Made by a program: the position numbers and the translations under genes. A model generated the notes under the pieces. That model made no database searches and was not told where the DNA came from. It saw only the letters and a program-made list of their open reading frames with translations. Shown piece by piece: positions 1 to 64,000 of a stretch of DNA of 64,000 bases; position 1 is the stretch's first letter, and each line of letters opens with the position of its first letter. This stretch comes from Marinobacter halotolerans (GTDB lineage: Bacteria > Pseudomonadota > Gammaproteobacteria > Pseudomonadales > Oleiphilaceae): NCBI RefSeq assembly GCF_008795985.1, contig NZ_VMHP01000001.1:372001-436000 (forward strand). The letters are read 5' to 3'.

Positions 1-237
1 GACGAAGAGTTAGAGGACATGCTGGGCAAGGCCCTGGACCGGATCCGCCAGTGCGCACCAAACGCCACAGCCGAGACAAAATCACTGTTACTTCGAGCTG
101 GGAAAGAGGACATGGGCGACCTGCTGGACAGTGCGGGAGTGAAGTTTGCAGCGGCCATCCGAAGCAGCGAAGGCTCGGAGGGAACAATGGCGTTTATGCA
201 AAAGCGGCCGCCGAGTTGGGCTCAGCCAGGCGATTGA
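1..237 (+). CDS. Enoyl-CoA hydratase/isomerase, C-terminal end (AtuE-like?)
   Basis: The reading frame is open from the first base and ends with TGA at 235-237, so only the last 78 codons of a longer gene are present. The tail has the features of a crotonase C-terminal helical segment: an 'AETKSLL' helix and the closing 'F.QKRPPSW' motif common in enoyl-CoA hydratases. The position directly before a biotin-dependent acyl-CoA carboxylase alpha subunit, an SDR and an acyl-CoA synthetase matches the order atuE-atuF-atuG-atuH of the acyclic terpene pathway, in which AtuE is isohexenylglutaconyl-CoA hydratase. In the related leucine pathway the same position is LiuC (methylglutaconyl-CoA hydratase). 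Family is fairly sure; substrate is inferred from context only. Hairpin element A starts 14 bp after the stop. Confidence 0.75.
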   Translation, partial: DEELEDMLGKALDRIRQCAPNATAETKSLLLRAGKEDMGDLLDSAGVKFAAAIRSSEGSEGTMAFMQKRPPSWAQPGD

Positions 238-251
238 ATTTCGGTGGAGCA

Positions 252-359
252 AGTTGAGGTGGAATGGCTTTCAGGAAAACGCTACAAGCCCATCCATGGG
301 CGCTTGGGCTCCGCCATCCATGGCTCCGCACATTTCCTGAAAGCCATTCCACCTCAACT
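252..359 (+). repeat. Hairpin element A: conserved 54-nt core inside locus-specific inverted repeat
   Basis: A perfect 27-bp inverted repeat (252-278 and 333-359) encloses a 54-nt core (279-332). The arms are not shared with the other copies. The core is: it matches the reverse complement of element C at all but two positions and shares its second half with element D. It carries two 12-nt mini-palindromes around CCATCCATGG, at 289-300 and 313-324. The element begins 14 bp behind the hydratase stop codon. A poly-U run after the distal arm, expected for an ordinary intrinsic terminator, is absent; instead the inner ends of the arms are A-rich (left) and T-rich (right). Not recognised as a named family. 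Confidence 0.85.
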
Positions 360-416
360 CGCCAGACTTCAACATAGCCGCGACCGTTTTGCAGGCAAAC
401 TCAAAGAAATGCGGGA

Positions 417-611
417 GCGCTTTCGGCGGGGGCTGTCTCCAGAAAATTTCGTAGGCCATGGATGGCCGGAGATAAGCGCACACGGGTTCGGCCGAGCGCT
501 TATAAAGCAAAGCTTCATGCGACAGCCGAACGACAGCAATCTGTGATTGCTGGCTGGACCCCGAAGGGGTGCTTGTAGCGGTTTTCTGGAGACAGCCCCC
601 GCCGAAAGCGC
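417..611 (-). repeat. Hairpin element B: long-loop variant with 30-bp perfect arms
   Basis: A perfect 30-bp inverted repeat (417-446 and 582-611) encloses a 135-nt loop. The loop starts with a core-like segment (GCCATGGATGGC at 455-466, then AAGCGC) and ends with GCTTGTAGCG (571-580), the same two ends as the core of element C in the same orientation. Between them is about 95 nt that the other copies lack, with internal stems: 486-492 with 525-531, 534-541 with 545-552 (8 bp, 3-nt loop), and 558-562 with 566-570 (5 bp, GAA loop). This looks like a multi-branched folded RNA or single-stranded DNA. The right arm ends 29 bp before the carboxylase start codon, so it lies in that gene's 5' leader. 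Confidence 0.8.
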
Positions 612-640
612 GGACAGGCACAAAACAAGAGATCAGAACA

Positions 641-2608
641 ATGCTAAAAAAACTGCTCATAGCCAACCGCGGTGAGATCGCTGTCCGTATCATCCGCACG
701 GCCAAATCACTGGGATACCGAACGGTCGCGGTTTTCTCGGAAGCCGACGCCCGCGCCCTGCATGTGGAACTGGCCGATGAAGCCGTTTGCATCGGCCCGG
801 CGCAGGTCAGTGCTTCCTATCTGAATGCCGAAGCCATACTCGAAGCCGCGAAAAAAACCGGCGCCGACTGCGTTCACCCCGGCTACGGCTTCCTGTCCGA
901 GAACTCCGGCTTCGCCCGCGCCTGCAAAGACGCCGGGCTTGTATTTGTCGGCCCGCCGGAAGCGGCCATCGAACTCATGGGCAGCAAACGCCGCTCCAAA
1001 ATTGCCATGCAGGAAGCCGGCGTTCCCGTGGTGCCCGGTTTTGAAGGGGACAACGCCCGCGACGACGAACTGATCGAAGCCGCCAAAACCATCGGCTACC
1101 CCCTGATGATCAAGGCCTCCGCCGGTGGTGGCGGCCGCGGCATGCGCCTGGTAGAGGCCGAGGCTGACCTGGCAGACAACCTGAAACGCGCCCGCTCCGA
1201 GTCCAAACAGGCCTTCGGCGACGACGAGCTGATACTGGAAAAGGCCGTCATCGAGCCACGCCATATCGAAATCCAGGTGTTCGCCGACCGCCACGGCAAC
1301 GCCGTCTACCTGGGTGAACGGGACTGTTCCATTCAGCGCCGCCACCAGAAAGTGGTGGAAGAAGCCCCCTCACCTTTCATGACACCCGAATTGCGCAAAG
1401 CCATGGGCGAAGCCGCCGTCAAGGCCGCCCTGGCCTGCCAGTACGAAGGCGCGGGCACGGTGGAATTTCTGGTGGACAAAGATCGGAACTTCTATTTCCT
1501 GGAAATGAACACCCGACTGCAAGTGGAACACCCGGTCACCGAAATGATCACTGGGCAGGACCTTGTGGCCTGGCAGTTGGCCGTCGCCGAGGGTGAGACC
1601 CTGCCCCTGAGCCAGGAAGAGGTTGTTCTCAATGGTCACGCCATCGAAGTCCGGCTCTACGCGGAAGACCCGGCGCGAAACTTTACCCCCCAAACCGGCA
1701 CCCTGCACCGGTTCAATCCGGCCGAAGGCGAAGGCATCCGGTTTGACAGTGGTGTGCGCGCGGGCGATGACATCACACCCCACTACGACCCCATGCTGGC
1801 CAAAGTCATCGCCTGGGGCAAGAACCGGAACGAAGCCCGCCGCCGGCTGATCAAAGCGCTGGAGGATACCGTCGTATTCGGCACCAACACCAATCAGCGC
1901 TTCCTTGCCCGCATCATTGCCGATGACGCCTTTGGCAGGGGCGAGGCGACCACCGCGTTTCTGCAATCAGAGTTCAACAATGACCCCTCCATGGCGCCTG
2001 CGGATATTGGCATCCGTGAACTGGCACTGGCCGCCAGCCTGTTCAGCCAGGGCATGGATCAGCAGCACGCCTGGAGCAACGCGCCGGCGACCGTCACACC
2101 CATGACACTGGCCACCGGCGAGCAGACCCTCAGTGTGCTGGTGCGCACCCGGGGCCACGAAATTACCGTGACCGCCGGCGAAGACCAGTACGAGCTCACG
2201 CTTGTGTCGGCCGCAAACGGGCGGGCATGCATCATCGACAGGGGCGCGCGTCAGGTTTGCCAATATCACCGTCAGGGGGATCATCTATATTTGCAGGCGT
2301 TCGGCCAGACCCTGGCGCTGCAGGACCTGACCCATCAGCCTGCCAACGCCAACGCCGCAGGCGGCACCGGCCAGATAAAAGCCACCATGGACGGCGCACT
2401 GATTGATGTGCTGGTGAAGCAGGGACAGACCGTAAAACAGGGTGATACGCTGGTGATTCTGGAGGCCATGAAAATGGAACACCCGGTCAAGGCTGACCGC
2501 GACGGTACTCTGGCCAGCCTGCCGGCTGTCAAAGGCGACCAGGTGAAACGCAACCAGTTACTGGCGGAAATTACCGCCGACGACACTGCGGAGGACACCG
2601 AACAATGA
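641..2608 (+). CDS. Biotin-containing acyl-CoA carboxylase alpha subunit (AtuF/LiuD-like)
   Basis: A 655-residue biotin carboxylase fused to a biotin carrier domain. It would carboxylate biotin with bicarbonate and ATP and hand the carboxyl group to a separate beta subunit acting on an acyl-CoA. Visible: N-terminal 'LLIANRGEIAVRI', the ATP-grasp glycine loop 'GGGGRGMR' (about 165-172), 'SIQRRHQKVVEEAPSP', 'EMNTRLQVEHPVTE', and the biotinyl motif 'EAMKME' with Lys about 611. The start at 641 was chosen because the protein there aligns with the normal N terminus; the longer frame upstream runs through hairpin element B. The stop overlaps the next start (ATGA). Context (hydratase before; SDR and acyl-CoA synthetase after) favours the geranyl-CoA carboxylase alpha subunit AtuF; methylcrotonyl-CoA carboxylase alpha (LiuD) is the main alternative. 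No beta subunit lies in the window. Confidence 0.9.
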   Translation: MLKKLLIANRGEIAVRIIRTAKSLGYRTVAVFSEADARALHVELADEAVCIGPAQVSASYLNAEAILEAAKKTGADCVHPGYGFLSENSGFARACKDAGLVFVGPPEAAIELMGSKRRSKIAMQEAGVPVVPGFEGDNARDDELIEAAKTIGYPLMIKASAGGGGRGMRLVEAEADLADNLKRARSESKQAFGDDELILEKAVIEPRHIEIQVFADRHGNAVYLGERDCSIQRRHQKVVEEAPSPFMTPELRKAMGEAAVKAALACQYEGAGTVEFLVDKDRNFYFLEMNTRLQVEHPVTEMITGQDLVAWQLAVAEGETLPLSQEEVVLNGHAIEVRLYAEDPARNFTPQTGTLHRFNPAEGEGIRFDSGVRAGDDITPHYDPMLAKVIAWGKNRNEARRRLIKALEDTVVFGTNTNQRFLARIIADDAFGRGEATTAFLQSEFNNDPSMAPADIGIRELALAASLFSQGMDQQHAWSNAPATVTPMTLATGEQTLSVLVRTRGHEITVTAGEDQYELTLVSAANGRACIIDRGARQVCQYHRQGDHLYLQAFGQTLALQDLTHQPANANAAGGTGQIKATMDGALIDVLVKQGQTVKQGDTLVILEAMKMEHPVKADRDGTLASLPAVKGDQVKRNQLLAEITADDTAEDTEQ

Positions 2609-3432
2609 GCGACCTGACCAATCGAACCGTGTTTATAACAGGCGGCAGCCGCGGCATTGGCCGCGCCATTGCCCTTGCATGCGCCCGCCAAGGCGCCAAT
2701 GTGGTGATTGCGGCCAAATCCGACAAGCCCCATCCCAAGCTGCCCGGGACCATCCACAGCGTCGCCGATGAAATTCGCGAAGCCGGCGGGCAGGCCCTGC
2801 CACTAGTGCTGGATGTGCGCGACGAAGACCGGGTAAAAGCCTGCGTCGACGAGGCCGGCGAACATTTCGGGGGAATTGATGCCCTGATCAACAATGCCGG
2901 TGCCATTCGCCTGTCCGGCGTGGAAGGCCTGAAACCAAGCCGTTATGACCTAATGCACCAGGTCAACGCCCGGGCGGTATTCGTCTGCAGCCAGGCCGTT
3001 CTGCCCTGGCTGAAGGAATCAGACCATGCCCACATACTGAGCCTGGCGCCGCCCCTGAACCTGAACACCAAATGGTTCGCCCAGTACGGCCCCTACACCA
3101 CCACAAAATACGGCATGACCATGCTCAGCCTGGGCATGGCAGAGGAATTCAGCCGCTACGGCATTGCCGTGAATACCCTGTGGCCGAAGACCCTGATTGC
3201 CACTGCCGCCATCGAATTTGAAGTAGGCGGCCCGAAAATGATGGCCCAGGGCCGCAATCCGGACATCATGGCGGATGCGACGGTCAGCATTCTTGGCCGC
3301 AACGCGGAGCAGATGACCGGCCAAACACTGATTGATGAAGACCTGCTGAGAGCCGATGGCGTGACCGATTTCGAAGGCTACCGCTATCAGCCCGGCGACA
3401 AACCGCTGATGCCAGACCTGTTTCTGGATTAG
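2605..3432 (+). CDS. Short-chain dehydrogenase/reductase (HSDL2/AtuG-like)
   Basis: A 275-residue classical-type SDR. The NAD(P)-binding motif TGGSRGIG is at residues 12-19, NNAG near 96-99 and the catalytic Tyr-x-x-x-Lys ('PYTTTK') at Tyr164/Lys168. The segment 'SLAPPLNL' and the conserved tail 'YRYQPGDKPLMPDLFLD' are typical of the hydroxysteroid dehydrogenase-like 2 group. The start codon overlaps the carboxylase stop by four bases and the acyl-CoA synthetase follows 18 bp later, so the three are probably one transcript. In the atu cluster an SDR of this kind (AtuG) sits in the same position; its precise substrate is not settled, so only oxidoreductase activity on a terpenoid or acyl-CoA intermediate is suggested. 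Confidence 0.88.
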   Translation: MSDLTNRTVFITGGSRGIGRAIALACARQGANVVIAAKSDKPHPKLPGTIHSVADEIREAGGQALPLVLDVRDEDRVKACVDEAGEHFGGIDALINNAGAIRLSGVEGLKPSRYDLMHQVNARAVFVCSQAVLPWLKESDHAHILSLAPPLNLNTKWFAQYGPYTTTKYGMTMLSLGMAEEFSRYGIAVNTLWPKTLIATAAIEFEVGGPKMMAQGRNPDIMADATVSILGRNAEQMTGQTLIDEDLLRADGVTDFEGYRYQPGDKPLMPDLFLD

Positions 3433-3450
3433 CCAAAAAGGGATGACCAG

Positions 3451-5280
3451 ATGACCCAGGATACCGTCACGGCCCGCGACCTTGTTCGAAGTTTGCCCGG
3501 CATTGCCCGACGCTTTCCCAGCATTGCCAAGGGCCTCTATTATTACGCCGCCAAGGCTCCCCATAAGCCGCTGACCCTGGGCACTCTGATCGAACGCAAT
3601 GCACGGGCCTTCGGCCATCGCCCGGCCATTCTGTACGAAGATCGCAGCCTGACCTGGCGCGAGTTCGATGGCTGGGCCAATCAGTTCGCCCGTTACCTGA
3701 CGGCCGAAGGCCTGAAAAAAGGCGACGCCATTGCAGTGTTCCTGGAGAACCGCCCGGAACTGCTGGCAGTGGTTGCCGGCGCTGCGAAAATCGGCGTGGC
3801 CTGCGCCATGCTGAATACCTCCCAGAAAGGCAAGGTACTGACCCACAGCATTAATCTGATCCAGCCAAAGCTGGTTGTGGTCGGTGAAGAACTGGCCGGT
3901 ACATTTGATGAGGTTCGCGGTGCCATCGACACCGACCACCCACGCCCTTTTCAGTTCCTGGCGGACGCGAACACCCTGAACGAATTCGGCGATGCGCCGG
4001 ATGGTTACACCAATATGGCCGCGGGCGTCAGCGCTCATCGCAGTGACGCCCCCGCTGTCAGCAACCCGCCTACCATGGGCGACACCGCCGTCTACCTGTT
4101 CACCTCGGGCACGACCGGCCTGCCCAAAGCCGCGCCCGGGTCCCATCGCAAGTTCGTTAAGGCGTATGGTGGCTTCGGGCTGATGTCCCTGGCCATGGAA
4201 CCGGAGGATGTTCTTTACTGCACGCTGCCCCTCTACCACGGCACCGCCCTGCTGGTGTGTTGGGGATCGGTGCTGGCCGGCGGCTCGTCGATCGCGCTGC
4301 GACGGAAGTTCTCGGCCAGCGAGTTCTGGAAAGACGTTCGCTATTACCGCGCCACCACCTTCGGCTATGTGGGCGAGCTCTGCCGCTATTTGCTGAACCA
4401 GCCCCGGTCGGAAAAAGACCGGCATCACACTCTTACCAAAATGATCGGCAACGGCCTGCGTCCGTCCATCTGGCACGAGTTCAAATCCCGCTTCGGAATC
4501 GACACGGTGGCGGAACTGTATGCTTCCAGCGAGGGCAACATCGGGTTCAGCAATTTTTTCAACATGAACAACACCGTCGGTTTCTCCACCGCCCCCTACA
4601 AACTGGTGGAATTCCACGACGGCACCCGTGATCCGGTGCGGGACGAGAAAGGCTTCATGAAGGAAGTGCCAAAAGGCCGACCGGGTCTGCTGATCGGAGA
4701 GATCACCAAGGTCTGGTCATTTGAGGGCTACACCCAGAAAGAGGCCACGGAAAAGTCCATCCTCCGGGATGCTTTCAAGAAAGGCGATGAGTGGTTCAAC
4801 ACCGGCGACGTGCTGAAAAACATAGGCTGCGGCCACCTGCAGTTCGTCGACCGCATGGGTGATACCTTCCGCTGGAAAGGCGAAAACGTATCCACCAACG
4901 AAGTGGAAAACATCATCGACGGCTCGGGCCTGGCGGAAGAAGCCATCGTCTACGGCGTGGAAATCCCCGGCACGAACGGCAAAGCCGGCATGGTGACCCT
5001 GGTGCCGCAAGCTGATATCAATGAATTCGATCCGGACAGGTTGCTGAGCTACCTGCAGGAGAACCTGCCGCCTTACGCCATTCCGGTGTTCGTCCGCGTG
5101 ACCGATGCCATCGAGAAAACCGGCACGTTCAAGTATCGCAAGGTCGATATTCAGAAGCTTGGGTATTCCATCGAAAAGCCCGGTGACCAGGTTTATGCCC
5201 ACTTGCCGGGTTGTGAGGGGTATATTCAGCTGACCGAGAAGCTTCTGGGGCAGATCGATGCTGGGGAGATTGGGCTTTAA
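3451..5280 (+). CDS. Long-chain/very-long-chain acyl-CoA synthetase (AtuH-like)
   Basis: A 609-residue ATP-dependent acyl-CoA synthetase of the FATP/VLACS branch. The AMP-binding P-loop 'FTSGTTGLPKA' is near residue 217, followed by 'YCTLPLYHGTA', 'YASSEGNIGF', and the C-terminal 'TGDVL...FVDRMGDTFRWKGENVST' region that closes over the active site. The enzyme would activate a fatty or terpenoid acid to its CoA thioester. It is 18 bp behind the SDR with an AGGGATGACC ribosome-binding region. The order hydratase, carboxylase alpha, SDR, synthetase matches atuEFGH. Hairpin element C lies about 100 bp downstream, between this gene and the convergent oxidoreductase. Confidence 0.9.
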   Translation: MTQDTVTARDLVRSLPGIARRFPSIAKGLYYYAAKAPHKPLTLGTLIERNARAFGHRPAILYEDRSLTWREFDGWANQFARYLTAEGLKKGDAIAVFLENRPELLAVVAGAAKIGVACAMLNTSQKGKVLTHSINLIQPKLVVVGEELAGTFDEVRGAIDTDHPRPFQFLADANTLNEFGDAPDGYTNMAAGVSAHRSDAPAVSNPPTMGDTAVYLFTSGTTGLPKAAPGSHRKFVKAYGGFGLMSLAMEPEDVLYCTLPLYHGTALLVCWGSVLAGGSSIALRRKFSASEFWKDVRYYRATTFGYVGELCRYLLNQPRSEKDRHHTLTKMIGNGLRPSIWHEFKSRFGIDTVAELYASSEGNIGFSNFFNMNNTVGFSTAPYKLVEFHDGTRDPVRDEKGFMKEVPKGRPGLLIGEITKVWSFEGYTQKEATEKSILRDAFKKGDEWFNTGDVLKNIGCGHLQFVDRMGDTFRWKGENVSTNEVENIIDGSGLAEEAIVYGVEIPGTNGKAGMVTLVPQADINEFDPDRLLSYLQENLPPYAIPVFVRVTDAIEKTGTFKYRKVDIQKLGYSIEKPGDQVYAHLPGCEGYIQLTEKLLGQIDAGEIGL

Positions 5281-5380
5281 CCTCATTTCCCAGCCTGAAT
5301 TTTTTGGTGTTAACGCCAAGTCGGGCAGGCCTGGCTCGCCAGCAGTTCAGTAATCGCAAGCGATATCCCGTTAGTGAGTT

Positions 5381-5490
5381 AGCGCCGGTGGGAACCCTCG
5401 ACCAAAAATGTGCGGAGCCATGGATGGCGGAGCCCAAGCGCTCATGGATGAGCTTGTAGCGTTTTTTGGGCGAGGGTTCCCATCGGTGCT
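5381..5490 (-). repeat. Hairpin element C: conserved 54-nt core inside locus-specific inverted repeat
   Basis: Arms at 5381-5408 and 5463-5490 (28 bp, three mismatches) enclose a 54-nt core (5409-5462) that is the reverse complement of the element A core with two differences. Those two differences fall opposite each other in the first mini-hairpin, so pairing is preserved. Two of the three arm mismatches are G-T on the plus strand and would be G-U wobble pairs in a plus-strand RNA. The element lies between two convergent genes (acyl-CoA synthetase stop 5280; oxidoreductase stop 5537). Arm sequence is unrelated to that of the other copies. Confidence 0.85.
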
Positions 5491-5536
5491 CTGCACCAAA
5501 CTAACCAGGCTACGATCCCAGGCAAAAGGACAAACT

Positions 5537-6517
5537 TCAGCCGCCAACCTTCAGCACAATCTTGCCAGTAGCCGTACGACCAGTAAGCGCCCCAAGAGCC
5601 TTCTCGTATTCCTCAAACTCGAACACCTGGCTGATTTTCGGATCGATTTTGCCCTCGGCAAACATCTGTAGCAGCTCCATCATGTTTTTGGCGCTGTTTT
5701 CCGGCTCTCGCTGGGTGAAGCTGCCCCAGAATACGCCAACCACGGAACAGCCCTTCAGAAGGGTCAGGTTAGCCGGGATCTGAGGGATGTCGCCGGCGGC
5801 AAAACCGATGATCAGGTGGCGGCCGTTCCAGGCCATCGCCCGCAACGCCTGCTCGGTAAATTCACCGCCGACCGGGTCGTAAATGACATCGACACCCTTG
5901 CTGTTGGTCAGCTTCTTCACCGCTTCTTTCAACGGCTCTTCCGAGTAGTTGATCAGTTCGTCCGCGCCAGCTTCTTTTGCCACGGCCAGTTTTTCCGCCG
6001 TGCTGGCTGCGGCAATTACCTTGGCACCCATGGCCTTGCCCAGCTCAATGGTAGCCAAGCCAACGCCGCCGCTGGCGCCCAGCACAAGAAGGGTTTCACC
6101 GGGTTGAATGTTGGCGCGTTGCTTCAGAGCGTAATAGGAGGTGCCGTAAACCATGGAAAACGCAGCGGCTTTCTCGTCGGACATGGCGTCCGGAATCGGC
6201 AGGATATTCTGCTCCGGAACGATCACCTCTTCGGCAAAGGCACCGTAACCGGTCAGGCCCGCCACACGGTCACCCGGCTTGAAGCGGGTAACTTTCTCCC
6301 CAACCTCAATGACTTCCCCGGACATTTCCCCGCCCGGGGAAAACGGCATAGTAGGTTTGAGCTGATACTTGCCTTCGATGATCAGGGTATCGGGAAAGTT
6401 CAGGCCGGCAGCCTTCACTTTCACCTTCACGCCCCGCCCTTTCACTTCAGGGCTGGGAATATCCTCGATCACCAGTTTACCGGCAGGGCCATATTCCTTG
6501 CAGAGAATCGCTCTCAT
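5537..6517 (-). CDS. NADPH:quinone oxidoreductase family protein (zinc-independent MDR)
   Basis: A 326-residue medium-chain dehydrogenase/reductase. The N-terminal GroES-like domain contains 'GLNFPDTLIIEGKYQ', typical of the quinone oxidoreductase branch; the catalytic zinc cysteine and histidine of alcohol dehydrogenases are not seen. The Rossmann motif GASGGVG is at residues 147-153 and 'DPVGGE' near 210. The C-terminal 'TGRTATGKIVLKV' is also typical. It is monocistronic, with a gap of about 150 bp before the BLUF gene upstream. Members reduce quinones or act on enoyl-CoA/enone substrates; the real substrate cannot be read here. Confidence 0.88.
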   Translation of the reverse strand: MRAILCKEYGPAGKLVIEDIPSPEVKGRGVKVKVKAAGLNFPDTLIIEGKYQLKPTMPFSPGGEMSGEVIEVGEKVTRFKPGDRVAGLTGYGAFAEEVIVPEQNILPIPDAMSDEKAAAFSMVYGTSYYALKQRANIQPGETLLVLGASGGVGLATIELGKAMGAKVIAAASTAEKLAVAKEAGADELINYSEEPLKEAVKKLTNSKGVDVIYDPVGGEFTEQALRAMAWNGRHLIIGFAAGDIPQIPANLTLLKGCSVVGVFWGSFTQREPENSAKNMMELLQMFAEGKIDPKISQVFEFEEYEKALGALTGRTATGKIVLKVGG

Positions 6518-6666
6518 GGTGTGCTCCGTTTATCAGCATTTGGTTAGCAGAAGAAGATAAGGATAGTTGCTAATCACGCTGAAGCTAAACAGTGTCACGC
6601 CATGAATCAAATGAACAAATCTTATCTCGAAACATTAGTCGCTTTTATTGACGGTGCTGACCTTCT

Positions 6667-7233
6667 TCAGAACGTCGTACTCGCATAAACCAGGGCACCG
6701 ACGATGGCCAGAGCCGCTACGACCAGCCCGATTCCAACACCACTGACACCTGAAGAAGCCCTTGAACGTGAGGATGCCAGATCCTGGTGGTTTATCACTC
6801 GACCCTGCTCGCTGGAATCGCGTATCAGCTGAATCATGTCCTCACACAAAGGGCGGGTGAAGCTCAGGGGCTGGAAAGACTTCATTCCGTTCCGGTCCAG
6901 AAACTTCTGAACGTCTGAGGAAAGCGGTACGTATTTCATCGACCAATTGGTAAAGGTCCGGGCAGAAAGCGGCTCTTCCACCAGAGTCGTCACGTTGCGG
7001 TGGCGTTCGTCATTGGCTATACGATCGTACAGCTCGCGAACCGCGTCTTCTTCACCCTCCAGGTACTGGAAAAAACAACCGTCTCCGTAGTAAAGCCCCC
7101 CCACTATGTGGGTTTTCGCATTATTCTTGCGGGACGTCATCAATATACGAGCAACGTTGGGCTCGACGCCCTGTTCGGCCGGCTTCTCATTGAACGTGGC
7201 TTCACTGGCATAAGCCAGGCGGATTAAAGACAT
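6667..7233 (-). CDS. BLUF-domain blue-light sensor with C-terminal membrane anchor
   Basis: A 188-residue protein. The first 110 residues form a BLUF domain: Tyr8 in 'IRLAYAS', the Asn pair 37/38 in 'SRKNNAK', Gln56 in 'FFQYLEG', and Trp97/Met99 in 'NWSMK' correspond to the flavin-contact residues of the family. BLUF proteins bind FAD non-covalently and respond to blue light. The linker (about 110-160) has no recognisable output domain; residues about 163-184 are a hydrophobic segment, so the sensor may be tail-anchored. Start 7233 is preferred because AGGAG lies 8 bp before it and the BLUF fold begins there; the frame extends 12 codons further upstream without a ribosome-binding site. Confidence 0.85.
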   Translation of the reverse strand: MSLIRLAYASEATFNEKPAEQGVEPNVARILMTSRKNNAKTHIVGGLYYGDGCFFQYLEGEEDAVRELYDRIANDERHRNVTTLVEEPLSARTFTNWSMKYVPLSSDVQKFLDRNGMKSFQPLSFTRPLCEDMIQLIRDSSEQGRVINHQDLASSRSRASSGVSGVGIGLVVAALAIVGALVYASTTF

Positions 7234-7375
7234 GGAACATGCTCCTAAGGTCAGCAAATTCGCCAACACAACTGTGTTACGGGATTTTCACAAAGAGATT
7301 AAGATACGGCCGAAATAGCTCGAACGGATCACAGTAGGATGTCGGGTAAGGTCTTAGGAGGCCAGCGAGAAAGGC

Positions 7376-7413
7376 ATAAAAAACGGGCCACCGAAAGACT
7401 CGGGGCCCGTTTC
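7376..7413 (-). terminator. Intrinsic terminator of the PEP-CTERM gene
   Basis: On the minus strand a stem of 9 bp (GGCCCGTTT region, 7404-7412 with 7381-7389), extended inside by CCGA/TCGG, closes a short loop and is followed by a run of six T residues. It starts 23 bp after the stop of the minus-strand gene ending at 7436. Confidence 0.8.
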
Positions 7414-7435
7414 TCTCAACTACAGATGTTCCAGA

Positions 7436-8191
7436 TCAGCTCACGCGCTTGCGACGTGAGAGACCAAGGCCAGCAAGACCCAGGCCCAACAGAGCAAGTG
7501 TGCCCGGCTCTGGTACGGGGTTTGGAACGACAACCTGCTCCCGCTTGCCAATCGTGAAGTTGTCAAAAGCGAACACATCCGAGCTTCCGGTGGTCAGGAA
7601 GTCAACGCTGGTGAACTCCTCAGCGGCGTTCTCGGCGATCAGACCAAAGAAAAGCACCGATCCTCCGGTGGAGCCACCAGAGCCCTGACTGTTATTGACC
7701 GTAAGCTCGTCTCCATTTGACAGTCCGAGCTTTAGCTGGCCACCGAAATCACCGATGTCGACACCATAGAACCCGAAGGCAGCAATGGAATCCGTGAAGT
7801 TAACGGCGAAATTGCCGGACCCGCCTGCGCGAACTTCCCAGAACTTGGAAGAGCCTGCAGACGGCACACTATAACGGCCTGCTGTGGCGTCACCGGGAGT
7901 CACTGATTCAATCTCACCATTGCCGCCACTCAGGGTTGCAGTTCCGGCGCCCGGGAACGTGAGATTCAAAGGCTCACCTGCTCCCGCAGGGTAGCTTTCG
8001 AAATCTTCCGTACCCGTCCCTGACAAGTTAGCCAGGAAATTCGATTCAGCGCCAGATGAGTTCGGCACTGAAGCAAGCGGGGTGGATTCTGAGTTGTTTA
8101 CATCCTCTCCGAAGAACAGGATATAGGCGTTTGCCTGAGATGCGGACAGGACAAGCCCGGCTGCCACTGCCAAAGAAGTGAGTTTTTTCAT
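7436..8191 (-). CDS. PEP-CTERM sorting-domain exported protein
   Basis: A 251-residue secreted protein. Residues 1-24 are a signal peptide ending 'ASQANA'. The extreme C terminus reads 'VPEPGTLALLGLGLAGLGL' followed by 'SRRKR': a PEP motif, a transmembrane segment and a basic tail, the signal recognised by exosortase. The middle is a low-cysteine, Gly/Ser-rich, probably beta-rich domain with 'FAFDNFTIG' near the end, as in many PEP-CTERM proteins of unknown role. Such proteins are usually linked to exopolysaccharide or biofilm, so an exosortase gene should exist elsewhere in the genome. Start 8191 was chosen for the signal peptide and a GGAG 9 bp upstream; a longer frame exists but would bury the signal peptide. 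Confidence 0.88.
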   Translation of the reverse strand: MKKLTSLAVAAGLVLSASQANAYILFFGEDVNNSESTPLASVPNSSGAESNFLANLSGTGTEDFESYPAGAGEPLNLTFPGAGTATLSGGNGEIESVTPGDATAGRYSVPSAGSSKFWEVRAGGSGNFAVNFTDSIAAFGFYGVDIGDFGGQLKLGLSNGDELTVNNSQGSGGSTGGSVLFFGLIAENAAEEFTSVDFLTTGSSDVFAFDNFTIGKREQVVVPNPVPEPGTLALLGLGLAGLGLSRRKRVS

Positions 8192-8532
8192 CGTTTGGAA
8201 CTCCAATTTCCATGTTTTGGTATGCCGCTGGTACGTCTCTTTTTGCAACACATCGCAGCTTCCATCCAGCGGCTTGCTGCGCCCTATGTCCTTAGCAATT
8301 ACCGCACCAAAATGCATCAACGCATTTTAAATGCATGTAATTCATAAAAAAACTCCACCCTCTCCTATCAAAGCCACCGCTTCGAATCACAAAGATGTCA
8401 AACTTTTCGACACCGCGCCTATGCCGACAGTCTTGGCCTGATCCACCCCAGCCGGTAGAATGCGGCGTTTCGTTCATTGCTCCGCCAACAGCGGGCGCGA
8501 CTCACCCGGCAGCAACGAGGCAGGCACCCGTC
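8192..8532. promoter_or_regulatory. Divergent intergenic region, PEP-CTERM gene / purine permease
   Basis: A 341-bp gap between divergent genes. An AT-rich block at about 8300-8370 holds a 7-bp inverted repeat AAAATGC/GCATTTT (8309-8328) and repeated ATGCAT words, a plausible regulator site or promoter for the minus-strand gene. A sigma-70-like promoter facing the permease lies at 8433-8461. I looked for a purine riboswitch before the permease and did not find its conserved core. Confidence 0.4.
8433..8461 (+). promoter_or_regulatory. Candidate sigma-70 promoter of the purine permease operon
   Basis: TTGGCC (8433-8438) and TAGAAT (8456-8461) with a 17-bp spacer, about 70 bp before the permease start. 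Match judged by eye only. Confidence 0.4.
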
Positions 8533-9831
8533 ATGCTCGAACAACTCTTCAAGCTTCAGGCCCATGGCACCACCGTCCGCAAAGAAATCGTTGCGGGCAT
8601 CACAACCTTTCTTACCATGGCCTACATCATTGTGGTGAACCCGGCCATTCTGTCCAACACCGGTATGGATTTCGGGGCGGTCTTTGTCGCAACCTGTCTG
8701 GCCGCCACCATCGGCACCCTGATTATGGGGTTCTGGGCCAACTACCCCATCGCCCTGGCTCCGGGAATGGGCCTGAACGCCTTTTTCTCGTTCACCGTAG
8801 TGGGCAGCATGGGTTATAGCTGGCAGGTGGCTCTGGGTGCAGTCTTTATTTCAGGGTTCATCTTCTTCCTGCTCAGCATTTTTAAAATTCGGGAATGGAT
8901 CATCAACAGCATTCCCATGTCCCTGCGGTTCGGTATATCAGCAGGTATCGGCTTTTTCCTCGCGCTGATTGCACTCAAGAACGCGGGCATTGTGGTGGAT
9001 AACCCCGCCACGCTGGTGGGCCTGGGCGAAATCAAGGTGGCCGAGAGCCTGCTGTTCTTCGGTGGCTTCGTGGTGATCTGCGCCCTCTCGTTCCGACAGA
9101 TCACCGGCGCGGTGATGATTGGCATTCTGGCGGTCACCGGCATTGCCATGATGCTGGGCATGGTGGAATACAACGGGTTTGTTTCAGCGCCCCCGAGTCT
9201 GGCACCGACCTTTATGCAGCTGGATCTGGCCGGGGCGTTCAACGTGGGCATGATCAGTGTCATTTTTGCCTTCCTGTTTGTCGATCTTTTTGACACCTCC
9301 GGCACCCTCATCGGCGCCGCACAGCGCGGTGGCCTGCTGGATAAGGACGGCAAGCTGCCCCGACTGGGGCGGGCACTGATGTCTGACTCCGTGGCCACCA
9401 TGTCCGGTGCGGCCCTGGGTACATCGACCACCACCAGCTATATCGAATCCACAGCGGGTATTTCCGCCGGTGGCCGTACCGGGTTGACCGCCGTTGTCGT
9501 CGCCGCCCTGTTCCTGGCGTGCCTTCTGCTGTCGCCGATTGCCAAGATCATCCCGGCCTACGCCACAGCGCCCGCCCTTCTCTATGTTGCGGTACTCATG
9601 GCCAGCGGCCTCAAACTGGTGAACTGGGATGACATCACCGACGCGGCACCGGCGGTTGTGACCGCTCTGATGATGCCGCTGACTTTCTCAATTGCGAATG
9701 GCATTGCCCTGGGCTTTATCACCTATGCGATTCTGAAGGCACTGAGCGGACGCTGGTCGGATCTGAACCCCAGTGTGGTGACCATTGCGATTATTTTCAT
9801 ACTGAAATTCATCTTCCTGGACGCGGCCTGA
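8533..9831 (+). CDS. NCS2 family (AzgA-type) nucleobase permease
   Basis: A 432-residue inner-membrane permease with about 12-14 hydrophobic segments. '[20 protein letters not shown]' at the N terminus, '[12 protein letters not shown]', '[17 protein letters not shown]' and '[15 protein letters not shown]' are hallmarks of the AzgA/GhxP hypoxanthine-guanine-adenine proton symporter subgroup. apt follows 22 bp downstream, which supports uptake of purine bases for salvage, perhaps adenine. The start at 8533 was chosen because the family begins close to '[14 protein letters not shown]' and a GAGG lies upstream; the longer frame adds a non-hydrophobic, Pro-rich leader unlike the family. Confidence 0.9.
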
Positions 9832-9853
9832 GCCACTATCCCCCGGAGACCCT

Positions 9854-10396
9854 ATGGATTATTTTTCCGACAGCATCAAGAAAGCCATCCGCACGGTGCC
9901 AGACTGGCCCAAGCCCGGCGTGGCCTTCCGGGACATCACCACGGTACTGCAGGATCGCACCGCGTTCAGGAAGCTGATTGATGCCTTCGTTCACCGGTAT
10001 CACGGCCAGAGCATTGATGCGGTTGCCGCCGTTGATGCCCGTGGTTTCATCATTGGCTCGGCATTGGCCTATGAACTGAACGCGTCACTGGTGCTGATCC
10101 GCAAGAAAGGTAAGCTGCCTTTTGACACCCTGGTGGAGGACTACGAGCTGGAATACGGCACCGCGTCCGTGGAACTCCATAAAGACGCTTTTAAACCGGG
10201 CGACAAGGTCGTTCTGGTGGACGATCTAATCGCCACCGGCGGCACCATGCTGGCCGCAACACGCCTGATCCGTCGCATCGGCGCGGAAATCGTGGAAGTG
10301 GCAGCCATGATCGACCTGCCAGACCTGGGGGGCTCAAAGAAGCTGCAGGATGAGGGGCTGGCCGTCTATACTGTGTGCTCATTTGAAGGCGACTGA
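9854..10396 (+). CDS. apt: Adenine phosphoribosyltransferase
   Basis: A 180-residue type I phosphoribosyltransferase, the usual length for Apt. It makes AMP from adenine and PRPP in the cytoplasm. The PRPP-binding motif '[13 protein letters not shown]' lies around residues 119-131. '[18 protein letters not shown]' and '[26 protein letters not shown]' region residues match bacterial Apt. It follows the purine permease by 22 bp (AGA-rich ribosome site before ATG), and the FAH-family gene begins 9 bp after its stop, so permease, apt and that gene are probably co-transcribed. Confidence 0.97.
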
Positions 10397-10405
10397 GGAC
10401 ACAAC

Positions 10406-11083
10406 GTGACGGACTATCAGCACCACTGGAAAGACGGCATGCCCGTCAATCTTCCACTCGGGAAAATTGTCTGTGTCGGGCGCAACTACGCCGAACACGC
10501 CAGGGAACTGAACAACCCGGTGCCGGATGAGCCGTTGCTGTTTATCAAGCCCGCCACCTCCGCCGTTCATCTGACCCGCCCGATCGCCCTGGTCACTGAC
10601 AAAGGCTCCGTGCACTTTGAAACCGAGCTTGCGGTGCTGATCGGAAGGCCACTGACCAACGCGTCGGCCAGCGAGGCCGAAGCGGCGATTCTGGGTTACG
10701 GCCTGGCGCTGGATCTGACCTATCGCGATCTCCAGTCGGAACTTAAAAAGAAAGGCCACCCCTGGGAGCGGGCCAAATCTTTTGACGGCGCCTGCCCGCT
10801 GTCACCCTTTGTGCCCGTCGACCAATTACCCCGGGATCACCAGACTTTCACGCTGGACATTAACCATCAGCGCCAGCAGTCCGGCGATACCCGGGAAATG
10901 CTCAACCAGATCGTGCCTCTGATTGCCCACATGAGCAGCCACTTCACATTGCTGCCCGGGGATGTCATCCTCACTGGCACACCCAGCGGAGTTGGGCCAC
11001 TTCAAGCGGGCCAGACATTGTCCCTGGAGCTTGATCAGGCGCTGTTTGTAGAGACTCATGTGGTGAATGCCTCAGACACCTGA
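10406..11083 (+). CDS. Fumarylacetoacetate hydrolase (FAH) family protein
   Basis: A 225-residue protein with the FAH fold ('IVCVGRNYAEHARELNN', 'PLLFIKPATS', 'HFETELAVLIGR', 'AKSFDGACPL', 'GDVILTGTPSGVGPL'). The acidic metal ligands are the Glu residues in 'HFETELAV' and a downstream Asp in 'LDLTYRDLQ'. Small members of this family are fumarylpyruvate hydrolases, oxaloacetate decarboxylases or acylpyruvases (YcgM/FAHD1 type). The start is GTG at 10406 with GAGGA 6 bp upstream. Its link with purine salvage is only positional; no functional reason is evident. Confidence 0.88.
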   Translation: MTDYQHHWKDGMPVNLPLGKIVCVGRNYAEHARELNNPVPDEPLLFIKPATSAVHLTRPIALVTDKGSVHFETELAVLIGRPLTNASASEAEAAILGYGLALDLTYRDLQSELKKKGHPWERAKSFDGACPLSPFVPVDQLPRDHQTFTLDINHQRQQSGDTREMLNQIVPLIAHMSSHFTLLPGDVILTGTPSGVGPLQAGQTLSLELDQALFVETHVVNASDT

Positions 11084-11133
11084 ACGCGCCCGAACATTTC
11101 TGGTCCAACCGTCCCCGAGCACGTATATCCGGC

Positions 11134-12450
11134 ATGAGCAAAAAACCCGTCACAACCCGTAGAGGCCGATTCTTCAAACTCGCTGGTATGACAGCCTCTG
11201 TGGCCAGTCAATACGCAGGCCAGCGGGCCCGTCGTATATTCCGCAGCGAAGAAGACAACGAGGGTGCCCGTTCGGAAAGCTATACGCGCATGGCGGACCA
11301 GATTGCCAACACCCTGGGTGAAATGAAAGGCGCTGTAATGAAGGTGGGGCAGATTGCCTCCCAGACCCAGGACTTCCTCCCCAAGGAATTTTCGGATGCC
11401 CTGCAGCGGCTTCAGAAAGAAGCGCCGCCCATGCCTTTCGACGTCATCGTCGGCCAGATTGAAAATGAGCTGGGCAAGCCGGTCTCAGAGCTGTTTGACT
11501 ACCTGCAGGAGCAGCCCTATGCCGCCGCCAGCATTGGTCAGGTTCACCGGGCGAGACTGAAAGACGGTACCGATGTCATCATTAAAGTGCAGTATCCCGG
11601 CGTCGATGAATCCTGCGACAGCGATCTCAAGCAGCTGCGCATGGCACTGAAACTGGGCGGCTTGCTCAGGCTGCCCAAAGAACACGTGGATCAGCTGTTC
11701 GGTGAAATCCGGGTGCGCCTCAAAGAAGAACTCGACTACGAAAATGAGGCCCGCAACCTTGCTCTGTTCCGGGATTTTCACAAGAACGACAAATGGATTG
11801 TCATTCCGAAGGTCTTCAGCAGCCACTCGTCACGGCGGGTCCTGACCATGGAACTGGTGGAAGGCGACCATATCAGCCAGATCACCCCGGAAAAGTACAG
11901 CCAGGACACCATCAACCTGATTGGTCACCGCATATTCACCATGATGGCCGACCAACTATTCCGCTATCAGTGCATTCACGGAGACCCTCACGCTGGCAAC
12001 TTTGCCTACCGGCCTGACGGCACTGTTATTCTTTATGACTTTGGCTGCGTGAAGAAGCTGAAACCGGAAATCATCGAGGCCTACCGGAATGCCCTGGTAT
12101 CGGCACTGGAAAAAGACTACGCCGCCCTGGACAGACACCTGATTGACCTGGGCGCCCGAGTGGAATCACAGCCGGCGGTGGATGAGGCCTATTACGCCAT
12201 GTGGCGGGATATTCTGATCAAGCCATTTGAAGGCGATACGCCCTACGACTTCGCCCATTCAGAACTTCACAAAGACGTCGCCGCGAAGACGACGACGGTG
12301 TTCAAATACCTGGACTATTTCAAGCCGCCAGTGGAGAGCATATTCATCGACCGGATGATTGCGGGACATTACTGGATGATGAAACGGCTGGGGGTTCAGG
12401 CAGCGTTCCGGAAGGAACTCGATGAATACCTCAGGAAAACGCCGGGCTAA
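11134..12450 (+). CDS. ABC1/UbiB-family atypical kinase
   Basis: A 438-residue ABC1 (AarF/UbiB) domain protein. The family signature KVGQ is at residues 70-73, the alanine-rich nucleotide loop 'AAASIGQVHRA' near 130, 'IIKVQYPG' near 150, 'GDPHAGN' near 284-290 and the 'DFG' metal site near 302. It is shorter than true UbiB (about 540 residues) and lacks the two C-terminal transmembrane helices, so it is more like the ADCK/COQ8-like stand-alone group. Members act as ATPases supporting ubiquinone or other lipid metabolism. It lies 50 bp after the FAH-family gene and may have its own promoter. Confidence 0.88.
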   Translation: MSKKPVTTRRGRFFKLAGMTASVASQYAGQRARRIFRSEEDNEGARSESYTRMADQIANTLGEMKGAVMKVGQIASQTQDFLPKEFSDALQRLQKEAPPMPFDVIVGQIENELGKPVSELFDYLQEQPYAAASIGQVHRARLKDGTDVIIKVQYPGVDESCDSDLKQLRMALKLGGLLRLPKEHVDQLFGEIRVRLKEELDYENEARNLALFRDFHKNDKWIVIPKVFSSHSSRRVLTMELVEGDHISQITPEKYSQDTINLIGHRIFTMMADQLFRYQCIHGDPHAGNFAYRPDGTVILYDFGCVKKLKPEIIEAYRNALVSALEKDYAALDRHLIDLGARVESQPAVDEAYYAMWRDILIKPFEGDTPYDFAHSELHKDVAAKTTTVFKYLDYFKPPVESIFIDRMIAGHYWMMKRLGVQAAFRKELDEYLRKTPG

Positions 12451-12482
12451 GGTTAGACCCACCCCGGCGCGGAATCCGCTGG

Positions 12483-12890
12483 TTAATCAGCCTTATGTTT
12501 AAGCAGGTCCCGGATTTCCATCAATAACTGTTCCTGCGCTGACGGCGCCGGCGGAGCGGCTGGAGTTTCGGCTTCTTTTTTCCGCATGGTGTTCAGTGCC
12601 CTGACAGCGATGAATACTGCAAAAGCGACAATCACGAAATCGAACACGGACTGAATGAAGACGCCATAACGAAGAACAACTGCCTCTACGCCCTCCTCCG
12701 CCGCTTTTAGCGTAACAACGAGATTGGAGAAGTCGACACCTCCAATCAGTAAGCCAATCGGCGGCATCATTACATCAGCCACAAACGACGAAACGATCTT
12801 GCCGAATGCAACACCGATGATGATACCCACCGCCATGTCCATGACGTTACCCTTTACCGCGAACTCCTTGAATTCCTTGACAATACTCAT
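12483..12890 (-). CDS. mscL: Large-conductance mechanosensitive channel MscL
   Basis: A 135-residue inner-membrane channel that opens under membrane tension during hypo-osmotic shock. The N-terminal amphipathic helix and TM1 '[20 protein letters not shown]' and the TM2 region '[19 protein letters not shown]' are clear, with the C-terminal helix '[11 protein letters not shown]'. Length equals the family norm. Start 12890 was preferred over one 14 codons upstream because MscL normally begins '[10 protein letters not shown]' and AGGGAG lies about 10 bp before it. It is convergent with the kinase gene (33-bp gap). Confidence 0.97.
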
Positions 12891-12987
12891 GGCAAACAAC
12901 TCCCTGAAGGTCAGACCCTGTTGGCCCTGCAAACAGCAAAGGGCACGCCCGTTTGAGCGTGATTAGAGTGTAGCCGAGTAAACTGAA

Positions 12988-13953
12988 TCAGTGCCCGTAA
13001 ATATTCAGGTCCGCGCTGATCTGGACGTCTGTCCAGTAGACGCTGCCAATGGAGGGCCCGTCAGCGAAGGTGATGTTGGTGGTGTCCAGGTCGCCAGACA
13101 GGTCGGTGAGGTTCACCCGCAATCCCTCAACAGGGCCGGTTGAGGCGCCGATATCGGCTTGCAGGTGCGCAAAAGATACGACTTCCCCGGCACTGTTGGT
13201 GTACTTCAGCACATCCTCGCCGCGCTCATTGTGCATGCGGAAATCAAATCCGACTTCCTGCCAGTCGAGAAGAATCGGCACATACAGGTCCGTGCGGAGG
13301 GAGCCATCGAGGCTGAAGTAAGAGTTGATGTTGATGTTGTCAGAATCCGCATCCACGACGATGTCCGTTGGACCCAAAACACCAGTCAGCAGGACATTAT
13401 CCATAATGATCTGCGGACTTTGTGTGGCGGGCGGAATTGGACCGCTCTTTCTGAGTCCGACCCGATCAATGCTCAGGCCGAAATCAACGAGCTCGTTCTG
13501 GTTCTGCGCCCCCAGCCCGATAACCATATCGCCATCTGTGATGGGAACGGCCACTTCGCCATGATCACCCTGGTTATCGGGAGAGGCAGTCCAGACTGAG
13601 CTGTTGAATTTCTCAAGCCCCCAGGGCGCCGCAAGGTCTGAACCGCCGGGACCGGCGATGTCGATGGTCATCCTGAGATTATCCAGACTGTTGCCACCCG
13701 TGACCGCCTGCCCCAATGCCGATTGAATCGGGCCGGCACCACCGATACCCAGGTTCTCGATAATGACGAAACCCTGATCTTCGTAGGCAATCTCGCGAAC
13801 GGTCACGATGGCAGAGAGGTCAATGGTGACACCGGCCTGCCCCACCGTCGACCGCATGGAAGAATCCGTCATCGGAGTAAATTCTGCTGTCGCTGCCAGG
13901 GGCATGAACGTTGCCAACGCAACAGCATAATGTAAAGAAGTCAGGCCCTTCAT
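12988..13953 (-). CDS. Exported protein with 'GQAGVTID' N-terminal motif (DUF6160-like)
   Basis: A 321-residue protein with a signal peptide (about 1-24, ending 'AATA'). Just after it is 'MTDSSMRSTVGQAGVTIDL', the kind of short motif that opens a family of secreted gammaproteobacterial proteins related to filament/pilus-type proteins of unknown function. The rest is rich in Asp/Asn/Gly and alternating hydrophobic residues, suggesting beta-structure; no cysteines in the mature part. The start at 13953 was chosen for the signal peptide. Function unknown; surface or periplasmic location is inferred. The DUF name is from memory of the motif and uncertain. Confidence 0.65.
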   Translation of the reverse strand: MKGLTSLHYAVALATFMPLAATAEFTPMTDSSMRSTVGQAGVTIDLSAIVTVREIAYEDQGFVIIENLGIGGAGPIQSALGQAVTGGNSLDNLRMTIDIAGPGGSDLAAPWGLEKFNSSVWTASPDNQGDHGEVAVPITDGDMVIGLGAQNQNELVDFGLSIDRVGLRKSGPIPPATQSPQIIMDNVLLTGVLGPTDIVVDADSDNININSYFSLDGSLRTDLYVPILLDWQEVGFDFRMHNERGEDVLKYTNSAGEVVSFAHLQADIGASTGPVEGLRVNLTDLSGDLDTTNITFADGPSIGSVYWTDVQISADLNIYGH

Positions 13954-14128
13954 ACCCGGGTTTTCCCTTTCCTCGCTTTCCGTCACCGACTTCCCTGGAA
14001 TCCTCACTGGTGAGCAAAGCAATGTGTTTTTATTTTGCAGCGTTTTGCGGTTTGTAACGACCCCCATGGTAGGCTACTGACCGTCAATTGCCGTGATCCA
14101 GTTCACGGCATTCATCAGGCATTAGCGA

Positions 14129-14821
14129 TCAGATGCTCCAGGATTTGGGCATATTTTTCATCCACTCTGCCACACCCTCACCGGCGCCTTTACGAATCAC
14201 CCGTGCCCGCACCAGCGAGCTTGGCGCATCTGGATCAATCACGGTGATGGGTACACTCATATCCACTTCATAGGCCAGGCTGGCAGCGGGATAGACCTGC
14301 AGTGAGGTACCGATGATCAGCAACTGGTCAGCGGTCTTAACGACCTCTGTCGCTGCGTCCAGCATGGGCACCTCCTCGCCAAACCAGACCACATGCGGCC
14401 GCAGCTGGCTGCCCCGATCACAGGTATCGCCCGGTTGGATGTCCCGGTAGCCAATGTCATAGATCAGGTCGTTATGAAGGGAGCTGCGGGCCTTGGTCAG
14501 CTCGCCATGAAGGTGAATCACCTTTGATGACCCGCCCCGCTCGTGGAGGTCGTCCACGTTCTGTGTGATCACGGTCACCTGATAGTCTTTCTCGAGCTCC
14601 GCCAGCAACTGATGCCCGCGGTTCGGCTTTGCGTTCTCAAGCTGGCGGCGCCGCTCGTTGTAAAATCGCAAAACCAGCTCCTGGTTGCGTTCGAAGGCCT
14701 CCGGCGTGGCTACATCGTAAACGCTGTACTGCTCCCAAAGTCCGCCATTATCCCGAAAGGTGGACAGGCCGCTTTCGGCGCTCATGCCAGCGCCGGTCAG
14801 AACCACAATGTGATCTTTCAT
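14129..14821 (-). CDS. Sir2-family NAD-dependent deacylase lacking the zinc cysteines
   Basis: A 230-residue sirtuin. 'VVLTGAGMSAESG', 'STFRDNGG', 'TQNVDDLH' and the catalytic His in 'IHLHGEL' are present, as is 'PHVVWFGE'. The motif 'FYNERR' gives the Tyr-x-x-Arg pair that in class III (SIRT5/CobB) enzymes recognises succinyl or malonyl lysine, so a deacylase is likely. The two Cys-x-x-Cys zinc knuckles are absent: the segment between 'HGEL' and 'LRPHVVWF' has only one Cys ('GDTCDRGS'). This zinc-less form is known from other bacteria, for example Bacteroidetes. Contrast with the second sirtuin of this window (60936-61826), which keeps four Cys. Confidence 0.9.
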   Translation of the reverse strand: MKDHIVVLTGAGMSAESGLSTFRDNGGLWEQYSVYDVATPEAFERNQELVLRFYNERRRQLENAKPNRGHQLLAELEKDYQVTVITQNVDDLHERGGSSKVIHLHGELTKARSSLHNDLIYDIGYRDIQPGDTCDRGSQLRPHVVWFGEEVPMLDAATEVVKTADQLLIIGTSLQVYPAASLAYEVDMSVPITVIDPDAPSSLVRARVIRKGAGEGVAEWMKNMPKSWSI

Positions 14822-14866
14822 GATATGCCCTGTTTTTGTCAGTACCGATTTGTCAGAACCGGGTTT

Positions 14867-15373
14867 TCAGAACCAGCGGGTTTCAGGTTTCTTCCGCTTC
14901 TGGATCAGGATGCCATATCGTTGGAGGATCGCAATGAGTGCCTGGGTATCTTCAATATTGAGAAAGGCGCCGACGGATATTTCCTCGTCGCGGAACTGCA
15001 GATGGAGCTTTGGGGGCGTGAAGGGGTGTCTTGCTTCGTCCTGCCAGACACGGGAAAACTCGCGGGGCACTTCCCATTCGGCCTCCTTTTCATTCATGCC
15101 CTTTTCAAGGCGAATGGTGGAAGGCCCTAACAAAAGCACTTCCTGCTTCTGACACTGCCGGGAGGTGTAGTAGAAACCGCCCGCCAACGCCGCCAGTTCC
15201 AGGCCGGCAAAAGGCAGGATGACCCAGGCGCCTACCAGAGTGAAGCCAGTCACGATGATGGCTGACAGCACACATAAGGCCAGCCATATTCGCACATTGC
15301 CCTTCCAGCTCATGGAACGGTTGGGCGTCAGCAGATAGCGGTGGCCGTCTTCACATGACAGCTGTTCAACCAT
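14867..15373 (-). CDS. DUF2244-family membrane protein
   Basis: A 168-residue protein with two closely spaced transmembrane segments (about 28-48 and 52-70) after a short cytoplasmic N terminus ('NRSMSWKGN'), followed by a soluble beta-rich part ('LRLEKGMNEKEAEWEVPREFSRVW', abbreviated) ending with 'ALIAILQRYG'. This arrangement is typical of DUF2244, a proteobacterial family of unknown function often found near cytochrome oxidase genes, which are not present here. It is 44 bp behind D-2-hydroxyglutarate dehydrogenase on the same strand and precedes the sirtuin. Confidence 0.8.
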   Translation of the reverse strand: MVEQLSCEDGHRYLLTPNRSMSWKGNVRIWLALCVLSAIIVTGFTLVGAWVILPFAGLELAALAGGFYYTSRQCQKQEVLLLGPSTIRLEKGMNEKEAEWEVPREFSRVWQDEARHPFTPPKLHLQFRDEEISVGAFLNIEDTQALIAILQRYGILIQKRKKPETRWF

Positions 15374-15416
15374 GACAGATACCCTGCTGCCCGCACCGCT
15401 GGCGCCTGCCGGGGTA

Positions 15417-16820
15417 TCAGTCGAAGATCTTTCCGGGGTTCATAACCCCCTTCGGATCAAAGACCTGCTTGATACCCTTCAGGTAGGCAATTTCAGCCGA
15501 ACTGCGGGTGTATTCCAGATAGGGCTTCTTGGTCATGCCCACGCCGTGCTCGGCAGACACACTGCCCTCATAGCGCTGCACGATCTCGAAAACCCACTTG
15601 TTCACCTGCTGGCATTTCTCGAAGAAATCCTCTTTGGCCATGTCTTCCGGCTTGAGGATATTCAGGTGCAGATTGCCATCGCCGATGTGGCCGAACCAGA
15701 TGATCTCGAAGTCCGGATAGTGTTCCGTGACCACCTCGTCGATTTCCCGCAGGAAGCCCGGTACTTTGGACACCACAACGGAGATATCGTTCTTATACGG
15801 CGTGCGGGGCGCGATGGACTCGGAAATCCGCTCACGCAGCTGCCACAGGTTCTGGGCCTGGGTCTCACTCTGGCTGATCACGCCGTCCAGTACCCAGCCA
15901 TTTTCCATGCACTGCTCGAACAGCGCCATGGCATCGTCCATCACCTGGTCGGAGACGGACTCGAACTCCAGCAGGGCATAATAAGGCGCCTCGGTTTCAA
16001 AGGGCGCCTGAACCTGGCCGTGAGCCAATACGTGGCCCATGGCCTGATGGGAGAAGAACTCGTAGGCGGTCAGGTCAATTTTCTTCTGGAAAGTCTGTAG
16101 TACATCCATGGTGTTGGTCAGATCACCCAGCCCCAGCACCAACACCGTAAGGTTCTCCGGCTGGCGGGAGAGCTTCATGGTGGCTTCGGTGATGAATCCG
16201 AGCGTGCCCTCGGCGCCAATGAATAAATGGCGCAGATCGTAGCCAGTGTTGTTCTTCGCCAGATCCTTGTTCAGGTCCAGAATCTCGCCCTTGCCGGTAA
16301 CGACCTTCAGCCCTGCCACCCAGTCGCGGCTCATACCGTAGCGAATCACCTTGATACCACCGGCGTTGGTGGACAGGTTGCCACCCAACTGGCTGGAGCC
16401 GGCCGAGGCAAAGTCCACCGGGTAATACAGGTCATTGTCTTCGGCAAACCGCTGGAGCTGTTCGGTGACGACACCCGCCTGGCAGCGAACCGTACGGTCG
16501 CTGGCGCTGAAATCCAGAATCTGATTCATGTTGTCGAACGCCACCACCACCTCACCATTGGCAGCCACGGCGCCAGCGCTTAGCCCGGTGCGACCTCCCG
16601 AGGGTACCAGCGCAACCTGGTTCTCATTGGCAAATCTGACAAGCGCCTGCACCTGCTCTGTGGTCTTCGGCAGCACAATGGCAACCGGCTTTGGTGGATA
16701 GATTTTGGTCCAGTCCTTGCCGTAGGTATCCAGATCGGCGGGGTCGGTCAGAACCCTGCCCTGAGCAGGACCCTCTTCCATCAAGGATTTCAGAGTGGCG
16801 ATAATCTGTTCAGAATTCAT
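15417..16820 (-). CDS. D-2-hydroxyglutarate dehydrogenase (FAD-binding, GlcD/VAO type)
   Basis: A 467-residue flavoprotein with an N-terminal FAD-binding domain ('PSGGRTGLSAGAVA' near 75-88, 'QLGGNLSTNAGG' near 145) and a C-terminal FAD-oxidase domain ('GHIGDGNLHLNIL' near 375, 'SAEHGVGMTKKPYL' near 425, 'DPKGVMNPGKIF' at the end). The His residues of the 'GHIGDGNLH' motif bind metal and substrate carboxylate in the family. It is divergent from serA. In Pseudomonas the same pair exists: SerA makes D-2-hydroxyglutarate as a by-product of serine synthesis and the dehydrogenase oxidises it back to 2-oxoglutarate. That context makes the substrate assignment strong, though D-lactate dehydrogenases are similar. 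Confidence 0.9.
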   Translation of the reverse strand: MNSEQIIATLKSLMEEGPAQGRVLTDPADLDTYGKDWTKIYPPKPVAIVLPKTTEQVQALVRFANENQVALVPSGGRTGLSAGAVAANGEVVVAFDNMNQILDFSASDRTVRCQAGVVTEQLQRFAEDNDLYYPVDFASAGSSQLGGNLSTNAGGIKVIRYGMSRDWVAGLKVVTGKGEILDLNKDLAKNNTGYDLRHLFIGAEGTLGFITEATMKLSRQPENLTVLVLGLGDLTNTMDVLQTFQKKIDLTAYEFFSHQAMGHVLAHGQVQAPFETEAPYYALLEFESVSDQVMDDAMALFEQCMENGWVLDGVISQSETQAQNLWQLRERISESIAPRTPYKNDISVVVSKVPGFLREIDEVVTEHYPDFEIIWFGHIGDGNLHLNILKPEDMAKEDFFEKCQQVNKWVFEIVQRYEGSVSAEHGVGMTKKPYLEYTRSSAEIAYLKGIKQVFDPKGVMNPGKIFD

Positions 16821-16978
16821 GGAATTGCAGTCTCACAAAAGGTTGGTCAGGACGCGCTGTAAAATGTTTGAGCTATGGTATCATACCGCCCCTGTTCTGT
16901 GAGCCTGGCCGCCGTCAGCGCCGCTCACAGGTCATGTTCAATGACGAATTCAATGACGAAAGGTTCGGAATCTAGCCC

Positions 16979-18208
16979 ATGGCAAACACGTCTCTTGAAA
17001 AGAGCAAAATCCGCATCCTGCTGCTTGAAGGGGTACACCAGTCCGCGATTGATACCCTTAACGCCGCAGGCTATACGAATATTGAATACCTGTCGCATTC
17101 GCTGGCCGAAGACGAACTGATGAGCAAAATTGCAGACGCACATTTTGTCGGCATCCGCTCGCGTACCCAACTGACCGAAAAGGTATTCGACGCGGCCCAG
17201 AAGTTGGTCGCCGTGGGCTGTTTCTGCATTGGCACCAACCAGGTGGACCTGAAAGCCGCCACCCGCCGGGGCATCGCGGTTTTCAATGCGCCTTTTTCCA
17301 ATACGCGCAGTGTGGCCGAACTGGTTCTCGCCCAGGCGATTCTTTTGCTTCGGGGTGTACCCGAGAAAAACGCCAAGGCGCATCGTGGCGAGTGGCTGAA
17401 ATCTGCAAAAGACAGCTATGAGATCCGTGGCAAGAAGCTGGGCATCATCGGCTACGGCAACATCGGCACCCAGTTCAGTGTTCTGGCCGAAGGCCTGGGC
17501 ATGGACGTGTACTTCTACGATGTGGTTTCGAAGCTGTCTATCGGCAACGCCACCCAGGTCGGAACCCTTCAGGAGCTACTCAATACCTGCGACGTAGTCA
17601 GCCTGCATGTGCCGGAGACTCCCTCGACCCGCTATATGTTCAAGGCAGAGCAGTTCGCCCAGATGAAACCGGGCAGCATTCTGATGAACGCCTCACGTGG
17701 CACCGTGGTGGATATCGACGCCCTGGCTGACGCCCTGCAAAGCGGCAAGCTGCTGGGTGCTGCTATCGACGTATTCCCGGTCGAGCCAAAGTCCAACGAC
17801 GAGGAGTTCATTTCGCCGCTGCGTGAATTCGATAACGTGATTCTGACTCCCCACGTGGGTGGCTCTACCATTGAAGCCCAGGAAAACATCGGGCGGGAAG
17901 TAGCCGAGAAGCTGGCCATGTACAGCGACAACGGCACCTCAGTGTCGTCGGTGAACTTCCCGGAAGTGGCGCTGCCATCGCACCCGAACCAGCATCGTCT
18001 GCTGCACATCCACGAGAACGTGCCGGGCGTGCTGTCGGAAATCAACCAGGTATTCTCCGAGAACGGCATCAACATCTGCGGCCAGTACCTGCAAACCAAA
18101 GAGGATATTGGTTACGTGGTTGTGGACGTGAACAAGGAATACGGCGAGTTGGCCCTGAAGAAACTGCTTCAGGTCAAAGGCACAATTCGCTGCCGCGTGC
18201 TGTTCTGA
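16979..18208 (+). CDS. serA: D-3-phosphoglycerate dehydrogenase
   Basis: A 409-residue enzyme for the first step of serine synthesis (3-phosphoglycerate to 3-phosphohydroxypyruvate, NAD-linked). The Rossmann motif 'GYGNIG' is at about 158-163, the catalytic 'SRGTVVDIDALADAL' near 238 and the His in 'LTPHVGGSTIEAQENIG' near 290. Residues from about 338 form the regulatory ACT domain ('HENVPGVLSEINQVFSENG'), so serine feedback inhibition is likely. Length and layout match E. coli SerA (410 residues). Divergent partner: D-2-hydroxyglutarate dehydrogenase, with 158 bp of shared promoter region. An intrinsic terminator follows. Confidence 0.97.
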   Translation: MANTSLEKSKIRILLLEGVHQSAIDTLNAAGYTNIEYLSHSLAEDELMSKIADAHFVGIRSRTQLTEKVFDAAQKLVAVGCFCIGTNQVDLKAATRRGIAVFNAPFSNTRSVAELVLAQAILLLRGVPEKNAKAHRGEWLKSAKDSYEIRGKKLGIIGYGNIGTQFSVLAEGLGMDVYFYDVVSKLSIGNATQVGTLQELLNTCDVVSLHVPETPSTRYMFKAEQFAQMKPGSILMNASRGTVVDIDALADALQSGKLLGAAIDVFPVEPKSNDEEFISPLREFDNVILTPHVGGSTIEAQENIGREVAEKLAMYSDNGTSVSSVNFPEVALPSHPNQHRLLHIHENVPGVLSEINQVFSENGINICGQYLQTKEDIGYVVVDVNKEYGELALKKLLQVKGTIRCRVLF

Positions 18209-18234
18209 TAAACAGCCCGTATCCAGGAAAACAA

Positions 18235-18273
18235 AAGGCCCGGAACCGCCGAAACGCGGAACCGGGCCTTTTT
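18235..18273. terminator. Intrinsic terminator between serA and the OmpA-like gene
   Basis: AGGCCCGG and CCGGGCCT pair, interrupted by an AA/AA internal loop, then CCGC/GCGG around a 6-nt loop; TTTTTATT follows on the plus strand and a run of A precedes it, so it can serve both convergent genes. Confidence 0.85.
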
Positions 18274-18293
18274 ATTGCAACTGTCTCTGCTTT

Positions 18294-18956
18294 TTACTGC
18301 TGTTGCATCGGCACCAGCGTCAACTCAACCCGACGGTTCTGTTCACGTCCCGCGGGGGTATCATTGCTGGCAATCGGATACCGCTCGCCATAACCTACCG
18401 CGTTCGTGCGGGAGGGGCTGATGTCCTGACTGAGAAGGAAATCCCGGACAGAACCGGCACGCTGTTCACTCAGCAACTGGTTATAGTCCTGTGAACCGGT
18501 GCTATCAGTATGGCCTTCAATCCGGATCATGGTCCTGTCGAATTCTTTCAGCACCAACGCCACTGACTCGAGGGTACCCTTGAAGGACGGCTGAATAGAG
18601 GATTCGTTCAGGTTGAACGTGATATTGCCCGGCATCACCAGCTCGATCTTGTCGCCGTTACGGACAACCTGGACACCGGAACCCTGAAGCTTCTGGCGCA
18701 ACTGGGCTTCCTGCCGGTCCATGTAGTAGCCGATACCACCACCGATGGCGGCACCGGAGGCGGCACCGATGAGGGCGCCCTTACCACGGTCGCTCTTGCT
18801 GGAAGTGGCGGCACCGACTGCAGCACCGCCAATGGCACCAATAACACTGCCCATGGTAGCTTTGGAGGTTTCCTTTTCACCGGTATACGGGTCATACGTC
18901 ATGCAGCCACCCAGGGTAAGGGTGGACAAAGCGAGCGCAAGGATAGTTTTCTTCAC
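18294..18956 (-). CDS. OmpA-family lipoprotein with glycine-zipper (YiaD-like)
   Basis: A 220-residue outer-membrane lipoprotein. The signal peptide ends with the lipobox 'LGGC' (Cys18). Residues about 35-78 are a glycine-zipper region ('IGAIGGAAVGAATS', 'ALIGAASGAAIGGGIG'). Residues about 105-215 are a peptidoglycan-binding OmpA-like domain with 'IRIEGHTDSTG', 'LSEQRAGSVRDFL', 'GYGERYPIASN' and 'NRRVEL', including the Asp and Arg that hold diaminopimelate. It probably tethers the outer membrane to peptidoglycan. AGAATGCTGTG lies before the start. Monocistronic, convergent with serA. Confidence 0.93.
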   Translation of the reverse strand: MKKTILALALSTLTLGGCMTYDPYTGEKETSKATMGSVIGAIGGAAVGAATSSKSDRGKGALIGAASGAAIGGGIGYYMDRQEAQLRQKLQGSGVQVVRNGDKIELVMPGNITFNLNESSIQPSFKGTLESVALVLKEFDRTMIRIEGHTDSTGSQDYNQLLSEQRAGSVRDFLLSQDISPSRTNAVGYGERYPIASNDTPAGREQNRRVELTLVPMQQQ

Positions 18957-18980
18957 AGCATTCTCCCGATATCGGGTGGG

Positions 18981-20006
18981 TTAGCAGGCCTCTGACAGAG
19001 GCCCGTCAAAATTCTGGTCAAATGTGTCGACAATGGCGTTAAACACCGCTGCCTGCAAATCTTTGGCTTCATTCACAAGATGATGACGCCCGTCCGGAAT
19101 CAGAAGTTCCTCCACCGGGGAGAATTTGTTCCGGATAATCCGTAAATTGTGGGGCCAGTCCACCGTTTTATCCTTCTGCCCCTGAACCACCGTAATCGGG
19201 AAGTCCACCGGCCGGGCCGCCTCAATATGGGGTACCCATTGCCGCAGGGCACTCACCCAATCCACGTGCACCGCTCGCGCCTGCAGCGGGTCGTGTTCTC
19301 TCAGAAACTCCAGAAAACGGGAGTCGCTGCTGTTGGTGGCAAACGCCCGGCGCCAGCGAGACACAAACGGCTTCATCATACTGTGCAACACTTTGGCCCC
19401 CAGCCAACCTGCAGGGCGCACCAGCGGTGCCAGCAACACCACTCGCTTGAAATCAGAGGATTCCCGGGTGTGCTGATTGCTGAGAAGATAATCGATCAGA
19501 ATCGCTCCTCCGGTACTCTGGCCCACCGCAAACCAGGGCCCGCGAATCTTGCCACGGACATTTTCCACTACATCCGACAACACCGCCTGGTATTCCAGAA
19601 AACTGCCAATGGCCGCGGGCGTCCCGCTGGAGAGACCGTGACCGGGCTGGTCGTAGGCCAGCACGTCGTAACCCTCTCCCAGGCACCGCTCAATCAGCTG
19701 CCCGTACAACCCGACATGGTCAAAGTAACCATGGAAAACGAACACCGTCCCCTTGTTGGCTCTGCCCTCACTGTCCGGCAACCGGAAATAGTGAACCATT
19801 ACCCGGTGGCTTTCTGCATCAACATAGCCCTGGTGGTACTCCACTTCCGGGTATTCAACCCAGAGATCCAGGCCATAAAACCGGCAGTAAGCCACCATGT
19901 CCTCGCCCAACTCGTCATGGCGATCCGGCGCAAACCGAATCACCTTTTCCAGAAGCGCGGCGCGTTCCCAACCCGGTATTTCTATGGTATCTGTTTTCCA
20001 GTACAC
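18981..20006 (-). CDS. Alpha/beta hydrolase (lysophospholipase-like)
   Basis: A 341-residue serine hydrolase. 'VFVFHGYFDHVGLYG' near 88-102 is the oxyanion-loop His-Gly, 'YDQPGHGLSSG' near 118-128, the nucleophile elbow GQSTGG at 162-167 (Ser164), an Asp in 'VVQGQKDKTVDW' and the catalytic His in 'PDGRHHLVNE'. This pattern matches the monoglyceride lipase/lysophospholipase PldB group. No signal peptide, so cytoplasmic. It sits 24 bp upstream (in minus-strand terms, after the OmpA-like gene's start region) without obvious co-transcription signals. Substrate unknown. Confidence 0.88.
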   Translation of the reverse strand: MYWKTDTIEIPGWERAALLEKVIRFAPDRHDELGEDMVAYCRFYGLDLWVEYPEVEYHQGYVDAESHRVMVHYFRLPDSEGRANKGTVFVFHGYFDHVGLYGQLIERCLGEGYDVLAYDQPGHGLSSGTPAAIGSFLEYQAVLSDVVENVRGKIRGPWFAVGQSTGGAILIDYLLSNQHTRESSDFKRVVLLAPLVRPAGWLGAKVLHSMMKPFVSRWRRAFATNSSDSRFLEFLREHDPLQARAVHVDWVSALRQWVPHIEAARPVDFPITVVQGQKDKTVDWPHNLRIIRNKFSPVEELLIPDGRHHLVNEAKDLQAAVFNAIVDTFDQNFDGPLSEAC

Positions 20007-20110
20007 GTAGAGTTAAACGCCTGTCGAAAGAGAGTAAAAGATTGGTAAAGACCAGTCCCGCTAACTGGCAGTAAGGTTAGCACAATCACCAAGCACAAAC
20101 GGACCACCTG

Positions 20111-21025
20111 ATGAATCAAACCGCTTTGGAATTTTCCCTGCGCCAGACTATGCGGTGGGTTGTAAGCCCGCTGCTGAACCCGGCGATTCCAGTCAGGCTT
20201 CAGCGCCAGTTGATCAGCAAGGCTTATCTGACATCCATTCCGCCCCGGGGATGTCACTTTCAGAACATTGAGGCGGACGGCCTGCCGCTGACCCGCGTGA
20301 GCTATTCGGAAGAGCCCCGGGGGGTCGTTATCTACTTCCACGGCGGAGGCTATATCTGCGGATCGCCCAAAACCCATCGCGGCCTGACCGGTCACCTGGC
20401 AAAATCCAGTGGCACCATGCTGATTGTTCCGGACTACCGGCTCGCGCCCGAACATCCCTTTCCCGCGGCTTTGGACGATGCTGAAAACCTCTATCGGGCG
20501 TTGCTTGACGAGGGACATCCGCCGGCGGCTATTTCGTTTGCGGGGGACTCGGCCGGTGGTGGCCTGGCGGTCGCGCTGGCCATCCGGCTAAGGGACAAGG
20601 GCATTCCGTTGCCCGCCTCGCTGACCCTGTTTTCACCCTGGATTGACCTGTCCAACGATCATCTCTATTCGCCGGAAGAAGAGCCGCTGCTGAGCCGGCG
20701 GTGGATCGACAAAGCGGCCCACCTATACTGCGGCGCGGAAAGCAGATCCAATCCTCTGGTTTCCCCGATTCACGGCGATCTCTCCGGGTTACCACCCATG
20801 CTGATCCAGGTGGGCAGTGAGGAAATCCTGATGAATGATTCCCAGCGCCTGGCGGATGCGGCGAAACGGGACGGTGTCGAGACAAGGCTGGATATCTTCA
20901 ACAGCCTCTGGCACGTCTTCCAGGTTCATGCCGGTCAGTTGAACCGGGCCACCGCGGCCCTGGACGAAGCCGGCGAATTCATTCGTCAGCATCAGCACAT
21001 TGAGGAAGACACTGCTCACCCCTGA
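20111..21025 (+). CDS. Alpha/beta hydrolase, hormone-sensitive lipase (HSL) family esterase
   Basis: A 304-residue esterase. The HSL family oxyanion motif HGGG is at 77-80, the nucleophile motif GDSAGG at 145-150 (Ser147), '[15 protein letters not shown]' near 113-127, and 'WHVFQV' holds the catalytic His near the C terminus; the Asp/Glu is in the 'GSEEIL' region. Such enzymes hydrolyse short- to medium-chain acyl esters. It is divergent from the lysophospholipase-like gene (104-bp gap). Its last 47 bp overlap the 3' end of the convergent GIY-YIG gene. Confidence 0.92.
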
Positions 21026-21266
21026 TCAGCGCTTCTTTCCGGTCTCGGGGCCATTGTTTGATGGCCCACTCCAGGCGGGAGGCCGTGGCACGGTCTCCCG
21101 CTTCCGCCCAGAACTCCAGCTTCAGAGGGCCTTTCCCGCGCAGACTTCGAGCGCCTTTGGGTGCGCCGGCCTGATGCTCGGCAAACCGGCGCTCTACATC
21201 CACGGTAATGCCGGTATACAGTGCGCCCCCGGCCGTTCTGACCAGATAGACAAACCACCGGCTCAT
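20979..21266 (-). CDS. GIY-YIG domain protein (UPF0213 type)
   Basis: A 95-residue small protein consisting of a single GIY-YIG nuclease-like domain: '[23 protein letters not shown]' (given in part) carries the YLV...YTGIT pair, followed by the conserved Arg, '[19 protein letters not shown]' and '[16 protein letters not shown]'. It belongs to the YhbQ/UPF0213 group; the in vivo role is unclear, possibly DNA repair. The start overlaps the stop of the EamA transporter gene upstream (ATGA), suggesting co-translation. It overlaps the esterase gene tail-to-tail. Confidence 0.9.
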
Positions 21267-22195
21267 TGCTGCGCGGCTTTCATGGTTCGGATGGCTTTGA
21301 GTTGCTGGATCCAGAGGCCGGCAATGATGAGCACCAGCCCGACATAGGTGGACGGCATAATGACCTCGCCCAGAATGAAGTAGATAAATATCAGCGACAG
21401 GAAAGGCGAGATAAAAATCAGATTGCTCACTCGCGAGGTGTTTTCAGCTTTTTTCATGGCGAAGGACCAGAGCACGAAGGCTATGCCCATCTCAAACACA
21501 CCCACGTAAACAGCCGCCGCCAGACTGACATTCAGACTGAAATCGAAACCATCGGTAACTCCGCATATCACCGCAATCACTGGCAGACCGCAGAGGAAAT
21601 TCAGGAACAGACCGACGATCGGATCCCGTTCGTCGCGGGTGGCAATGATCCAGTAAGACGCCCAGACCAGCGTACTGCCAATGGCCAGAGCCACGCCCAA
21701 CGGGTCCGAAAAGGTCAACGACAGCACATCGCCCCGGGTCGCAATGACCACCACACCGCTGTAGCAGACCAGCCCGGCGATAATATCCAGCATCCGCAGG
21801 CGCTGCTTCAGAAAGGGCACTGACAGATAGGCCAGCACCAGCGCCCAGGTGTAGTTCAGGGGCTGTGCCTCCTGTGCAGGCAGCCGGTCGAAGGCGCCGA
21901 ACAACAGAAAGTAATATAGGCACGGGTTGATCAGACCCATACCCATGGACTGCAGATATTGCCGGCGGGACAGCTCGAAAACCAGATGCCAGCGCCCAAG
22001 AATCACCAGTATCACGCCCATGACCAAAATGGAGGCGGTGCAGGCGATGAGCAGCATTTGAACCGGTGATAGCGCACCCAGGGACAATTTGAACGCCGTC
22101 GCAACGGTGGACCACAGCAGCACCGTTGCCAGCCCGTATAACATCGCCTGTTTCTGGTTTGCCACAGTTGCTTCCTTGATCGATTGAGGGTTCAT
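21263..22195 (-). CDS. DMT/EamA-family transporter
   Basis: A 310-residue inner-membrane protein with ten predicted transmembrane segments in two EamA repeats ('[18 protein letters not shown]' at the N terminus; '[16 protein letters not shown]' at the start of the second half). Members export metabolites such as amino acids or nucleotides; the substrate is unknown. The start is uncertain: ATG at 22195 has no good ribosome site, while GTG at residue 11 (22165) has AGGAAG 5 bp before it. The stop overlaps the start of the GIY-YIG gene by four bases. Confidence 0.88.
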
Positions 22196-22247
22196 TCATT
22201 GCCAGAGCAGCCTAGCATGATGGGCCCGGACACTCAGCGGATTGCCA

Positions 22248-23087
22248 TTACTCCGGTATCAACCATTGGTCGAACACGGAAATTCCCAGCGCGTCAGTGC
22301 CAGCAACATCATTCATCATTTGGCTCAGTCGTTGATCAAAACCCCAGGGCGGGTTGACCACCATCAGGCCAGACCCAGTCATTCCCCTTTCTGGCAACTG
22401 CTGCCGATGGATCTCGTGGCAATACACCTTTCGAAGCGGGCTGTCGCGCACCATCTGATGCAGCTTCGTGTGAGGCGCCCCGGGCAAAAGCGGATACCAG
22501 ATCATGAAAACCCCGTGGCGGCAGGCCTTCCACGCATTGACAAGGGTCCGGGCGACTTCCTCGTAATCCGTTTTGACCTCATAGGAAGGGTCGATCAACG
22601 CCAGCAAGCGGGGCTGGGATGGCGGCAGAGTCCGGATCAGGCCCGCAAGGCCATCGCCCTGCATCGCCTTGATCCGAGGGTCGGAGGCTGCCCAGTCTGC
22701 CAGTGAACGCCCTTCTGTCGGGTGAAGCTCCCAGGCGAACAGCCGATCCTGCTCCCGCAGATAATGCCGGATCAGCGCCGGGGACCCCGGGTAACCCGTC
22801 AATCGGTTATTGACCTCATCTTTTGAAAGGGGCTGCAGCAATCCAATCCAGTCGTCTGAGTCCAGCCTGGCCCGTTGCTGCCACACCGCCTGTATTCCCT
22901 TGTCGGCCTCAGCCGTTTTACGGGCCCGCTCGTCTTCCAGGTTATAGCGGGCACTGCCGGCGTGGGTGTCGAAGCAGGCAATCGCTGCGCGCTTGGCCTG
23001 CATCATACGCAACGCCAGAACCAGTGCAGTGTGCTTCTGGACATCCGCAAAGTTTCCGGCATGAAAGGCATGAAGATAACTCAGCAT
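22248..23087 (-). CDS. rlmJ: 23S rRNA (adenine-2030-N6)-methyltransferase RlmJ
   Basis: A 279-residue protein starting 'MLSYLHAFHAGNFADVQKH', the highly conserved N terminus of RlmJ (YhiR), which methylates A2030 of 23S rRNA using SAM. 'GYPGSPALIRHYLREQDRL' and the catalytic 'IDPSYE' (a DPPY-type motif) are visible, with 'GSGLMVVNPPWGFD' near the end. Start 23087 has AGGGAG 7 bp upstream and gives the standard N terminus; the frame continues upstream but without conservation. It is divergent from the imelysin operon. Confidence 0.95.
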   Translation of the reverse strand: MLSYLHAFHAGNFADVQKHTALVLALRMMQAKRAAIACFDTHAGSARYNLEDERARKTAEADKGIQAVWQQRARLDSDDWIGLLQPLSKDEVNNRLTGYPGSPALIRHYLREQDRLFAWELHPTEGRSLADWAASDPRIKAMQGDGLAGLIRTLPPSQPRLLALIDPSYEVKTDYEEVARTLVNAWKACRHGVFMIWYPLLPGAPHTKLHQMVRDSPLRKVYCHEIHRQQLPERGMTGSGLMVVNPPWGFDQRLSQMMNDVAGTDALGISVFDQWLIPE

Positions 23088-23217
23088 TTTCCGACTCCCT
23101 TGGCCAACCCTACTGAACCGGCGGCTATTGGGCCCGAGGTCAGGGAAATAGGCAAGCGCTACGGGCGACAAGTTTCCGGCGTTCGTTCTTGAAAACGATC
23201 GGCCTTTGTTTAACAAT

Positions 23218-23236
23218 GCAAATGAGAAATATTATT
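23218..23236 (+). promoter_or_regulatory. Candidate Fur box upstream of the imelysin operon
   Basis: GCAAATGAGAAATATTATT matches 13 of 19 positions of the consensus Fur site by eye count. It lies 30 bp before the start codon of the first gene in an AT-rich stretch that contrasts with the GC-rich surroundings, where a promoter would be. Iron repression of the operon is inferred and agrees with the known iron control of imelysin (IrpA/IcmP) genes. Confidence 0.6.
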
Positions 23237-23266
23237 ATTATAGTTTACCAAAAAACGGAGAACGCA

Positions 23267-24559
23267 ATGGAACGCCTGCTTAGCCCTACCTCCCTGGCCT
23301 TGGTCGCCGCAACTGTCCTGACCGGTTGCGCAAACGCGCCATGGACCAACCAGGCCAGCGAGCCGGCAACCGCCGAAACGGTTGTCAAACACTACGCCGA
23401 CCTGGCTCACGCTAACTACGAGGACGCACTGATCACCGCCCGCGCTCTGGACAAAGCAACTGATCGCCTGATCGCCAACCCTACCGAAGCAAATCTGAAG
23501 GCCGCCAAAGAAGCCTGGCTTGCTGCGCGCATGCCTTACCAACAGACAGAAGTTTTCCGTTTTGGCAACGCCATCGTAGACGATTGGGAAGGTCAGATGA
23601 ACGCCTGGCCGCTGGACGAAGGGCTGATCGATTACGTCAGGAACGACAACTACCAATACGAACTGGGCAACAGCGGCGCAACCGCCAATATCATTGCCAG
23701 CAATGAGGTAAACGTCGGCGGCCAGTCGCTGGACGTGTCAACGCTGACGCCGCAACTGCTGGCAAGCCTGAACGAGGTGGGCGGTTCTGAAGCTAACGTT
23801 GCAACCGGCTACCACGCAGTCGAGTTTCTGCTGTGGGGTCAGGACCTGCACGGTTTCGAAAGCGGAGCTGGTGAACGCCCGGTAACCGACTATGCCATTG
23901 GTCAGGACTGCACCCATGGCAACTGCGAGCGCCGGGGCGAGTACCTGGACGCGGTGACCGACCTACTGGTAAGCGATCTTGAATGGATGGTCGCCCAGTG
24001 GGCCCCCGGCAATGAAGGCAACTACCGCACTGAACTGGTTAAAGCCAGCGCCGACAAGGGTGTGCAGAAGATGCTGTTCGGCATGGGTTCACTGTCACTG
24101 GGTGAATTGGCCGGTGAGCGCATGAAAGTCGCACTGGAGGCCAACTCCTACGAGGACGAGCATGACTGCTTCAGCGATAACACCCACAACTCCCACTTTT
24201 ATAACGGCCAGGGCATCCAGAATGTCTACACCGGCACCTACCGTCGAGTGGACGGAACACTGGTCACCGGCCCTTCGCTTTCTGATCTGGTCGAGAAAGC
24301 CAACCCAGAACTGGACGCGCGCCTGAATTCCCAACTGGACGCTTCGATGATGGCCCTGGGCGTCGTGAAGAGCGAGGCTGAAAGCAACCAGAGCCCGATG
24401 CCTTTTGACATGATGATTGCTCCTGGCAATCAGGCCGGTGCCAGAGTCGTGAACGAAGCAATCATGGCACTGGTCGCACAAACCGGTTCCATTGAGAAAG
24501 CCGCCCGTGAACTGGGCATCGAAGCCCTCTCCCCAGACGATGCCGGCCACGCATTCTAG
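23267..24559 (+). CDS. Imelysin-like lipoprotein (IrpA/IcmP-type, peptidase M75 family)
   Basis: A 430-residue lipoprotein. Signal peptide with lipobox 'LTGC' (Cys about 22). The imelysin repeat core is seen as 'YADLAHANYEDAL', 'AWLAARMPYQQTEVFRF' and the GxHxxE signature 'GYHAVEFLLWGQD', followed by 'CTHGNCERRGEYL'. Named after insulin-cleaving proteins, the family is now linked to iron handling at the cell surface or periplasm. It is the first gene of a four-gene operon (imelysin, DUF1111 di-heme protein, second imelysin, DUF1513), the same order as Pseudomonas aeruginosa icmP and its neighbours. Start 23267 has GGAG 9 bp upstream and gives a clean lipoprotein signal; Fur-type control likely. 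Confidence 0.92.
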   Translation: MERLLSPTSLALVAATVLTGCANAPWTNQASEPATAETVVKHYADLAHANYEDALITARALDKATDRLIANPTEANLKAAKEAWLAARMPYQQTEVFRFGNAIVDDWEGQMNAWPLDEGLIDYVRNDNYQYELGNSGATANIIASNEVNVGGQSLDVSTLTPQLLASLNEVGGSEANVATGYHAVEFLLWGQDLHGFESGAGERPVTDYAIGQDCTHGNCERRGEYLDAVTDLLVSDLEWMVAQWAPGNEGNYRTELVKASADKGVQKMLFGMGSLSLGELAGERMKVALEANSYEDEHDCFSDNTHNSHFYNGQGIQNVYTGTYRRVDGTLVTGPSLSDLVEKANPELDARLNSQLDASMMALGVVKSEAESNQSPMPFDMMIAPGNQAGARVVNEAIMALVAQTGSIEKAARELGIEALSPDDAGHAF

Positions 24560-24566
24560 GTTGTAC

Positions 24567-25967
24567 ATGAAACGTTTTATCTTTTTGGGCGCACTGGCAC
24601 TCGGTGCGCCCGTTTTTGCGACCAACGGTGCGGGCTATCCTGTTCAGGATACGCCTTTGACCGGTGGCGAGGGCACGGTAAACCAGGCTGATACCAATGC
24701 CTATTCCCTGCCCCAGGCCAATCTGTCCATGACCAAGCGGCTGGACTTCAGCGTTGGCAACAGTTTTTTCCGAAACCCGTGGGTTGAAGCCCCCGCCAGC
24801 ACCGACGCGCGGGACGGCCTGGGGCCTCTTTTCAACACCAATTCCTGCCAGGGCTGTCATATCAAGGACGGCCGTGGCCACCCACCGGCAGTGGACGACC
24901 GGGCTGTATCACTTTTTCTGCGGCTGTCAGTACCCTCGGACCCCGAAGAAGATTCCGAACTTCTACGTACCCACGGATTTAAGCCCGCCCCGGTGTATGG
25001 CAGCCAGCTGCAAGCAGCGGCCTTGCCCGCCGGCAAACCCGAGGCAGATCTGGTGCTGGACTGGAAGCCGCTGGTGAAAACTCTCGCCGACGGCACCCAG
25101 GTGGAGCTGCGCAAGCCGGTTTACCGAATCGAGAACCCGAATTACGGCCCGCTGCCGGAAAACCTTCTGATTTCCCCTCGAGTCGCGCCACAGATGATCG
25201 GGATGGGACTGTTGGAAAACATTCCCGTGGCAGACCTGAAAGCCATCGCTGACCCGGATGACCGCGATAAAGACGGCATTTCCGGCAGGCTTAACCTGGT
25301 CTGGGACCGCGCCAGACAAAAGACCGTGCCCGGCCGTTTCGGCTGGAAGGCGGCAGAACCGAACGTCCACCAGCAAAGCATGAGCGCTTTTGCCGGTGAC
25401 ATGGGTCTGACATCCACCCTCAGCCCCACCACCGACTGCACAGTCCTTCAGGAGTGTGATCAGTTCACGAATGGTGGCACTCCGGAAGTCAGCGACAAGG
25501 TCGCCGGTTTCGTCAGTTTCTACGCCCGCACGCTCGCCGTGCCTGCACGGCGTGACTTCGAGGTGCCTGCCGTCCAGAAAGGCGCCAGACTGTTCAACGA
25601 TACCGGCTGCGCGGCATGCCATACGCCAAGGCACCACACTGGCGAAGCGGCAGATCGCCCGGACCTGAGCAACCAGACAATCTGGCCCTACACCGACCTG
25701 TTACTTCACGACATGGGGCCGGCGCTGGCCGATGGTCGACCCGTGTATCTGGCAAGTGGCGATGAATGGCGCACGCCGCCGCTCTGGGGTATTGGTCTGG
25801 CACAGGTGGTCAATCCGCAGGCAGGCTTTCTTCACGATGGTCGTGCCCGGACACTCGAAGAAGCGATCTTATGGCACGGTGGCGAAGCCCAGTCGGCCGT
25901 GGATGTTTTCAGCCAGATGCCGGCAGACAACCGTCAGGCATTGATCGACTTCCTGAACTCTTTGTGA
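24567..25967 (+). CDS. Di-heme c-type cytochrome, DUF1111 family ('thiol oxidoreductase')
   Basis: A 466-residue periplasmic protein with signal peptide (about 1-18). Two heme c motifs are present: CQGCH at 94-98 and CAACH at 348-352, the second inside a cytochrome-c peroxidase-like C-terminal domain ('GARLFNDTG' before it, 'RTPPLWGIGLAQVVN' and 'GFLHDGRARTLEEAILWHGGEA' after it). The gene begins 7 bp after the imelysin stop and lies between two imelysin genes. Proteins of this family are called thiol oxidoreductases in databases, but the operon suggests a redox step in iron uptake, for example ferrous/ferric interconversion. That role is inference. Confidence 0.9.
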   Translation: MKRFIFLGALALGAPVFATNGAGYPVQDTPLTGGEGTVNQADTNAYSLPQANLSMTKRLDFSVGNSFFRNPWVEAPASTDARDGLGPLFNTNSCQGCHIKDGRGHPPAVDDRAVSLFLRLSVPSDPEEDSELLRTHGFKPAPVYGSQLQAAALPAGKPEADLVLDWKPLVKTLADGTQVELRKPVYRIENPNYGPLPENLLISPRVAPQMIGMGLLENIPVADLKAIADPDDRDKDGISGRLNLVWDRARQKTVPGRFGWKAAEPNVHQQSMSAFAGDMGLTSTLSPTTDCTVLQECDQFTNGGTPEVSDKVAGFVSFYARTLAVPARRDFEVPAVQKGARLFNDTGCAACHTPRHHTGEAADRPDLSNQTIWPYTDLLLHDMGPALADGRPVYLASGDEWRTPPLWGIGLAQVVNPQAGFLHDGRARTLEEAILWHGGEAQSAVDVFSQMPADNRQALIDFLNSL

Positions 25968-25997
25968 ATTCGCTTGAACCCTTTCCGAGGCCCAATC

Positions 25998-27041
25998 ATG
26001 GGAAAACTGAATAATCTTGGGCTCGCCTTCGCTCTCGCGCTGGCATCGGCCGGACCCTCAGTCGCAGAAAGCACCAGAGCGGATCCAGAAGCAAGGCGGC
26101 ATTGGTATCAATCGATTACAGTGGGCTATCAGACCCTGGCAGACCGCACTAACCAGTTTCAGGCAGCCGTAGAGACTTATTGCGACGCGCCAGCCGTCCC
26201 GTCTCGCGAAGGCGCGGAACAGGCCTGGCTGGACGCATTCCTGGCGTGGCAGAAGGTCCGCTTCATCGACTTCGGCCCAATCGAAAAGAACAACCTGGGA
26301 TGGCAGTTCCAGTTCTGGCCAGACCCGAAAAACCTGATCGCCAGAAAAGCCAACGGCCTGCTGAATCCTGATCTGACCATCACCCCAGAGCTGATCGATG
26401 ATTCCGGCGTTGCCGTTCAGGGGTTTCCTATGGCCGAATACCTGCTTTTTGATGAGCCCCTCAATGCCGGTGAGCAGGCGCTTCCGGCACTAAAAACCTG
26501 TGAACTGCTGACTGCTGTTGCGGTCCATGTTGTCGCCAACAGCCGGGAACTCAAGGCCAGCTGGCAGGGGTTTGAAAAACACTATCTGACCACCGATCAA
26601 TACCGCGACACCACCATTCGCAGTGCCATGGCCGCCCTGGAAATTTTGGAGGAAAGGCGGCTGGCCGAACCTATGGGCCTGCGCGATAGTGGCGGGCGAT
26701 CCCAGTATGGCGCCGATGCCTGGCGCAGTGGCACCAGCCTGAAAGCCGCCGAGGCCACCCTGACGGGCCTTGAGCAACACTTTCTTCCCGGCCTGATCCT
26801 TCTTCTTGAAAAACATGGCGACGGCGTATTGGCCCGGCGCATTGACAAGCAGTTTGCAGACGCACTTGCGAACTTTCCCGAACTGCACCAACCCATGAAA
26901 CACCTGCTGGCAGACGACGCCCTTTTTACAGAACTTCAGAGCTTTTACGTAGATGTGTCCCAGCTTGCGGAACTGGTGAACGGCCAGGCAGCGGTAAAAC
27001 TGGGTGTTGTCCGCGGGTTCAATTCCAGCGACGGCGACTGA
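25998..27041 (+). CDS. Second imelysin-family periplasmic protein
   Basis: A 347-residue protein with a cleavable signal peptide (about 1-24, 'ASAGPSVAES'). It has the imelysin fold cues 'FLAWQKVRFIDFGPI' and 'GFPMAEYLLFDEPL', where the His of the GxHxxE motif is replaced by Pro, as in the second imelysin of comparable operons. Start 25998 gives a standard signal peptide and has GAGG 7 bp upstream; an in-frame TTG lies 24 bp earlier. Two different imelysins flanking a di-heme protein suggests a periplasmic iron-binding relay. The next gene starts 12 bp after the stop. Confidence 0.88.
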   Translation: MGKLNNLGLAFALALASAGPSVAESTRADPEARRHWYQSITVGYQTLADRTNQFQAAVETYCDAPAVPSREGAEQAWLDAFLAWQKVRFIDFGPIEKNNLGWQFQFWPDPKNLIARKANGLLNPDLTITPELIDDSGVAVQGFPMAEYLLFDEPLNAGEQALPALKTCELLTAVAVHVVANSRELKASWQGFEKHYLTTDQYRDTTIRSAMAALEILEERRLAEPMGLRDSGGRSQYGADAWRSGTSLKAAEATLTGLEQHFLPGLILLLEKHGDGVLARRIDKQFADALANFPELHQPMKHLLADDALFTELQSFYVDVSQLAELVNGQAAVKLGVVRGFNSSDGD

Positions 27042-27053
27042 AGGACTTCTAAT

Positions 27054-28166
27054 ATGAAAGGTATCAGCCGGCGACAACTATGCCAGTTTAGCCTGGCGGG
27101 CGGAGCTCTAGTCTCCATGCCTGGCTGCGGCGTTATTTCGCCCCATAAAAACCTGCAACCCGGAGTCGAGCCACCAGACCTACGGGCGGGTGCCATCGGG
27201 TTGCCCCGGGGTGGTTTTGCGATCCGTGCTATCAATCCCGGCGGCGAGGCGGTGTGGCAGTGCCCTGTGAATACCCGGTGTCACAGCGGTTGCCGCAATC
27301 CGGGCACGGGCGACCTGGTGTTTGTAGAGCGCCGGCCCGGCTGGGCATTCCATGTGCTGGACGCGGCCACCGGACAAAGACACCGGCGAATTGAAGCCGG
27401 CAAGGGCGAGCATTTCGTCGGCCACGGCGTGTTCGCACCCGACGGACAGACACTCTACCTGCCGGCCAGCCGCTATGAGCAGGGCGAAGGCATTATCGCG
27501 GTGTACGATGTACTTCAGGGCTATCGGCGCTCAAGAACTCTGGAGCTGGACGGCGTTGGGCCCCACGAACTGAAGATGCATCCAGACGGGCGTACGCTGG
27601 TGGTTGGCCTGGGCGGCATACTCACCCATCCTGACTACGATCGCATCAAGCTCAACCTGGACACCATGGAGCCCGCTCTGCTGTTGATGGACCGGTTCTC
27701 CGGGGACATCCTGATCCGGTTCTCGCCCTCTCACCACCAGCTAAGTTGCCGCCACCTTGATGTGACCCCAGCGGGCGACATTTATGCAGCCTATCAGTAT
27801 CAGGGCCCGCTCTATGAGACGCCGCCCCTGGTTGCGCGTTATCGCAAAGGTCAGTTCACAGAAATCGACTTTGGCACCGACGTGCTGCGCTCCTTGGGCA
27901 ACTATATCGCCAGCATTGTGACCCATCCGGAAAACGCGCTGGTTGCCGTTACCTCCCCGGTGGGTGGCACGGCCGTCATCTTCGACGGCCTGTCCGGCAA
28001 GGTGCAGAATACCGCATCACTGTCAGACTGCGCTGGCATCCAGGCGCTGAAAGGCGGTGACTTCCTGATGTCCACCGGGCAGGGCAAGCTGATGCAATTC
28101 GGTGCCAGCGGCGCGCCCCGGGAGCTGGCCAGCCAGGCCGTCCAGTGGGACCATCATCTGGTCTGA
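27054..28166 (+). CDS. DUF1513 family protein (beta-propeller-like, exported)
   Basis: A 370-residue protein. The N terminus has a twin-arginine-like 'SRRQLC' motif, a hydrophobic stretch and a lipobox-like 'MPGC' (Cys25), so it may be a Tat-exported lipoprotein. The body has repeated 'HPDGRTLVVGLGG', 'GHGVFAPDGQTLYLPAS', 'HPENALVAVTSP' blocks typical of a seven-bladed propeller of the DUF1513 family, and conserved 'GVGPHELKMHPDG'. It is the last gene of the imelysin operon, 12 bp after the second imelysin. Exact function is unknown; a periplasmic iron-acquisition role is inferred from the operon. Confidence 0.88.
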   Translation: MKGISRRQLCQFSLAGGALVSMPGCGVISPHKNLQPGVEPPDLRAGAIGLPRGGFAIRAINPGGEAVWQCPVNTRCHSGCRNPGTGDLVFVERRPGWAFHVLDAATGQRHRRIEAGKGEHFVGHGVFAPDGQTLYLPASRYEQGEGIIAVYDVLQGYRRSRTLELDGVGPHELKMHPDGRTLVVGLGGILTHPDYDRIKLNLDTMEPALLLMDRFSGDILIRFSPSHHQLSCRHLDVTPAGDIYAAYQYQGPLYETPPLVARYRKGQFTEIDFGTDVLRSLGNYIASIVTHPENALVAVTSPVGGTAVIFDGLSGKVQNTASLSDCAGIQALKGGDFLMSTGQGKLMQFGASGAPRELASQAVQWDHHLV

Positions 28167-28250
28167 TCCGGACCCAATCCGACACCGGCGCTTCTGGAAC
28201 CACTGCAGACACTGCTATCCTTATGCGACATTTTTCACGAGGATACCGGT

Positions 28251-29564
28251 TTGGCCAGGCACAACCAGGACACTATTGACCAACTCTACAACCTGATTGC
28301 AAACGAAGAAGATGCACGGGCCTGTACCGACATCCCCGACGAGGCCTGCCGGGAAGTGCCTCGCAACTTCTTTCTCATCCTTGCCAGCAACGTACTGACC
28401 AAGCTCGGCGACCTGCTTGTCAGCCCCAAAACCGTTCTAGCATGGGTGTTGAGTGCCGTCGGCGCGCCGGCCCTGGTGGCCTGGCTGGTGCCGATTCGCG
28501 AATCCGGCTCGATGATCCCGCAGATGGTAATCGGCGCCTGGGTCAGGCAAAAACCAGTACGCAAGTGGTTCTGGACCCTGGGGAGTCTGGGTCAGGCGGT
28601 CAGTGTCGGAGCCATGGCTGCCAGCGTCTGGTTTCTGGACGGTTACGCGGCTGGTGGCGGAGTTATTGCGGCGCTGGTGGCGTTTTCACTTGCCCGCGGC
28701 TTCTGTTCCGTTTCCATGAAAGACGTTCAGGGCAAGTGCATACCTAAAAAACGTCGTGGGCGCCTCTCCGGCCTGGCATCCACCATCGGCGGAACTGCCA
28801 CCGTGATTCTGACGGTGTTGCTGTTCTGGGACAGAGGCGACCCGGGCCTGCTTTTCTACACCCTGCTGCTACTGCTTGCAGCGGGCCTTTGGGTGATTGC
28901 CGGATTGCTGTTTGCCTCGGTGGAAGAGTATGCGGGGGAGACCAGTGGCGGCGGTAACGCCTTGGGACAAGCCATGAAAAGCCTGTCGCTGCTACGAGAT
29001 GACCCGCCATTCCGGCACTTCGTCATCACTCGTGCGCTTCTGCTGTGCTCGGCACTGGCCGCGCCCTATTTTGTCGTTCTGGCTCAGAACACCAATGACA
29101 GTGGCCTGCTGCTGGGTGTGTTCCTGCTGGCAAGCAGCCTCGCCAGTTCTGTCAGCGCCAGCATCTGGGGCTGGATGGCAGACGATTCCAGCCGAACGGT
29201 GATGATCCGTGGGGCATTAATTGCCGGCGGAACCTGCCTGGTGGTGGGTTTGGTGGCCTGGCAAGCGGGCGAAAGTAACTGGATCGGCTGGTTCTACCCG
29301 GCGGGTTTCTTTGTGCTGAGTATCGCTCATGCCGGGGTCCGGCTGGGCCGGAAGACTTACCTGGTGGATATGGCCGGCGGCAACAAGCGCACGGATTACA
29401 CCTCTGTCAGCAACACGGTCATCGGTGTTGTACTGCTGCTGACCGGGGGACTGACCGCGTTGCTGTCCATGGTGTCGGAGGTTGCAGTGATCCTGACTCT
29501 GGGTCTGATGGGCCTGGCCGGAGCGGTCAGTGCGACCAGGCTTCGGGACGTCACCAACGACTGA
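28251..29564 (+). CDS. MFS-type transporter with cytoplasmic N-terminal extension
   Basis: A 437-residue inner-membrane protein with about 11-12 hydrophobic segments. The first 40 residues ('MARHNQDTIDQLYNLIANEE' onward) are hydrophilic and acidic. Motifs: 'VPIRESGSMIPQMVIGAWVR', 'FCSVSMKDVQGKCIPKKRRGRLSG' (given in part), typical of a distinct MFS group of unknown substrate in marine proteobacteria. The start codon is TTG at 28251, with GAGGA 8 bp upstream; no ATG occurs before the third transmembrane region, so TTG is the best choice. It begins 84 bp after the DUF1513 gene; whether it belongs to that operon is unclear. Its stop codon directly abuts the stop of the convergent gene. Confidence 0.85.
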   Translation: MARHNQDTIDQLYNLIANEEDARACTDIPDEACREVPRNFFLILASNVLTKLGDLLVSPKTVLAWVLSAVGAPALVAWLVPIRESGSMIPQMVIGAWVRQKPVRKWFWTLGSLGQAVSVGAMAASVWFLDGYAAGGGVIAALVAFSLARGFCSVSMKDVQGKCIPKKRRGRLSGLASTIGGTATVILTVLLFWDRGDPGLLFYTLLLLLAAGLWVIAGLLFASVEEYAGETSGGGNALGQAMKSLSLLRDDPPFRHFVITRALLLCSALAAPYFVVLAQNTNDSGLLLGVFLLASSLASSVSASIWGWMADDSSRTVMIRGALIAGGTCLVVGLVAWQAGESNWIGWFYPAGFFVLSIAHAGVRLGRKTYLVDMAGGNKRTDYTSVSNTVIGVVLLLTGGLTALLSMVSEVAVILTLGLMGLAGAVSATRLRDVTND

Positions 29565-29936
29565 TCAGAGCGGCTCGGGGGGGCGCCCGTCGTTCAGCGC
29601 CAGGGCGCCTTTGACGATACGGTAGATCACCCAGATCGCCACACCCAGAAGAATGAACCAGCCAATGATAATGAACGAAGTAACAAAGCCGATCACGCCC
29701 CACAGCAGGCCGATCCAGAAGGTGCGAACCTGCCAGCGGAAGTGGGGTTCGATCCAGGTGCCCTGGACCTCATCCATTTTTATGTAATTGATGATGACAC
29801 CAGCAAGACCGGTAATCCCGCCCACAAAAAAAGACAGCGCCTGGAGAACGTAAACCGCCACTGCAATGTTCCTCAGCGAGTCCCCACGGCGGTCCTGTGT
29901 CTTTTCATCAGCCCGGATGGGTTCGTTATCAGCCAA
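29565..29936 (-). CDS. DUF4870-family small membrane protein
   Basis: A 123-residue protein with a hydrophilic N terminus and three hydrophobic segments (about 28-50, 70-85, 87-108). 'VAVYVLQALSFFVGGITGLAGVIINYI' region and 'HFRWQVRTFWIGLLWGV' match the DUF4870/TIC20-like group. Function unknown. The TGA stops of this gene and the convergent MFS gene are adjacent with no base between them. It follows the chemoreceptor gene on the minus strand but has its own upstream gap. Confidence 0.8.
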   Translation of the reverse strand: MADNEPIRADEKTQDRRGDSLRNIAVAVYVLQALSFFVGGITGLAGVIINYIKMDEVQGTWIEPHFRWQVRTFWIGLLWGVIGFVTSFIIIGWFILLGVAIWVIYRIVKGALALNDGRPPEPL

Positions 29937-29981
29937 CAGTCTGTCTCCTGTTCGGGTTCGTTCTTGTAATCACTATACCTC

Positions 29982-31640
29982 TTATGCGGATTCGACAGAA
30001 TGCCTCTCGTCCGGCCGGTAACCCAGGCGGAAACCACCCCAGTGCTTGCCGTTCAGATAGATGGGCACGGACAGGTCGTGCATGATCTCCCCCGTATCCC
30101 GGCGATAGGTCTGCAACAGCATGGTCTGGGTGTGACTACCACAGCGTGCGCCCGTGCGGTCGTTAAACAGACGTTTGCTGCGGCTTTTCACCAGGTCCAC
30201 CTCCGGATTACCGGTGGGCGGATGGGCAAAATCACGGTTGTGGGTGGGTACGTAGCCGTCCGGCGCACAGGCGATGGCGAACACCATGGCAGGATGGGCA
30301 CCCTTTACCGGCTCCTGAATGGCGGGCAACCGTTTATCGGTGAACCCGTCAAATTGGCTGCTGTACTGCTGGGGATCAGTGCCGGCAATGGGCTGTCGGC
30401 TCTGGTCAAACAGATCCCGCTCGGTGATCTCGCCCCTTTCGATCGCCGATTCAAACATCTTGCCGATGGCGGATGCACCGTCCCTAGCCTGCTCGTAGAA
30501 AAAGCGGTGGTAGCTGTCGGGGCTGTGAAGGGCAAAGGACGCGTTGCCTTCCTCCGCAAGGTTCATCAAACGGGCGGATTGCTCCGCCAGCGCCGCCAGC
30601 CCCTGCTCACTTTCCCGTGTCTGGTCGCGCATACTTTCGATGGTGGCAGACACCTTTTCAAGCTGCTGGCTGTTGCTCTCGTCTTTTTCGGCGATCTGCA
30701 GCACCTGCTCGTTGACCTGCTCTGACTGATCCCGGATCTGATCCAGGACCGCTCCCACGCTCTCAACCGAGGCGAGTCCCTTTTCGACAATATCGGCAAA
30801 GGTTTCTATCCGGCCAACGATATCCGAAGTGTCCGATCTCACCTCCGTCAGTGTGGCTTCCACCTCGCCTGTCGCCGCTGCGGTGCGGGCGGCCAGTTGC
30901 CTGACCTCATCGGCCACCACCGCAAATCCACGGCCCTGCTCCCCTGCCCTGGCCGCCTCAATGGCAGCGTTCAGGGCGAGCAGGTTGGTCTGCTCTGCAA
31001 TGGCATGGATGGTGGTGGTTACCCCCTGTATCCGCCCCGATTTCTCGTTCAGCGCCTGAATCAGTCGCAGGTTTTCCGCCGAATACTCATGGATCTTGCG
31101 CACATCGTCGATGGCTCCAAACAGGGCGTCCCGGCCGCTGGCGCTCAACTGGCTGGCCTCACTCGACAGCTGAGCTACCTGCGCCGCCTGCTCTGAAGCT
31201 TCATGGACCGTTTCCGTAATGCGTCCGGCATAGTCCGCCACCTGGGCGATCTCAGCGACCTGCTGCTCGAGACGGGCCGTTAACTGATCGGCTGCATGGG
31301 AAACCCGGGCGGTGGACACGGCGTTCTTGTCTGCATTGCCGGAGAGGGACGCCATCAGCGCTTTGCCAACCGCGGCTGATTCCATGATGTGTTTGCACTC
31401 TGCCGCCAGCGGATCCGAAGCCGGCAGGGTGCCTGCGTTCAATTGCTGAATGGAGCGATCCAGAGGCGCCAGTGCAAAGATCAGCAGATACCCGCTGGCC
31501 ACCACAAGCCCCACCAGAATGCCCAGGGAAACGGCCGCCCAGTTAAAATCAAGGAAAAACAGGCCGCCAGCCGCGACAACGAGGGTGATCGCTGCAACCA
31601 CTGAAATCCTGACGCATATGGAACGATAAAGCGCCGGCAT
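29982..31640 (-). CDS. Methyl-accepting chemotaxis protein with C-terminal sensor-like domain
   Basis: A 552-residue receptor. Two transmembrane helices are close together at about 13-32 and 34-57 with almost no periplasmic loop. The signalling hairpin has the conserved tip '[20 protein letters not shown]' (about 216-235) followed by '[15 protein letters not shown]'. Instead of ending after the hairpin, the protein continues for about 180 residues (370-552) with '[11 protein letters not shown]'-like text, '[17 protein letters not shown]', '[11 protein letters not shown]' and '[15 protein letters not shown]', which resembles a Cache/PAS-type ligand or redox domain on the cytoplasmic side. It would relay an internal signal to CheA/CheW. 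Ligand unknown. Confidence 0.9.
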
Positions 31641-31723
31641 AAAAACCTCTGCTGGAATTAGTTCCGCATAAGTCTAGCAGTCCCGCACAGATAAGCTCTT
31701 GGCAAAAAGGAGGGGGCCGGGAA

Positions 31724-31763
31724 CAGATAAAAGAAAACCACATACCCCGGCGGGCATGTGGTT
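31724..31763 (-). terminator. Intrinsic terminator downstream of phoX-like gene
   Basis: On the minus strand AACCACAT (31756-31763) pairs with ATGTGGTT (31736-31743), with an inner GCCC/GGGG-type stem, and is followed by TTTTCTTTTATC. It begins 27 bp after the stop of the phosphatase gene. Confidence 0.8.
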
Positions 31764-31789
31764 CGTTATCAACAGTTTAAGATAGATTA

Positions 31790-33889
31790 TCAGAGAGCGA
31801 TATCACCGCCATCGGTGCGGGTAACCACGACCGTTGAGGCGCGCGGACGGTCACTTCCATCGTAGGGGAACGAGCTGCTGCTCTTCGGATTGGCAGATGA
31901 ACCACCATCACCGGGGTGCTGGATATTCAGGAAGAGTGTTTTGCTGTCGCCTGACAGGAAGACACCAGTCACTTCACAGTCCGGAACACCCACAAAGAAA
32001 CGCTTGATCTGTGCCTGATTGTCCGGTGTCACGACAGAGGCAGCCCCATTGGCTTTGGTCAGGTTGGCGGGAATCACGGCCAGCATCTGGTCGTTGGTAT
32101 CCGCGGCAACCTTGTTACCACCATTGTCCGTCTGAATCCACAGCACGCCGCGGTGGTCAAAGTAGAGACCGTCCGGGCCGGCAAACTGGTTATCGAGGGT
32201 CAGGCCGGACAGGTTGGAATCCTGGTATTTCGGATCCCCGCCCGATGGGCCGCCAAACACGAAAATGTCCCAGTTGAAACTGGTGGCGGCGGAACTGTCG
32301 TTGCTTTCGCGCAGCTTGATAATATGCCCGTAGGCATTTTCCGGACGCGGATTGGCGGCATTGACCGCTTCTTCGTCAGTGTCACCACGATCCGTATTGT
32401 TGGTGAGCGTGTAGTAGATTTCGCCGGAGTTAGGATCCACCGCCGACCACTCAGGACGATCCATCGTTGTCGCACCAACGGCATCCGCGGCCAGGCGGCT
32501 GAATACGCAAACTTCGGCCTGGGAACCGAAGCCGGCGTTTTGCAACATGGGGCCGGTGACCGGGTCATCCAGATCCAGGGCCAGCCAGGAACCGGTGCCG
32601 TCATCATTGAATTTTGCAACGTAGAGGGTGCCATTATCCAGCATGGTGCCCCTCAGCTCGCTGACGCGGGCCGGGTCCCAGTTCTCGGACGTGACATATT
32701 TGTAGCAGTATTCACCCCGTGCATCGTCGCCCATATAGAACGCAATAGGCTGACCGGTACGGATCAGGCCAGGCATTGAACCTTCATGGCGGAAACGGCC
32801 CATGGCCGTACGTTTTACGGGTGCTGCCGACGGATCGTAGGGGTCGATTTCAACAATATAACCAAACTGGTTTGCTTCGTTGCGGTAATCATCGGATGCC
32901 GTGGCTCCGGTGGCTGCCGTATCCCAACGCGCAAATTCGTCATCGACTTCACTGGCGTCGCCTGCCACCTGATTCCAGTAGTAGCCAAAACCGTTGGCGG
33001 ATATGCCGTAACGCTGTTTAACGTCGGAAATGGAGCCACTGGTATCGACCAGATAACCCTGGATGTTTTCCTCGCAGGCCAGATAGGTTCCCCAGGGCGT
33101 CCAGCCAAAACCGCAGTTGTTAACGGTGCCACGGCCGACGGTTCCGTCCGGGCTATATTTGGTCTGAAGAAACGAGGAGCCAGCTGCAGGACCGGAAAAG
33201 GTGGTTGGTGTCGCTGCCGTAATGCGACGATTCCGGCCACCGCTCACCACGCCCCAGCTTCCTGAGGAACGCATTAGCTCAATCACCGATACGCCGTGGG
33301 CATTGATTTCCTTGCGCACCTCGTCAGCCTCGGTACGCACACCGGAGCCATCGCGGGTAACACCGTTCGGATGAAGAAGTTCGTTGATAGTGTATTCATG
33401 ATTTATACACATCAGTGCCGAATCAGTAACCGGGGACGGGAAAGGCAAAACGCCGCTGTCCAGCTGCGTGGGAAACAGATACATACCGTCGTGACCGTCT
33501 CCCACCTGCAGTGCCTGTTCGGCACCGGTATTGCTGACATCAAAGGTCGGTGCCCCGGCAATAAGGGGTGTACCCCAGGAAATAATGGTTTCGTACTGAT
33601 AACCCTCCGGAATCACAATCTGATCCGCGCGGTTATTCGGGACGGACTTGAAACTGAGCGTGTTATCGGACGCGCCGGCGCTGCTGCCCGTTGTTCCGTC
33701 GTCGTCATCGGAACAGCCGGAGATACCGGCGCCGGCAAACATGGAAACGGCGGCAAAGCCGAGACTTCCGCGAAGCGTGTTGCGACGGGAAATCCGTGCT
33801 TTCATGATTTCGCCGAACGAACGTGAATCGTATTCACGATCATAAACGGTGGCAGGATCAGGGCGTTTTACAGAGGTGTACTTTTTCAT
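31790..33889 (-). CDS. PhoX-family (DUF839) Tat-exported alkaline phosphatase
   Basis: A 699-residue protein. 'SRRNTLR' at 34-40 followed by a hydrophobic stretch and 'ISGCSDDDD' is a twin-arginine signal after an unusually long n-region, normal for PhoX. PhoX is a calcium- and iron-dependent monomeric phosphatase. Family marks: 'GDGHDGMYLFPT', 'CINHEYT', 'NNCGFGWTPWGTYLACEEN', 'GRFRHEGS', 'DNGGNKVAADTNDQML', 'DCEVTGVFLSGDSKTLFLNIQHPG' (in part). The start at 33889 was chosen over one 4 codons upstream because GGAG lies 6 bp before it. It should release phosphate from organic phosphate in the periplasm. Repeated CTGCCAT words 57-85 bp upstream may be a degenerate Pho box. Confidence 0.9.
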   Translation of the reverse strand: MKKYTSVKRPDPATVYDREYDSRSFGEIMKARISRRNTLRGSLGFAAVSMFAGAGISGCSDDDDGTTGSSAGASDNTLSFKSVPNNRADQIVIPEGYQYETIISWGTPLIAGAPTFDVSNTGAEQALQVGDGHDGMYLFPTQLDSGVLPFPSPVTDSALMCINHEYTINELLHPNGVTRDGSGVRTEADEVRKEINAHGVSVIELMRSSGSWGVVSGGRNRRITAATPTTFSGPAAGSSFLQTKYSPDGTVGRGTVNNCGFGWTPWGTYLACEENIQGYLVDTSGSISDVKQRYGISANGFGYYWNQVAGDASEVDDEFARWDTAATGATASDDYRNEANQFGYIVEIDPYDPSAAPVKRTAMGRFRHEGSMPGLIRTGQPIAFYMGDDARGEYCYKYVTSENWDPARVSELRGTMLDNGTLYVAKFNDDGTGSWLALDLDDPVTGPMLQNAGFGSQAEVCVFSRLAADAVGATTMDRPEWSAVDPNSGEIYYTLTNNTDRGDTDEEAVNAANPRPENAYGHIIKLRESNDSSAATSFNWDIFVFGGPSGGDPKYQDSNLSGLTLDNQFAGPDGLYFDHRGVLWIQTDNGGNKVAADTNDQMLAVIPANLTKANGAASVVTPDNQAQIKRFFVGVPDCEVTGVFLSGDSKTLFLNIQHPGDGGSSANPKSSSSFPYDGSDRPRASTVVVTRTDGGDIAL

Positions 33890-33945
33890 CAGAAGCTCCA
33901 TGCAGAATTGATCTCATTCTTGGAACTTCACTATGAAAGGTGTAA

Positions 33946-33974
33946 ATGGCAGTTCGGTGAAGAAATTATGGCAG
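33946..33974 (-). promoter_or_regulatory. Possible degenerate Pho box upstream of phoX-like gene
   Basis: On the minus strand CTGCCAT occurs twice, 22 bp apart (two periods of the 11-bp Pho-box repeat), with TCTTCAC in the middle position. The consensus half-site is CTGTCAT. Weak match, but the position before a phosphatase gene fits PhoB control. Confidence 0.25.
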
Positions 33975-34029
33975 TTTTTTATCGGTTTTGTGACCAGCCC
34001 CTAAAGCGGGGCCGGCACTCCCACAGCCG

Positions 34030-34290
34030 TTACTGCGTGGCGTCGTCGTAAGTATCTTCTGCAGATTCCGCTGCTTCCTCAGCGGCCTCTCCCATTTCTT
34101 CACCGGCGTCACTGGCGGCGTCTCCAGCTTCTTCCATCGCGTCTCCGACGGAATCACCGGCATCCTCCATCATGTCTCCGGCGTTATCAGCCGCCTGCTC
34201 CATATCGACTCCTTCGTCTTCCTCGGAGCTGCAGGCCGAAAGGCCGATCGCCAGAACCATTAAAAGCGCGCTTAGCGTAACTTTCTTCAT
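34030..34290 (-). CDS. Small acidic Asp/Glu/Ala-rich lipoprotein
   Basis: An 86-residue protein. The signal peptide ends with the lipobox 'LSAC' followed by 'SSEEDEG'; the mature part is almost only Ala, Asp, Glu, Gly, Met and Ser in loose repeats of 'DAxxxAGDxxxDA' and is strongly acidic. Such repeats would form a negatively charged helix, perhaps ion-binding or surface-exposed. No known domain recognised. The start ATG at 34290 has GAGGGA 6 bp upstream; the preceding codon is GTG. It is minus-strand, separate from the phosphatase gene (140-bp gap). Confidence 0.7.
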   Translation of the reverse strand: MKKVTLSALLMVLAIGLSACSSEEDEGVDMEQAADNAGDMMEDAGDSVGDAMEEAGDAASDAGEEMGEAAEEAAESAEDTYDDATQ

Positions 34291-34394
34291 CACATGTCCC
34301 TCTGTTCTGTTGGCTGTTCAGTCGATGTTTACGACAGCGCACAGCATAGGGTTACGGCCCACGCTAAAGCAATTACCGGCAAATTACCCTTTGG

Positions 34395-36197
34395 TCAGAA
34401 CCAGTCTGACTTCATGTTCAGACAGGTGTCGTCCTGATTTCGCAGAAGCACCAGGTCCTGGGCCACGGTGGGTAATTCCCAGTGAAAGAAGTACTGGGCA
34501 GCCTGCAGCTTACCCTGATAGAAATTGCGCTCGTCATCGGTATTGGCCGAACCCAGGGCATGAGCTGCCGCATTAGCCTGGCGCAGCCACATCCAGGCCA
34601 CAATGATGTGGCCAAACAGGTGCAGGTAGCAGGAAGCGTTGGCCAGCACACGGTCCGGGTCCTCGGACATCAGTGATTTGCCCAGGCCCTGGGTAACCTT
34701 CACCGCCTGCTGCAGGGTTTCACTCAGGGACAGCGCCCACTGCTGGCAGCGTTCGGTGGTCGCGGCTTCAAGATCAGTTTGCATTTCCTGCATCAGCAAC
34801 TGTAAGCCGTGGCTCTGATCCTGCCAGATTTTGCGGCCCAGCAGGTCCAACGCCTGAATACCGTTGGTGCCTTCATGAATCGGATTCAGACGATTATCCC
34901 GCCAGCACTGCTCTACCGGATATTCCCGGGTATAGCCGGCACCACCGTAGACCTGAATGGCCAGGTCGTTTGCCCTGGGACCGTATTCAGACGGCCAGGC
35001 CTTGATCACCGGCGTCAGCAGGTCCAGCAGTTTGCCCGCGCCGACACGCTTTTCCTCGTCCGGATGGGTGTGCTGGTCGTCCATCAGCCGCGCTCCGTAG
35101 AGGCACAGCGCCAGACCGCCTTCGCTGTAGGCTTTCTGGGCCAACAGCATACGACGCACATCGGCATGCTCGATAATGGGAATCTGCGGGGTTTCCGGGT
35201 TCTTCTCGGACGCCTTGCGGCCCTGCACGCGATCTTTGGCGTATTCCAGGCTGTGCATGTAGCCGCGATAACCGATGACGGCCGCACCAAAACCGACGCC
35301 AACCCGGGCTTCGTTCATCATCTGGAACATATATTTCAGGCCCTTATGGGGCTCGCCCACCAGGTAACCGTGACAGGGTGCGTCATCGCCAAAGCTCAAT
35401 GCGGTGGAAGTGGTGCCACGGTAGCCCAGTTTGTGAATCAGCCCGGCCAGGTTCACGCCGTTGCGCTCGGTGGGGTTACCCTGCTCGTCCACCACAAACT
35501 TTGGCACGATAAACAGGGAAATGCCCTTTACACCCGCGGGCGCGCCTTTGATCTTGGCCAGCACCATGTGAACGATATTTTCGGTAATGGACTGCTCGCC
35601 ACCGGAAATCCAGATCTTCGCGCCCTTGATAAGGTAATCGCCCTCATCCGTTGGGGTCGCTGAGGTACGGATATCCCCGAGCGAGGAACCGGCATGGGGC
35701 TCACTCAGCGCCATGGTGCCGCTAAAACGCCCACTGAGCATGTGAGGCAGATAGGTATCTTTCTGCTGATCGTTGCCGAATACCCGTATAAGGTTGGCGG
35801 CGGCGGTGGTCAGGAAGGGATAGCCCGCAGTTCCCGGGTTGGCGGCGGTGAAGAAGCCGTTGCAGGCGGCCATGACCGATTCTGGCAGCTGCATGCCTCC
35901 GAGTTCGTAATCGTATCGTCCTGCAATGAAGCCTGCCTCGGCGTACGCATCAAAGGCTTCTTTGACCTGGGGCAGCATTTCCACCTGGCCGTCCACGAAC
36001 TTCGGCTCGTCTTTATCCGCCGCCGAGTTATGAGTGGCAAACTTTTCCCGGGCGATCTTGTCCGCCGTTTCAATCACCGCGTCGAAGGTTTCGCGGCTGT
36101 GCTCGCTGAAGCGCTCACGTTTGATCAGGCTTTCGGTGTCAAACACTTCGTAGAGCTGGAAGGCAAGATCGCGGCGGTCGATTAGTGTATCGGTCAT
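34395..36197 (-). CDS. Acyl-CoA dehydrogenase, long (about 600 aa) DmdC/FadE-like type
   Basis: A 600-residue FAD enzyme that oxidises an acyl-CoA to the enoyl-CoA. Seen: 'MALSEPHAGSSLGDI' near 165-180, 'KGAKIWISGGEQ' near 195, 'NEARVGVGFGAAVIGYRGY' near 290, 'QVYGGAGYTREYPVEQCWRD' near 410 and 'HEGTNGIQALDLLGRK' near 438 containing the catalytic Glu region. The extra C-terminal 130 residues mark the long type to which 3-methylmercaptopropionyl-CoA dehydrogenase DmdC belongs; fatty acyl-CoA dehydrogenases of the same size are common in marine bacteria, so the substrate is open. Divergent from a GlxA-type regulator 111 bp away. Confidence 0.9.
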   Translation of the reverse strand: MTDTLIDRRDLAFQLYEVFDTESLIKRERFSEHSRETFDAVIETADKIAREKFATHNSAADKDEPKFVDGQVEMLPQVKEAFDAYAEAGFIAGRYDYELGGMQLPESVMAACNGFFTAANPGTAGYPFLTTAAANLIRVFGNDQQKDTYLPHMLSGRFSGTMALSEPHAGSSLGDIRTSATPTDEGDYLIKGAKIWISGGEQSITENIVHMVLAKIKGAPAGVKGISLFIVPKFVVDEQGNPTERNGVNLAGLIHKLGYRGTTSTALSFGDDAPCHGYLVGEPHKGLKYMFQMMNEARVGVGFGAAVIGYRGYMHSLEYAKDRVQGRKASEKNPETPQIPIIEHADVRRMLLAQKAYSEGGLALCLYGARLMDDQHTHPDEEKRVGAGKLLDLLTPVIKAWPSEYGPRANDLAIQVYGGAGYTREYPVEQCWRDNRLNPIHEGTNGIQALDLLGRKIWQDQSHGLQLLMQEMQTDLEAATTERCQQWALSLSETLQQAVKVTQGLGKSLMSEDPDRVLANASCYLHLFGHIIVAWMWLRQANAAAHALGSANTDDERNFYQGKLQAAQYFFHWELPTVAQDLVLLRNQDDTCLNMKSDWF

Positions 36198-36308
36198 GTC
36201 GGGTCTCCTGTTGAATGCCGTAAGCCTCTCACAGGCCGCACTCCCTGAAAACCGGCATTTATGACATAATCCTGGTCAATTCCGCCATTACCCTGACTTG
36301 GAGTTCGC

Positions 36309-37304
36309 ATGCAAACGGTTACGGTTATTGGGTTTGATGGCGCACTTGGCAGTGCCATTACTGGCATTATTGATCTGTTTCGACTGGCGGGGGTGACCTG
36401 GGCGCGTATCAACAACGAAGAGCCGACACCACGGTTCACCACTCGCCTACTGACCATGGATGGCCAGCCGTTCCGTTGCATCAACGGTATTACCCTTTTG
36501 CCGGATGGTGCGCTGAGCGATCCTTCCTGTGAGCCCGCCGAAAACAGCCTGGTCATGGTGCCCACCATTGGCGCGCAGATTTCCCGGGTACTGGAAACAA
36601 GTCGGGGGCTGGTTGACTGGCTGGCGCAATCCAGTCAACAGAATGACGGCCAGGTTCGCATTGCCAGCAACTGCACCGGTGCATTTCTGCTGGCGGAGGC
36701 TGGACTGCTGGATGGCCGCGAGGCGACCACCCACTGGGGTTTCAGTGAACAGTTCAGGCATCGCTATCCGAAAGTGGATCTTCAACCGGAAAAGCTCGTC
36801 ACGGTGAACGAACCGATCGCCTGTGCCGGTGGTGGTATGGCGTGGTGGGACCTGGGCATTTACCTGGTGGAACGTTATGCCGGCGCGCAGACGGCCCGGG
36901 AGCTGGCAAAATCCTTTGTTATTGATGCCGGACGTACCAGCCAGGCGCCCTATTCCGCCCTCCAGGCCCGTCGATACCATTCAGATTCCGCGATTCTCAG
37001 GCTCCAGGAATGGCTGGACGCGCACTTTCCCGAGCCGGTCACACTGCAAACTCTTGCCGCATTGAGCGGCCTGACGGAACGATCACTGATCCGCCGCTTC
37101 AAGGCCGCCACCGGCGACACCCCCACCGGCTATCTGCAGGTGCTGCGGATTGAATCAGCAAGACAGTATCTGGAACAGTCCCGGCTTTCCGTGGATGCCA
37201 TTACCCAGAGGGTGGGCTATGAAGACGTCAGCTCTTTCAGCCGCCTGTTCAGGAAACACACGGGGCTGGCGCCGGGCGCCTACCGGTCAAGATTCGGCGT
37301 TTGA
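36309..37304 (+). CDS. GlxA-family AraC-type transcriptional regulator
   Basis: A 331-residue regulator. Residues 1-190 form a DJ-1/PfpI-like (class I glutamine amidotransferase-fold) domain with the 'ASNCTGAFLLAEAGLLDGR' nucleophile-elbow signature (Cys about 120); residues about 225-331 hold two AraC HTH units ('LQTLAALSGLTERSLIRRFK', 'DAITQRVGYEDVSSFSRLFR', ending 'HTGLAPGAYRSRF'). The DJ-1-like domain senses small molecules in this family. Its divergent neighbour, the acyl-CoA dehydrogenase, is the likely target. Short intergenic region 36198-36308 would hold both promoters. Confidence 0.92.
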   Translation: MQTVTVIGFDGALGSAITGIIDLFRLAGVTWARINNEEPTPRFTTRLLTMDGQPFRCINGITLLPDGALSDPSCEPAENSLVMVPTIGAQISRVLETSRGLVDWLAQSSQQNDGQVRIASNCTGAFLLAEAGLLDGREATTHWGFSEQFRHRYPKVDLQPEKLVTVNEPIACAGGGMAWWDLGIYLVERYAGAQTARELAKSFVIDAGRTSQAPYSALQARRYHSDSAILRLQEWLDAHFPEPVTLQTLAALSGLTERSLIRRFKAATGDTPTGYLQVLRIESARQYLEQSRLSVDAITQRVGYEDVSSFSRLFRKHTGLAPGAYRSRFGV

Positions 37305-37414
37305 GGCACAGCGCACAAAGGCATGGCCCGCGTTATGCATTGGAATAACCCAGGGAGCGCAACACGCTCTTGAGTGTAAAGTATATCGACAGGTGTAACG
37401 ATGGGAGAATCACC

Positions 37415-37579
37415 ATGAACGCACCGATTCAACAAAGCCAGGCAGATATCCTGAACCGGCTGTACAGTATGAAACAGAAGCAGCTTGAACAGGCTGTTCA
37501 GCAGGGCAATCGCCTACGCTGCCAAGTACTTGAGGCAGAAGCCGACGCGATTTTCAGTGCACTGAAAAGCCTGCGATAA
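37415..37579 (+). CDS. Small conserved-looking protein, coiled coil (54 aa)
   Basis: A 54-residue protein with ATG at 37415 preceded by GGGAG 7 bp upstream. The sequence is rich in Gln, Leu and Glu with heptad-like spacing ('LNRLYSMKQKQLEQAVQQGN', 'LEAEADAIFSALKSLR'), suggesting an amphipathic coiled coil. It lies alone between the AraC-type regulator and the convergent CNNM/CBS gene. Good ribosome site, sensible composition and isolated position support a real gene; no family recognised. Confidence 0.6.
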   Translation: MNAPIQQSQADILNRLYSMKQKQLEQAVQQGNRLRCQVLEAEADAIFSALKSLR

Positions 37580-37598
37580 TCGGTAAGTCGGGCATCTG

Positions 37599-38618
37599 TC
37601 AGGACTGATACTTCTTCAGGCGACGGCTCCATCTCTGTTTCGCGTAGCGGCGAAGGTTAGACACATTGTCCGTCTCATCCATGATTTCTGTGCCCAAAAG
37701 TGTCTCCAGTATGTCCTCCAGCGTCACTATGCCCATCCAGATCCCCAGTTCGTCATAGACTACCGCCAGATGCTGCCGTTCCCGCAGCATTTCGGCGAAG
37801 ACCAGTTCAATATTGGTATTTGCCTTGACCCGTTTCACCTGCCTCAACAAGTCTCTCAGGTCACTGTCATCAGACAGACCGATCAGATCGCTACGATGAA
37901 TATAACCAAGGGACTCGCCTTCCTCATCGATCATCGGATAGCGGCTAAAAGGCCCGCTCTTGACCTTTTCACGGAACGCTTCAACGGTAATGTCTGGCGC
38001 AACGGTTTTACACACCGTCCGGGGGGTCATCACCGCACTCACCTTGATTTCGTGGAACCTGAGAACGTTCTGGATCATTCGCCGTTCGTCGTTGTCCAGA
38101 GCCTGCTGGTCCAGGCCAATCTCCGCCAGGGCGCTGATTTCGGCCCGGATGTCCACATCCGGCTCGCTGGAGCCGATCCGGCGGGTGATCTGTTTGGACA
38201 CCCAGATGAAGGGCAGCAGTGATTTCATCAGAAAACCAAGCACTGCCGGCAGGCGGGGAGCAAGTCCCCGCCAGTACTTTGCGCCGATGGTCTTGGGAAT
38301 AATCTCGGATAAGATCAGAATGGCCAGGGTCATGACCGCCGAGGCTGCACCCAGCCAGGCTTCACCAAACACGACGGCAACCTGAGCGCCCACACCGGTC
38401 GCTCCGACCGTATGGGCAATGGTGTTTAGCGTCAGGATCGCCGAAAGCGGGTCGTCGATGTTGTCCTTGAGCTTTCTGAGCCTGGCAAACAGCTCGGGGC
38501 TGTCCTTTTTCAGAGACGCAATATAGCTGGGCGTGATCGACAGCAGCGCAGCCTCCAGAATCGAGCACAAGAACGAAAAGCCGATTGAAAGAATCGCAAA
38601 CGCGATTAATAACGTCAT
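37599..38618 (-). CDS. CNNM/CBS-domain membrane transporter (CorC/TlyC-like)
   Basis: A 339-residue protein. The N terminus is a DUF21/CNNM transmembrane domain with four hydrophobic segments ('LNTIAHTVGATGVGAQVAVVFG', in part; 'LILSEIIPKTIGAKYWRGL'), followed by a pair of CBS domains from about 205 ('VMTPRTVCKTVAPD', 'RYPMIDEEGESLGYIHRSDL', 'QHLAVVYDELGIWMGIVTLEDILETLLG' in part). Family members are proposed magnesium/cobalt exporters or regulators; the hemolysin name is historical. The start is 9 bp from the stop of the FadH-like gene in the same direction, so co-transcription is possible. Confidence 0.88.
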   Translation of the reverse strand: MTLLIAFAILSIGFSFLCSILEAALLSITPSYIASLKKDSPELFARLRKLKDNIDDPLSAILTLNTIAHTVGATGVGAQVAVVFGEAWLGAASAVMTLAILILSEIIPKTIGAKYWRGLAPRLPAVLGFLMKSLLPFIWVSKQITRRIGSSEPDVDIRAEISALAEIGLDQQALDNDERRMIQNVLRFHEIKVSAVMTPRTVCKTVAPDITVEAFREKVKSGPFSRYPMIDEEGESLGYIHRSDLIGLSDDSDLRDLLRQVKRVKANTNIELVFAEMLRERQHLAVVYDELGIWMGIVTLEDILETLLGTEIMDETDNVSNLRRYAKQRWSRRLKKYQS

Positions 38619-38627
38619 AGAGGTTGT

Positions 38628-40715
<2,088 letters not shown>

Positions 40716-40778
40716 TCATCGGGGTCCAACATGGTAGCATAGCGCTCTCAGACCAATGTATGACACGGAACCGACACT

Positions 40779-41591
40779 ATGAGCAGCTCCACATCCGACC
40801 GGGTGCAGATCAGTATCGACAATGGCATTGCCATGGTTACGCTCAACCGGCCGGAAAAGTACAACGGGCTGGACATGCCCATGTTCAAAGCCATCACCGA
40901 CGCCGCCAGAACGCTAAAAAAGGATCGTAGCGTGCGCGCCATCATTCTGAGCGGTGCCGGTGAGGCATTCTGCTCTGGCCTCGATGTCAAAACGGTGTCG
41001 AAAAACCCGACGAACTTCTTAAAGCTGCTGTTTAAACCTGGCCGGAAGATCAGCAACCTGGCCCAGGACGTAGGCTATCTGTGGCGGGATGTGCCGGCGC
41101 CGGTGATTGCCGTGACCCACGGCTACTGTTTCGGTGGCGGCTTCCAGATCGCACTGGGCGCGGACTTCCGTTTTTCCACCGCAAGCTGTGAATTCTCGAT
41201 TATGGAGAGCAAGTGGGGGCTGATTCCCGACATGAGCCTTGCGGTAACGCTGCGGGAGCTGATTCCCATAGACCTGGCAAAAGAACTGACCATGACGGCC
41301 CGTCGCTTCACCGGCACCGAGGCACGCGATATGGGATTGGTGAGCCGGGTATGCGACGATCCGATGGCCGAAGCAAAAGCGTTTGCGAAGGAACTGGCAG
41401 AACGCTCGCCAGATGCGACCGCGGCCAGCAAGCTGCTGTTCAATCGGACCTGGAGCGCCTCAGATAAAGAAGCGCTGGACTGGGAGACACGGCTACAGAA
41501 AAAAATCATTGGAAGAGCAAACCAACGGATCGCCATTGCGCGCAACTCCGGCGAGCCCGAAAAAACCTATCGGGATCGAAGAGGCCTTTAG
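40779..41591 (+). CDS. Crotonase/enoyl-CoA hydratase family protein
   Basis: A 270-residue crotonase. Visible: 'MVTLNRPEKYNGLDMPMF', the oxyanion strands 'GEAFCSGLDV' (near 66) and 'HGYCFGGGFQIALGADFR' (near 114), and 'CEFSIMESKWGLIPDMS' near 140 with acidic residues for catalysis. The bulky 'MESKWG' region resembles dienoyl-CoA isomerase or enoyl-CoA hydratase subtypes; which reaction it catalyses cannot be read from sequence alone. Divergent from fadH, supporting a role in fatty-acid breakdown. Confidence 0.9.
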   Translation: MSSSTSDRVQISIDNGIAMVTLNRPEKYNGLDMPMFKAITDAARTLKKDRSVRAIILSGAGEAFCSGLDVKTVSKNPTNFLKLLFKPGRKISNLAQDVGYLWRDVPAPVIAVTHGYCFGGGFQIALGADFRFSTASCEFSIMESKWGLIPDMSLAVTLRELIPIDLAKELTMTARRFTGTEARDMGLVSRVCDDPMAEAKAFAKELAERSPDATAASKLLFNRTWSASDKEALDWETRLQKKIIGRANQRIAIARNSGEPEKTYRDRRGL

Positions 41592-41691
41592 CCTGCGACT
41601 ATTTCAGTCTTGACCTGCACTGACGGCCACGTATGATCAGGGCGTTCAGTGCCTCTCAATCCATGAAAGAAAAACTAAAAAAGAGGTCGCG

Positions 41692-44526
41692 ATGTCGCTA
41701 CCGCTGGTTGTTTTACTGCCTTTTCTGGGTGCCCTGGCCGCACCACTGTTCGCACAAGGTGGGCGCACGGCCGTTGCTATAGCGTCGTCCATACCTGCCG
41801 TTATCGGTCTGGCGGCCCTCTTTCCGCACTGGGAAACCCTTGCCAACGGGGGCATTGTCCAAACCAGCTACGCCTGGATGCCCTCGCTGGGACTTTCGTT
41901 CAGCTTCCGGCTTGATGGCCTCTCCCTACTGTTTGCCCTGCTGATCCTGATCATCGGGCTGCTGATCATCCTGTATGCCCGCTATTATCTGAAACCCCAG
42001 GAAAATATTGGCAAGTTCTACGCCATGTTGCTGTGTTTCAAGGGTTCGATGCTGGGCATTGTTCTGTCGAGCAATCTGCTGTTGATGATGATTTTCTGGG
42101 AGCTAACCAGCATCACCTCATTCCTGCTGATCAGTTTCTGGAGCCACAAACAGGACGCCCGCAGGGGCGCCCGCATGGCCCTGGCTGTCACCGGCGGCGG
42201 AGGCCTTGCGCTGCTGGCTGGCATTCTGCTGATTGGTGACATTGTTGGCAGCTATGAACTGGCGGACGTTCTGGCCTCAGGCGAGCTGATCAAGAACCAC
42301 AGCCTGTACCCCATCGTGCTGACACTGGTGCTGCTGGGCGCCTTCACCAAATCGGCCCAGTTCCCGTTCCATTTCTGGCTCCCACACGCCATGCAGGCTC
42401 CGACACCGGTATCGGCCTATCTGCATTCGGCCACCATGGTAAAGGCTGGCATTTTCCTGATGGCGCGGCTCTATCCTGCCCTGGCCGGTACCGAGCAGTG
42501 GTTTTACATGGTCAGCTTTACCGGCATGGTTACCCTGCTTCTTGGCGCTTATGTTGCGATGTTCAAACATGACCTTAAGGGCCTTCTGGCGCACTCGACC
42601 GTCAGCCACCTGGGGCTGATTACCCTTTTACTGGGGATGGGTACCAATCTGGCGGCCATTGCAGGGATTTTCCACGTTATCAACCATGCCATCTTCAAGG
42701 CGTCGCTTTTTATGGCGGCAGGCATTATTGATCACGAAACCGGCACTCGTGATATGCGACAGATCAATGGACTCTGGCGATACATGCCACACACCGCCAC
42801 CCTGGCCATGGTTGCAGCTGCCTCCATGGCCGGCGTGCCGCTATTGAACGGCTTCCTCAGCAAAGAGATGTTTTTTGCCGAGGCTCTGGAGCTGAATCTG
42901 CCGGGCATCTGGGCTTACCTGCCACCCCTGGTGGCCACCCTGGCCGGCATATTCGCCGTGGCCTATTCGGCTCGCTTCATTCACGATGTCTTCTTCAACG
43001 GCAGGCCAAAGAATTTGCCGATTTTCCCGCCCCATGAACCCCCGCGGTATATGAAGATACCGGTGGAAATCCTGGTGTTTGCGTGCCTCGCGGTCGGCGT
43101 GTTTCCTGCCTTGTCCGTCGGGCCTTTGCTGTACGCGGCGGCGTCGGCGACCCTTGGCGGGCCGGTTCCAGAATATCACCTAACCGTGATTCACGGGCTT
43201 AACCTTCCGCTATTAATGAGCGTTCTCGCCTTTATGGGCGGCCTTGTTATGTATAGCCAGCGCCAGCGCTTTTTCGATTTTCACGCCCGTTTCAGGGAAA
43301 TCGATGAAAAAGCGGTCTTCGAGGCAATGGTCAGTCGCACAGCCGACCTGGCCCATCGCATCACCGCTCGAATCGAGAACGGGTCGCTTCAGCGTTATGC
43401 CATGCTTCTGGTTGTCAGTGCGATTGCCGTTGCAATCACACCGATGATGACCCTGGGAATTTCCATCGGCGAGAACAGCCTTTCACCCATTGATCCACCG
43501 ACCCTCATCGGGATGGCCATTCTGGTGCTGGCCGCATTTGCAACCGCGATAGTCCACCGCAACCGTTTTTACGGGCTGATCATGCTCAGCGTGGTAGGCC
43601 TGATGGTATCCCTTGGCTTCGCAAGGTTCTCGGCGCCAGATCTCGCGATGACCCAGCTCTCGGTTGAAGTTGTCACCATTGTCTTGCTGATGCTTGCGCT
43701 TTACTACATGCCTTCATGGACGCCAGTGGAATCCACCACCCGCCGCCGCGTTAGGGATATCCTGATTGCTGGCACGGCAGGCCTGGGCATGACCCTGGTT
43801 ACCCTGGCAATGCTAACCCGGCCGTTCAGCTCTATTTCCGATTTTTTTCTGGAGAACAGCAAACCCGGGGGTGGCGGCACCAACGTGGTGAACGTCATTC
43901 TCGTGGATTTCCGTGGCTTTGATACCTTGGGCGAAATAACCGTATTGGGCATTGCAGCTCTCGGCATCTACGCGATGCTGCGCAACGTCGCGCTGACGCC
44001 GCCGTCGACCGACGGACTGGGCAATCCCTGGTCCAAAGATGCCTATCCGTTAATGCTCCAACAGGTCGCCCGCCCCATGTTGCCGTTGGCATTGATGGTT
44101 TCCTTCTTCATCTTCTTCAGAGGCCACAACATGCCGGGCGGCGGCTTCATAGCTGGCCTGATTACCGCCGTCGCCCTGATTCTTCAGTACATCGCCAATG
44201 GCATGTCCTGGACCCAGGACAAGATCAAGATCAAGTACCACAACGTGATTGGCCTTGGGCTGCTGTTCGCCGTAATAGCCGGCGCGGGTAGCTTTGCGTT
44301 CAGCTATCCCTTCCTGACATCCACATTTGGCTATATCACCTGGCCGATCGTAGGCAAGTTTGAAGTGGCTTCGGCCATGGTATTCGATCTCGGGGTCTAT
44401 CTGGCGGTCATCGGGGCCACTTTGCTGGCTCTGGTCAGTATCGGGCGCCTGTCACCGCATTCGGCCATTAACAGCCGGGCCGAAACTCCGGACCCGGCGA
44501 CTGTCAAGCAAGAGGAGGATCACTGA
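41692..44526 (+). CDS. mrpA: Na+/H+ antiporter subunit A fused to subunit B (MrpAB)
   Basis: A 944-residue inner-membrane protein. The first about 780 residues are the MrpA proton-conducting part related to complex I NuoL ('MMIFWELTSITSFLLISFW', 'KSAQFPFHFWLPHAMQAPTPVSAYL' in part, 'HSATMVKAGIFLM'); the last about 150 residues are MrpB, seen by 'FRGHNMPGGGFIAGLITAVALIL'. AB fusion is usual in Gram-negative Mrp/Pha systems. It is the first gene of the operon with subunits C-G following, and exports Na+ (or K+) for H+, important in sea water and for alkaline tolerance. AAGAGG lies 6 bp before ATG. The stop overlaps the next start. Confidence 0.93.
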   Translation: MSLPLVVLLPFLGALAAPLFAQGGRTAVAIASSIPAVIGLAALFPHWETLANGGIVQTSYAWMPSLGLSFSFRLDGLSLLFALLILIIGLLIILYARYYLKPQENIGKFYAMLLCFKGSMLGIVLSSNLLLMMIFWELTSITSFLLISFWSHKQDARRGARMALAVTGGGGLALLAGILLIGDIVGSYELADVLASGELIKNHSLYPIVLTLVLLGAFTKSAQFPFHFWLPHAMQAPTPVSAYLHSATMVKAGIFLMARLYPALAGTEQWFYMVSFTGMVTLLLGAYVAMFKHDLKGLLAHSTVSHLGLITLLLGMGTNLAAIAGIFHVINHAIFKASLFMAAGIIDHETGTRDMRQINGLWRYMPHTATLAMVAAASMAGVPLLNGFLSKEMFFAEALELNLPGIWAYLPPLVATLAGIFAVAYSARFIHDVFFNGRPKNLPIFPPHEPPRYMKIPVEILVFACLAVGVFPALSVGPLLYAAASATLGGPVPEYHLTVIHGLNLPLLMSVLAFMGGLVMYSQRQRFFDFHARFREIDEKAVFEAMVSRTADLAHRITARIENGSLQRYAMLLVVSAIAVAITPMMTLGISIGENSLSPIDPPTLIGMAILVLAAFATAIVHRNRFYGLIMLSVVGLMVSLGFARFSAPDLAMTQLSVEVVTIVLLMLALYYMPSWTPVESTTRRRVRDILIAGTAGLGMTLVTLAMLTRPFSSISDFFLENSKPGGGGTNVVNVILVDFRGFDTLGEITVLGIAALGIYAMLRNVALTPPSTDGLGNPWSKDAYPLMLQQVARPMLPLALMVSFFIFFRGHNMPGGGFIAGLITAVALILQYIANGMSWTQDKIKIKYHNVIGLGLLFAVIAGAGSFAFSYPFLTSTFGYITWPIVGKFEVASAMVFDLGVYLAVIGATLLALVSIGRLSPHSAINSRAETPDPATVKQEEDH

Positions 44527-44891
44527 TGGAGCTGGCATTTGCACTCGTGATTGGCGCACTGACAGCTTCTGGTGTGTACCTTCTTCTCAGGGCAAGAACC
44601 TTTCCTGTGGTAATGGGGCTGACCCTGTTGTCCTACGGCGTGAACATGTTTCTGTTTTCAACCGGACGACTTGTGACCGGCGGGCAACCGATCATTGGTA
44701 CCACCGAAAATTACGCCGACCCCCTTCCCCAGGCGCTGGTTCTGACCGCCATCGTGATCGGATTCGCAATGACAGCCTTCGTGGTGGTGCTCTCGCTCCG
44801 CAGCCTTGCCGACCACAGCGACGACCATGTGGATGGCAGACTGAATGATGTAACAAGGGTCGAAGATAGCCAGGAGGATTCGAAATCATGA
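44526..44891 (+). CDS. mrpC: Na+/H+ antiporter subunit C (MrpC, NuoK-like)
   Basis: A 121-residue protein with three transmembrane helices homologous to NuoK: 'LVIGALTASGVYLLLRARTF', 'VMGLTLLSYGVNMFLFSTGR', 'YADPLPQALVLTAIVIGFAM'. The conserved 'DPLPQALVLTAIVIG' is diagnostic for MrpC/MnhC. The gene begins on the last base of mrpA's stop codon and its own stop overlaps the start of mrpD (ATGA). Confidence 0.94.
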   Translation: MELAFALVIGALTASGVYLLLRARTFPVVMGLTLLSYGVNMFLFSTGRLVTGGQPIIGTTENYADPLPQALVLTAIVIGFAMTAFVVVLSLRSLADHSDDHVDGRLNDVTRVEDSQEDSKS

Positions 44892-46405
44892 ACCACTGGC
44901 TGTTTGCGCCCATTCTGATTCCATTGCTGGGCGGTATTCTTCAAGCCTTTATGGGATACGCTCCGGTAGCACTGCGCCGGACTCTGGGTATCGCTACCAC
45001 CGTTCTGACTCTGGCGTCGGCCATCGCCCTGATGGCGCTGGCGGACGACGGTGCCTATCGGCTCTACGCCTTCGGTAACTGGCAGCCACCTTTCGGTATT
45101 GTGCTGGTGCTGGATCGCCTGGCTGCATTGATGCTGGTACTTACAATGGTGCTGGCCCTGTTTGCTCACGTGTACTCACTGGGAGGCGCCGATGAGAGTA
45201 ACCGCCAGTTCCACGGATTGTTCCTGTTTCAGCTACTGGGCCTGAATATCGCCTTCCTGACCGGCGACCTTTTTAACCTGTTTGTGGCGTTCGAGGTGCT
45301 GTTGATCGCCTCTTATGGTCTGCTGATGCACGGTGAGGGAAAGAGCCGGACCACTCCCGGCCTGCATTATGTCGTGCTGAACCTTATAGGCTCTGCCATG
45401 TTCCTGATCGGTGTTGGCATGATCTACAGCATCACAGGGACCCTGAACATGGCGGATCTGGCCCGCGAAATCCCGAATCTGGCGCCGGTAGACCAGCCAA
45501 TTGTTAAAGCAGGCGGCTTGATCCTTCTGGTGGTATTTGGCCTGAAAGCGGCCATTCTGCCGCTCTGCTTCTGGCTCCCCGCCGCTTATGCCAATGCGAC
45601 CGCGCCGGTGGCGGCGTTGTTCGCTATCATGACCAAAGTCGGCATCTACGCCATTCTTCGGATCTACAACCTGATATTCGGCGAGCAAGCAGGCGCTCTG
45701 GCCGGGCTGGGTATGGACTGGCTTTTCCCGCTGGCATTGATCACCCTGGCAATGGGCGTGATTGGTGCTCTTGGCGCAGCCAACCTTCGCAAACTGGTGG
45801 CGTGGCAGGTCATCATTTCGGTCGGCACACTGCTGGCGGCCGTTTCCTTTGGAACCCAGGAAGGAACCGCTGCGGCGCTTTTCTACCTTATTAACACCAC
45901 CTGGGTTGCAGGTGGACTGTTTCTGCTTGCGGATCTTGTGGCCGGACAGCGGGGAAGCGCAAAAGACCAGATCGTTACCGCCCCGAAAATGCGCAACCGC
46001 ACGTTCCTGAGCACTCTGTTTCTGGTAGGCGCTGTTGCCGCCGTCGGCCTGCCACCACTCAGCGGTTTTTTTGCCAAACTGATGATTCTCAATTCTGCCC
46101 AGCCGGGGGTAGAGCGGATCTGGCTCTGGTCTGTACTGCTCATCGGCAGCTTCTTCACGCTGATTGCCTTCAGCCGGGCAGGCAGTATCGTGTTCTGGCG
46201 AAATGTTGAAGGTCACCTGGCAGAGACCCGTAAGCTCACAGGGGTTATATCGGTGCCCGCCAGTGCGCTTCTGGCTCTGAGCGTGGTCATTGTAATTCTG
46301 GCAGAGCCAATCAGCCGCTACGTTGACGACACCGCCGCGCAGTTGCACGATCCATCGGCCTACACCAGAGTTTTGCAGACACCCATGGTTGAGGAGGAAC
46401 AATAA
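44888..46405 (+). CDS. mrpD: Na+/H+ antiporter subunit D (MrpD, NuoM/N-like)
   Basis: A 505-residue membrane protein with about 14 hydrophobic segments. 'FNLFVAFEVLLIASYGLL' carries the key Glu of the proton channel, 'LKAAILPLCFWLPAAYANAT' the conserved Lys, and 'GLPPLSGFFAKLMIL' is typical of the NuoM/MrpD group. It forms the second antiporter-like channel of the complex with MrpA. Overlaps mrpC by four bases and shares a base with the mrpE start. Confidence 0.94.
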   Translation: MNHWLFAPILIPLLGGILQAFMGYAPVALRRTLGIATTVLTLASAIALMALADDGAYRLYAFGNWQPPFGIVLVLDRLAALMLVLTMVLALFAHVYSLGGADESNRQFHGLFLFQLLGLNIAFLTGDLFNLFVAFEVLLIASYGLLMHGEGKSRTTPGLHYVVLNLIGSAMFLIGVGMIYSITGTLNMADLAREIPNLAPVDQPIVKAGGLILLVVFGLKAAILPLCFWLPAAYANATAPVAALFAIMTKVGIYAILRIYNLIFGEQAGALAGLGMDWLFPLALITLAMGVIGALGAANLRKLVAWQVIISVGTLLAAVSFGTQEGTAAALFYLINTTWVAGGLFLLADLVAGQRGSAKDQIVTAPKMRNRTFLSTLFLVGAVAAVGLPPLSGFFAKLMILNSAQPGVERIWLWSVLLIGSFFTLIAFSRAGSIVFWRNVEGHLAETRKLTGVISVPASALLALSVVIVILAEPISRYVDDTAAQLHDPSAYTRVLQTPMVEEEQ

Positions 46406-46893
46406 TGCTGGATCGACTGACGTTCCCCCAACCCTACCTGAGCCTGCTGCTATTCATTGTCTGGCAGTTTCTGATGGATGGCGTTTCCGGAGCCAGCGTT
46501 GTGACAGGCCTGATTCTAGCCTGGATCATCCCCCTGATTACCCACGGATTCTGGCCTGAGCGTCCGGCCTTTATCCTGGCCTGGAAGTTGCCAGCCTATC
46601 TGGCAATCGTGTTACTGGATATTCTGGTGGCCAGTTTCAGCGTGGCGAAACTGATTCTGAGCCGTCGCACTCCCCGCTCTATCTTCGTGTCATACCCGCT
46701 TGAACTGGATCATCCCCTGGCCATCACTATTCTTGCGGGCACCATCTCCCTGACCCCCGGCACCGTTAGTGCCGACGTCAGCGATGATCACAAACTCCTG
46801 CTTATTCATGCCTTGGACGCCGAAACCGCTGACGAAGTGATAAAGAGCATCCGCGAACGCTATGAAAGCCGGCTGAAGGAAATGTTCAAATGA
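46405..46893 (+). CDS. mrpE: Na+/H+ antiporter subunit E (MrpE)
   Basis: A 162-residue protein with two to three N-terminal transmembrane helices and a cytoplasmic C terminus. 'LELDHPLAITILAGTISLTPGTVSADV' (in part) is the family signature. Its start codon uses the last base of mrpD's stop and its own stop overlaps mrpF by four bases, so translation is coupled. Confidence 0.93.
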   Translation: MLDRLTFPQPYLSLLLFIVWQFLMDGVSGASVVTGLILAWIIPLITHGFWPERPAFILAWKLPAYLAIVLLDILVASFSVAKLILSRRTPRSIFVSYPLELDHPLAITILAGTISLTPGTVSADVSDDHKLLLIHALDAETADEVIKSIRERYESRLKEMFK

Positions 46894-47159
46894 TGACCTT
46901 TGCTCTGCAGATAACCATCGGGATGGTTATTATCGCTGCCATTCTCAACGTCTATCGCCTTATCAAGGGCCCGGATGCACCGGACCGGGTGCTGGCCCTG
47001 GATACGCTTTACATCAATACAATCGGCCTTATCGTGCTTCTGGGCATCAGCCTGGGCACCCGCATGTATCTGGAGGGGGCACTGCTGATCGCCGTTATGG
47101 GCTTCATCGGCACGGTTGCTCTGGCCAAGTATCTCAAACGCGGCAGCGTCATCGAGTAA
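46890..47159 (+). CDS. mrpF: Na+/H+ antiporter subunit F (MrpF)
   Basis: An 89-residue protein with three transmembrane helices; 'YRLIKGPDAPDRVLALDTLY' is the MrpF/MnhF signature, with the buried Asp residues. Overlaps mrpE by four bases. A 46-bp gap with its own AGAGGA ribosome site separates it from mrpG. Confidence 0.94.
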   Translation: MMTFALQITIGMVIIAAILNVYRLIKGPDAPDRVLALDTLYINTIGLIVLLGISLGTRMYLEGALLIAVMGFIGTVALAKYLKRGSVIE

Positions 47160-47205
47160 TTGCCATGACAACTGCGGCCCCGATTGAACAAGAGGACAGA
47201 TAATT

Positions 47206-47538
47206 ATGAATCCCATCGCTGAGTACGCCATGGTTGCCCTGCTGCTGACAGGCGGCTTCTTTTCTCTGGTCGGGGCCATCGGGCTCGCCCGTCTGCCGGA
47301 TTTCTACACCAGGCTGCATGGCCCGACCAAGGCCACCACCGTGGGCATTGGCGCCATTGTGATTGCCTCCATGGTGTTTTTCGGCAGTAGGGGAGAGGGC
47401 CTGGAGATTTCAGAGCTGCTGATTACGGTTTTTCTGTTTATTACAGCACCGATCAGCGCCAATTTCCTCGCCAAGGCAGCGATGCATATGGGCATCGTTC
47501 CGTTTGAGGAAACCCGGGGCAATACCTGGGACCAGTAA
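47206..47538 (+). CDS. mrpG: Na+/H+ antiporter subunit G (MrpG)
   Basis: A 110-residue protein with three transmembrane helices; 'GLARLPDFYTRLHGPTKATT' is the diagnostic MrpG/MnhG motif. It is the last Mrp gene. No separate mrpB exists because B is fused to A, so the operon A(B)-C-D-E-F-G is complete. Confidence 0.94.
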   Translation: MNPIAEYAMVALLLTGGFFSLVGAIGLARLPDFYTRLHGPTKATTVGIGAIVIASMVFFGSRGEGLEISELLITVFLFITAPISANFLAKAAMHMGIVPFEETRGNTWDQ

Positions 47539-47627
47539 GTGCTAGCTTTTTTCACCAATAAATTTGTCATTGGAAGTGCATAAAAATCCCGTATAGTGGG
47601 CGTCCCAAATTTTCAGGAGCCCGACAC

Positions 47628-47909
47628 ATGCTAAAAGTGAACGAGTATTTCGACGGACGCGCCAAATCCATCTCTTTCCAGTCCTCCACGCTGCCCGCCA
47701 CTGTAGGCGTTATCAGCCCGGGCGAGTACGAGTTCGGCACCACCAAGCGGGAAACCATGACCGTCCTCAACGGTGCTCTGACCGTTCTCCTGCCAGGAAT
47801 GGAAGAGTGGATGACCTACGGTGCAGGTGAATTCTTCGAAGTCGCCGGCCAGTCCAGTTTCAAAGCCCGGACCGACGTCGACGTCGCCTATCTTTGCACC
47901 TATCAGTAA
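47628..47909 (+). CDS. ppnP: Pyrimidine/purine nucleoside phosphorylase PpnP (DUF1255)
   Basis: A 93-residue single-domain cupin, the normal length for PpnP (YaiE). Marks: 'EYFDGRAKSISF', 'TVGVISPGEYEFGTTKRE', 'MTVLNGALTVLLPG', 'FFEVAGQSSFKARTDVDVAYLC'-type end (in part). The E. coli protein phosphorolyses several nucleosides. AGGAG lies 9 bp before the ATG. Stand-alone gene between the Mrp operon and the acyl-CoA ligase. Confidence 0.96.
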   Translation: MLKVNEYFDGRAKSISFQSSTLPATVGVISPGEYEFGTTKRETMTVLNGALTVLLPGMEEWMTYGAGEFFEVAGQSSFKARTDVDVAYLCTYQ

Positions 47910-48022
47910 AAGACTCTGGCACCTGTAAGTAACCAGGTGCGCACCTATCGGTGACGCGCAATCTGTGGCAGATTAGTCCCTCTTCTCCGACAAAAACCAA
48001 CAAGCGAGAAAGAGGGACAGTC

Positions 48023-49669
48023 ATGGCCAACACGCGCATTCTGCCGCCGGCAGACAACGCCTACCAGTACCCACTGCTGATCAAACAGCTTCTGCTGTCC
48101 GCGCCGCGCTACGCGCCCGATCAGGAAATCATCTACGCCAATAAAAGCCGCTACACCTACACCGACCTGGTGGAGAGAATCCACCGGCTAGCCAATGCCC
48201 TGACCGACGCAGGCATCGGACCCGGCGACACAGTGGCCGTGATGGACTGGGACACGCCCCGTTACCTGGAATGCTTTTTCGCGATTCCAATGATTGGCGC
48301 TGTGCTGCACACCATCAATGTGCGCCTCTCACCAGATCAGATTGTGTATACCATGAATCATGCCGAAGACGATCTGGTGCTGATTCACGACGACTTTCTG
48401 CCTCTGCTGGAAGGCGTCAAAGGCGACATCAAAACGGTCCGCAACTATATCCAGTTGACAGACGAGGCCAAGGCCCACTCAACACAGCTTCCTAGCCTTG
48501 GTGAGTACGAGTCGTTGCTTGCCAAAGCGGCAACCGAATTTGATTTCCCGGATTTCGACGAAAACAGCATCGCCACCACATTCTATACAACGGGCACTAC
48601 GGGTAACCCCAAAGGCGTTTTCTTCAGCCACCGCCAACTGGTGCTGCATACCCTGGCCATGACCGGTTCGTTATCGGCGTTCGATGAGATGCCAATGCTG
48701 CGGTCGTCCTCCGTGTATATGCCCGTCACGCCCATGTTCCACGTCCATGCCTGGGGTGTTCCCTACGCCGCCACCCTGCTGGGCATCAAGCAGGTCTACC
48801 CCGGCCGTTATGAACCGGAGCTACTGGTGGACCTGCTGAAAGAACACAAGGTGACCTTCTCCCACTGTGTACCCACCGTCATGCAGATGATGATGGCTAC
48901 CGAATCCATCAAGACAGCTGACCTGAGCAACTGGCACGTGCTGATCGGCGGCAGCGCCCTCACCCGGGGCTTGTGCGATGCTGCTGCCGGATTGGGCATC
49001 AGGATGTACACCGGCTACGGCATGTCGGAAACCTGCCCGCTACTGTCTGCAACCCATCTGAAACCTGAGGATCTTGAACTTCCTCTGGCGCAGCAGACAT
49101 CCAAGCGCATCAAAACCGGTGTTGCCGTGCCCATGGTGCAGATTGAGATCGTCGACCCGGACGGCAAGCCTGTGGCCCACGATGGCGAGGCCAAGGGCGA
49201 AGTCGTGGCAAGGGCGCCTTGGCTGACCCAAAGCTACTTCAAGGAGCCCGAGAAAGGCGAGGAACTCTGGCAGGGCGGCTGGCTGCACACCGGCGACGTT
49301 GCTTCCATGGAGCCGAACAGCACGCTGATGATCAAGGACCGCATCAAGGATGTGATCAAGACCGGCGGAGAATGGCTCTCATCCCTGGATCTGGAAAACC
49401 TGATCAGCCAGCATCCGGCAGTAGAAGGCGCCGCAGTGGTAGGCGTGCCGGACGAAAAGTGGGGCGAACGCCCACATGCCATGGTGGTGCTCAAGCCCGG
49501 GGAAAAGGCCACGCTGGAAGAACTTCAGGACCATCTCAAGAAATTTGTGGACTCCGGCGAAATCAATAAATGGGCCATACCGGGCAAGATTGATTTCGTG
49601 GATGACATTCCCAAAACCAGTGTTGGCAAGATCAACAAGAAGCTGATTCGGGATCAGCTACAGAGCTGA
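48023..49669 (+). CDS. Medium/long-chain fatty acid-CoA ligase (AlkK-like)
   Basis: A 548-residue AMP-forming acyl-CoA ligase. 'YTTGTTGNPKGVFFSHRQL' near residue 190 is the ATP loop; 'PVTPMFHVHAWGVPYAATLLG' near 237, 'GYGMSETCPLLS' near 335, 'HTGDVA' near 428 and 'TSVGKINKKLIRD' with the catalytic Lys near 538. The 'PMFHVxAWG' motif and length match AlkK, the medium-chain ligase of alkane degraders. Start 48023 has GAGGGA 6 bp upstream; the longer frame upstream gives a non-conserved leader. Confidence 0.92.
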   Translation: MANTRILPPADNAYQYPLLIKQLLLSAPRYAPDQEIIYANKSRYTYTDLVERIHRLANALTDAGIGPGDTVAVMDWDTPRYLECFFAIPMIGAVLHTINVRLSPDQIVYTMNHAEDDLVLIHDDFLPLLEGVKGDIKTVRNYIQLTDEAKAHSTQLPSLGEYESLLAKAATEFDFPDFDENSIATTFYTTGTTGNPKGVFFSHRQLVLHTLAMTGSLSAFDEMPMLRSSSVYMPVTPMFHVHAWGVPYAATLLGIKQVYPGRYEPELLVDLLKEHKVTFSHCVPTVMQMMMATESIKTADLSNWHVLIGGSALTRGLCDAAAGLGIRMYTGYGMSETCPLLSATHLKPEDLELPLAQQTSKRIKTGVAVPMVQIEIVDPDGKPVAHDGEAKGEVVARAPWLTQSYFKEPEKGEELWQGGWLHTGDVASMEPNSTLMIKDRIKDVIKTGGEWLSSLDLENLISQHPAVEGAAVVGVPDEKWGERPHAMVVLKPGEKATLEELQDHLKKFVDSGEINKWAIPGKIDFVDDIPKTSVGKINKKLIRDQLQS

Positions 49670-49688
49670 CCTGTCACTTCTGCGGAAT

Positions 49689-50942
49689 TCAGAGGCCGGC
49701 GAAGGCGAAATCCACGTCCGGTCTCTGCCCGCTAACGATATCCGCCAGCGCCGCGGCCGATCCGCAGGAATGGGTCCAACCGAGAGTTCCGTGGCCGGTA
49801 TTCAGAAACAGGTTGGCGAACTGGCATCTGCCAATATAGGGAATATTGGAAGGCGTGGTGGGTCGCAGGCCGGTCCAGAACTCCGCCTGGTCCCATTGTG
49901 CGGCGTCGGGCATGATCTCGGCGGTGCGCCGGACAATGGCCCGACACCGGGTCAGATTCAGCTCGCGGCTGTAGCCGCTCAGCTCGGCGGTGCCGGCGAC
50001 CCGTATGCGGTCGCCCAACCTTGAGAACACCAGCTTGTACTCGTCATCGGTCAGGCTCACCTGATAGGCCGCCTCTTCGTTTTTGACCGGCACAGTAATG
50101 GAATAGCCTTTCGCCGGATAGATATTGAGAAACAGTCCGAGCTTTCTTGCCAGAATCGCGCTGTAGCTGCCCAGACTGAGCACATAGTTGTCGGCCCTGA
50201 GGGTCTGGTGCTGGCCATCATGGATGACGTGCACGCCCAGGATGCGGTGCGAGGCCTGCTCGAACCCCACCACCTCCGTGCCGTAAAAAAACCTCACGCC
50301 AGCGTCTTCGGCCCGTTTTGCCAGAGCCTGGGTGAATTTTCTGGCATCGCCGGACTCGTCTTCGCTGGTGTAGGTGGCGCCGGCAATGCGATCCCTGATT
50401 GGCGCCAGGGCAGGTTCAATCTCTACCGCCTGGCGACCGTCGATTACCTGCCGGTCACAGCCAAGTTCCCGCATGATGCGGGCAGGCTCCAAAGCCCCCT
50501 CGAATTCTTTGGGGTTGGTGTAAAAATGCAGGATGCCTTTGTCCAGCTGGTCGTATTCAAGGCCTGCCTCGTTGCGCAGGGCCTGCAGACAGCTGCGGCT
50601 GTAGGTCCCCAGATTGACCATCTGACGAATGTTATACGCCGCGCGGGCCGAGGTGCATTCTCTGAGAAACGACAGCGCCCAGCGCCACTGGGCCGGATCC
50701 AGGCGCGGCCGGAACAGCAGCGGCGCATCCGGCTTGAGCATCCATTTCAGGACTTTCAGCGGGGCTGACGGGTTGGCCCAGGGCTCGGCGTGAGAAACCG
50801 ACACCTGGCCACCATTGGCATAGCTGGTTTCGGTTCCCGCCTTGCGCTGACGTTCAACTACGGTAACGTCATAGCCTTTCTGGCGCAGGTACCACGCCGA
50901 GGTAACACCTACGACACCGGCACCCAGCACAATCACGTGCAT
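49689..50942 (-). CDS. dadA: D-amino acid dehydrogenase
   Basis: A 417-residue FAD enzyme. N-terminal 'VIVLGAGVVGVTSAWYLRQKG' (in part) is the dinucleotide-binding fold, 'ETSYANGGQVSVSHAEPWANP' (in part) is the DadA signature, and 'GLRPTTPSNIPYIGR' with 'NTGHGTLGWTHSCGS' near the end closes the FAD site. It oxidatively deaminates D-amino acids at the inner membrane, feeding electrons to the quinone pool. Length agrees with E. coli DadA (432). No alanine racemase gene lies next to it here. Confidence 0.94.
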   Translation of the reverse strand: MHVIVLGAGVVGVTSAWYLRQKGYDVTVVERQRKAGTETSYANGGQVSVSHAEPWANPSAPLKVLKWMLKPDAPLLFRPRLDPAQWRWALSFLRECTSARAAYNIRQMVNLGTYSRSCLQALRNEAGLEYDQLDKGILHFYTNPKEFEGALEPARIMRELGCDRQVIDGRQAVEIEPALAPIRDRIAGATYTSEDESGDARKFTQALAKRAEDAGVRFFYGTEVVGFEQASHRILGVHVIHDGQHQTLRADNYVLSLGSYSAILARKLGLFLNIYPAKGYSITVPVKNEEAAYQVSLTDDEYKLVFSRLGDRIRVAGTAELSGYSRELNLTRCRAIVRRTAEIMPDAAQWDQAEFWTGLRPTTPSNIPYIGRCQFANLFLNTGHGTLGWTHSCGSAAALADIVSGQRPDVDFAFAGL

Positions 50943-50968
50943 TCAGACACTCCTCAGCCGTTCAACGA

Positions 50969-51325
50969 TCAACCACCGGCGCGTTTTACGGTCCAGCCTT
51001 TTTCCTTCAACAGCGGGACCAGGATGTCCCGCTGATCGCCCTGTATCTCCACCACACCATCCTTGACGGTACCTCCAGTGCCACAACGGGCCTTGAGCTG
51101 CTTGGCGTAAGCCTTGAGCTCGGAACCGGCCAGCGGAATGCCGGTAATCAGGGTCACACCTTTGCCTTTGCGGCCCTTGGTTTCCCGACTGACCCTGACT
51201 ACGCCATCACCGGCCGGCGCAACGTCTTCCCCGCAACGGCAGTCGGTAACCGGATGACGGCAATCGGGGCACATCCGCCCCTGCTCGGTGGAAAAAACCA
51301 GGCCGCCGTCGGCATTCTTCTTCAT
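50969..51325 (-). CDS. yciH: SUI1/YciH family translation factor-like protein
   Basis: A 118-residue protein. An N-terminal Cys-rich stretch 'CPDCRHPVTDCRCG' is followed by the SUI1 (eIF1) domain: 'VRVSRETKGRKGKGVTLITG', 'CGTGGTVKDGVVEIQGDQRD'. The 'KARCGTGGTVKDG' loop is invariant in this family. YciH is a possible fidelity factor for initiation, shown to be dispensable. It lies 3 bp downstream of the DUF4136 stop in minus-strand reverse order; four minus-strand genes are packed closely here. Confidence 0.93.
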   Translation of the reverse strand: MKKNADGGLVFSTEQGRMCPDCRHPVTDCRCGEDVAPAGDGVVRVSRETKGRKGKGVTLITGIPLAGSELKAYAKQLKARCGTGGTVKDGVVEIQGDQRDILVPLLKEKGWTVKRAGG

Positions 51326-51328
51326 GAA

Positions 51329-51865
51329 TCAGGCCCCCGGCGGATACTTCGCGAACATGTCAGTTACGATCTTTCCAATGAGTTCCTGGCGGTCTTCGGA
51401 AGACATGTCTTCATCAAGGTAACGGCGACTGGCTGCCCGCCAGACCACCTGCTTGGACTGCGCGTCGACGAACTGGACCACCAGCTTGCCTTCTTTGACT
51501 TTCTCAATGGGTGGCGGTGCGGAAATACCCCAACCAAAGTTACCACTGCCAAAGCCCAACCCGAAACCGAAGCCGGAGCCTCCGCGTTCAATGCGCTCTT
51601 CGGTCACAATCCGCCAGTCAACTAAAAGGTCAGCCTCTTCGTTGTCAGCTTTCCGCAACGACTCGCCTTTCATTTCCTGTTCTATGGCATTGCGGATGCG
51701 GGTGTCATCCAGCGATACATACTGGTCGCCGTCTTGCCTGGCGGGGGCAAAGCTCCAGGTATCGTAATTGCCAAAGATCGTGCCGGAATCATAATCGGTG
51801 ACCACGGTGCTGGCACAGCCAGCAATCGTGATCGCAAACACGGAGATCATTAGTGCCTTGATCAT
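51329..51865 (-). CDS. DUF4136 lipoprotein
   Basis: A 178-residue lipoprotein: signal peptide with lipobox 'IAGC' (Cys about 17). The body has the DUF4136 pattern 'YDSGTIFGNYDTWSFAP', 'RIRNAIEQEM', a Gly-rich insert 'GFGFGLGFGSGNFGWG' and 'GKLVVQFVDAQSKQVVWRAA'. Role unknown; envelope location. The start overlaps the stop of yigZ by four bases. Confidence 0.87.
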   Translation of the reverse strand: MIKALMISVFAITIAGCASTVVTDYDSGTIFGNYDTWSFAPARQDGDQYVSLDDTRIRNAIEQEMKGESLRKADNEEADLLVDWRIVTEERIERGGSGFGFGLGFGSGNFGWGISAPPPIEKVKEGKLVVQFVDAQSKQVVWRAASRRYLDEDMSSEDRQELIGKIVTDMFAKYPPGA

Positions 51866-52488
51866 TCCATCACCTCTTCAGGGTTGCTCTGTGTATCCAT
51901 TTCCAGGCCCCGGGCCTCGCAGAACTCTTTAAGCTCTTCAATTCGGTCCCGGGGCATCTCCAGGGTTACCTTAACGGTGGCGTCATATTCGACGTTTTCA
52001 ATGAGGGCCTCGCGGCCCTCGCACCAGTGTCTCAGGGGCTGCTCGTCCGCAAAGTCCATGATAACCCGTGCGGTTTCAACGGGTTTCTGAACCACCCGAT
52101 CCACTTCCGACAATACGCTCTCCGCTGCCCCGGCGTAGGCTCTTACCAGCCCGCCAGCGCCCAGTTTTACACCGCCGAAGTAGCGTATGACCATCACCAG
52201 CACATTGCCCATGTCCTTGTGCTGAATCACCCCCAGAATTGGTTTACCGGCGGTACCGGACGGCTCGCCATCGTCGTTCATGGCGGCTTCAGCTGCGGCT
52301 CCCGGTCGGCCGATCTGGTAAGCCCAGCAAATGTGCCGGGCATCCGGATGATCGGCATGGGCCCGGGCCAGCCACTGCTTCGCCTCATGGCGGCTCGCTA
52401 CCGGTACAACGCGGGCGATAAACCGACTCTTTTTGACCTCGGTTTCCCGCTCAAGGAAACCGGCAGGAACGGGATAGTCCACAGACAT
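51862..52488 (-). CDS. yigZ: YigZ/IMPACT family protein
   Basis: A 208-residue protein of the IMPACT (UPF0029) family. 'SRFIARVVPVASRHEAKQWL' near 20, 'ARHICWAYQIG' near 50, 'NDDGEPSGTAGKPIL' near 73 and 'VMVIRYFGGVKLGAGGLVRA' near 98-117 are family signatures. The C-terminal part is the smaller DUF1949-like ferredoxin-fold domain. Function is not established in bacteria. It precedes the DUF4136 gene with an ATGA overlap. Confidence 0.93.
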   Translation of the reverse strand: MSVDYPVPAGFLERETEVKKSRFIARVVPVASRHEAKQWLARAHADHPDARHICWAYQIGRPGAAAEAAMNDDGEPSGTAGKPILGVIQHKDMGNVLVMVIRYFGGVKLGAGGLVRAYAGAAESVLSEVDRVVQKPVETARVIMDFADEQPLRHWCEGREALIENVEYDATVKVTLEMPRDRIEELKEFCEARGLEMDTQSNPEEVME

Positions 52489-52505
52489 CAGGTTTTCCCA
52501 TGTTT

Positions 52506-53843
52506 TCAGGCGTCGCGGCTGAACACCGGCAGGCTCAGGCGCACTACCAGCCCGCCCGCGTCCGAATTAAACGCTTTGATATCGCCATCATGAAGGCCAA
52601 GAATGTCGCGGGCAATAGCCAGACCTAACCCCCAGCCTTGGCCCCCGCGGGATTTGTCGGCCCGAAAGAAAGGTTCGAAAAGCTGGTCCAGGGTATTTTC
52701 GGGAACCCCCGGCCCCTCATCTGTGATGTCCACGAGAAACCGCTGGCCTGCCGTCTTGAGGCTGATGGTAACGGGGTGCCCGGGCGGCGTATGGTCCAGC
52801 GCGTTCTGCAACACGTTATCCAGCGCCCGCTGCAACAGATTGGCGTCACCCAATACCAACGCATGCTCCGAGTCAGGGGACACGGTCAGGCGGCAATCCA
52901 CCCCCTGGTGCTCGGCATAATCCGCGGCATCTGCCAGCACGCTGTTCAATACATGGAGCAACTGAAACGGCTCCCGCTGGATGTCGTCACCCTGATCAGA
53001 CACGCTATAGAGCGTCAGGATCTGCGCCGTCATGGCCTCCAGGCGTTCGTTCTGACGGAGAATGGACGCCAGCAGATCTTCATCGACACTGCCGTCATCG
53101 GCAAGCTCAATGGCAATACGCTGGCGGGTCAGCGGCGTCCTGAGGTCGTGGGAGATATCCCGCATCAGGTGTTTCTGCCGTTCGAGCAGATAGCACAGCC
53201 GCTCGGTCATACCGTTAAATGCGGTGGCCAGGGCACCGATTTCGTCACGCCTTGAAGCAATCCGACGGCTGACCCGAAGGTCGATATGGCCGCCGGCAAT
53301 ATCACGGGCAGTAGACTCCATATGCCTGAGTGGCCGGGACACCAGCCTGGCCACCCACCAGCAGGCCAGCGTGATAATCACAAATGCCAGCAGCAGTTCG
53401 AACCAGCGATACAGCCGGGCATCCACCCAGCCTTCCGCGCCTTTACGGGGCCAGGCAACCAGTTGGTAATCATCGGCCACCGGAATAACCGCCGGTTTCA
53501 GGTGGTACCAGCCACTGGATTCAAGCCGCTCGCGGATTACCTGGGGCAGCTCGTCGTCATTGCGGTCTACCTCAATCAGGCGCAGGTGCAGGTCCAGTCG
53601 CTGCCCTTCGGACTTGAGGTAGCGCCACAGACTGCCGCCATCGCCGTCACGTCGGAAAGCCAACGCCTGCATGGCAACTTCCCGAAGGCCGGCCTGGCGC
53701 TCGATCGCTGCCCGCTCACGATCCTGCAGTGTATGGGTGACCATATTGCCGACCACCACGGCCAGGGCCATGGCAACCCAGATTGAAATGAACACCCGCC
53801 AGAACAGCGTAACCCGCAGCCCGCGCCGCATCAGACCGGTCAT
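52506..53843 (-). CDS. Two-component sensor histidine kinase (CpxA/RstB-like)
   Basis: A 445-residue kinase with two transmembrane helices (about 12-30 and 168-188) bounding a periplasmic sensor of about 130 residues, then HAMP ('VSRPLRHMESTARDIAGGH', near 190), dimerisation domain with phospho-acceptor His in 'RDISHDLRTPLTRQ' (near 240), and the ATPase domain with 'NVLQNALDHTP' (N box), 'DEGPGVPENTLDQLFEPFFR' (G1), and 'GWGLGLAIARDI' (G2). Overlaps the response regulator stop by four bases (regulator first). Sensed signal unknown. Confidence 0.93.
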   Translation of the reverse strand: MTGLMRRGLRVTLFWRVFISIWVAMALAVVVGNMVTHTLQDRERAAIERQAGLREVAMQALAFRRDGDGGSLWRYLKSEGQRLDLHLRLIEVDRNDDELPQVIRERLESSGWYHLKPAVIPVADDYQLVAWPRKGAEGWVDARLYRWFELLLAFVIITLACWWVARLVSRPLRHMESTARDIAGGHIDLRVSRRIASRRDEIGALATAFNGMTERLCYLLERQKHLMRDISHDLRTPLTRQRIAIELADDGSVDEDLLASILRQNERLEAMTAQILTLYSVSDQGDDIQREPFQLLHVLNSVLADAADYAEHQGVDCRLTVSPDSEHALVLGDANLLQRALDNVLQNALDHTPPGHPVTISLKTAGQRFLVDITDEGPGVPENTLDQLFEPFFRADKSRGGQGWGLGLAIARDILGLHDGDIKAFNSDAGGLVVRLSLPVFSRDA

Positions 53844-54526
53844 ACCGGGACCCGGTAGCTGTAGCCCAGTCCCCTGACCGTCTCAATCCGCGGCGGATCG
53901 TCACCGCCAAGCTTCTTTCTCAGATTACTGATATGCATGTCCAGGGTCCGGTCATAGGCTTCCAGCCGTCTGCCCAGCGCCCACTGCATCAGGTCAGTCT
54001 TGCGCACGACGCTGCCCGCATGGGCCAGCAGAACCTGCAGGACTTCGTATTCGGTGGCAGTCAGGTCCAGCACCTGGTCGTTCTGGTAGATGCGACGCTG
54101 AACGGGCTCGACCCGCAGATCCCCATAGAGCCTGCTTTCGTCCACGTCCACTTCGCTGTCCCAGGCTATACGCCTGAGCAGAGCCTGCATCCGGGCGATG
54201 AGCTCTCGCGGGTTACAGGGTTTGGGAATGTAATCGTCCGCACCCACTTCGAACCCGACGATGCGATCCGTCTCGTCGCCCCGGGCGGTCAGAAGCACCA
54301 CCGGCAGGTGAGTTTTTGCCCGCAACTGCCGAAGCACATCCAGGCCGCTGATATCCGGTAACATCACATCCAGCACCACAATATCGCAATCCTGGCCCAT
54401 GGCCAGCGACAGACCATCGTTGCCGTTAGCCGCCTCGCGCACGGTGAAGCCCTGATTGGTGAGATAGCGTGACAAAAGCGAACGAAGTTCATCATCATCT
54501 TCAACCAGCAAGACCCGGTTTTGCAT
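53840..54526 (-). CDS. OmpR/PhoB-family response regulator (CpxR-like)
   Basis: A 228-residue regulator. Receiver domain residues: acidic 'EDDDE' at 9-13, phospho-acceptor Asp in 'VVLDVMLPD' (about 52), conserved Thr in 'LLTARGDE' and Lys in 'YIPKPCNPREL' (about 103). The C-terminal winged helix ends 'RTLDMHISNLRKKLGGDD', typical of OmpR-class proteins. Start 54526 has AGGAGG upstream. A 148-bp gap separates it from the divergent acyltransferase gene and would contain the operon promoter. Confidence 0.95.
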   Translation of the reverse strand: MQNRVLLVEDDDELRSLLSRYLTNQGFTVREAANGNDGLSLAMGQDCDIVVLDVMLPDISGLDVLRQLRAKTHLPVVLLTARGDETDRIVGFEVGADDYIPKPCNPRELIARMQALLRRIAWDSEVDVDESRLYGDLRVEPVQRRIYQNDQVLDLTATEYEVLQVLLAHAGSVVRKTDLMQWALGRRLEAYDRTLDMHISNLRKKLGGDDPPRIETVRGLGYSYRVPV

Positions 54527-54674
54527 AAAACTCCTCCTGAAACCTTCCGAAAGTCTACCACGCCCTGAAACCGGGCCGCTGCGGCCAGAGGGTTTTTGCA
54601 AAACCTTTACACCATGGTCTCCAGGACAGATTCTGGCGTATGGTATCGGGAAACCCACAGGAGCTCGCCCCGAC

Positions 54675-55844
54675 ATGCCCGACCCGACTCTTCCCGAACT
54701 CACCATCACCACCTGCGAGTCCATCGAAGAGATTGGCCGGCAACAGTGGCAGGCGCTTGCCGGCACTGGCAATCCGTTCCTGAGGTATGAATTCTTCGTG
54801 GCGCTTGAGCAGTCCGGCTGCACCCGGGCAGAAACCGGCTGGCAGCCCCAGCACCTGGTTATCCGCGCAGGCGACGAGATTATGGGCGTGGCCCCTGCCT
54901 ATCTGAAAACTCACTCCATGGGCGAATACGTCTTTGATTTTGCCTGGGCCGAGGCTTATCAGCGCCACGGTCTGCCCTATTATCCGAAGTTGCTGGTCGC
55001 CATCCCCTTCACTCCCTCCCGCGGGCCCAGACTTTTAATTGATCCCGCCGTGCGAACGCGCCTCAGACCCGGTGACGTTCCCGCCTTGCTGGATTCGGTG
55101 ATTGCCGACCTGGGCGTTCACTCGTGGCACCTGTTATTCCCGGACGTCGCTGACCAGTCACTGCTTCATCAGGAAGGCGAACTGCACAGACTGGGCTGCC
55201 AGTTCCACTGGCATAACCACAATTACAGCAACTTCGATGATTTTCTGGCAGCGCTCACCTCCCGCAAGCGCAAGGCGATTCGCAAAGAGCGCCGGCAGGT
55301 GGCCGAACAGGGCATCACCTTCAAACGCTACCATGGCCGGGATATCTCTGATCATGTGCTGTCAGCGTTCTATGTGTTCTATCAGGCCACCTACCTCAAA
55401 CGTGGCCAGCGGCCCTATCTTAACGAATCCTTCTTCCAGCAGATCCGGGAACGCCTGCCGGAGCACCTGACGCTGATCATGGCTGCCCAGGACGGCCGAA
55501 TGATCGCTGGTGCCCTATTCATGAGCGGCCAGGACACGCTCTACGGTCGCTACTGGGGCTGCCTGGACGAATACAACTTTCTGCACTTCGAAACCTGTTA
55601 CTATCAGGGCATCGAATTGGCCATTGAACGGGGCCTGGCACGCTTCGATGCGGGGGCTCAAGGCGAGCACAAACTGATCCGTGGGTTTGAGCCGGTTCTG
55701 ACGCATTCCTGGCACGGCATAGCGCACCCTGATTTCCGGGAGGCCATTGCCAGGTTTACCGAGGAAGAGGCGATCCACGTCAGGGCCTATACTGATGAAG
55801 CATCAGACGCACTGCCTTTCCGTCAGCCCGGAACAAGTCAGTAG
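54675..55844 (+). CDS. GNAT-fold acyltransferase (FemAB/'peptidogalycan biosynthesis', DUF482)
   Basis: A 389-residue protein. 'FLRYEFFVALEQSGC' near 36, 'AWAEAYQRHGLPYYPKLLVAIPFTP' (in part) near 100, 'SRKRKAIRKERRQV' near 202 and 'YWGCLDEYNFLHFETCYYQGIE' (in part) near 295 and 'RFDAGAQGEHKL' are highly characteristic of the DUF482 family, which has a tandem GNAT fold and no assigned substrate. AGGAG lies about 10 bp before ATG. Divergent from the two-component system. Confidence 0.9.
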   Translation: MPDPTLPELTITTCESIEEIGRQQWQALAGTGNPFLRYEFFVALEQSGCTRAETGWQPQHLVIRAGDEIMGVAPAYLKTHSMGEYVFDFAWAEAYQRHGLPYYPKLLVAIPFTPSRGPRLLIDPAVRTRLRPGDVPALLDSVIADLGVHSWHLLFPDVADQSLLHQEGELHRLGCQFHWHNHNYSNFDDFLAALTSRKRKAIRKERRQVAEQGITFKRYHGRDISDHVLSAFYVFYQATYLKRGQRPYLNESFFQQIRERLPEHLTLIMAAQDGRMIAGALFMSGQDTLYGRYWGCLDEYNFLHFETCYYQGIELAIERGLARFDAGAQGEHKLIRGFEPVLTHSWHGIAHPDFREAIARFTEEEAIHVRAYTDEASDALPFRQPGTSQ

Positions 55845-55885
55845 CAGCCCCCTTTGCTCACCGACATGTTACAGAGGTGGTATCC

Positions 55886-56536
55886 ATGGAAACGGACTAT
55901 CTTTTCAATCTTTTAACCACCAACCACATCATTCTGCTGATCGCTGTCACGTCACTGATTGTGGCGGCCTTTGCCATTATTTCCGGTAGCTTGGCCCGAC
56001 GAAAAATGACCGAGCAGAACCATCTGGTGAAATACCGGGTGGACACTCTCTGGAAAGATATCAATGCATGGCAGGCATCGCAGTTCAACAGCCCTGGCAC
56101 CCCTGCCCAGCAGGATGTGAACGCCGGCGAACACTACGCCACGGAGAAAGCGGCTTACGAGGCTATCTGGCCTCTGGTGTGGTCGCTTCACGACAGGTTG
56201 GGCATGTTTCTACGGGCCGTAGAAGCGGATGATAATGCAGGCGAACTGCGGCTTGAGGCGCGCAATGCAGCGCTGGAGGCACGCAAAGTCCTCAACCGCG
56301 TGCGCCCCTTTTGCCAGAGCGACATTGATGAGCTGATCACGCAACTGATCGACAACCACATCAAGGCGCACCTGGCGGCCTGTCATCTGATGGATCTGCG
56401 CAAGGACGGCCTTGCCTCAAGCTCTAACCACGAAATGGCCGTCCAGAAAGAGAAGTTCCACATGCTCTACGACAACCAGGCCAAAGAAATGCTGAACCAG
56501 CTGGTCACCCTGATCAGGCGCCGGATGCTTCGTTAA
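55886..56536 (+). CDS. Hypothetical single-pass membrane protein
   Basis: A 216-residue protein with one hydrophobic segment near the N terminus (about 15-36) and a long helical cytoplasmic portion with many charged residues ('LEARNAALEARKVLNRVRPF', 'DELITQLIDNHIKAHLAAC'). Three upstream codons beginning GTG are in frame, but ATG at 55886 with AGAGGTGG 9 bp before is the better start. No family recognised. It is convergent with pncB and their stop codons overlap by four bases. Confidence 0.7.
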   Translation: METDYLFNLLTTNHIILLIAVTSLIVAAFAIISGSLARRKMTEQNHLVKYRVDTLWKDINAWQASQFNSPGTPAQQDVNAGEHYATEKAAYEAIWPLVWSLHDRLGMFLRAVEADDNAGELRLEARNAALEARKVLNRVRPFCQSDIDELITQLIDNHIKAHLAACHLMDLRKDGLASSSNHEMAVQKEKFHMLYDNQAKEMLNQLVTLIRRRMLR

Positions 56537-57903
56537 ACGCGATCACCCGTTGCTGTGACTTTGGTCAGGGTGTCCCGTTGCAGCGCCCGAAGGAAATCAC
56601 TGATCACCACCGGGTTTTCTTTCACCGGCTCCAGAGAACGGAATTGCGCCGGTAACGCATGAATCCGCTGCTTTGCCACTGCCACCTGATCATCCAGGGA
56701 CGGTATCGCGCCTTCGATGATCCGGCCATTCTTCATCACCGGCTTCAGCAATGGTTCCCCATCGAATACTTCTTCCCGGCCCGCAAGAATATCCCGAGTG
56801 ATAAAGCCGTCTGTTCCGAGCTGGCGGTAAACCTGCTTACGGCCAGGGAATGACTGCTTGCCAGGCGAGTTTTTCATGCGCGGAAGGCTGGCATACTCCG
56901 TCAGCTTGAAGGCCAGCTCCAGCGCAGCCCCATCCTTGGACGAGGCGATAGCCGTACCCACCCCGAAGCCGTCAATCGGCACATCCGTGGACACAATCTC
57001 CTCGATCTCGTATTCATCAAGCCCACCGCTGGCCATGATTTTCACGTCGGTAAAGCCCGCGTCATCCAGCAGGCGCCTGCACTGCACGGCCTCGCCCGCC
57101 AGGTCGCCGGAGTCCAGGCGAATGCCACCAATGCTGGCGTCCGTGTCGGCTTTCAGCCACTGGATGATATCTCTCACCGCATTTACCGTGTCGTAGGTGT
57201 CTACCAATAGAGTGGTTCCCGGGTACAGCCGGGCGTAGGTCCTGAAGGCGTCCATCTCACTGTCGCAGGACTGGACAAAACTGTGAGCCATGGTGCCCTT
57301 GACCGGCATATTGAAATCCAGGCCCGCCAGCACATTGCTGGTTCCGGCCAGTCCTGCCAGGCGATAGGCCCTTACACCCCGGTGGGCGGCATCCACGCCA
57401 TGGGTTCTGCGCATGCCGAAATCGACAACGGGCTTGTCTCCCGCTGCAAACCGGACACGGACAGCTTTCGAGGCCAGAACAGATTCCAGGTGTACGTAGT
57501 TCATTACCAGGCTTTCCAGCAACTGCACCTCCGCAATCGGGCCTTCAACCTCAAGCAACGGCTCTTGAGGAAACAGCGGGGTACCCTCGGCAACGGCGTG
57601 TATAGAGCCACTGAAGCGAAAGTTGCGTAGCCACTCCAGAAAGTCAGGCTGGAAGCGGTCCAGCGAATCCAGCTGCTCAATGTGCTCGTCGGTAAACCTG
57701 AGCCCTTCGACTACCTGCGCCACGTTCTGCTGGCCGCAGGCCAGAACAAAGTTCCGATGGACGGGAAGTTCGCGGAAAAACAGACTGAATACCGCAGTCT
57801 GGCCCATGCCTTCGGACCAGTAGGCCTGGGCCATGGCCAACTCATAAAGATCGACCAGCAGAGACAGGTCATTCTCTTTGACAACCGGTGGTTGCTTCAG
57901 CAC
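56533..57903 (-). CDS. pncB: Nicotinate phosphoribosyltransferase
   Basis: A 456-residue enzyme converting nicotinate plus PRPP (ATP-coupled) to nicotinate mononucleotide in NAD salvage. 'LLVDLYELAMAQAYW' at the N terminus, 'FGMRRTHGVDAAHRG' near 156, 'GTMAHSFVQSCDSEMDAFRTYARLYPGTTLLVDTYD' (in part) near 210 and 'GGIRLDSGDLAGEAVQCRRLLDDAG' (in part) are typical of the second (NAPRT) type. Start is GTG at 57903, overlapping the stop of pncA by seven bases; the two act in successive steps, nicotinamide to nicotinate to NaMN. Confidence 0.93.
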   Translation of the reverse strand: MLKQPPVVKENDLSLLVDLYELAMAQAYWSEGMGQTAVFSLFFRELPVHRNFVLACGQQNVAQVVEGLRFTDEHIEQLDSLDRFQPDFLEWLRNFRFSGSIHAVAEGTPLFPQEPLLEVEGPIAEVQLLESLVMNYVHLESVLASKAVRVRFAAGDKPVVDFGMRRTHGVDAAHRGVRAYRLAGLAGTSNVLAGLDFNMPVKGTMAHSFVQSCDSEMDAFRTYARLYPGTTLLVDTYDTVNAVRDIIQWLKADTDASIGGIRLDSGDLAGEAVQCRRLLDDAGFTDVKIMASGGLDEYEIEEIVSTDVPIDGFGVGTAIASSKDGAALELAFKLTEYASLPRMKNSPGKQSFPGRKQVYRQLGTDGFITRDILAGREEVFDGEPLLKPVMKNGRIIEGAIPSLDDQVAVAKQRIHALPAQFRSLEPVKENPVVISDFLRALQRDTLTKVTATGDRV

Positions 57904-58445
57904 AGGTCGGCGCCCTCCTGCTTCAGCTGCTCAAACACCGCTGGCGCTTCGTCTGCCCTGACGGCGCGAGTCCCGTCAGTGATCAACTCGACGGCAAAAC
58001 CATGCTTCAGGGCATCCCGCACCGTCGCCTGGACACAGACATCCAGGGCCAGACCGGCCACAAACAGCCGGTGAATGCCATGACGGCGCAGATAGCTGTC
58101 CAGCTGGGTGCCGTCGAACGCGGAATAGGCATCGGTATCAAAGGCGGTGCCCTTACTCACCCGGATCGCGGAATCCGGCAGTTCCATTTTCGGGTGAAAC
58201 TCGGCACCCGGCGTGTCCTGAACACAGTGAACCGGCCAGGGGCCACCGCGCTCCTCAAAGCTGATGTGATCCACCGTATGCCAATCACGGCTGGCCAGAA
58301 TCGGCCAGCCGGCTTCCTCCGCCTTACGGATCCACTGATTGATCACCGGGAAAATCGCGTTGCTATCGGGTACGGCCAGGCTACCGCCTTCACAGAAATC
58401 ATTCTGGACATCGACTAGCAGCAAGGCATGTTGTTCAGTACTCAT
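57897..58445 (-). CDS. pncA: Nicotinamidase (isochorismatase-like hydrolase)
   Basis: A 182-residue hydrolase deaminating nicotinamide to nicotinate. The catalytic triad is visible as Asp ('LLVDVQNDFCEGG', Asp about 11), Lys in 'RVSKGTAFD' and Cys in 'LALDVCVQATVRDAL'; 'SRDWHTVDHISF' holds metal-binding residues. Start at 58445 with AGGAGG 8 bp upstream. It is immediately upstream of pncB with overlapping ends, making a compact NAD salvage operon. Confidence 0.94.
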   Translation of the reverse strand: MSTEQHALLLVDVQNDFCEGGSLAVPDSNAIFPVINQWIRKAEEAGWPILASRDWHTVDHISFEERGGPWPVHCVQDTPGAEFHPKMELPDSAIRVSKGTAFDTDAYSAFDGTQLDSYLRRHGIHRLFVAGLALDVCVQATVRDALKHGFAVELITDGTRAVRADEAPAVFEQLKQEGADLC

Positions 58446-58498
58446 AAACGTGCCTCCTGTCTTCTCGGTAACTCCTTCAAGCCATCGGGACCAGAGGG

Positions 58499-58714
58499 TT
58501 AGCTGCCTTCAATCCTGAAGCCAATTTTCAGCACAACCTGATAGTGTCCGACTTTGCCATCCACCACGTGGCCACGGGTCTCCTGAACCTCAAACCACTC
58601 AATGTTGCGCAGATTCTTATGGCATTCGGCGATCGCATTTTCAATGGCGTCCTCGATGCTGTTCTTTGAGGACCCGACAACTTCAACCTTTTTGTAAACA
58701 TGATGATCAGACAT
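58499..58714 (-). CDS. Dodecin
   Basis: A 71-residue protein typical of dodecin, a small flavin-storage protein forming dodecamers. 'MSDHHVYKKVEVVGSS' and 'SIEDAIENAIA', 'RNIEWFEVQETRGHVVDG' (Trp stacking the flavin) and 'HYQVVLKIGFRIE' are typical. Start 58714 has AGGAGG 6 bp upstream; a longer frame is not dodecin-like. Lies 54 bp behind pncA in the same direction. Confidence 0.94.
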   Translation of the reverse strand: MSDHHVYKKVEVVGSSKNSIEDAIENAIAECHKNLRNIEWFEVQETRGHVVDGKVGHYQVVLKIGFRIEGS

Positions 58715-58894
58715 AAGACCTCCTGCTTCTGAAGTTGTATTTGGACAGACAAGTTCTGTTTCTGCCTCTACTTTCACCCTATACCAGTAACCTGAGTCCA
58801 TCAAACCAGCGTGAACTTTAGCTGCGGGATGAACTCTCAGGTCCGCCTGCCGTATATTTGACGGTAGTTCCCGGACCCCCTATGACGGATTCAC

Positions 58895-59722
58895 ATGGCG
58901 AAAATAAAACGCTGTCTTCTCGGTTTTGTGCTGACGCTCGCTGTACTGCTGGCGGGGCCGGTTTTTCTGGCCGCCTGTGCCAGCTTCCAGGACAGCAACA
59001 GCTGGCGCACCGCGGACCGCTCCAGCGCCGCCATAGCGCCGTCGCCGGAGCAGGAAAAGTCCGCAGTGGTGCAGGTTTACGCGGCCCGAGCCTTTAACTG
59101 GCGGGGTTATTTTGCGGTCCATACCTGGATCAGCACCAAGGCCGCCGGCGCCGGCCAGTATTACGTTCATGATGTGACGGGATGGCGCTACTACTCAGTG
59201 CAATCGCGGCCAGGTGTGCCGGACCGCGCCTGGTTCGGGTCAGCCCCGGCTCTGATCGCGGATATCCGTGGTGAAAAGGCCACCAGGATCATCGAGCAGC
59301 TTGATGAAGTCATAGACCGCTACCCCTACCCGACCCAGTACAAAGCCTGGCCGGGACCCAACAGCAATACCTTTGTGGCCTGGGTTATTCGTGAAATCCC
59401 GGAGTTGGAGGTCGCCCTGCCCAGCCATGCCATCGGCAAGGATTATCTGGGAGAGGATCTTTTCGCCAGGGTTCCCGGAGGCACTGGTTATCAGCTTTCG
59501 CTCGGTGGATACTTCGGCATTCTTGCGGGAACCAGGGAGGGTTTTGAGTTAAACATTCTTGGTCTTTCTCTCGGTGTTAACCCTCTGGGATTGGGTATCA
59601 AACTTCCGGGGGTTGGCGACCTGGCACTACGCAACACTAACCCAATGCCAGACGTTACCTCGCCTGAGACGGGTGCTGCCAAGACGGTCGGTGCAGGGCA
59701 GTCCTCCCAAAAAACGCTGTGA
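58895..59722 (+). CDS. DUF3750 exported protein, 3' end formed by hairpin element D
   Basis: A 275-residue protein with a hydrophobic N-terminal segment (about 9-28, possibly with a lipobox-like 'LAAC') followed by the DUF3750 pattern: 'VQVYAARAFNWRGYFAVHTW', 'YYVHDVTGWRYYSVQSRPG' and 'YPTQYKAWPGPNSNTFVAWV'. Function unknown; periplasmic or outer-membrane location. The last codons and the TGA stop (59720-59722) fall inside hairpin element D: the left arm of the element codes residues 'VGAGQSSQK' and the core supplies the final codons and the stop. Confidence 0.85.
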   Translation: MAKIKRCLLGFVLTLAVLLAGPVFLAACASFQDSNSWRTADRSSAAIAPSPEQEKSAVVQVYAARAFNWRGYFAVHTWISTKAAGAGQYYVHDVTGWRYYSVQSRPGVPDRAWFGSAPALIADIRGEKATRIIEQLDEVIDRYPYPTQYKAWPGPNSNTFVAWVIREIPELEVALPSHAIGKDYLGEDLFARVPGGTGYQLSLGGYFGILAGTREGFELNILGLSLGVNPLGLGIKLPGVGDLALRNTNPMPDVTSPETGAAKTVGAGQSSQKTL

Positions 59723-59792
59723 ACACGTCCGTGTGCGCTTGGGCTCCGCCATCCATGGCTCCGCACCTTTTTGGGAGGACTGCCCTGCACCG
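59689..59792 (+). repeat. Hairpin element D: conserved core inside locus-specific inverted repeat
   Basis: A perfect 25-bp inverted repeat (59689-59713 and 59768-59792) encloses a core of exactly 54 nt (59714-59767). The second half of the core is identical to that of element A (GCGCTTGGGCTCCGCCATCC and the following ATGGCTCCGCAC). In the first half the mini-hairpin is changed to CACGTCCGTGTG, which still pairs. The left arm lies within the 3' end of the DUF3750 gene and the core contains its stop codon. The right arm ends 26 bp from the stop of azlD on the other strand. Confidence 0.85.
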
Positions 59793-59818
59793 CCCTGTTT
59801 CAGAGTAAGCTGCCAGCG

Positions 59819-60136
59819 TCAGGCAAAACCTGCGTAACGGACAAAACCCGCTGCCGCAATACCGGCAGCGATAGAGGGCAGAGGTTTCTTGGTCGCCAGC
59901 ATTACAGCCGCAGTCGCTAACAGAGCAGCCACGGAGCCGACATCACCGCTAAAGGCCATCGGGACGATGATGGCGATCAGCACCGAGCTGGCCATGGTGT
60001 TGATGAAGCTCTCAATGCGGGGGCTGATGGTTACGAACGACATCAGGAAGACGCCGCCGAAGCGGGTTACCACGGTAACGGCAGTAATGATTGCAATGAG
60101 CGCCAACGTGCCCAGAGTGGTTGTTTCAATGGTCAT
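59819..60136 (-). CDS. azlD: Branched-chain amino acid exporter subunit AzlD
   Basis: A 105-residue membrane protein with four hydrophobic segments, of the AzlD family: 'AIITAVTVVTRFGGVFLMSF' and 'LIAIIVPMAFSGDVGSVAAL'. AzlC and AzlD together export branched-chain amino acids or analogues. It starts inside the last codons of azlC (ATGA overlap). Hairpin element D lies 26 bp beyond its stop. Confidence 0.9.
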   Translation of the reverse strand: MTIETTTLGTLALIAIITAVTVVTRFGGVFLMSFVTISPRIESFINTMASSVLIAIIVPMAFSGDVGSVAALLATAAVMLATKKPLPSIAAGIAAAGFVRYAGFA

Positions 60137-60867
60137 GACGAGCCCTCTTTCGCATGCTCATCCGGCTTCTTTTCCAGCCAGAAAAAGCCGATAGCGCCGC
60201 CTGCCAGTGCCCCGATAACCACGTGCATGTTGGGCGGCAGCCACTTCCACGCGGCCAGCGAGGAGACCGCCGCTACCGTCCAGGCGACCAGCGTTCTGGG
60301 TGATTTTTTACCCCCCAGGGCCATCGCCAGCAGGAAACAGCCAAGCACCATATCCAGGCCCAGGGACTTGGGGTTCTGCAACAGCCCACCGAAATAAACG
60401 CCGAGCCAGGTGCCAATGATCCAGGCCATCCAGATGGCAAGGCCACCGCCCAGAATGACTTCCAGATTTCGCGTTCCCCGCTGATACTCTTGGGCGGAAA
60501 CGGCCCAGTTGGCATCGGTCAGCAATAGCAGAAGGCTATAGCGGCGCCCCGGGGACATATCACGCAGCATGGGATAGAGCGAAGCGCCCATCAGCAGGTG
60601 CCTGGAATTGATGGCAAACACCACGGCAATGACTGGCAACAGGGATACTTCTCCGCCCCACATGTCCACTGCCGCAAATTGCGAGGCCCCGGCAAAGACG
60701 GTGGCGCTCATCAGCAGGGCCTGGAGCGGCTCAAGCCCCTTCTGCATGGCAGCCAGACCGAAGGCAGCGCCGAACGCCACCACGAACAATGAGATGGGAA
60801 GCAGCCGAAAGAATTCGGCGCGCACTTTGGAGGCGCTTAGCTGATAGGGATAGGAGACGCTTGTCAT
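60133..60867 (-). CDS. azlC: Branched-chain amino acid exporter subunit AzlC
   Basis: A 244-residue membrane protein with about seven hydrophobic segments; 'AFGAAFGLAAMQKGLEPLQALLMSATVFAGASQFAAVDMW' (in part) is the AzlC signature, as are 'INSRHLLMGASLYP' and 'LTDANWAVSAQEYQ'. It is the large subunit of the AzlCD exporter. Its stop overlaps the start of azlD. Confidence 0.93.
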   Translation of the reverse strand: MTSVSYPYQLSASKVRAEFFRLLPISLFVVAFGAAFGLAAMQKGLEPLQALLMSATVFAGASQFAAVDMWGGEVSLLPVIAVVFAINSRHLLMGASLYPMLRDMSPGRRYSLLLLLTDANWAVSAQEYQRGTRNLEVILGGGLAIWMAWIIGTWLGVYFGGLLQNPKSLGLDMVLGCFLLAMALGGKKSPRTLVAWTVAAVSSLAAWKWLPPNMHVVIGALAGGAIGFFWLEKKPDEHAKEGSS

Positions 60868-60935
60868 TTTAGCAAGCTAATGAATTCCAGTATCCAAACG
60901 TATAGGTAGATGCCGCAAAAGCCGAATTCTTCCGA

Positions 60936-61826
60936 CTAAAGTTGCTGCAGCGTGTGCTCCAGAGTTTCACTGATGCTGGCGTTGAGCTTCAGGTCGACCA
61001 GGGAATCGGCCCGGGTGCGGCCCAGATTCAGCGTAGCAATGGGCCGGGACCATTCCGTGGCATAGCGACAGAACCGGAAGCCCGAATACACCATCAGGGA
61101 GGAGCCGATCACCAGCAAGCCGTCGCTGGCTTTCAGGGCATCAAGGGCGGAGTGGACCCGCTGCTTCGGTACATAGTCCCCGAAAAACACCACGTCGGGT
61201 TTGAGAATACCGCCGCAAGCCTCGCAGTCGGCAATGTCAAAGCGGGAAAAGTCCACGTCCAGGTCTGCGTCGCCGTCCGGCGCTGCGGTTGCCGAATAGC
61301 CACCAAAGCCGGGGTTGAGCTCTGCACAGCGCTGATGGACAAGGTCGCGGGTGGAGCGCTCACCACAGGACATGCAGATGACTTCATCGGCACGGCCGTG
61401 CAGATCCATGACCGTTCGGCTGCCAGCTTTCTGGTGCAGGCGATCCACATTCTGGGTAACCAGCAGATCGCTATGGCCCAACGCCTCAAGTTCCGCGATC
61501 TGTCGGTGGGCGGGGTTCGGGCTGGCGTTTCGGATGACCGGCCAGCCAATCAGGCTGCGCCCCCAATAACGCTGCCGTGTGGGCAGGCTGGCCATGAACT
61601 CGCCATGCTGTACCGGCTGTTTACGCTTCCAACTGCCCTCTCCGTCACGATAATCCGGAATACCGGAATCGGTGCTTACGCCTGCGCCGGTGAGGATCAA
61701 CAGCCGGGGGTGCTGGCGAATGAAATCCGCCAGGAGCTCGCCGGCCTGACCGGGCTCGTGGCTAACCAACGGTTGGTCGCCAACCGGCATGGAAACGCCT
61801 CTGACAGGATTTCGGATTTCAGACAT
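60936..61826 (-). CDS. Sir2-family NAD-dependent deacylase, SIRT4-like (class II), zinc-binding
   Basis: A 296-residue sirtuin. 'LLILTGAGVSTDSGIPDYRD' gives the NAD loop with the SIRT4-type 'GIPDYR', 'TQNVDRLHQKAGS' and the catalytic His in 'MDLHGRAD'. Zinc Cys pairs are present: 'CMSC' and 'CEAC'. The class II type is related to lipoamidase/deacylase activity in the human SIRT4. ATG at 61826 is the likely start; two GTG codons lie just upstream. Unlike the sirtuin at 14129, it retains the zinc ligands. Confidence 0.9.
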   Translation of the reverse strand: MSEIRNPVRGVSMPVGDQPLVSHEPGQAGELLADFIRQHPRLLILTGAGVSTDSGIPDYRDGEGSWKRKQPVQHGEFMASLPTRQRYWGRSLIGWPVIRNASPNPAHRQIAELEALGHSDLLVTQNVDRLHQKAGSRTVMDLHGRADEVICMSCGERSTRDLVHQRCAELNPGFGGYSATAAPDGDADLDVDFSRFDIADCEACGGILKPDVVFFGDYVPKQRVHSALDALKASDGLLVIGSSLMVYSGFRFCRYATEWSRPIATLNLGRTRADSLVDLKLNASISETLEHTLQQL

Positions 61827-61923
61827 ACACACCACAGTATGAAAAGGATCTTATTACTCTAGGGCGCAAATCGGCTTATGCCAACACCTGGTGCTGGAAA
61901 TACACCGGAACATGGCCGTAGAC

Positions 61924-61933
61924 TTGTGCACAA
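61924..61933 (+). promoter_or_regulatory. Palindrome TTGTGCACAA upstream of ohrR
   Basis: A perfect 10-bp palindrome 27 bp before the ohrR start, with TTG/CAA ends like those of known OhrR operators. A partial resemblance (TTGCGCGCCA and TTGTGCGCTA) occurs before ohr at 62450-62480. A possible autoregulatory site. Confidence 0.4.
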
Positions 61934-61960
61934 ATTCCTGGTGCAACGGTTTTTACTGTC

Positions 61961-62410
61961 ATGGCCAAAGACGACTCCTGCTCCGAACTGCTTCTGGACA
62001 ACCAGCTGTGTTTCGCCCTCTATTCCACGTCATTGATGATGACCAAAACCTACAAACCCCTCCTCAAGGCCCTGGACCTGACCTATCCCCAGTACCTGGC
62101 GATGCTGGTGCTCTGGGAAGAGGATGGCATTACAGTCAGTCAGATCAGCAAGCGCTTGCTGACCGATCCGGGCTCGCTGACCCCGCTGCTAAAGCGTTTG
62201 GAAGCCGACGGCCTGCTTACGCGGGTCCGGCCCAAAGAGGATGAACGGGTGGTTCAGCTCTACCTCACCACCGAAGGACTGGCACTCAAGGATAAGGCCC
62301 GGACCATTCCGGGCTGCATCGTTAATGCCAGCGGCCAGAGTGTCTCGGAACTCATGGAGCTGAAGCGCCAACTACTGAAACTACGTGAGAACCTGAAACC
62401 GCTGTCCTAG
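61961..62410 (+). CDS. ohrR: OhrR organic-peroxide-sensing MarR-family repressor
   Basis: A 149-residue winged-helix repressor of the MarR family. The redox-sensing Cys is in 'LDNQLCFALYS' (Cys17), the position conserved in OhrR; a second Cys near 113 may form the disulphide of the two-Cys type. 'YPQYLAMLVLWEEDGITVSQ' and 'DPGSLTPLLKRLEADGLLTR' are the DNA-binding part. The neighbouring gene is ohr, the usual target: oxidised OhrR releases the operator. A clear ribosome site before ATG is lacking. Confidence 0.93.
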   Translation: MAKDDSCSELLLDNQLCFALYSTSLMMTKTYKPLLKALDLTYPQYLAMLVLWEEDGITVSQISKRLLTDPGSLTPLLKRLEADGLLTRVRPKEDERVVQLYLTTEGLALKDKARTIPGCIVNASGQSVSELMELKRQLLKLRENLKPLS

Positions 62411-62538
62411 CCACGGCCAGATAGGAGTCAGGCATTCACTTCTGTAATTACCTTGCGCGCCAATCTTTTGTGCGCTAGGTTAGTACTGAAAATACGGATC
62501 AAGTAACAAGCCGAAAATGAATACAAGGAGATCAGACC

Positions 62539-62964
62539 ATGGCTATTGAACAAGTTCTGTACCGCGCCTCTGCCGAGGCAACAGGTGGTCGTGACGGCCG
62601 CGCCATTTCTTCAGACGGCATTCTGGATGTTGAGTTGGCAACCCCCAAAGAAATGGGCGGTGCTGGCGGCAAGGGCACCAATCCGGAGCAGCTTTTCGCT
62701 GCAGGCTATTCCGCCTGTTTTCTTGGCGCCATGAAAATGGTTGCTGGCCGTGACAAGTTACCCATGCCGGAAGATGCATTCATTGAGGGTGAAGTTGGTT
62801 TTGGCAAAACAGCTGGCGGTTTCGGAATCGAAGTAGAACTGAAGATTTCTCTGCCCGGCATGGACGACAGCCAGGCTGACCAGTTGATAAACGAAGCCCA
62901 TAAGGTGTGCCCCTACTCCAATGCCACCCGCGGCAACATCGACGTCACCCTGACCCGCGTCTGA
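62539..62964 (+). CDS. ohr: Organic hydroperoxide reductase Ohr
   Basis: A 141-residue thiol peroxidase that reduces organic hydroperoxides with lipoamide or dihydrolipoyl donors. The two catalytic Cys are in '[12 protein letters not shown]' (Cys60) and '[13 protein letters not shown]' (Cys124); Arg in 'GGRDGR' and Glu50 complete the active site. AAGGAG lies 9 bp before ATG. It has its own promoter region of 128 bp after ohrR, consistent with separate control by OhrR. Confidence 0.96.
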
Positions 62965-62991
62965 ATATTCGCAGGATAGTCAGGTGACAGG

Positions 62992-63022
62992 AAAAGCAGC
63001 GGTTTCACCCGCTGCTTTTTTT
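62992..63022. terminator. Bidirectional intrinsic terminator between ohr and the LysE-type gene
   Basis: AAAAGCAGCGG (62992-63002) pairs with CCGCTGCTTTT (63009-63019) around a 6-nt loop, followed by more T on the plus strand and preceded by A on the minus strand. It overlaps the stop of the convergent gene. Confidence 0.85.
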
Positions 63023-63638
63023 ACGTCAGTGCAGACAGCTCCACCGACACCATGGGAATCACCGACAGCACCAGTAGCACCCCCATGGTCCAGTTGAACC
63101 AACGGCGATAGGTCGGCTTCTGCAACAGCCGCCGCAAACCGGCGCCGCCCAGCAGCCAGGCGCCAACGCTGGGCACCGCCACCACCATAAACGCGGCCGC
63201 AATCCACAGAGCCTGATAGATCACCTCACCACTAACGGTGGTGAACGTGGCCAACGCGCCAACTGCCATCACCCAGGCTTTGGGATTCACCCACTGGAAA
63301 GCCGCTGCCTGCCAGAACGAAAGAGGCCGACTGGTATCGTTTTTCTTGATCTCGGTTGCCGTCGTGGCAATGCGCCAGGCCAGATACAGCAGATAACTAA
63401 TGCCCAGCACCTTGATCACCTGGTGCATCACCGGCACCGCCTCGAATACCTTGCCAAGCCCCATGCTGATCGCCAGCACCATGGCCGGAAAACCGATGCA
63501 GATACCCAGGTAGTGGGGCAATGTGCGCCATACGCCGAAGTTCAGGCCCGACGTCATCACCATGATGTTGTTCGGGCCCGGCGTTGCCGTGGAGACCAGG
63601 GCAAACAACAGTACGCTTAACAGAATTTCCATGTTCAT
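63021..63638 (-). CDS. LysE/RhtB family amino-acid exporter
   Basis: A 205-residue membrane protein with six hydrophobic segments. 'LVSTATPGPNNIMVMTSG' near the N terminus is the LysE/RhtB signature, then 'WRTLPHYLGICIGFPAMVL'. Members export homoserine, threonine, lysine or similar. Start may be 63638 or two codons later. The substrate is unknown. Confidence 0.9.
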   Translation of the reverse strand: MNMEILLSVLLFALVSTATPGPNNIMVMTSGLNFGVWRTLPHYLGICIGFPAMVLAISMGLGKVFEAVPVMHQVIKVLGISYLLYLAWRIATTATEIKKNDTSRPLSFWQAAAFQWVNPKAWVMAVGALATFTTVSGEVIYQALWIAAAFMVVAVPSVGAWLLGGAGLRRLLQKPTYRRWFNWTMGVLLVLSVIPMVSVELSALT

Positions 63639-63649
63639 CTACCCCGGCC

Positions 63650-63913
63650 TCATGTTTTCCAGAATGGCTTACGCAGTTCGGCCTGTCGCTGGCTTTCACT
63701 GATTCCGATATCCGCCAGCAGGCGAGCATCAAGCCGGGCAAGCTGCGCGCGGCTGCGATGATTGCGGACTATCGCCATCAGCCAGCCTGAGAACGAGAAC
63801 ACCATAATCACGCGCTGCATCCGGATCACCGCCTTCGCCGGGCTGGCGACGGCCGATTTCGCTGCGCGGACAACACCGCCATGGGTCAACGAATGGATGT
63901 GTGCTGTGGTCAT
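63650..63913 (-). CDS. DUF1127 small protein
   Basis: An 87-residue protein. The C-terminal 40 residues, 'SRAQLARLDARLLADIGIS' followed by 'ESQRQAELRKPFW', are the DUF1127 (YjiS-like) motif; a hydrophobic stretch near 35-50 precedes it. In other bacteria DUF1127 proteins bind RNA or relate to phosphate/carbon stress. It is 11 bp upstream of the LysE-type gene and may be co-transcribed. Confidence 0.85.
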   Translation of the reverse strand: MTTAHIHSLTHGGVVRAAKSAVASPAKAVIRMQRVIMVFSFSGWLMAIVRNHRSRAQLARLDARLLADIGISESQRQAELRKPFWKT

Positions 63914-64000
63914 GTGCCTTCTCCTTCTTTTACTGTTATGAGCCTGTTCATCCTAAACCGGCAATTGCAATGGTGACAGATTCAGTTTTCTGTTATTTTA

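Follow-up and report, generated by a model that had tools for sequence, protein, structure and literature searches.

Dispersed hairpin elements with two GGA loops and jointly changing arms in Marinobacter: probable relatives of the TwoAYGGAY RNA

Four hairpin elements and their neighbourhood

The window, a stretch of 64,000 nucleotides from Marinobacter halotolerans, holds four hairpin elements, each composed of two long inverted arms around a loop; the covariance model R1 described below returns four elements in it at E up to 1. Element 1 (249..362, RNA-sense strand minus, 122.1 bits with R1) has 30-bp arms (249–278 and 333–362, 29 pairs matched) that enclose a spacer of 54 nt (279–332) with ANGGAN loops at 316–321 and 292–297. 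It runs antisense to both of its neighbours, a reading frame ending at 238 and a gene at 641. The latter, of biotin-carboxylase type (641..2608, plus strand; like the other genes here named by eye from the sequence), is situated downstream of element 2 (417..611, plus strand, 64 bits), which ends 29 nt upstream of the ATG. The 30-bp arms of element 2 (417–446 and 582–611) are perfect, and the spacer (447–581) measures 135 nt. Loop 1 reads ATGGAT (458–463), and loop 2 is lost through an interruption of about 80 nt (about 486–567), as in 12 of the 278 elements collected for this study. Element 2 belongs to one family with the other window elements, of which it represents a long-loop form. The insert carries hairpins of its own and interrupts loop 2 at an identical position in all 12 carriers (window 486–567 and loci L100, L137, L144, L145, L146, L164, L175, L197, L205, L211 and L230), the arms and hairpin-2 types of which differ; it looks as if a second element targeted loop 2.

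Element 3 (5381..5490, plus strand, 115.2 bits) is placed between convergent genes. It is sense to an AMP-binding acyl-CoA-synthetase-type gene (3451..5280, plus strand), which stops 100 nt upstream of the element and converges with a quinone-oxidoreductase-type gene (5537..6517, minus strand). The 28-bp arms (5381–5408 and 5463–5490) contain three mismatches, and the 54-nt spacer (5409–5462) displays ATGGAT at 5420–5425 and again at 5444–5449. The element is followed by a conserved 3' outer motif of the GCACCAA ... CAGGC type (5493..5513, plus strand). A consensus scan revealed no sigma-70-like promoter in the vicinity of element 3, and a terminator scan detected no GC hairpin with a T run on the element itself. 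The sole terminator-like site nearby (5505–5521, minus strand) overlaps the 3' outer motif.

Element 4 (59686..59795, minus strand, 112.6 bits) consists of 28-bp arms (59686–59713 and 59768–59795, 27 pairs matched) and a 54-nt spacer (59714–59767) with the loops ATGGAT (59751–59756) and ACGGAC (59727–59732). A reading frame at 58895–59722 terminates within this element (59686–59722), so that its last residues are encoded by arm and loop.

Hairpins with inverted arms at these four sites and spacers of 54 nt in three of them had been described in a first-pass annotation, and both points are borne out. Of its arm counts, the pair with three mismatches (in 28) stood, and the three pairs called perfect have 29/30, 30/30 and 27/28 matches within the bounds given above.

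Copies in the genome and in related bacteria

The window contains three copies of a 26-nt core, and 100 shuffles contain none. When up to three mismatches are allowed, the 3.78-Mb genome has 32 such places and the reversed control yields none. Inverted arms of 17–32 aligned pairs accompany the core at all 32 places. No more than three mismatches are present in 29 of these; the other three are L011 and L022 (four mismatches each) and L030 (five), and L013 is eroded to 17 pairs. The arms differ between all 32 copies. The earlier description of a conserved loop with site-specific arms thus holds genome-wide, and the counter-case it had named, a core without arms, is never seen among the 32 core places. 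Alignment A1 and covariance model R1 were built from 30 copies, leaving out L013 and L030; the inner arm ends, A-rich on one side and T-rich on the other as noted before, recur in most of the 30 copies compared. With an E threshold of 0.001, R1 returns 42 matches across the whole genome, a total that includes the copies it was built from and counts one hairpin twice, once per strand.

When named genomes were scanned with the core, at least 119 stretches emerged, and all 80 records among the matches listed bear the name Marinobacter. In overlapping samples of increasing breadth, R1 (E up to 0.001) matches 60 of 61 genomes of the genus (3 to at least 63 matches each), 77 of 101 genomes and 9 of 16 genera of the family, 53 of 145 genomes and 38 of 91 genera of the order, and 34 of 185 genomes, representing 34 of 177 gammaproteobacterial genera, of the class. 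Sixteen distant genomes were checked by their best match, and in every case (16/16) the loop measures 52–54 nt and carries two ANGGAN motifs, both on a single strand, the opposite strand having none; this speaks against generic hairpins among these best matches. Two stretches of the genome G334 (L291 and L292) gave no element in the element extraction.

Ahead of the carboxylase gene, 27 of 29 loci, the best 29 of 119 relatives searched, carry an element that agrees with element 2 in position and orientation; two of the 27 gave partial matches (L075, located at a contig end, and L100, a long-loop form), and no element was found in L080 and L088. From locus to locus the arms at this site are still recognisably related, their differences being paired changes. 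Where element 3 lies, at least one match is present in 18 of 30 loci, the best of 41 genomes with our own included. L226, L233 and L237 resemble remnants that are truncated or lack the core, L239, L245 and L246 gave no match, and six loci in which the neighbouring gene was not found (L231, L236, L238, L247, L250 and L252) were left unjudged.

All 13 loci with two matches at the element 3 site display a minus-then-plus order, which also holds for the four pairs less than 500 bp apart in the genome of M. halotolerans (292687-/292971+, 369751-/370002+, 1428407-/1428616+ and window elements 1 and 2). Close pairs, both in this genome (C1) and in loci L224–L251, are arranged divergently at about 54–176 bp; divergent promoters in common would be one explanation. 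Another repeat, GTAGGTCGGATTAG..., lies in inverted pairs between the paired elements in the intergenic regions of L224, L225, L227 and L230.

The stem as the variable part of a larger unit

Although the arms differ between copies, they share a degenerate consensus, in which a G-rich outer half passes into a pyrimidine run and then into A's. Arm columns 1–21 contain 11.64 bits as against 3.25 in within-arm shuffles, and none of 2000 shuffles reaches the observed value. Moreover, conserved motifs are located outside the arms at a near-fixed distance; the upstream one resembles GAnGnTAACTCCnAAGTTnG and the downstream one TnCACCAAAnCnAGnAGGC. For the 278 elements, the motif likelihoods are 335 upstream (58–60 in two shuffles) and 471 downstream (44–59 in two shuffles). 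In the 31 copies of the M. halotolerans genome searched alone, L013 being left out, the downstream motif is distinct (78.8 versus 46–48 in shuffles) and the upstream motif is barely above shuffles (59.6 versus 43–56). Pairing between the two outer motifs was sought by eye and was not consistent. Since the arms are flanked by a conserved core on one side and conserved outer motifs on the other, the stem is the variable part within a unit that has a conserved centre and conserved outer ends.

A search of the genome with one arm at up to three mismatches gave no third copy. Four orthologous core-less loci of one site, the kind of locus that the first-pass annotation had named for deciding which arm is ancestral, share 8–9 nt with the one arm tested, which is the chance level (shuffle means 8.35–9.15). 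At this one site the arm was thus not found as pre-existing local sequence, and at another site the arms differ by paired changes.

Joint changes of the two arms

Arm changes were counted in 35 pairs of orthologues or copies that were confirmed by their flanks and restricted to near-identical loops, which keeps replacements of whole elements out of the set. Between the partners, 43 of 1885 loop positions differ, and the flanks diverge by 10.4% (550 transitions, 441 transversions). The arms display 83 two-sided Watson-Crick changes, 42 of transversion and 41 of transition type. Nine further changes are two-sided but of other types, and 35 affect one arm only (25 create or remove a G-U pair, one is A-C and nine are of other kinds). 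About four two-sided changes are expected in the 35 pairs under a purely neutral model of independent mutation; the pairs share history. Two-step compensation through G-U should favour transitions, and the balance of 42 to 41 hence suggests templated copying from arm to arm. Template switching between the arms, besides selection on the RNA, is plausible; the double changes could also stem from strong compensatory selection or from replacement of elements. Replacement of the whole element, including the loop, is observed at several sites. Template switching has been proposed to create and maintain RNA hairpins, and the creation of long stems by this route has been proposed as well (PMC8794818). 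With transversions as frequent as transitions, the family offers many cases in which two-step compensation can be weighed against one-step template switching.

Evidence for an RNA-level function

Within the arms, mismatches on the strand with the GGA loops are mostly G-U. In the 32 copies of M. halotolerans, 25 of 51 mismatches are G-U and four are A-C; in 7769 pairs of the 278 elements the corresponding numbers are 168 and 17 of 272, with P of about 2e-32, a value that ignores relatedness and overstates independence because orthologues are included. The excess in the single genome points in the same direction. Symmetry at the DNA level alone would lead to equal numbers of G-U and A-C on one strand. 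Covariation over A1 amounts to 0.767, in comparison with 0.202 in shuffled alignments (0 of 500 shuffles reach it) and at most 0.144 when the pairing is slid. Predicted folds of the GGA strand are more stable than those of its complement for element 1 (-72.7 versus -66.1 kcal/mol), element 3 (-65.3 versus -54.0) and element 4 (-70.7 versus -69.1); of these three, only element 4 contains both small hairpins in its minimum-energy fold. These data make it very likely that the elements are real and selected as RNA.

Among the 218 elements that were classified by orientation, 147 have the GGA strand in the sense of the upstream gene and 71 against it, counts that rest on crude ORF calls and on related, non-independent loci; 60 of the 278 elements were dropped (38 inside an ORF call, 16 at an edge and six far away). 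By the same crude calls, elements follow a stop codon on their own strand at a median of 55 nt (n = 147) and lie a median of 42 nt from a stop on the opposing strand (n = 120), in support of the earlier suggestion of a recurrent structure near gene ends. The flanks of 31 copies contain no T run after the stem of the kind that marks an intrinsic terminator.

Two ANGGAN loops and candidate binding by CsrA

On the RNA strand lie two small hairpins with ANGGAN loops, which are closed by C-G in 30/30 and 29/30 copies of A1, respectively. Loop 1 served for the detection of elements and loop 2 did not. For loop 2, the remainder of the spacer holds an ANGGAN in 243 of 246 elements of standard length, compared with 16% in shuffles (32 of the 278 were dropped for a non-standard loop length or because they were unparsed), and the base following the A varies (T 126, G 69, C 40, A 8). 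Within the stem of hairpin 1 there is a GGA/GGA internal loop; in two copies, pair 31-52 of this stem is C-G instead of G-C. An ANGGAX sequence set directly on a stem represents a high-affinity CsrA/RsmE site (PMC4005645). Sequence and alignment of the elements agree with this form, an ANGGAX hexaloop on a C-G-closed stem, and the minimum-energy folds do so in part. Judged from these sequence features, binding of a CsrA-type protein is likely. The M. halotolerans genome contains one csrA gene. Among the element-bearing genomes of the class sample, csrA is present in 31 of 34, the other three being 67–88% complete; as it occurs in 159 of all 185 genomes of that sample, its co-occurrence with the elements discriminates little.

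Shared arms and mobility in a distant genome

In the distant genome G366, 20 elements were read from 18 stretches picked for high or equal scores. Thirteen of them have identical 31-bp arms on both sides, six differ by one or two changes and one has other arms. Copies that share arm sequence were what the first-pass annotation had named as refuting its locus-specific arms, and as a general rule that idea thereby fails. The elements are embedded in a more extensive repeat, the outer parts of which show inverted symmetry; the Marinobacter outer motifs, inspected by eye, are not inverted repeats of each other. Both flanks were compared for 16 elements, and in three of them the loop is flipped relative to its flanks; judged by its flanks, a fourth element has a flipped loop as well. 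Two near-identical copies, L281 and L285, have one pair changed on both arms. Many copies of the G366 repeat (L273–L290) carry in addition, on the outer side, a short hairpin of the GGTGC-ATGGAT-GCACC type, which presents another GGA loop. One element searched against plasmid and phage records gave no match in either collection, and carriage by plasmids or phages was set aside.

Relation to Rfam families

The first-pass annotation could not match the elements to a named family; they resemble TwoAYGGAY (RF01731), in which two hairpins with AYGGAY loops sit on a long outer stem, and align over the whole of this model. In the M. halotolerans genome RF01731 gives two matches at E up to 0.001, the best with 38.3 bits below the gathering cut-off of 43, and run on the copies themselves it matches in full length with 31.6–34.8 bits in five of ten loci. 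In a set of 16 distant loci, L266, an element found by R1 in a distant gammaproteobacterium, passes the cut-off with 45.2 bits, and L262 reaches 36.8. The second base of loop 2 is often G or A instead of Y. Because the copies of M. halotolerans stay below the cut-off that a distant relative passes, they are on sequence grounds best termed TwoAYGGAY-related rather than members of the family. Other Rfam matches (miRNA families, Ysr224, sR19) lie below their cut-offs and were taken as generic long-hairpin matches. Near one copy, positions 954–1239 of L010 match RF02514 (5_ureB_sRNA) with 124 bits (cut-off 40).

Proposed role and alternative explanations

As a whole, the data are best explained, with moderate probability, by a dispersed structured-RNA element that is related to TwoAYGGAY and presents two CsrA-type loops. 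The strand with the GGA loops would be transcribed, often as part of a 3' or 5' UTR, and its stem of about 25–32 bp would form and display the two ANGGAN hairpins in the form bound by a CsrA/RsmA dimer. Core and loops would be maintained by selection on sequence and the stem for pairing only. The arms would change jointly, partly through selection on the RNA and probably partly through template switching from arm to arm during replication, and by changing together would come to look locus-specific. Copies may spread occasionally as a whole unit, many being kept vertically thereafter. Less in keeping with this explanation are the antisense position of element 1, the lost loop 2 of element 2, the scores below the RF01731 cut-off, the partial strand bias and the predicted folds, of which only that of element 4 contains both small hairpins.

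The proposal of the first-pass annotation, in which insertion of the core is accompanied by inverted duplication of the adjoining DNA, would account for arms that differ in all 32 copies, and it is compatible with the proposed creation of long stems by template switching (PMC8794818). It is rejected as highly improbable, since the arms follow a consensus that none of 2000 shuffles attains, conserved motifs lie beyond them, orthologous elements differ by paired arm changes, 13 copies in G366 have identical arms, and the tested arm leaves no trace above chance at the four core-less loci. Of the inverted copying it invoked, some probably takes place between the arms; copying of the flank is not supported. 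A MITE-like mobile hairpin devoid of a regulatory role, whose arms serve transposition or whose palindrome is kept symmetric by template switching or conversion, would fit the many copies per genome, the amplification in G366 within a larger repeat of inverted outer symmetry, the flipped loops and the replacement of whole elements at some sites. Such a strand-symmetric DNA process predicts equal numbers of G-U and A-C mismatches, yet 168 and 17 are observed; sites are moreover kept across Marinobacter, GGA is constant while the adjoining N varies, and the one element searched had no plasmid or phage match. We consider this explanation unlikely.

The position close to stop codons (medians of 55 and 42 nt) and the very stable stems would also suit a hairpin RNA at gene ends whose main task is to protect or terminate transcripts, like REP sequences or terminators, and whose GGA loops bind a partner other than CsrA or nothing. 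Neither the lack of a T run behind the stem in 31 copies nor the conservation of ANGGAN in both loops, which a mere barrier would not need, is in line with such a role, and we regard it as quite improbable. Returning to the TwoAYGGAY-related RNA element, a wider form of this reading is conceivable, if speculative: a distributed CsrA-binding network of gammaproteobacteria, in which tens of two-site hairpins in UTRs might buffer CsrA, the unit being quietly mobile and its stems rewritten by template switching, both arms per event, so as to leave a natural record of that mutation process. If CsrA were bound, a scattered set of decoys on mRNAs would form part of Csr regulation in numerous marine bacteria. 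In either form, a barely described Rfam motif would become a large and widespread family with a candidate protein partner.

Comparison with known systems

A dispersed Marinobacter family of this kind was not found described in the portions of the literature searched. The elements have in common with REP/BIME and MITE repeats, as these are generally understood, the many short palindromic copies in intergenic regions, and differ from them in that the loop is conserved and the stem merely pairs. TwoAYGGAY is listed in a table row as coming from human gut, gamma-Proteobacteria and Clostridiales (PMC2864571) and has been proposed to bind CsrA (PMC4333381). It shares with the elements described here a poorly conserved long outer stem and the two loop-bearing hairpins. 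These elements differ from it by tens of dispersed copies per genome, by ANGGAN in place of AYGGAY and by common outer motifs, features for which the available portions of PMC2864571 and PMC4333381 contain no mention, and their own RF01731 scores are 31–38 bits. The sRNAs of the CsrB/RsmZ type, which titrate CsrA, likewise present ANGGAX loops on C-G-closed stems (PMC4005645), but combine many sites in one sRNA, whereas the elements offer two sites per copy over many loci, with no consensus promoter near element 3 and no T run behind the stem in 31 copies. The template-switching model, finally, expects paired arm changes and inverted loops (PMC8794818), both of which are present here; as far as the available part of that report extends, it covers rRNA, microRNA and other Rfam RNAs, in contrast to the dispersed bacterial family with stems of about 25–32 bp described here.
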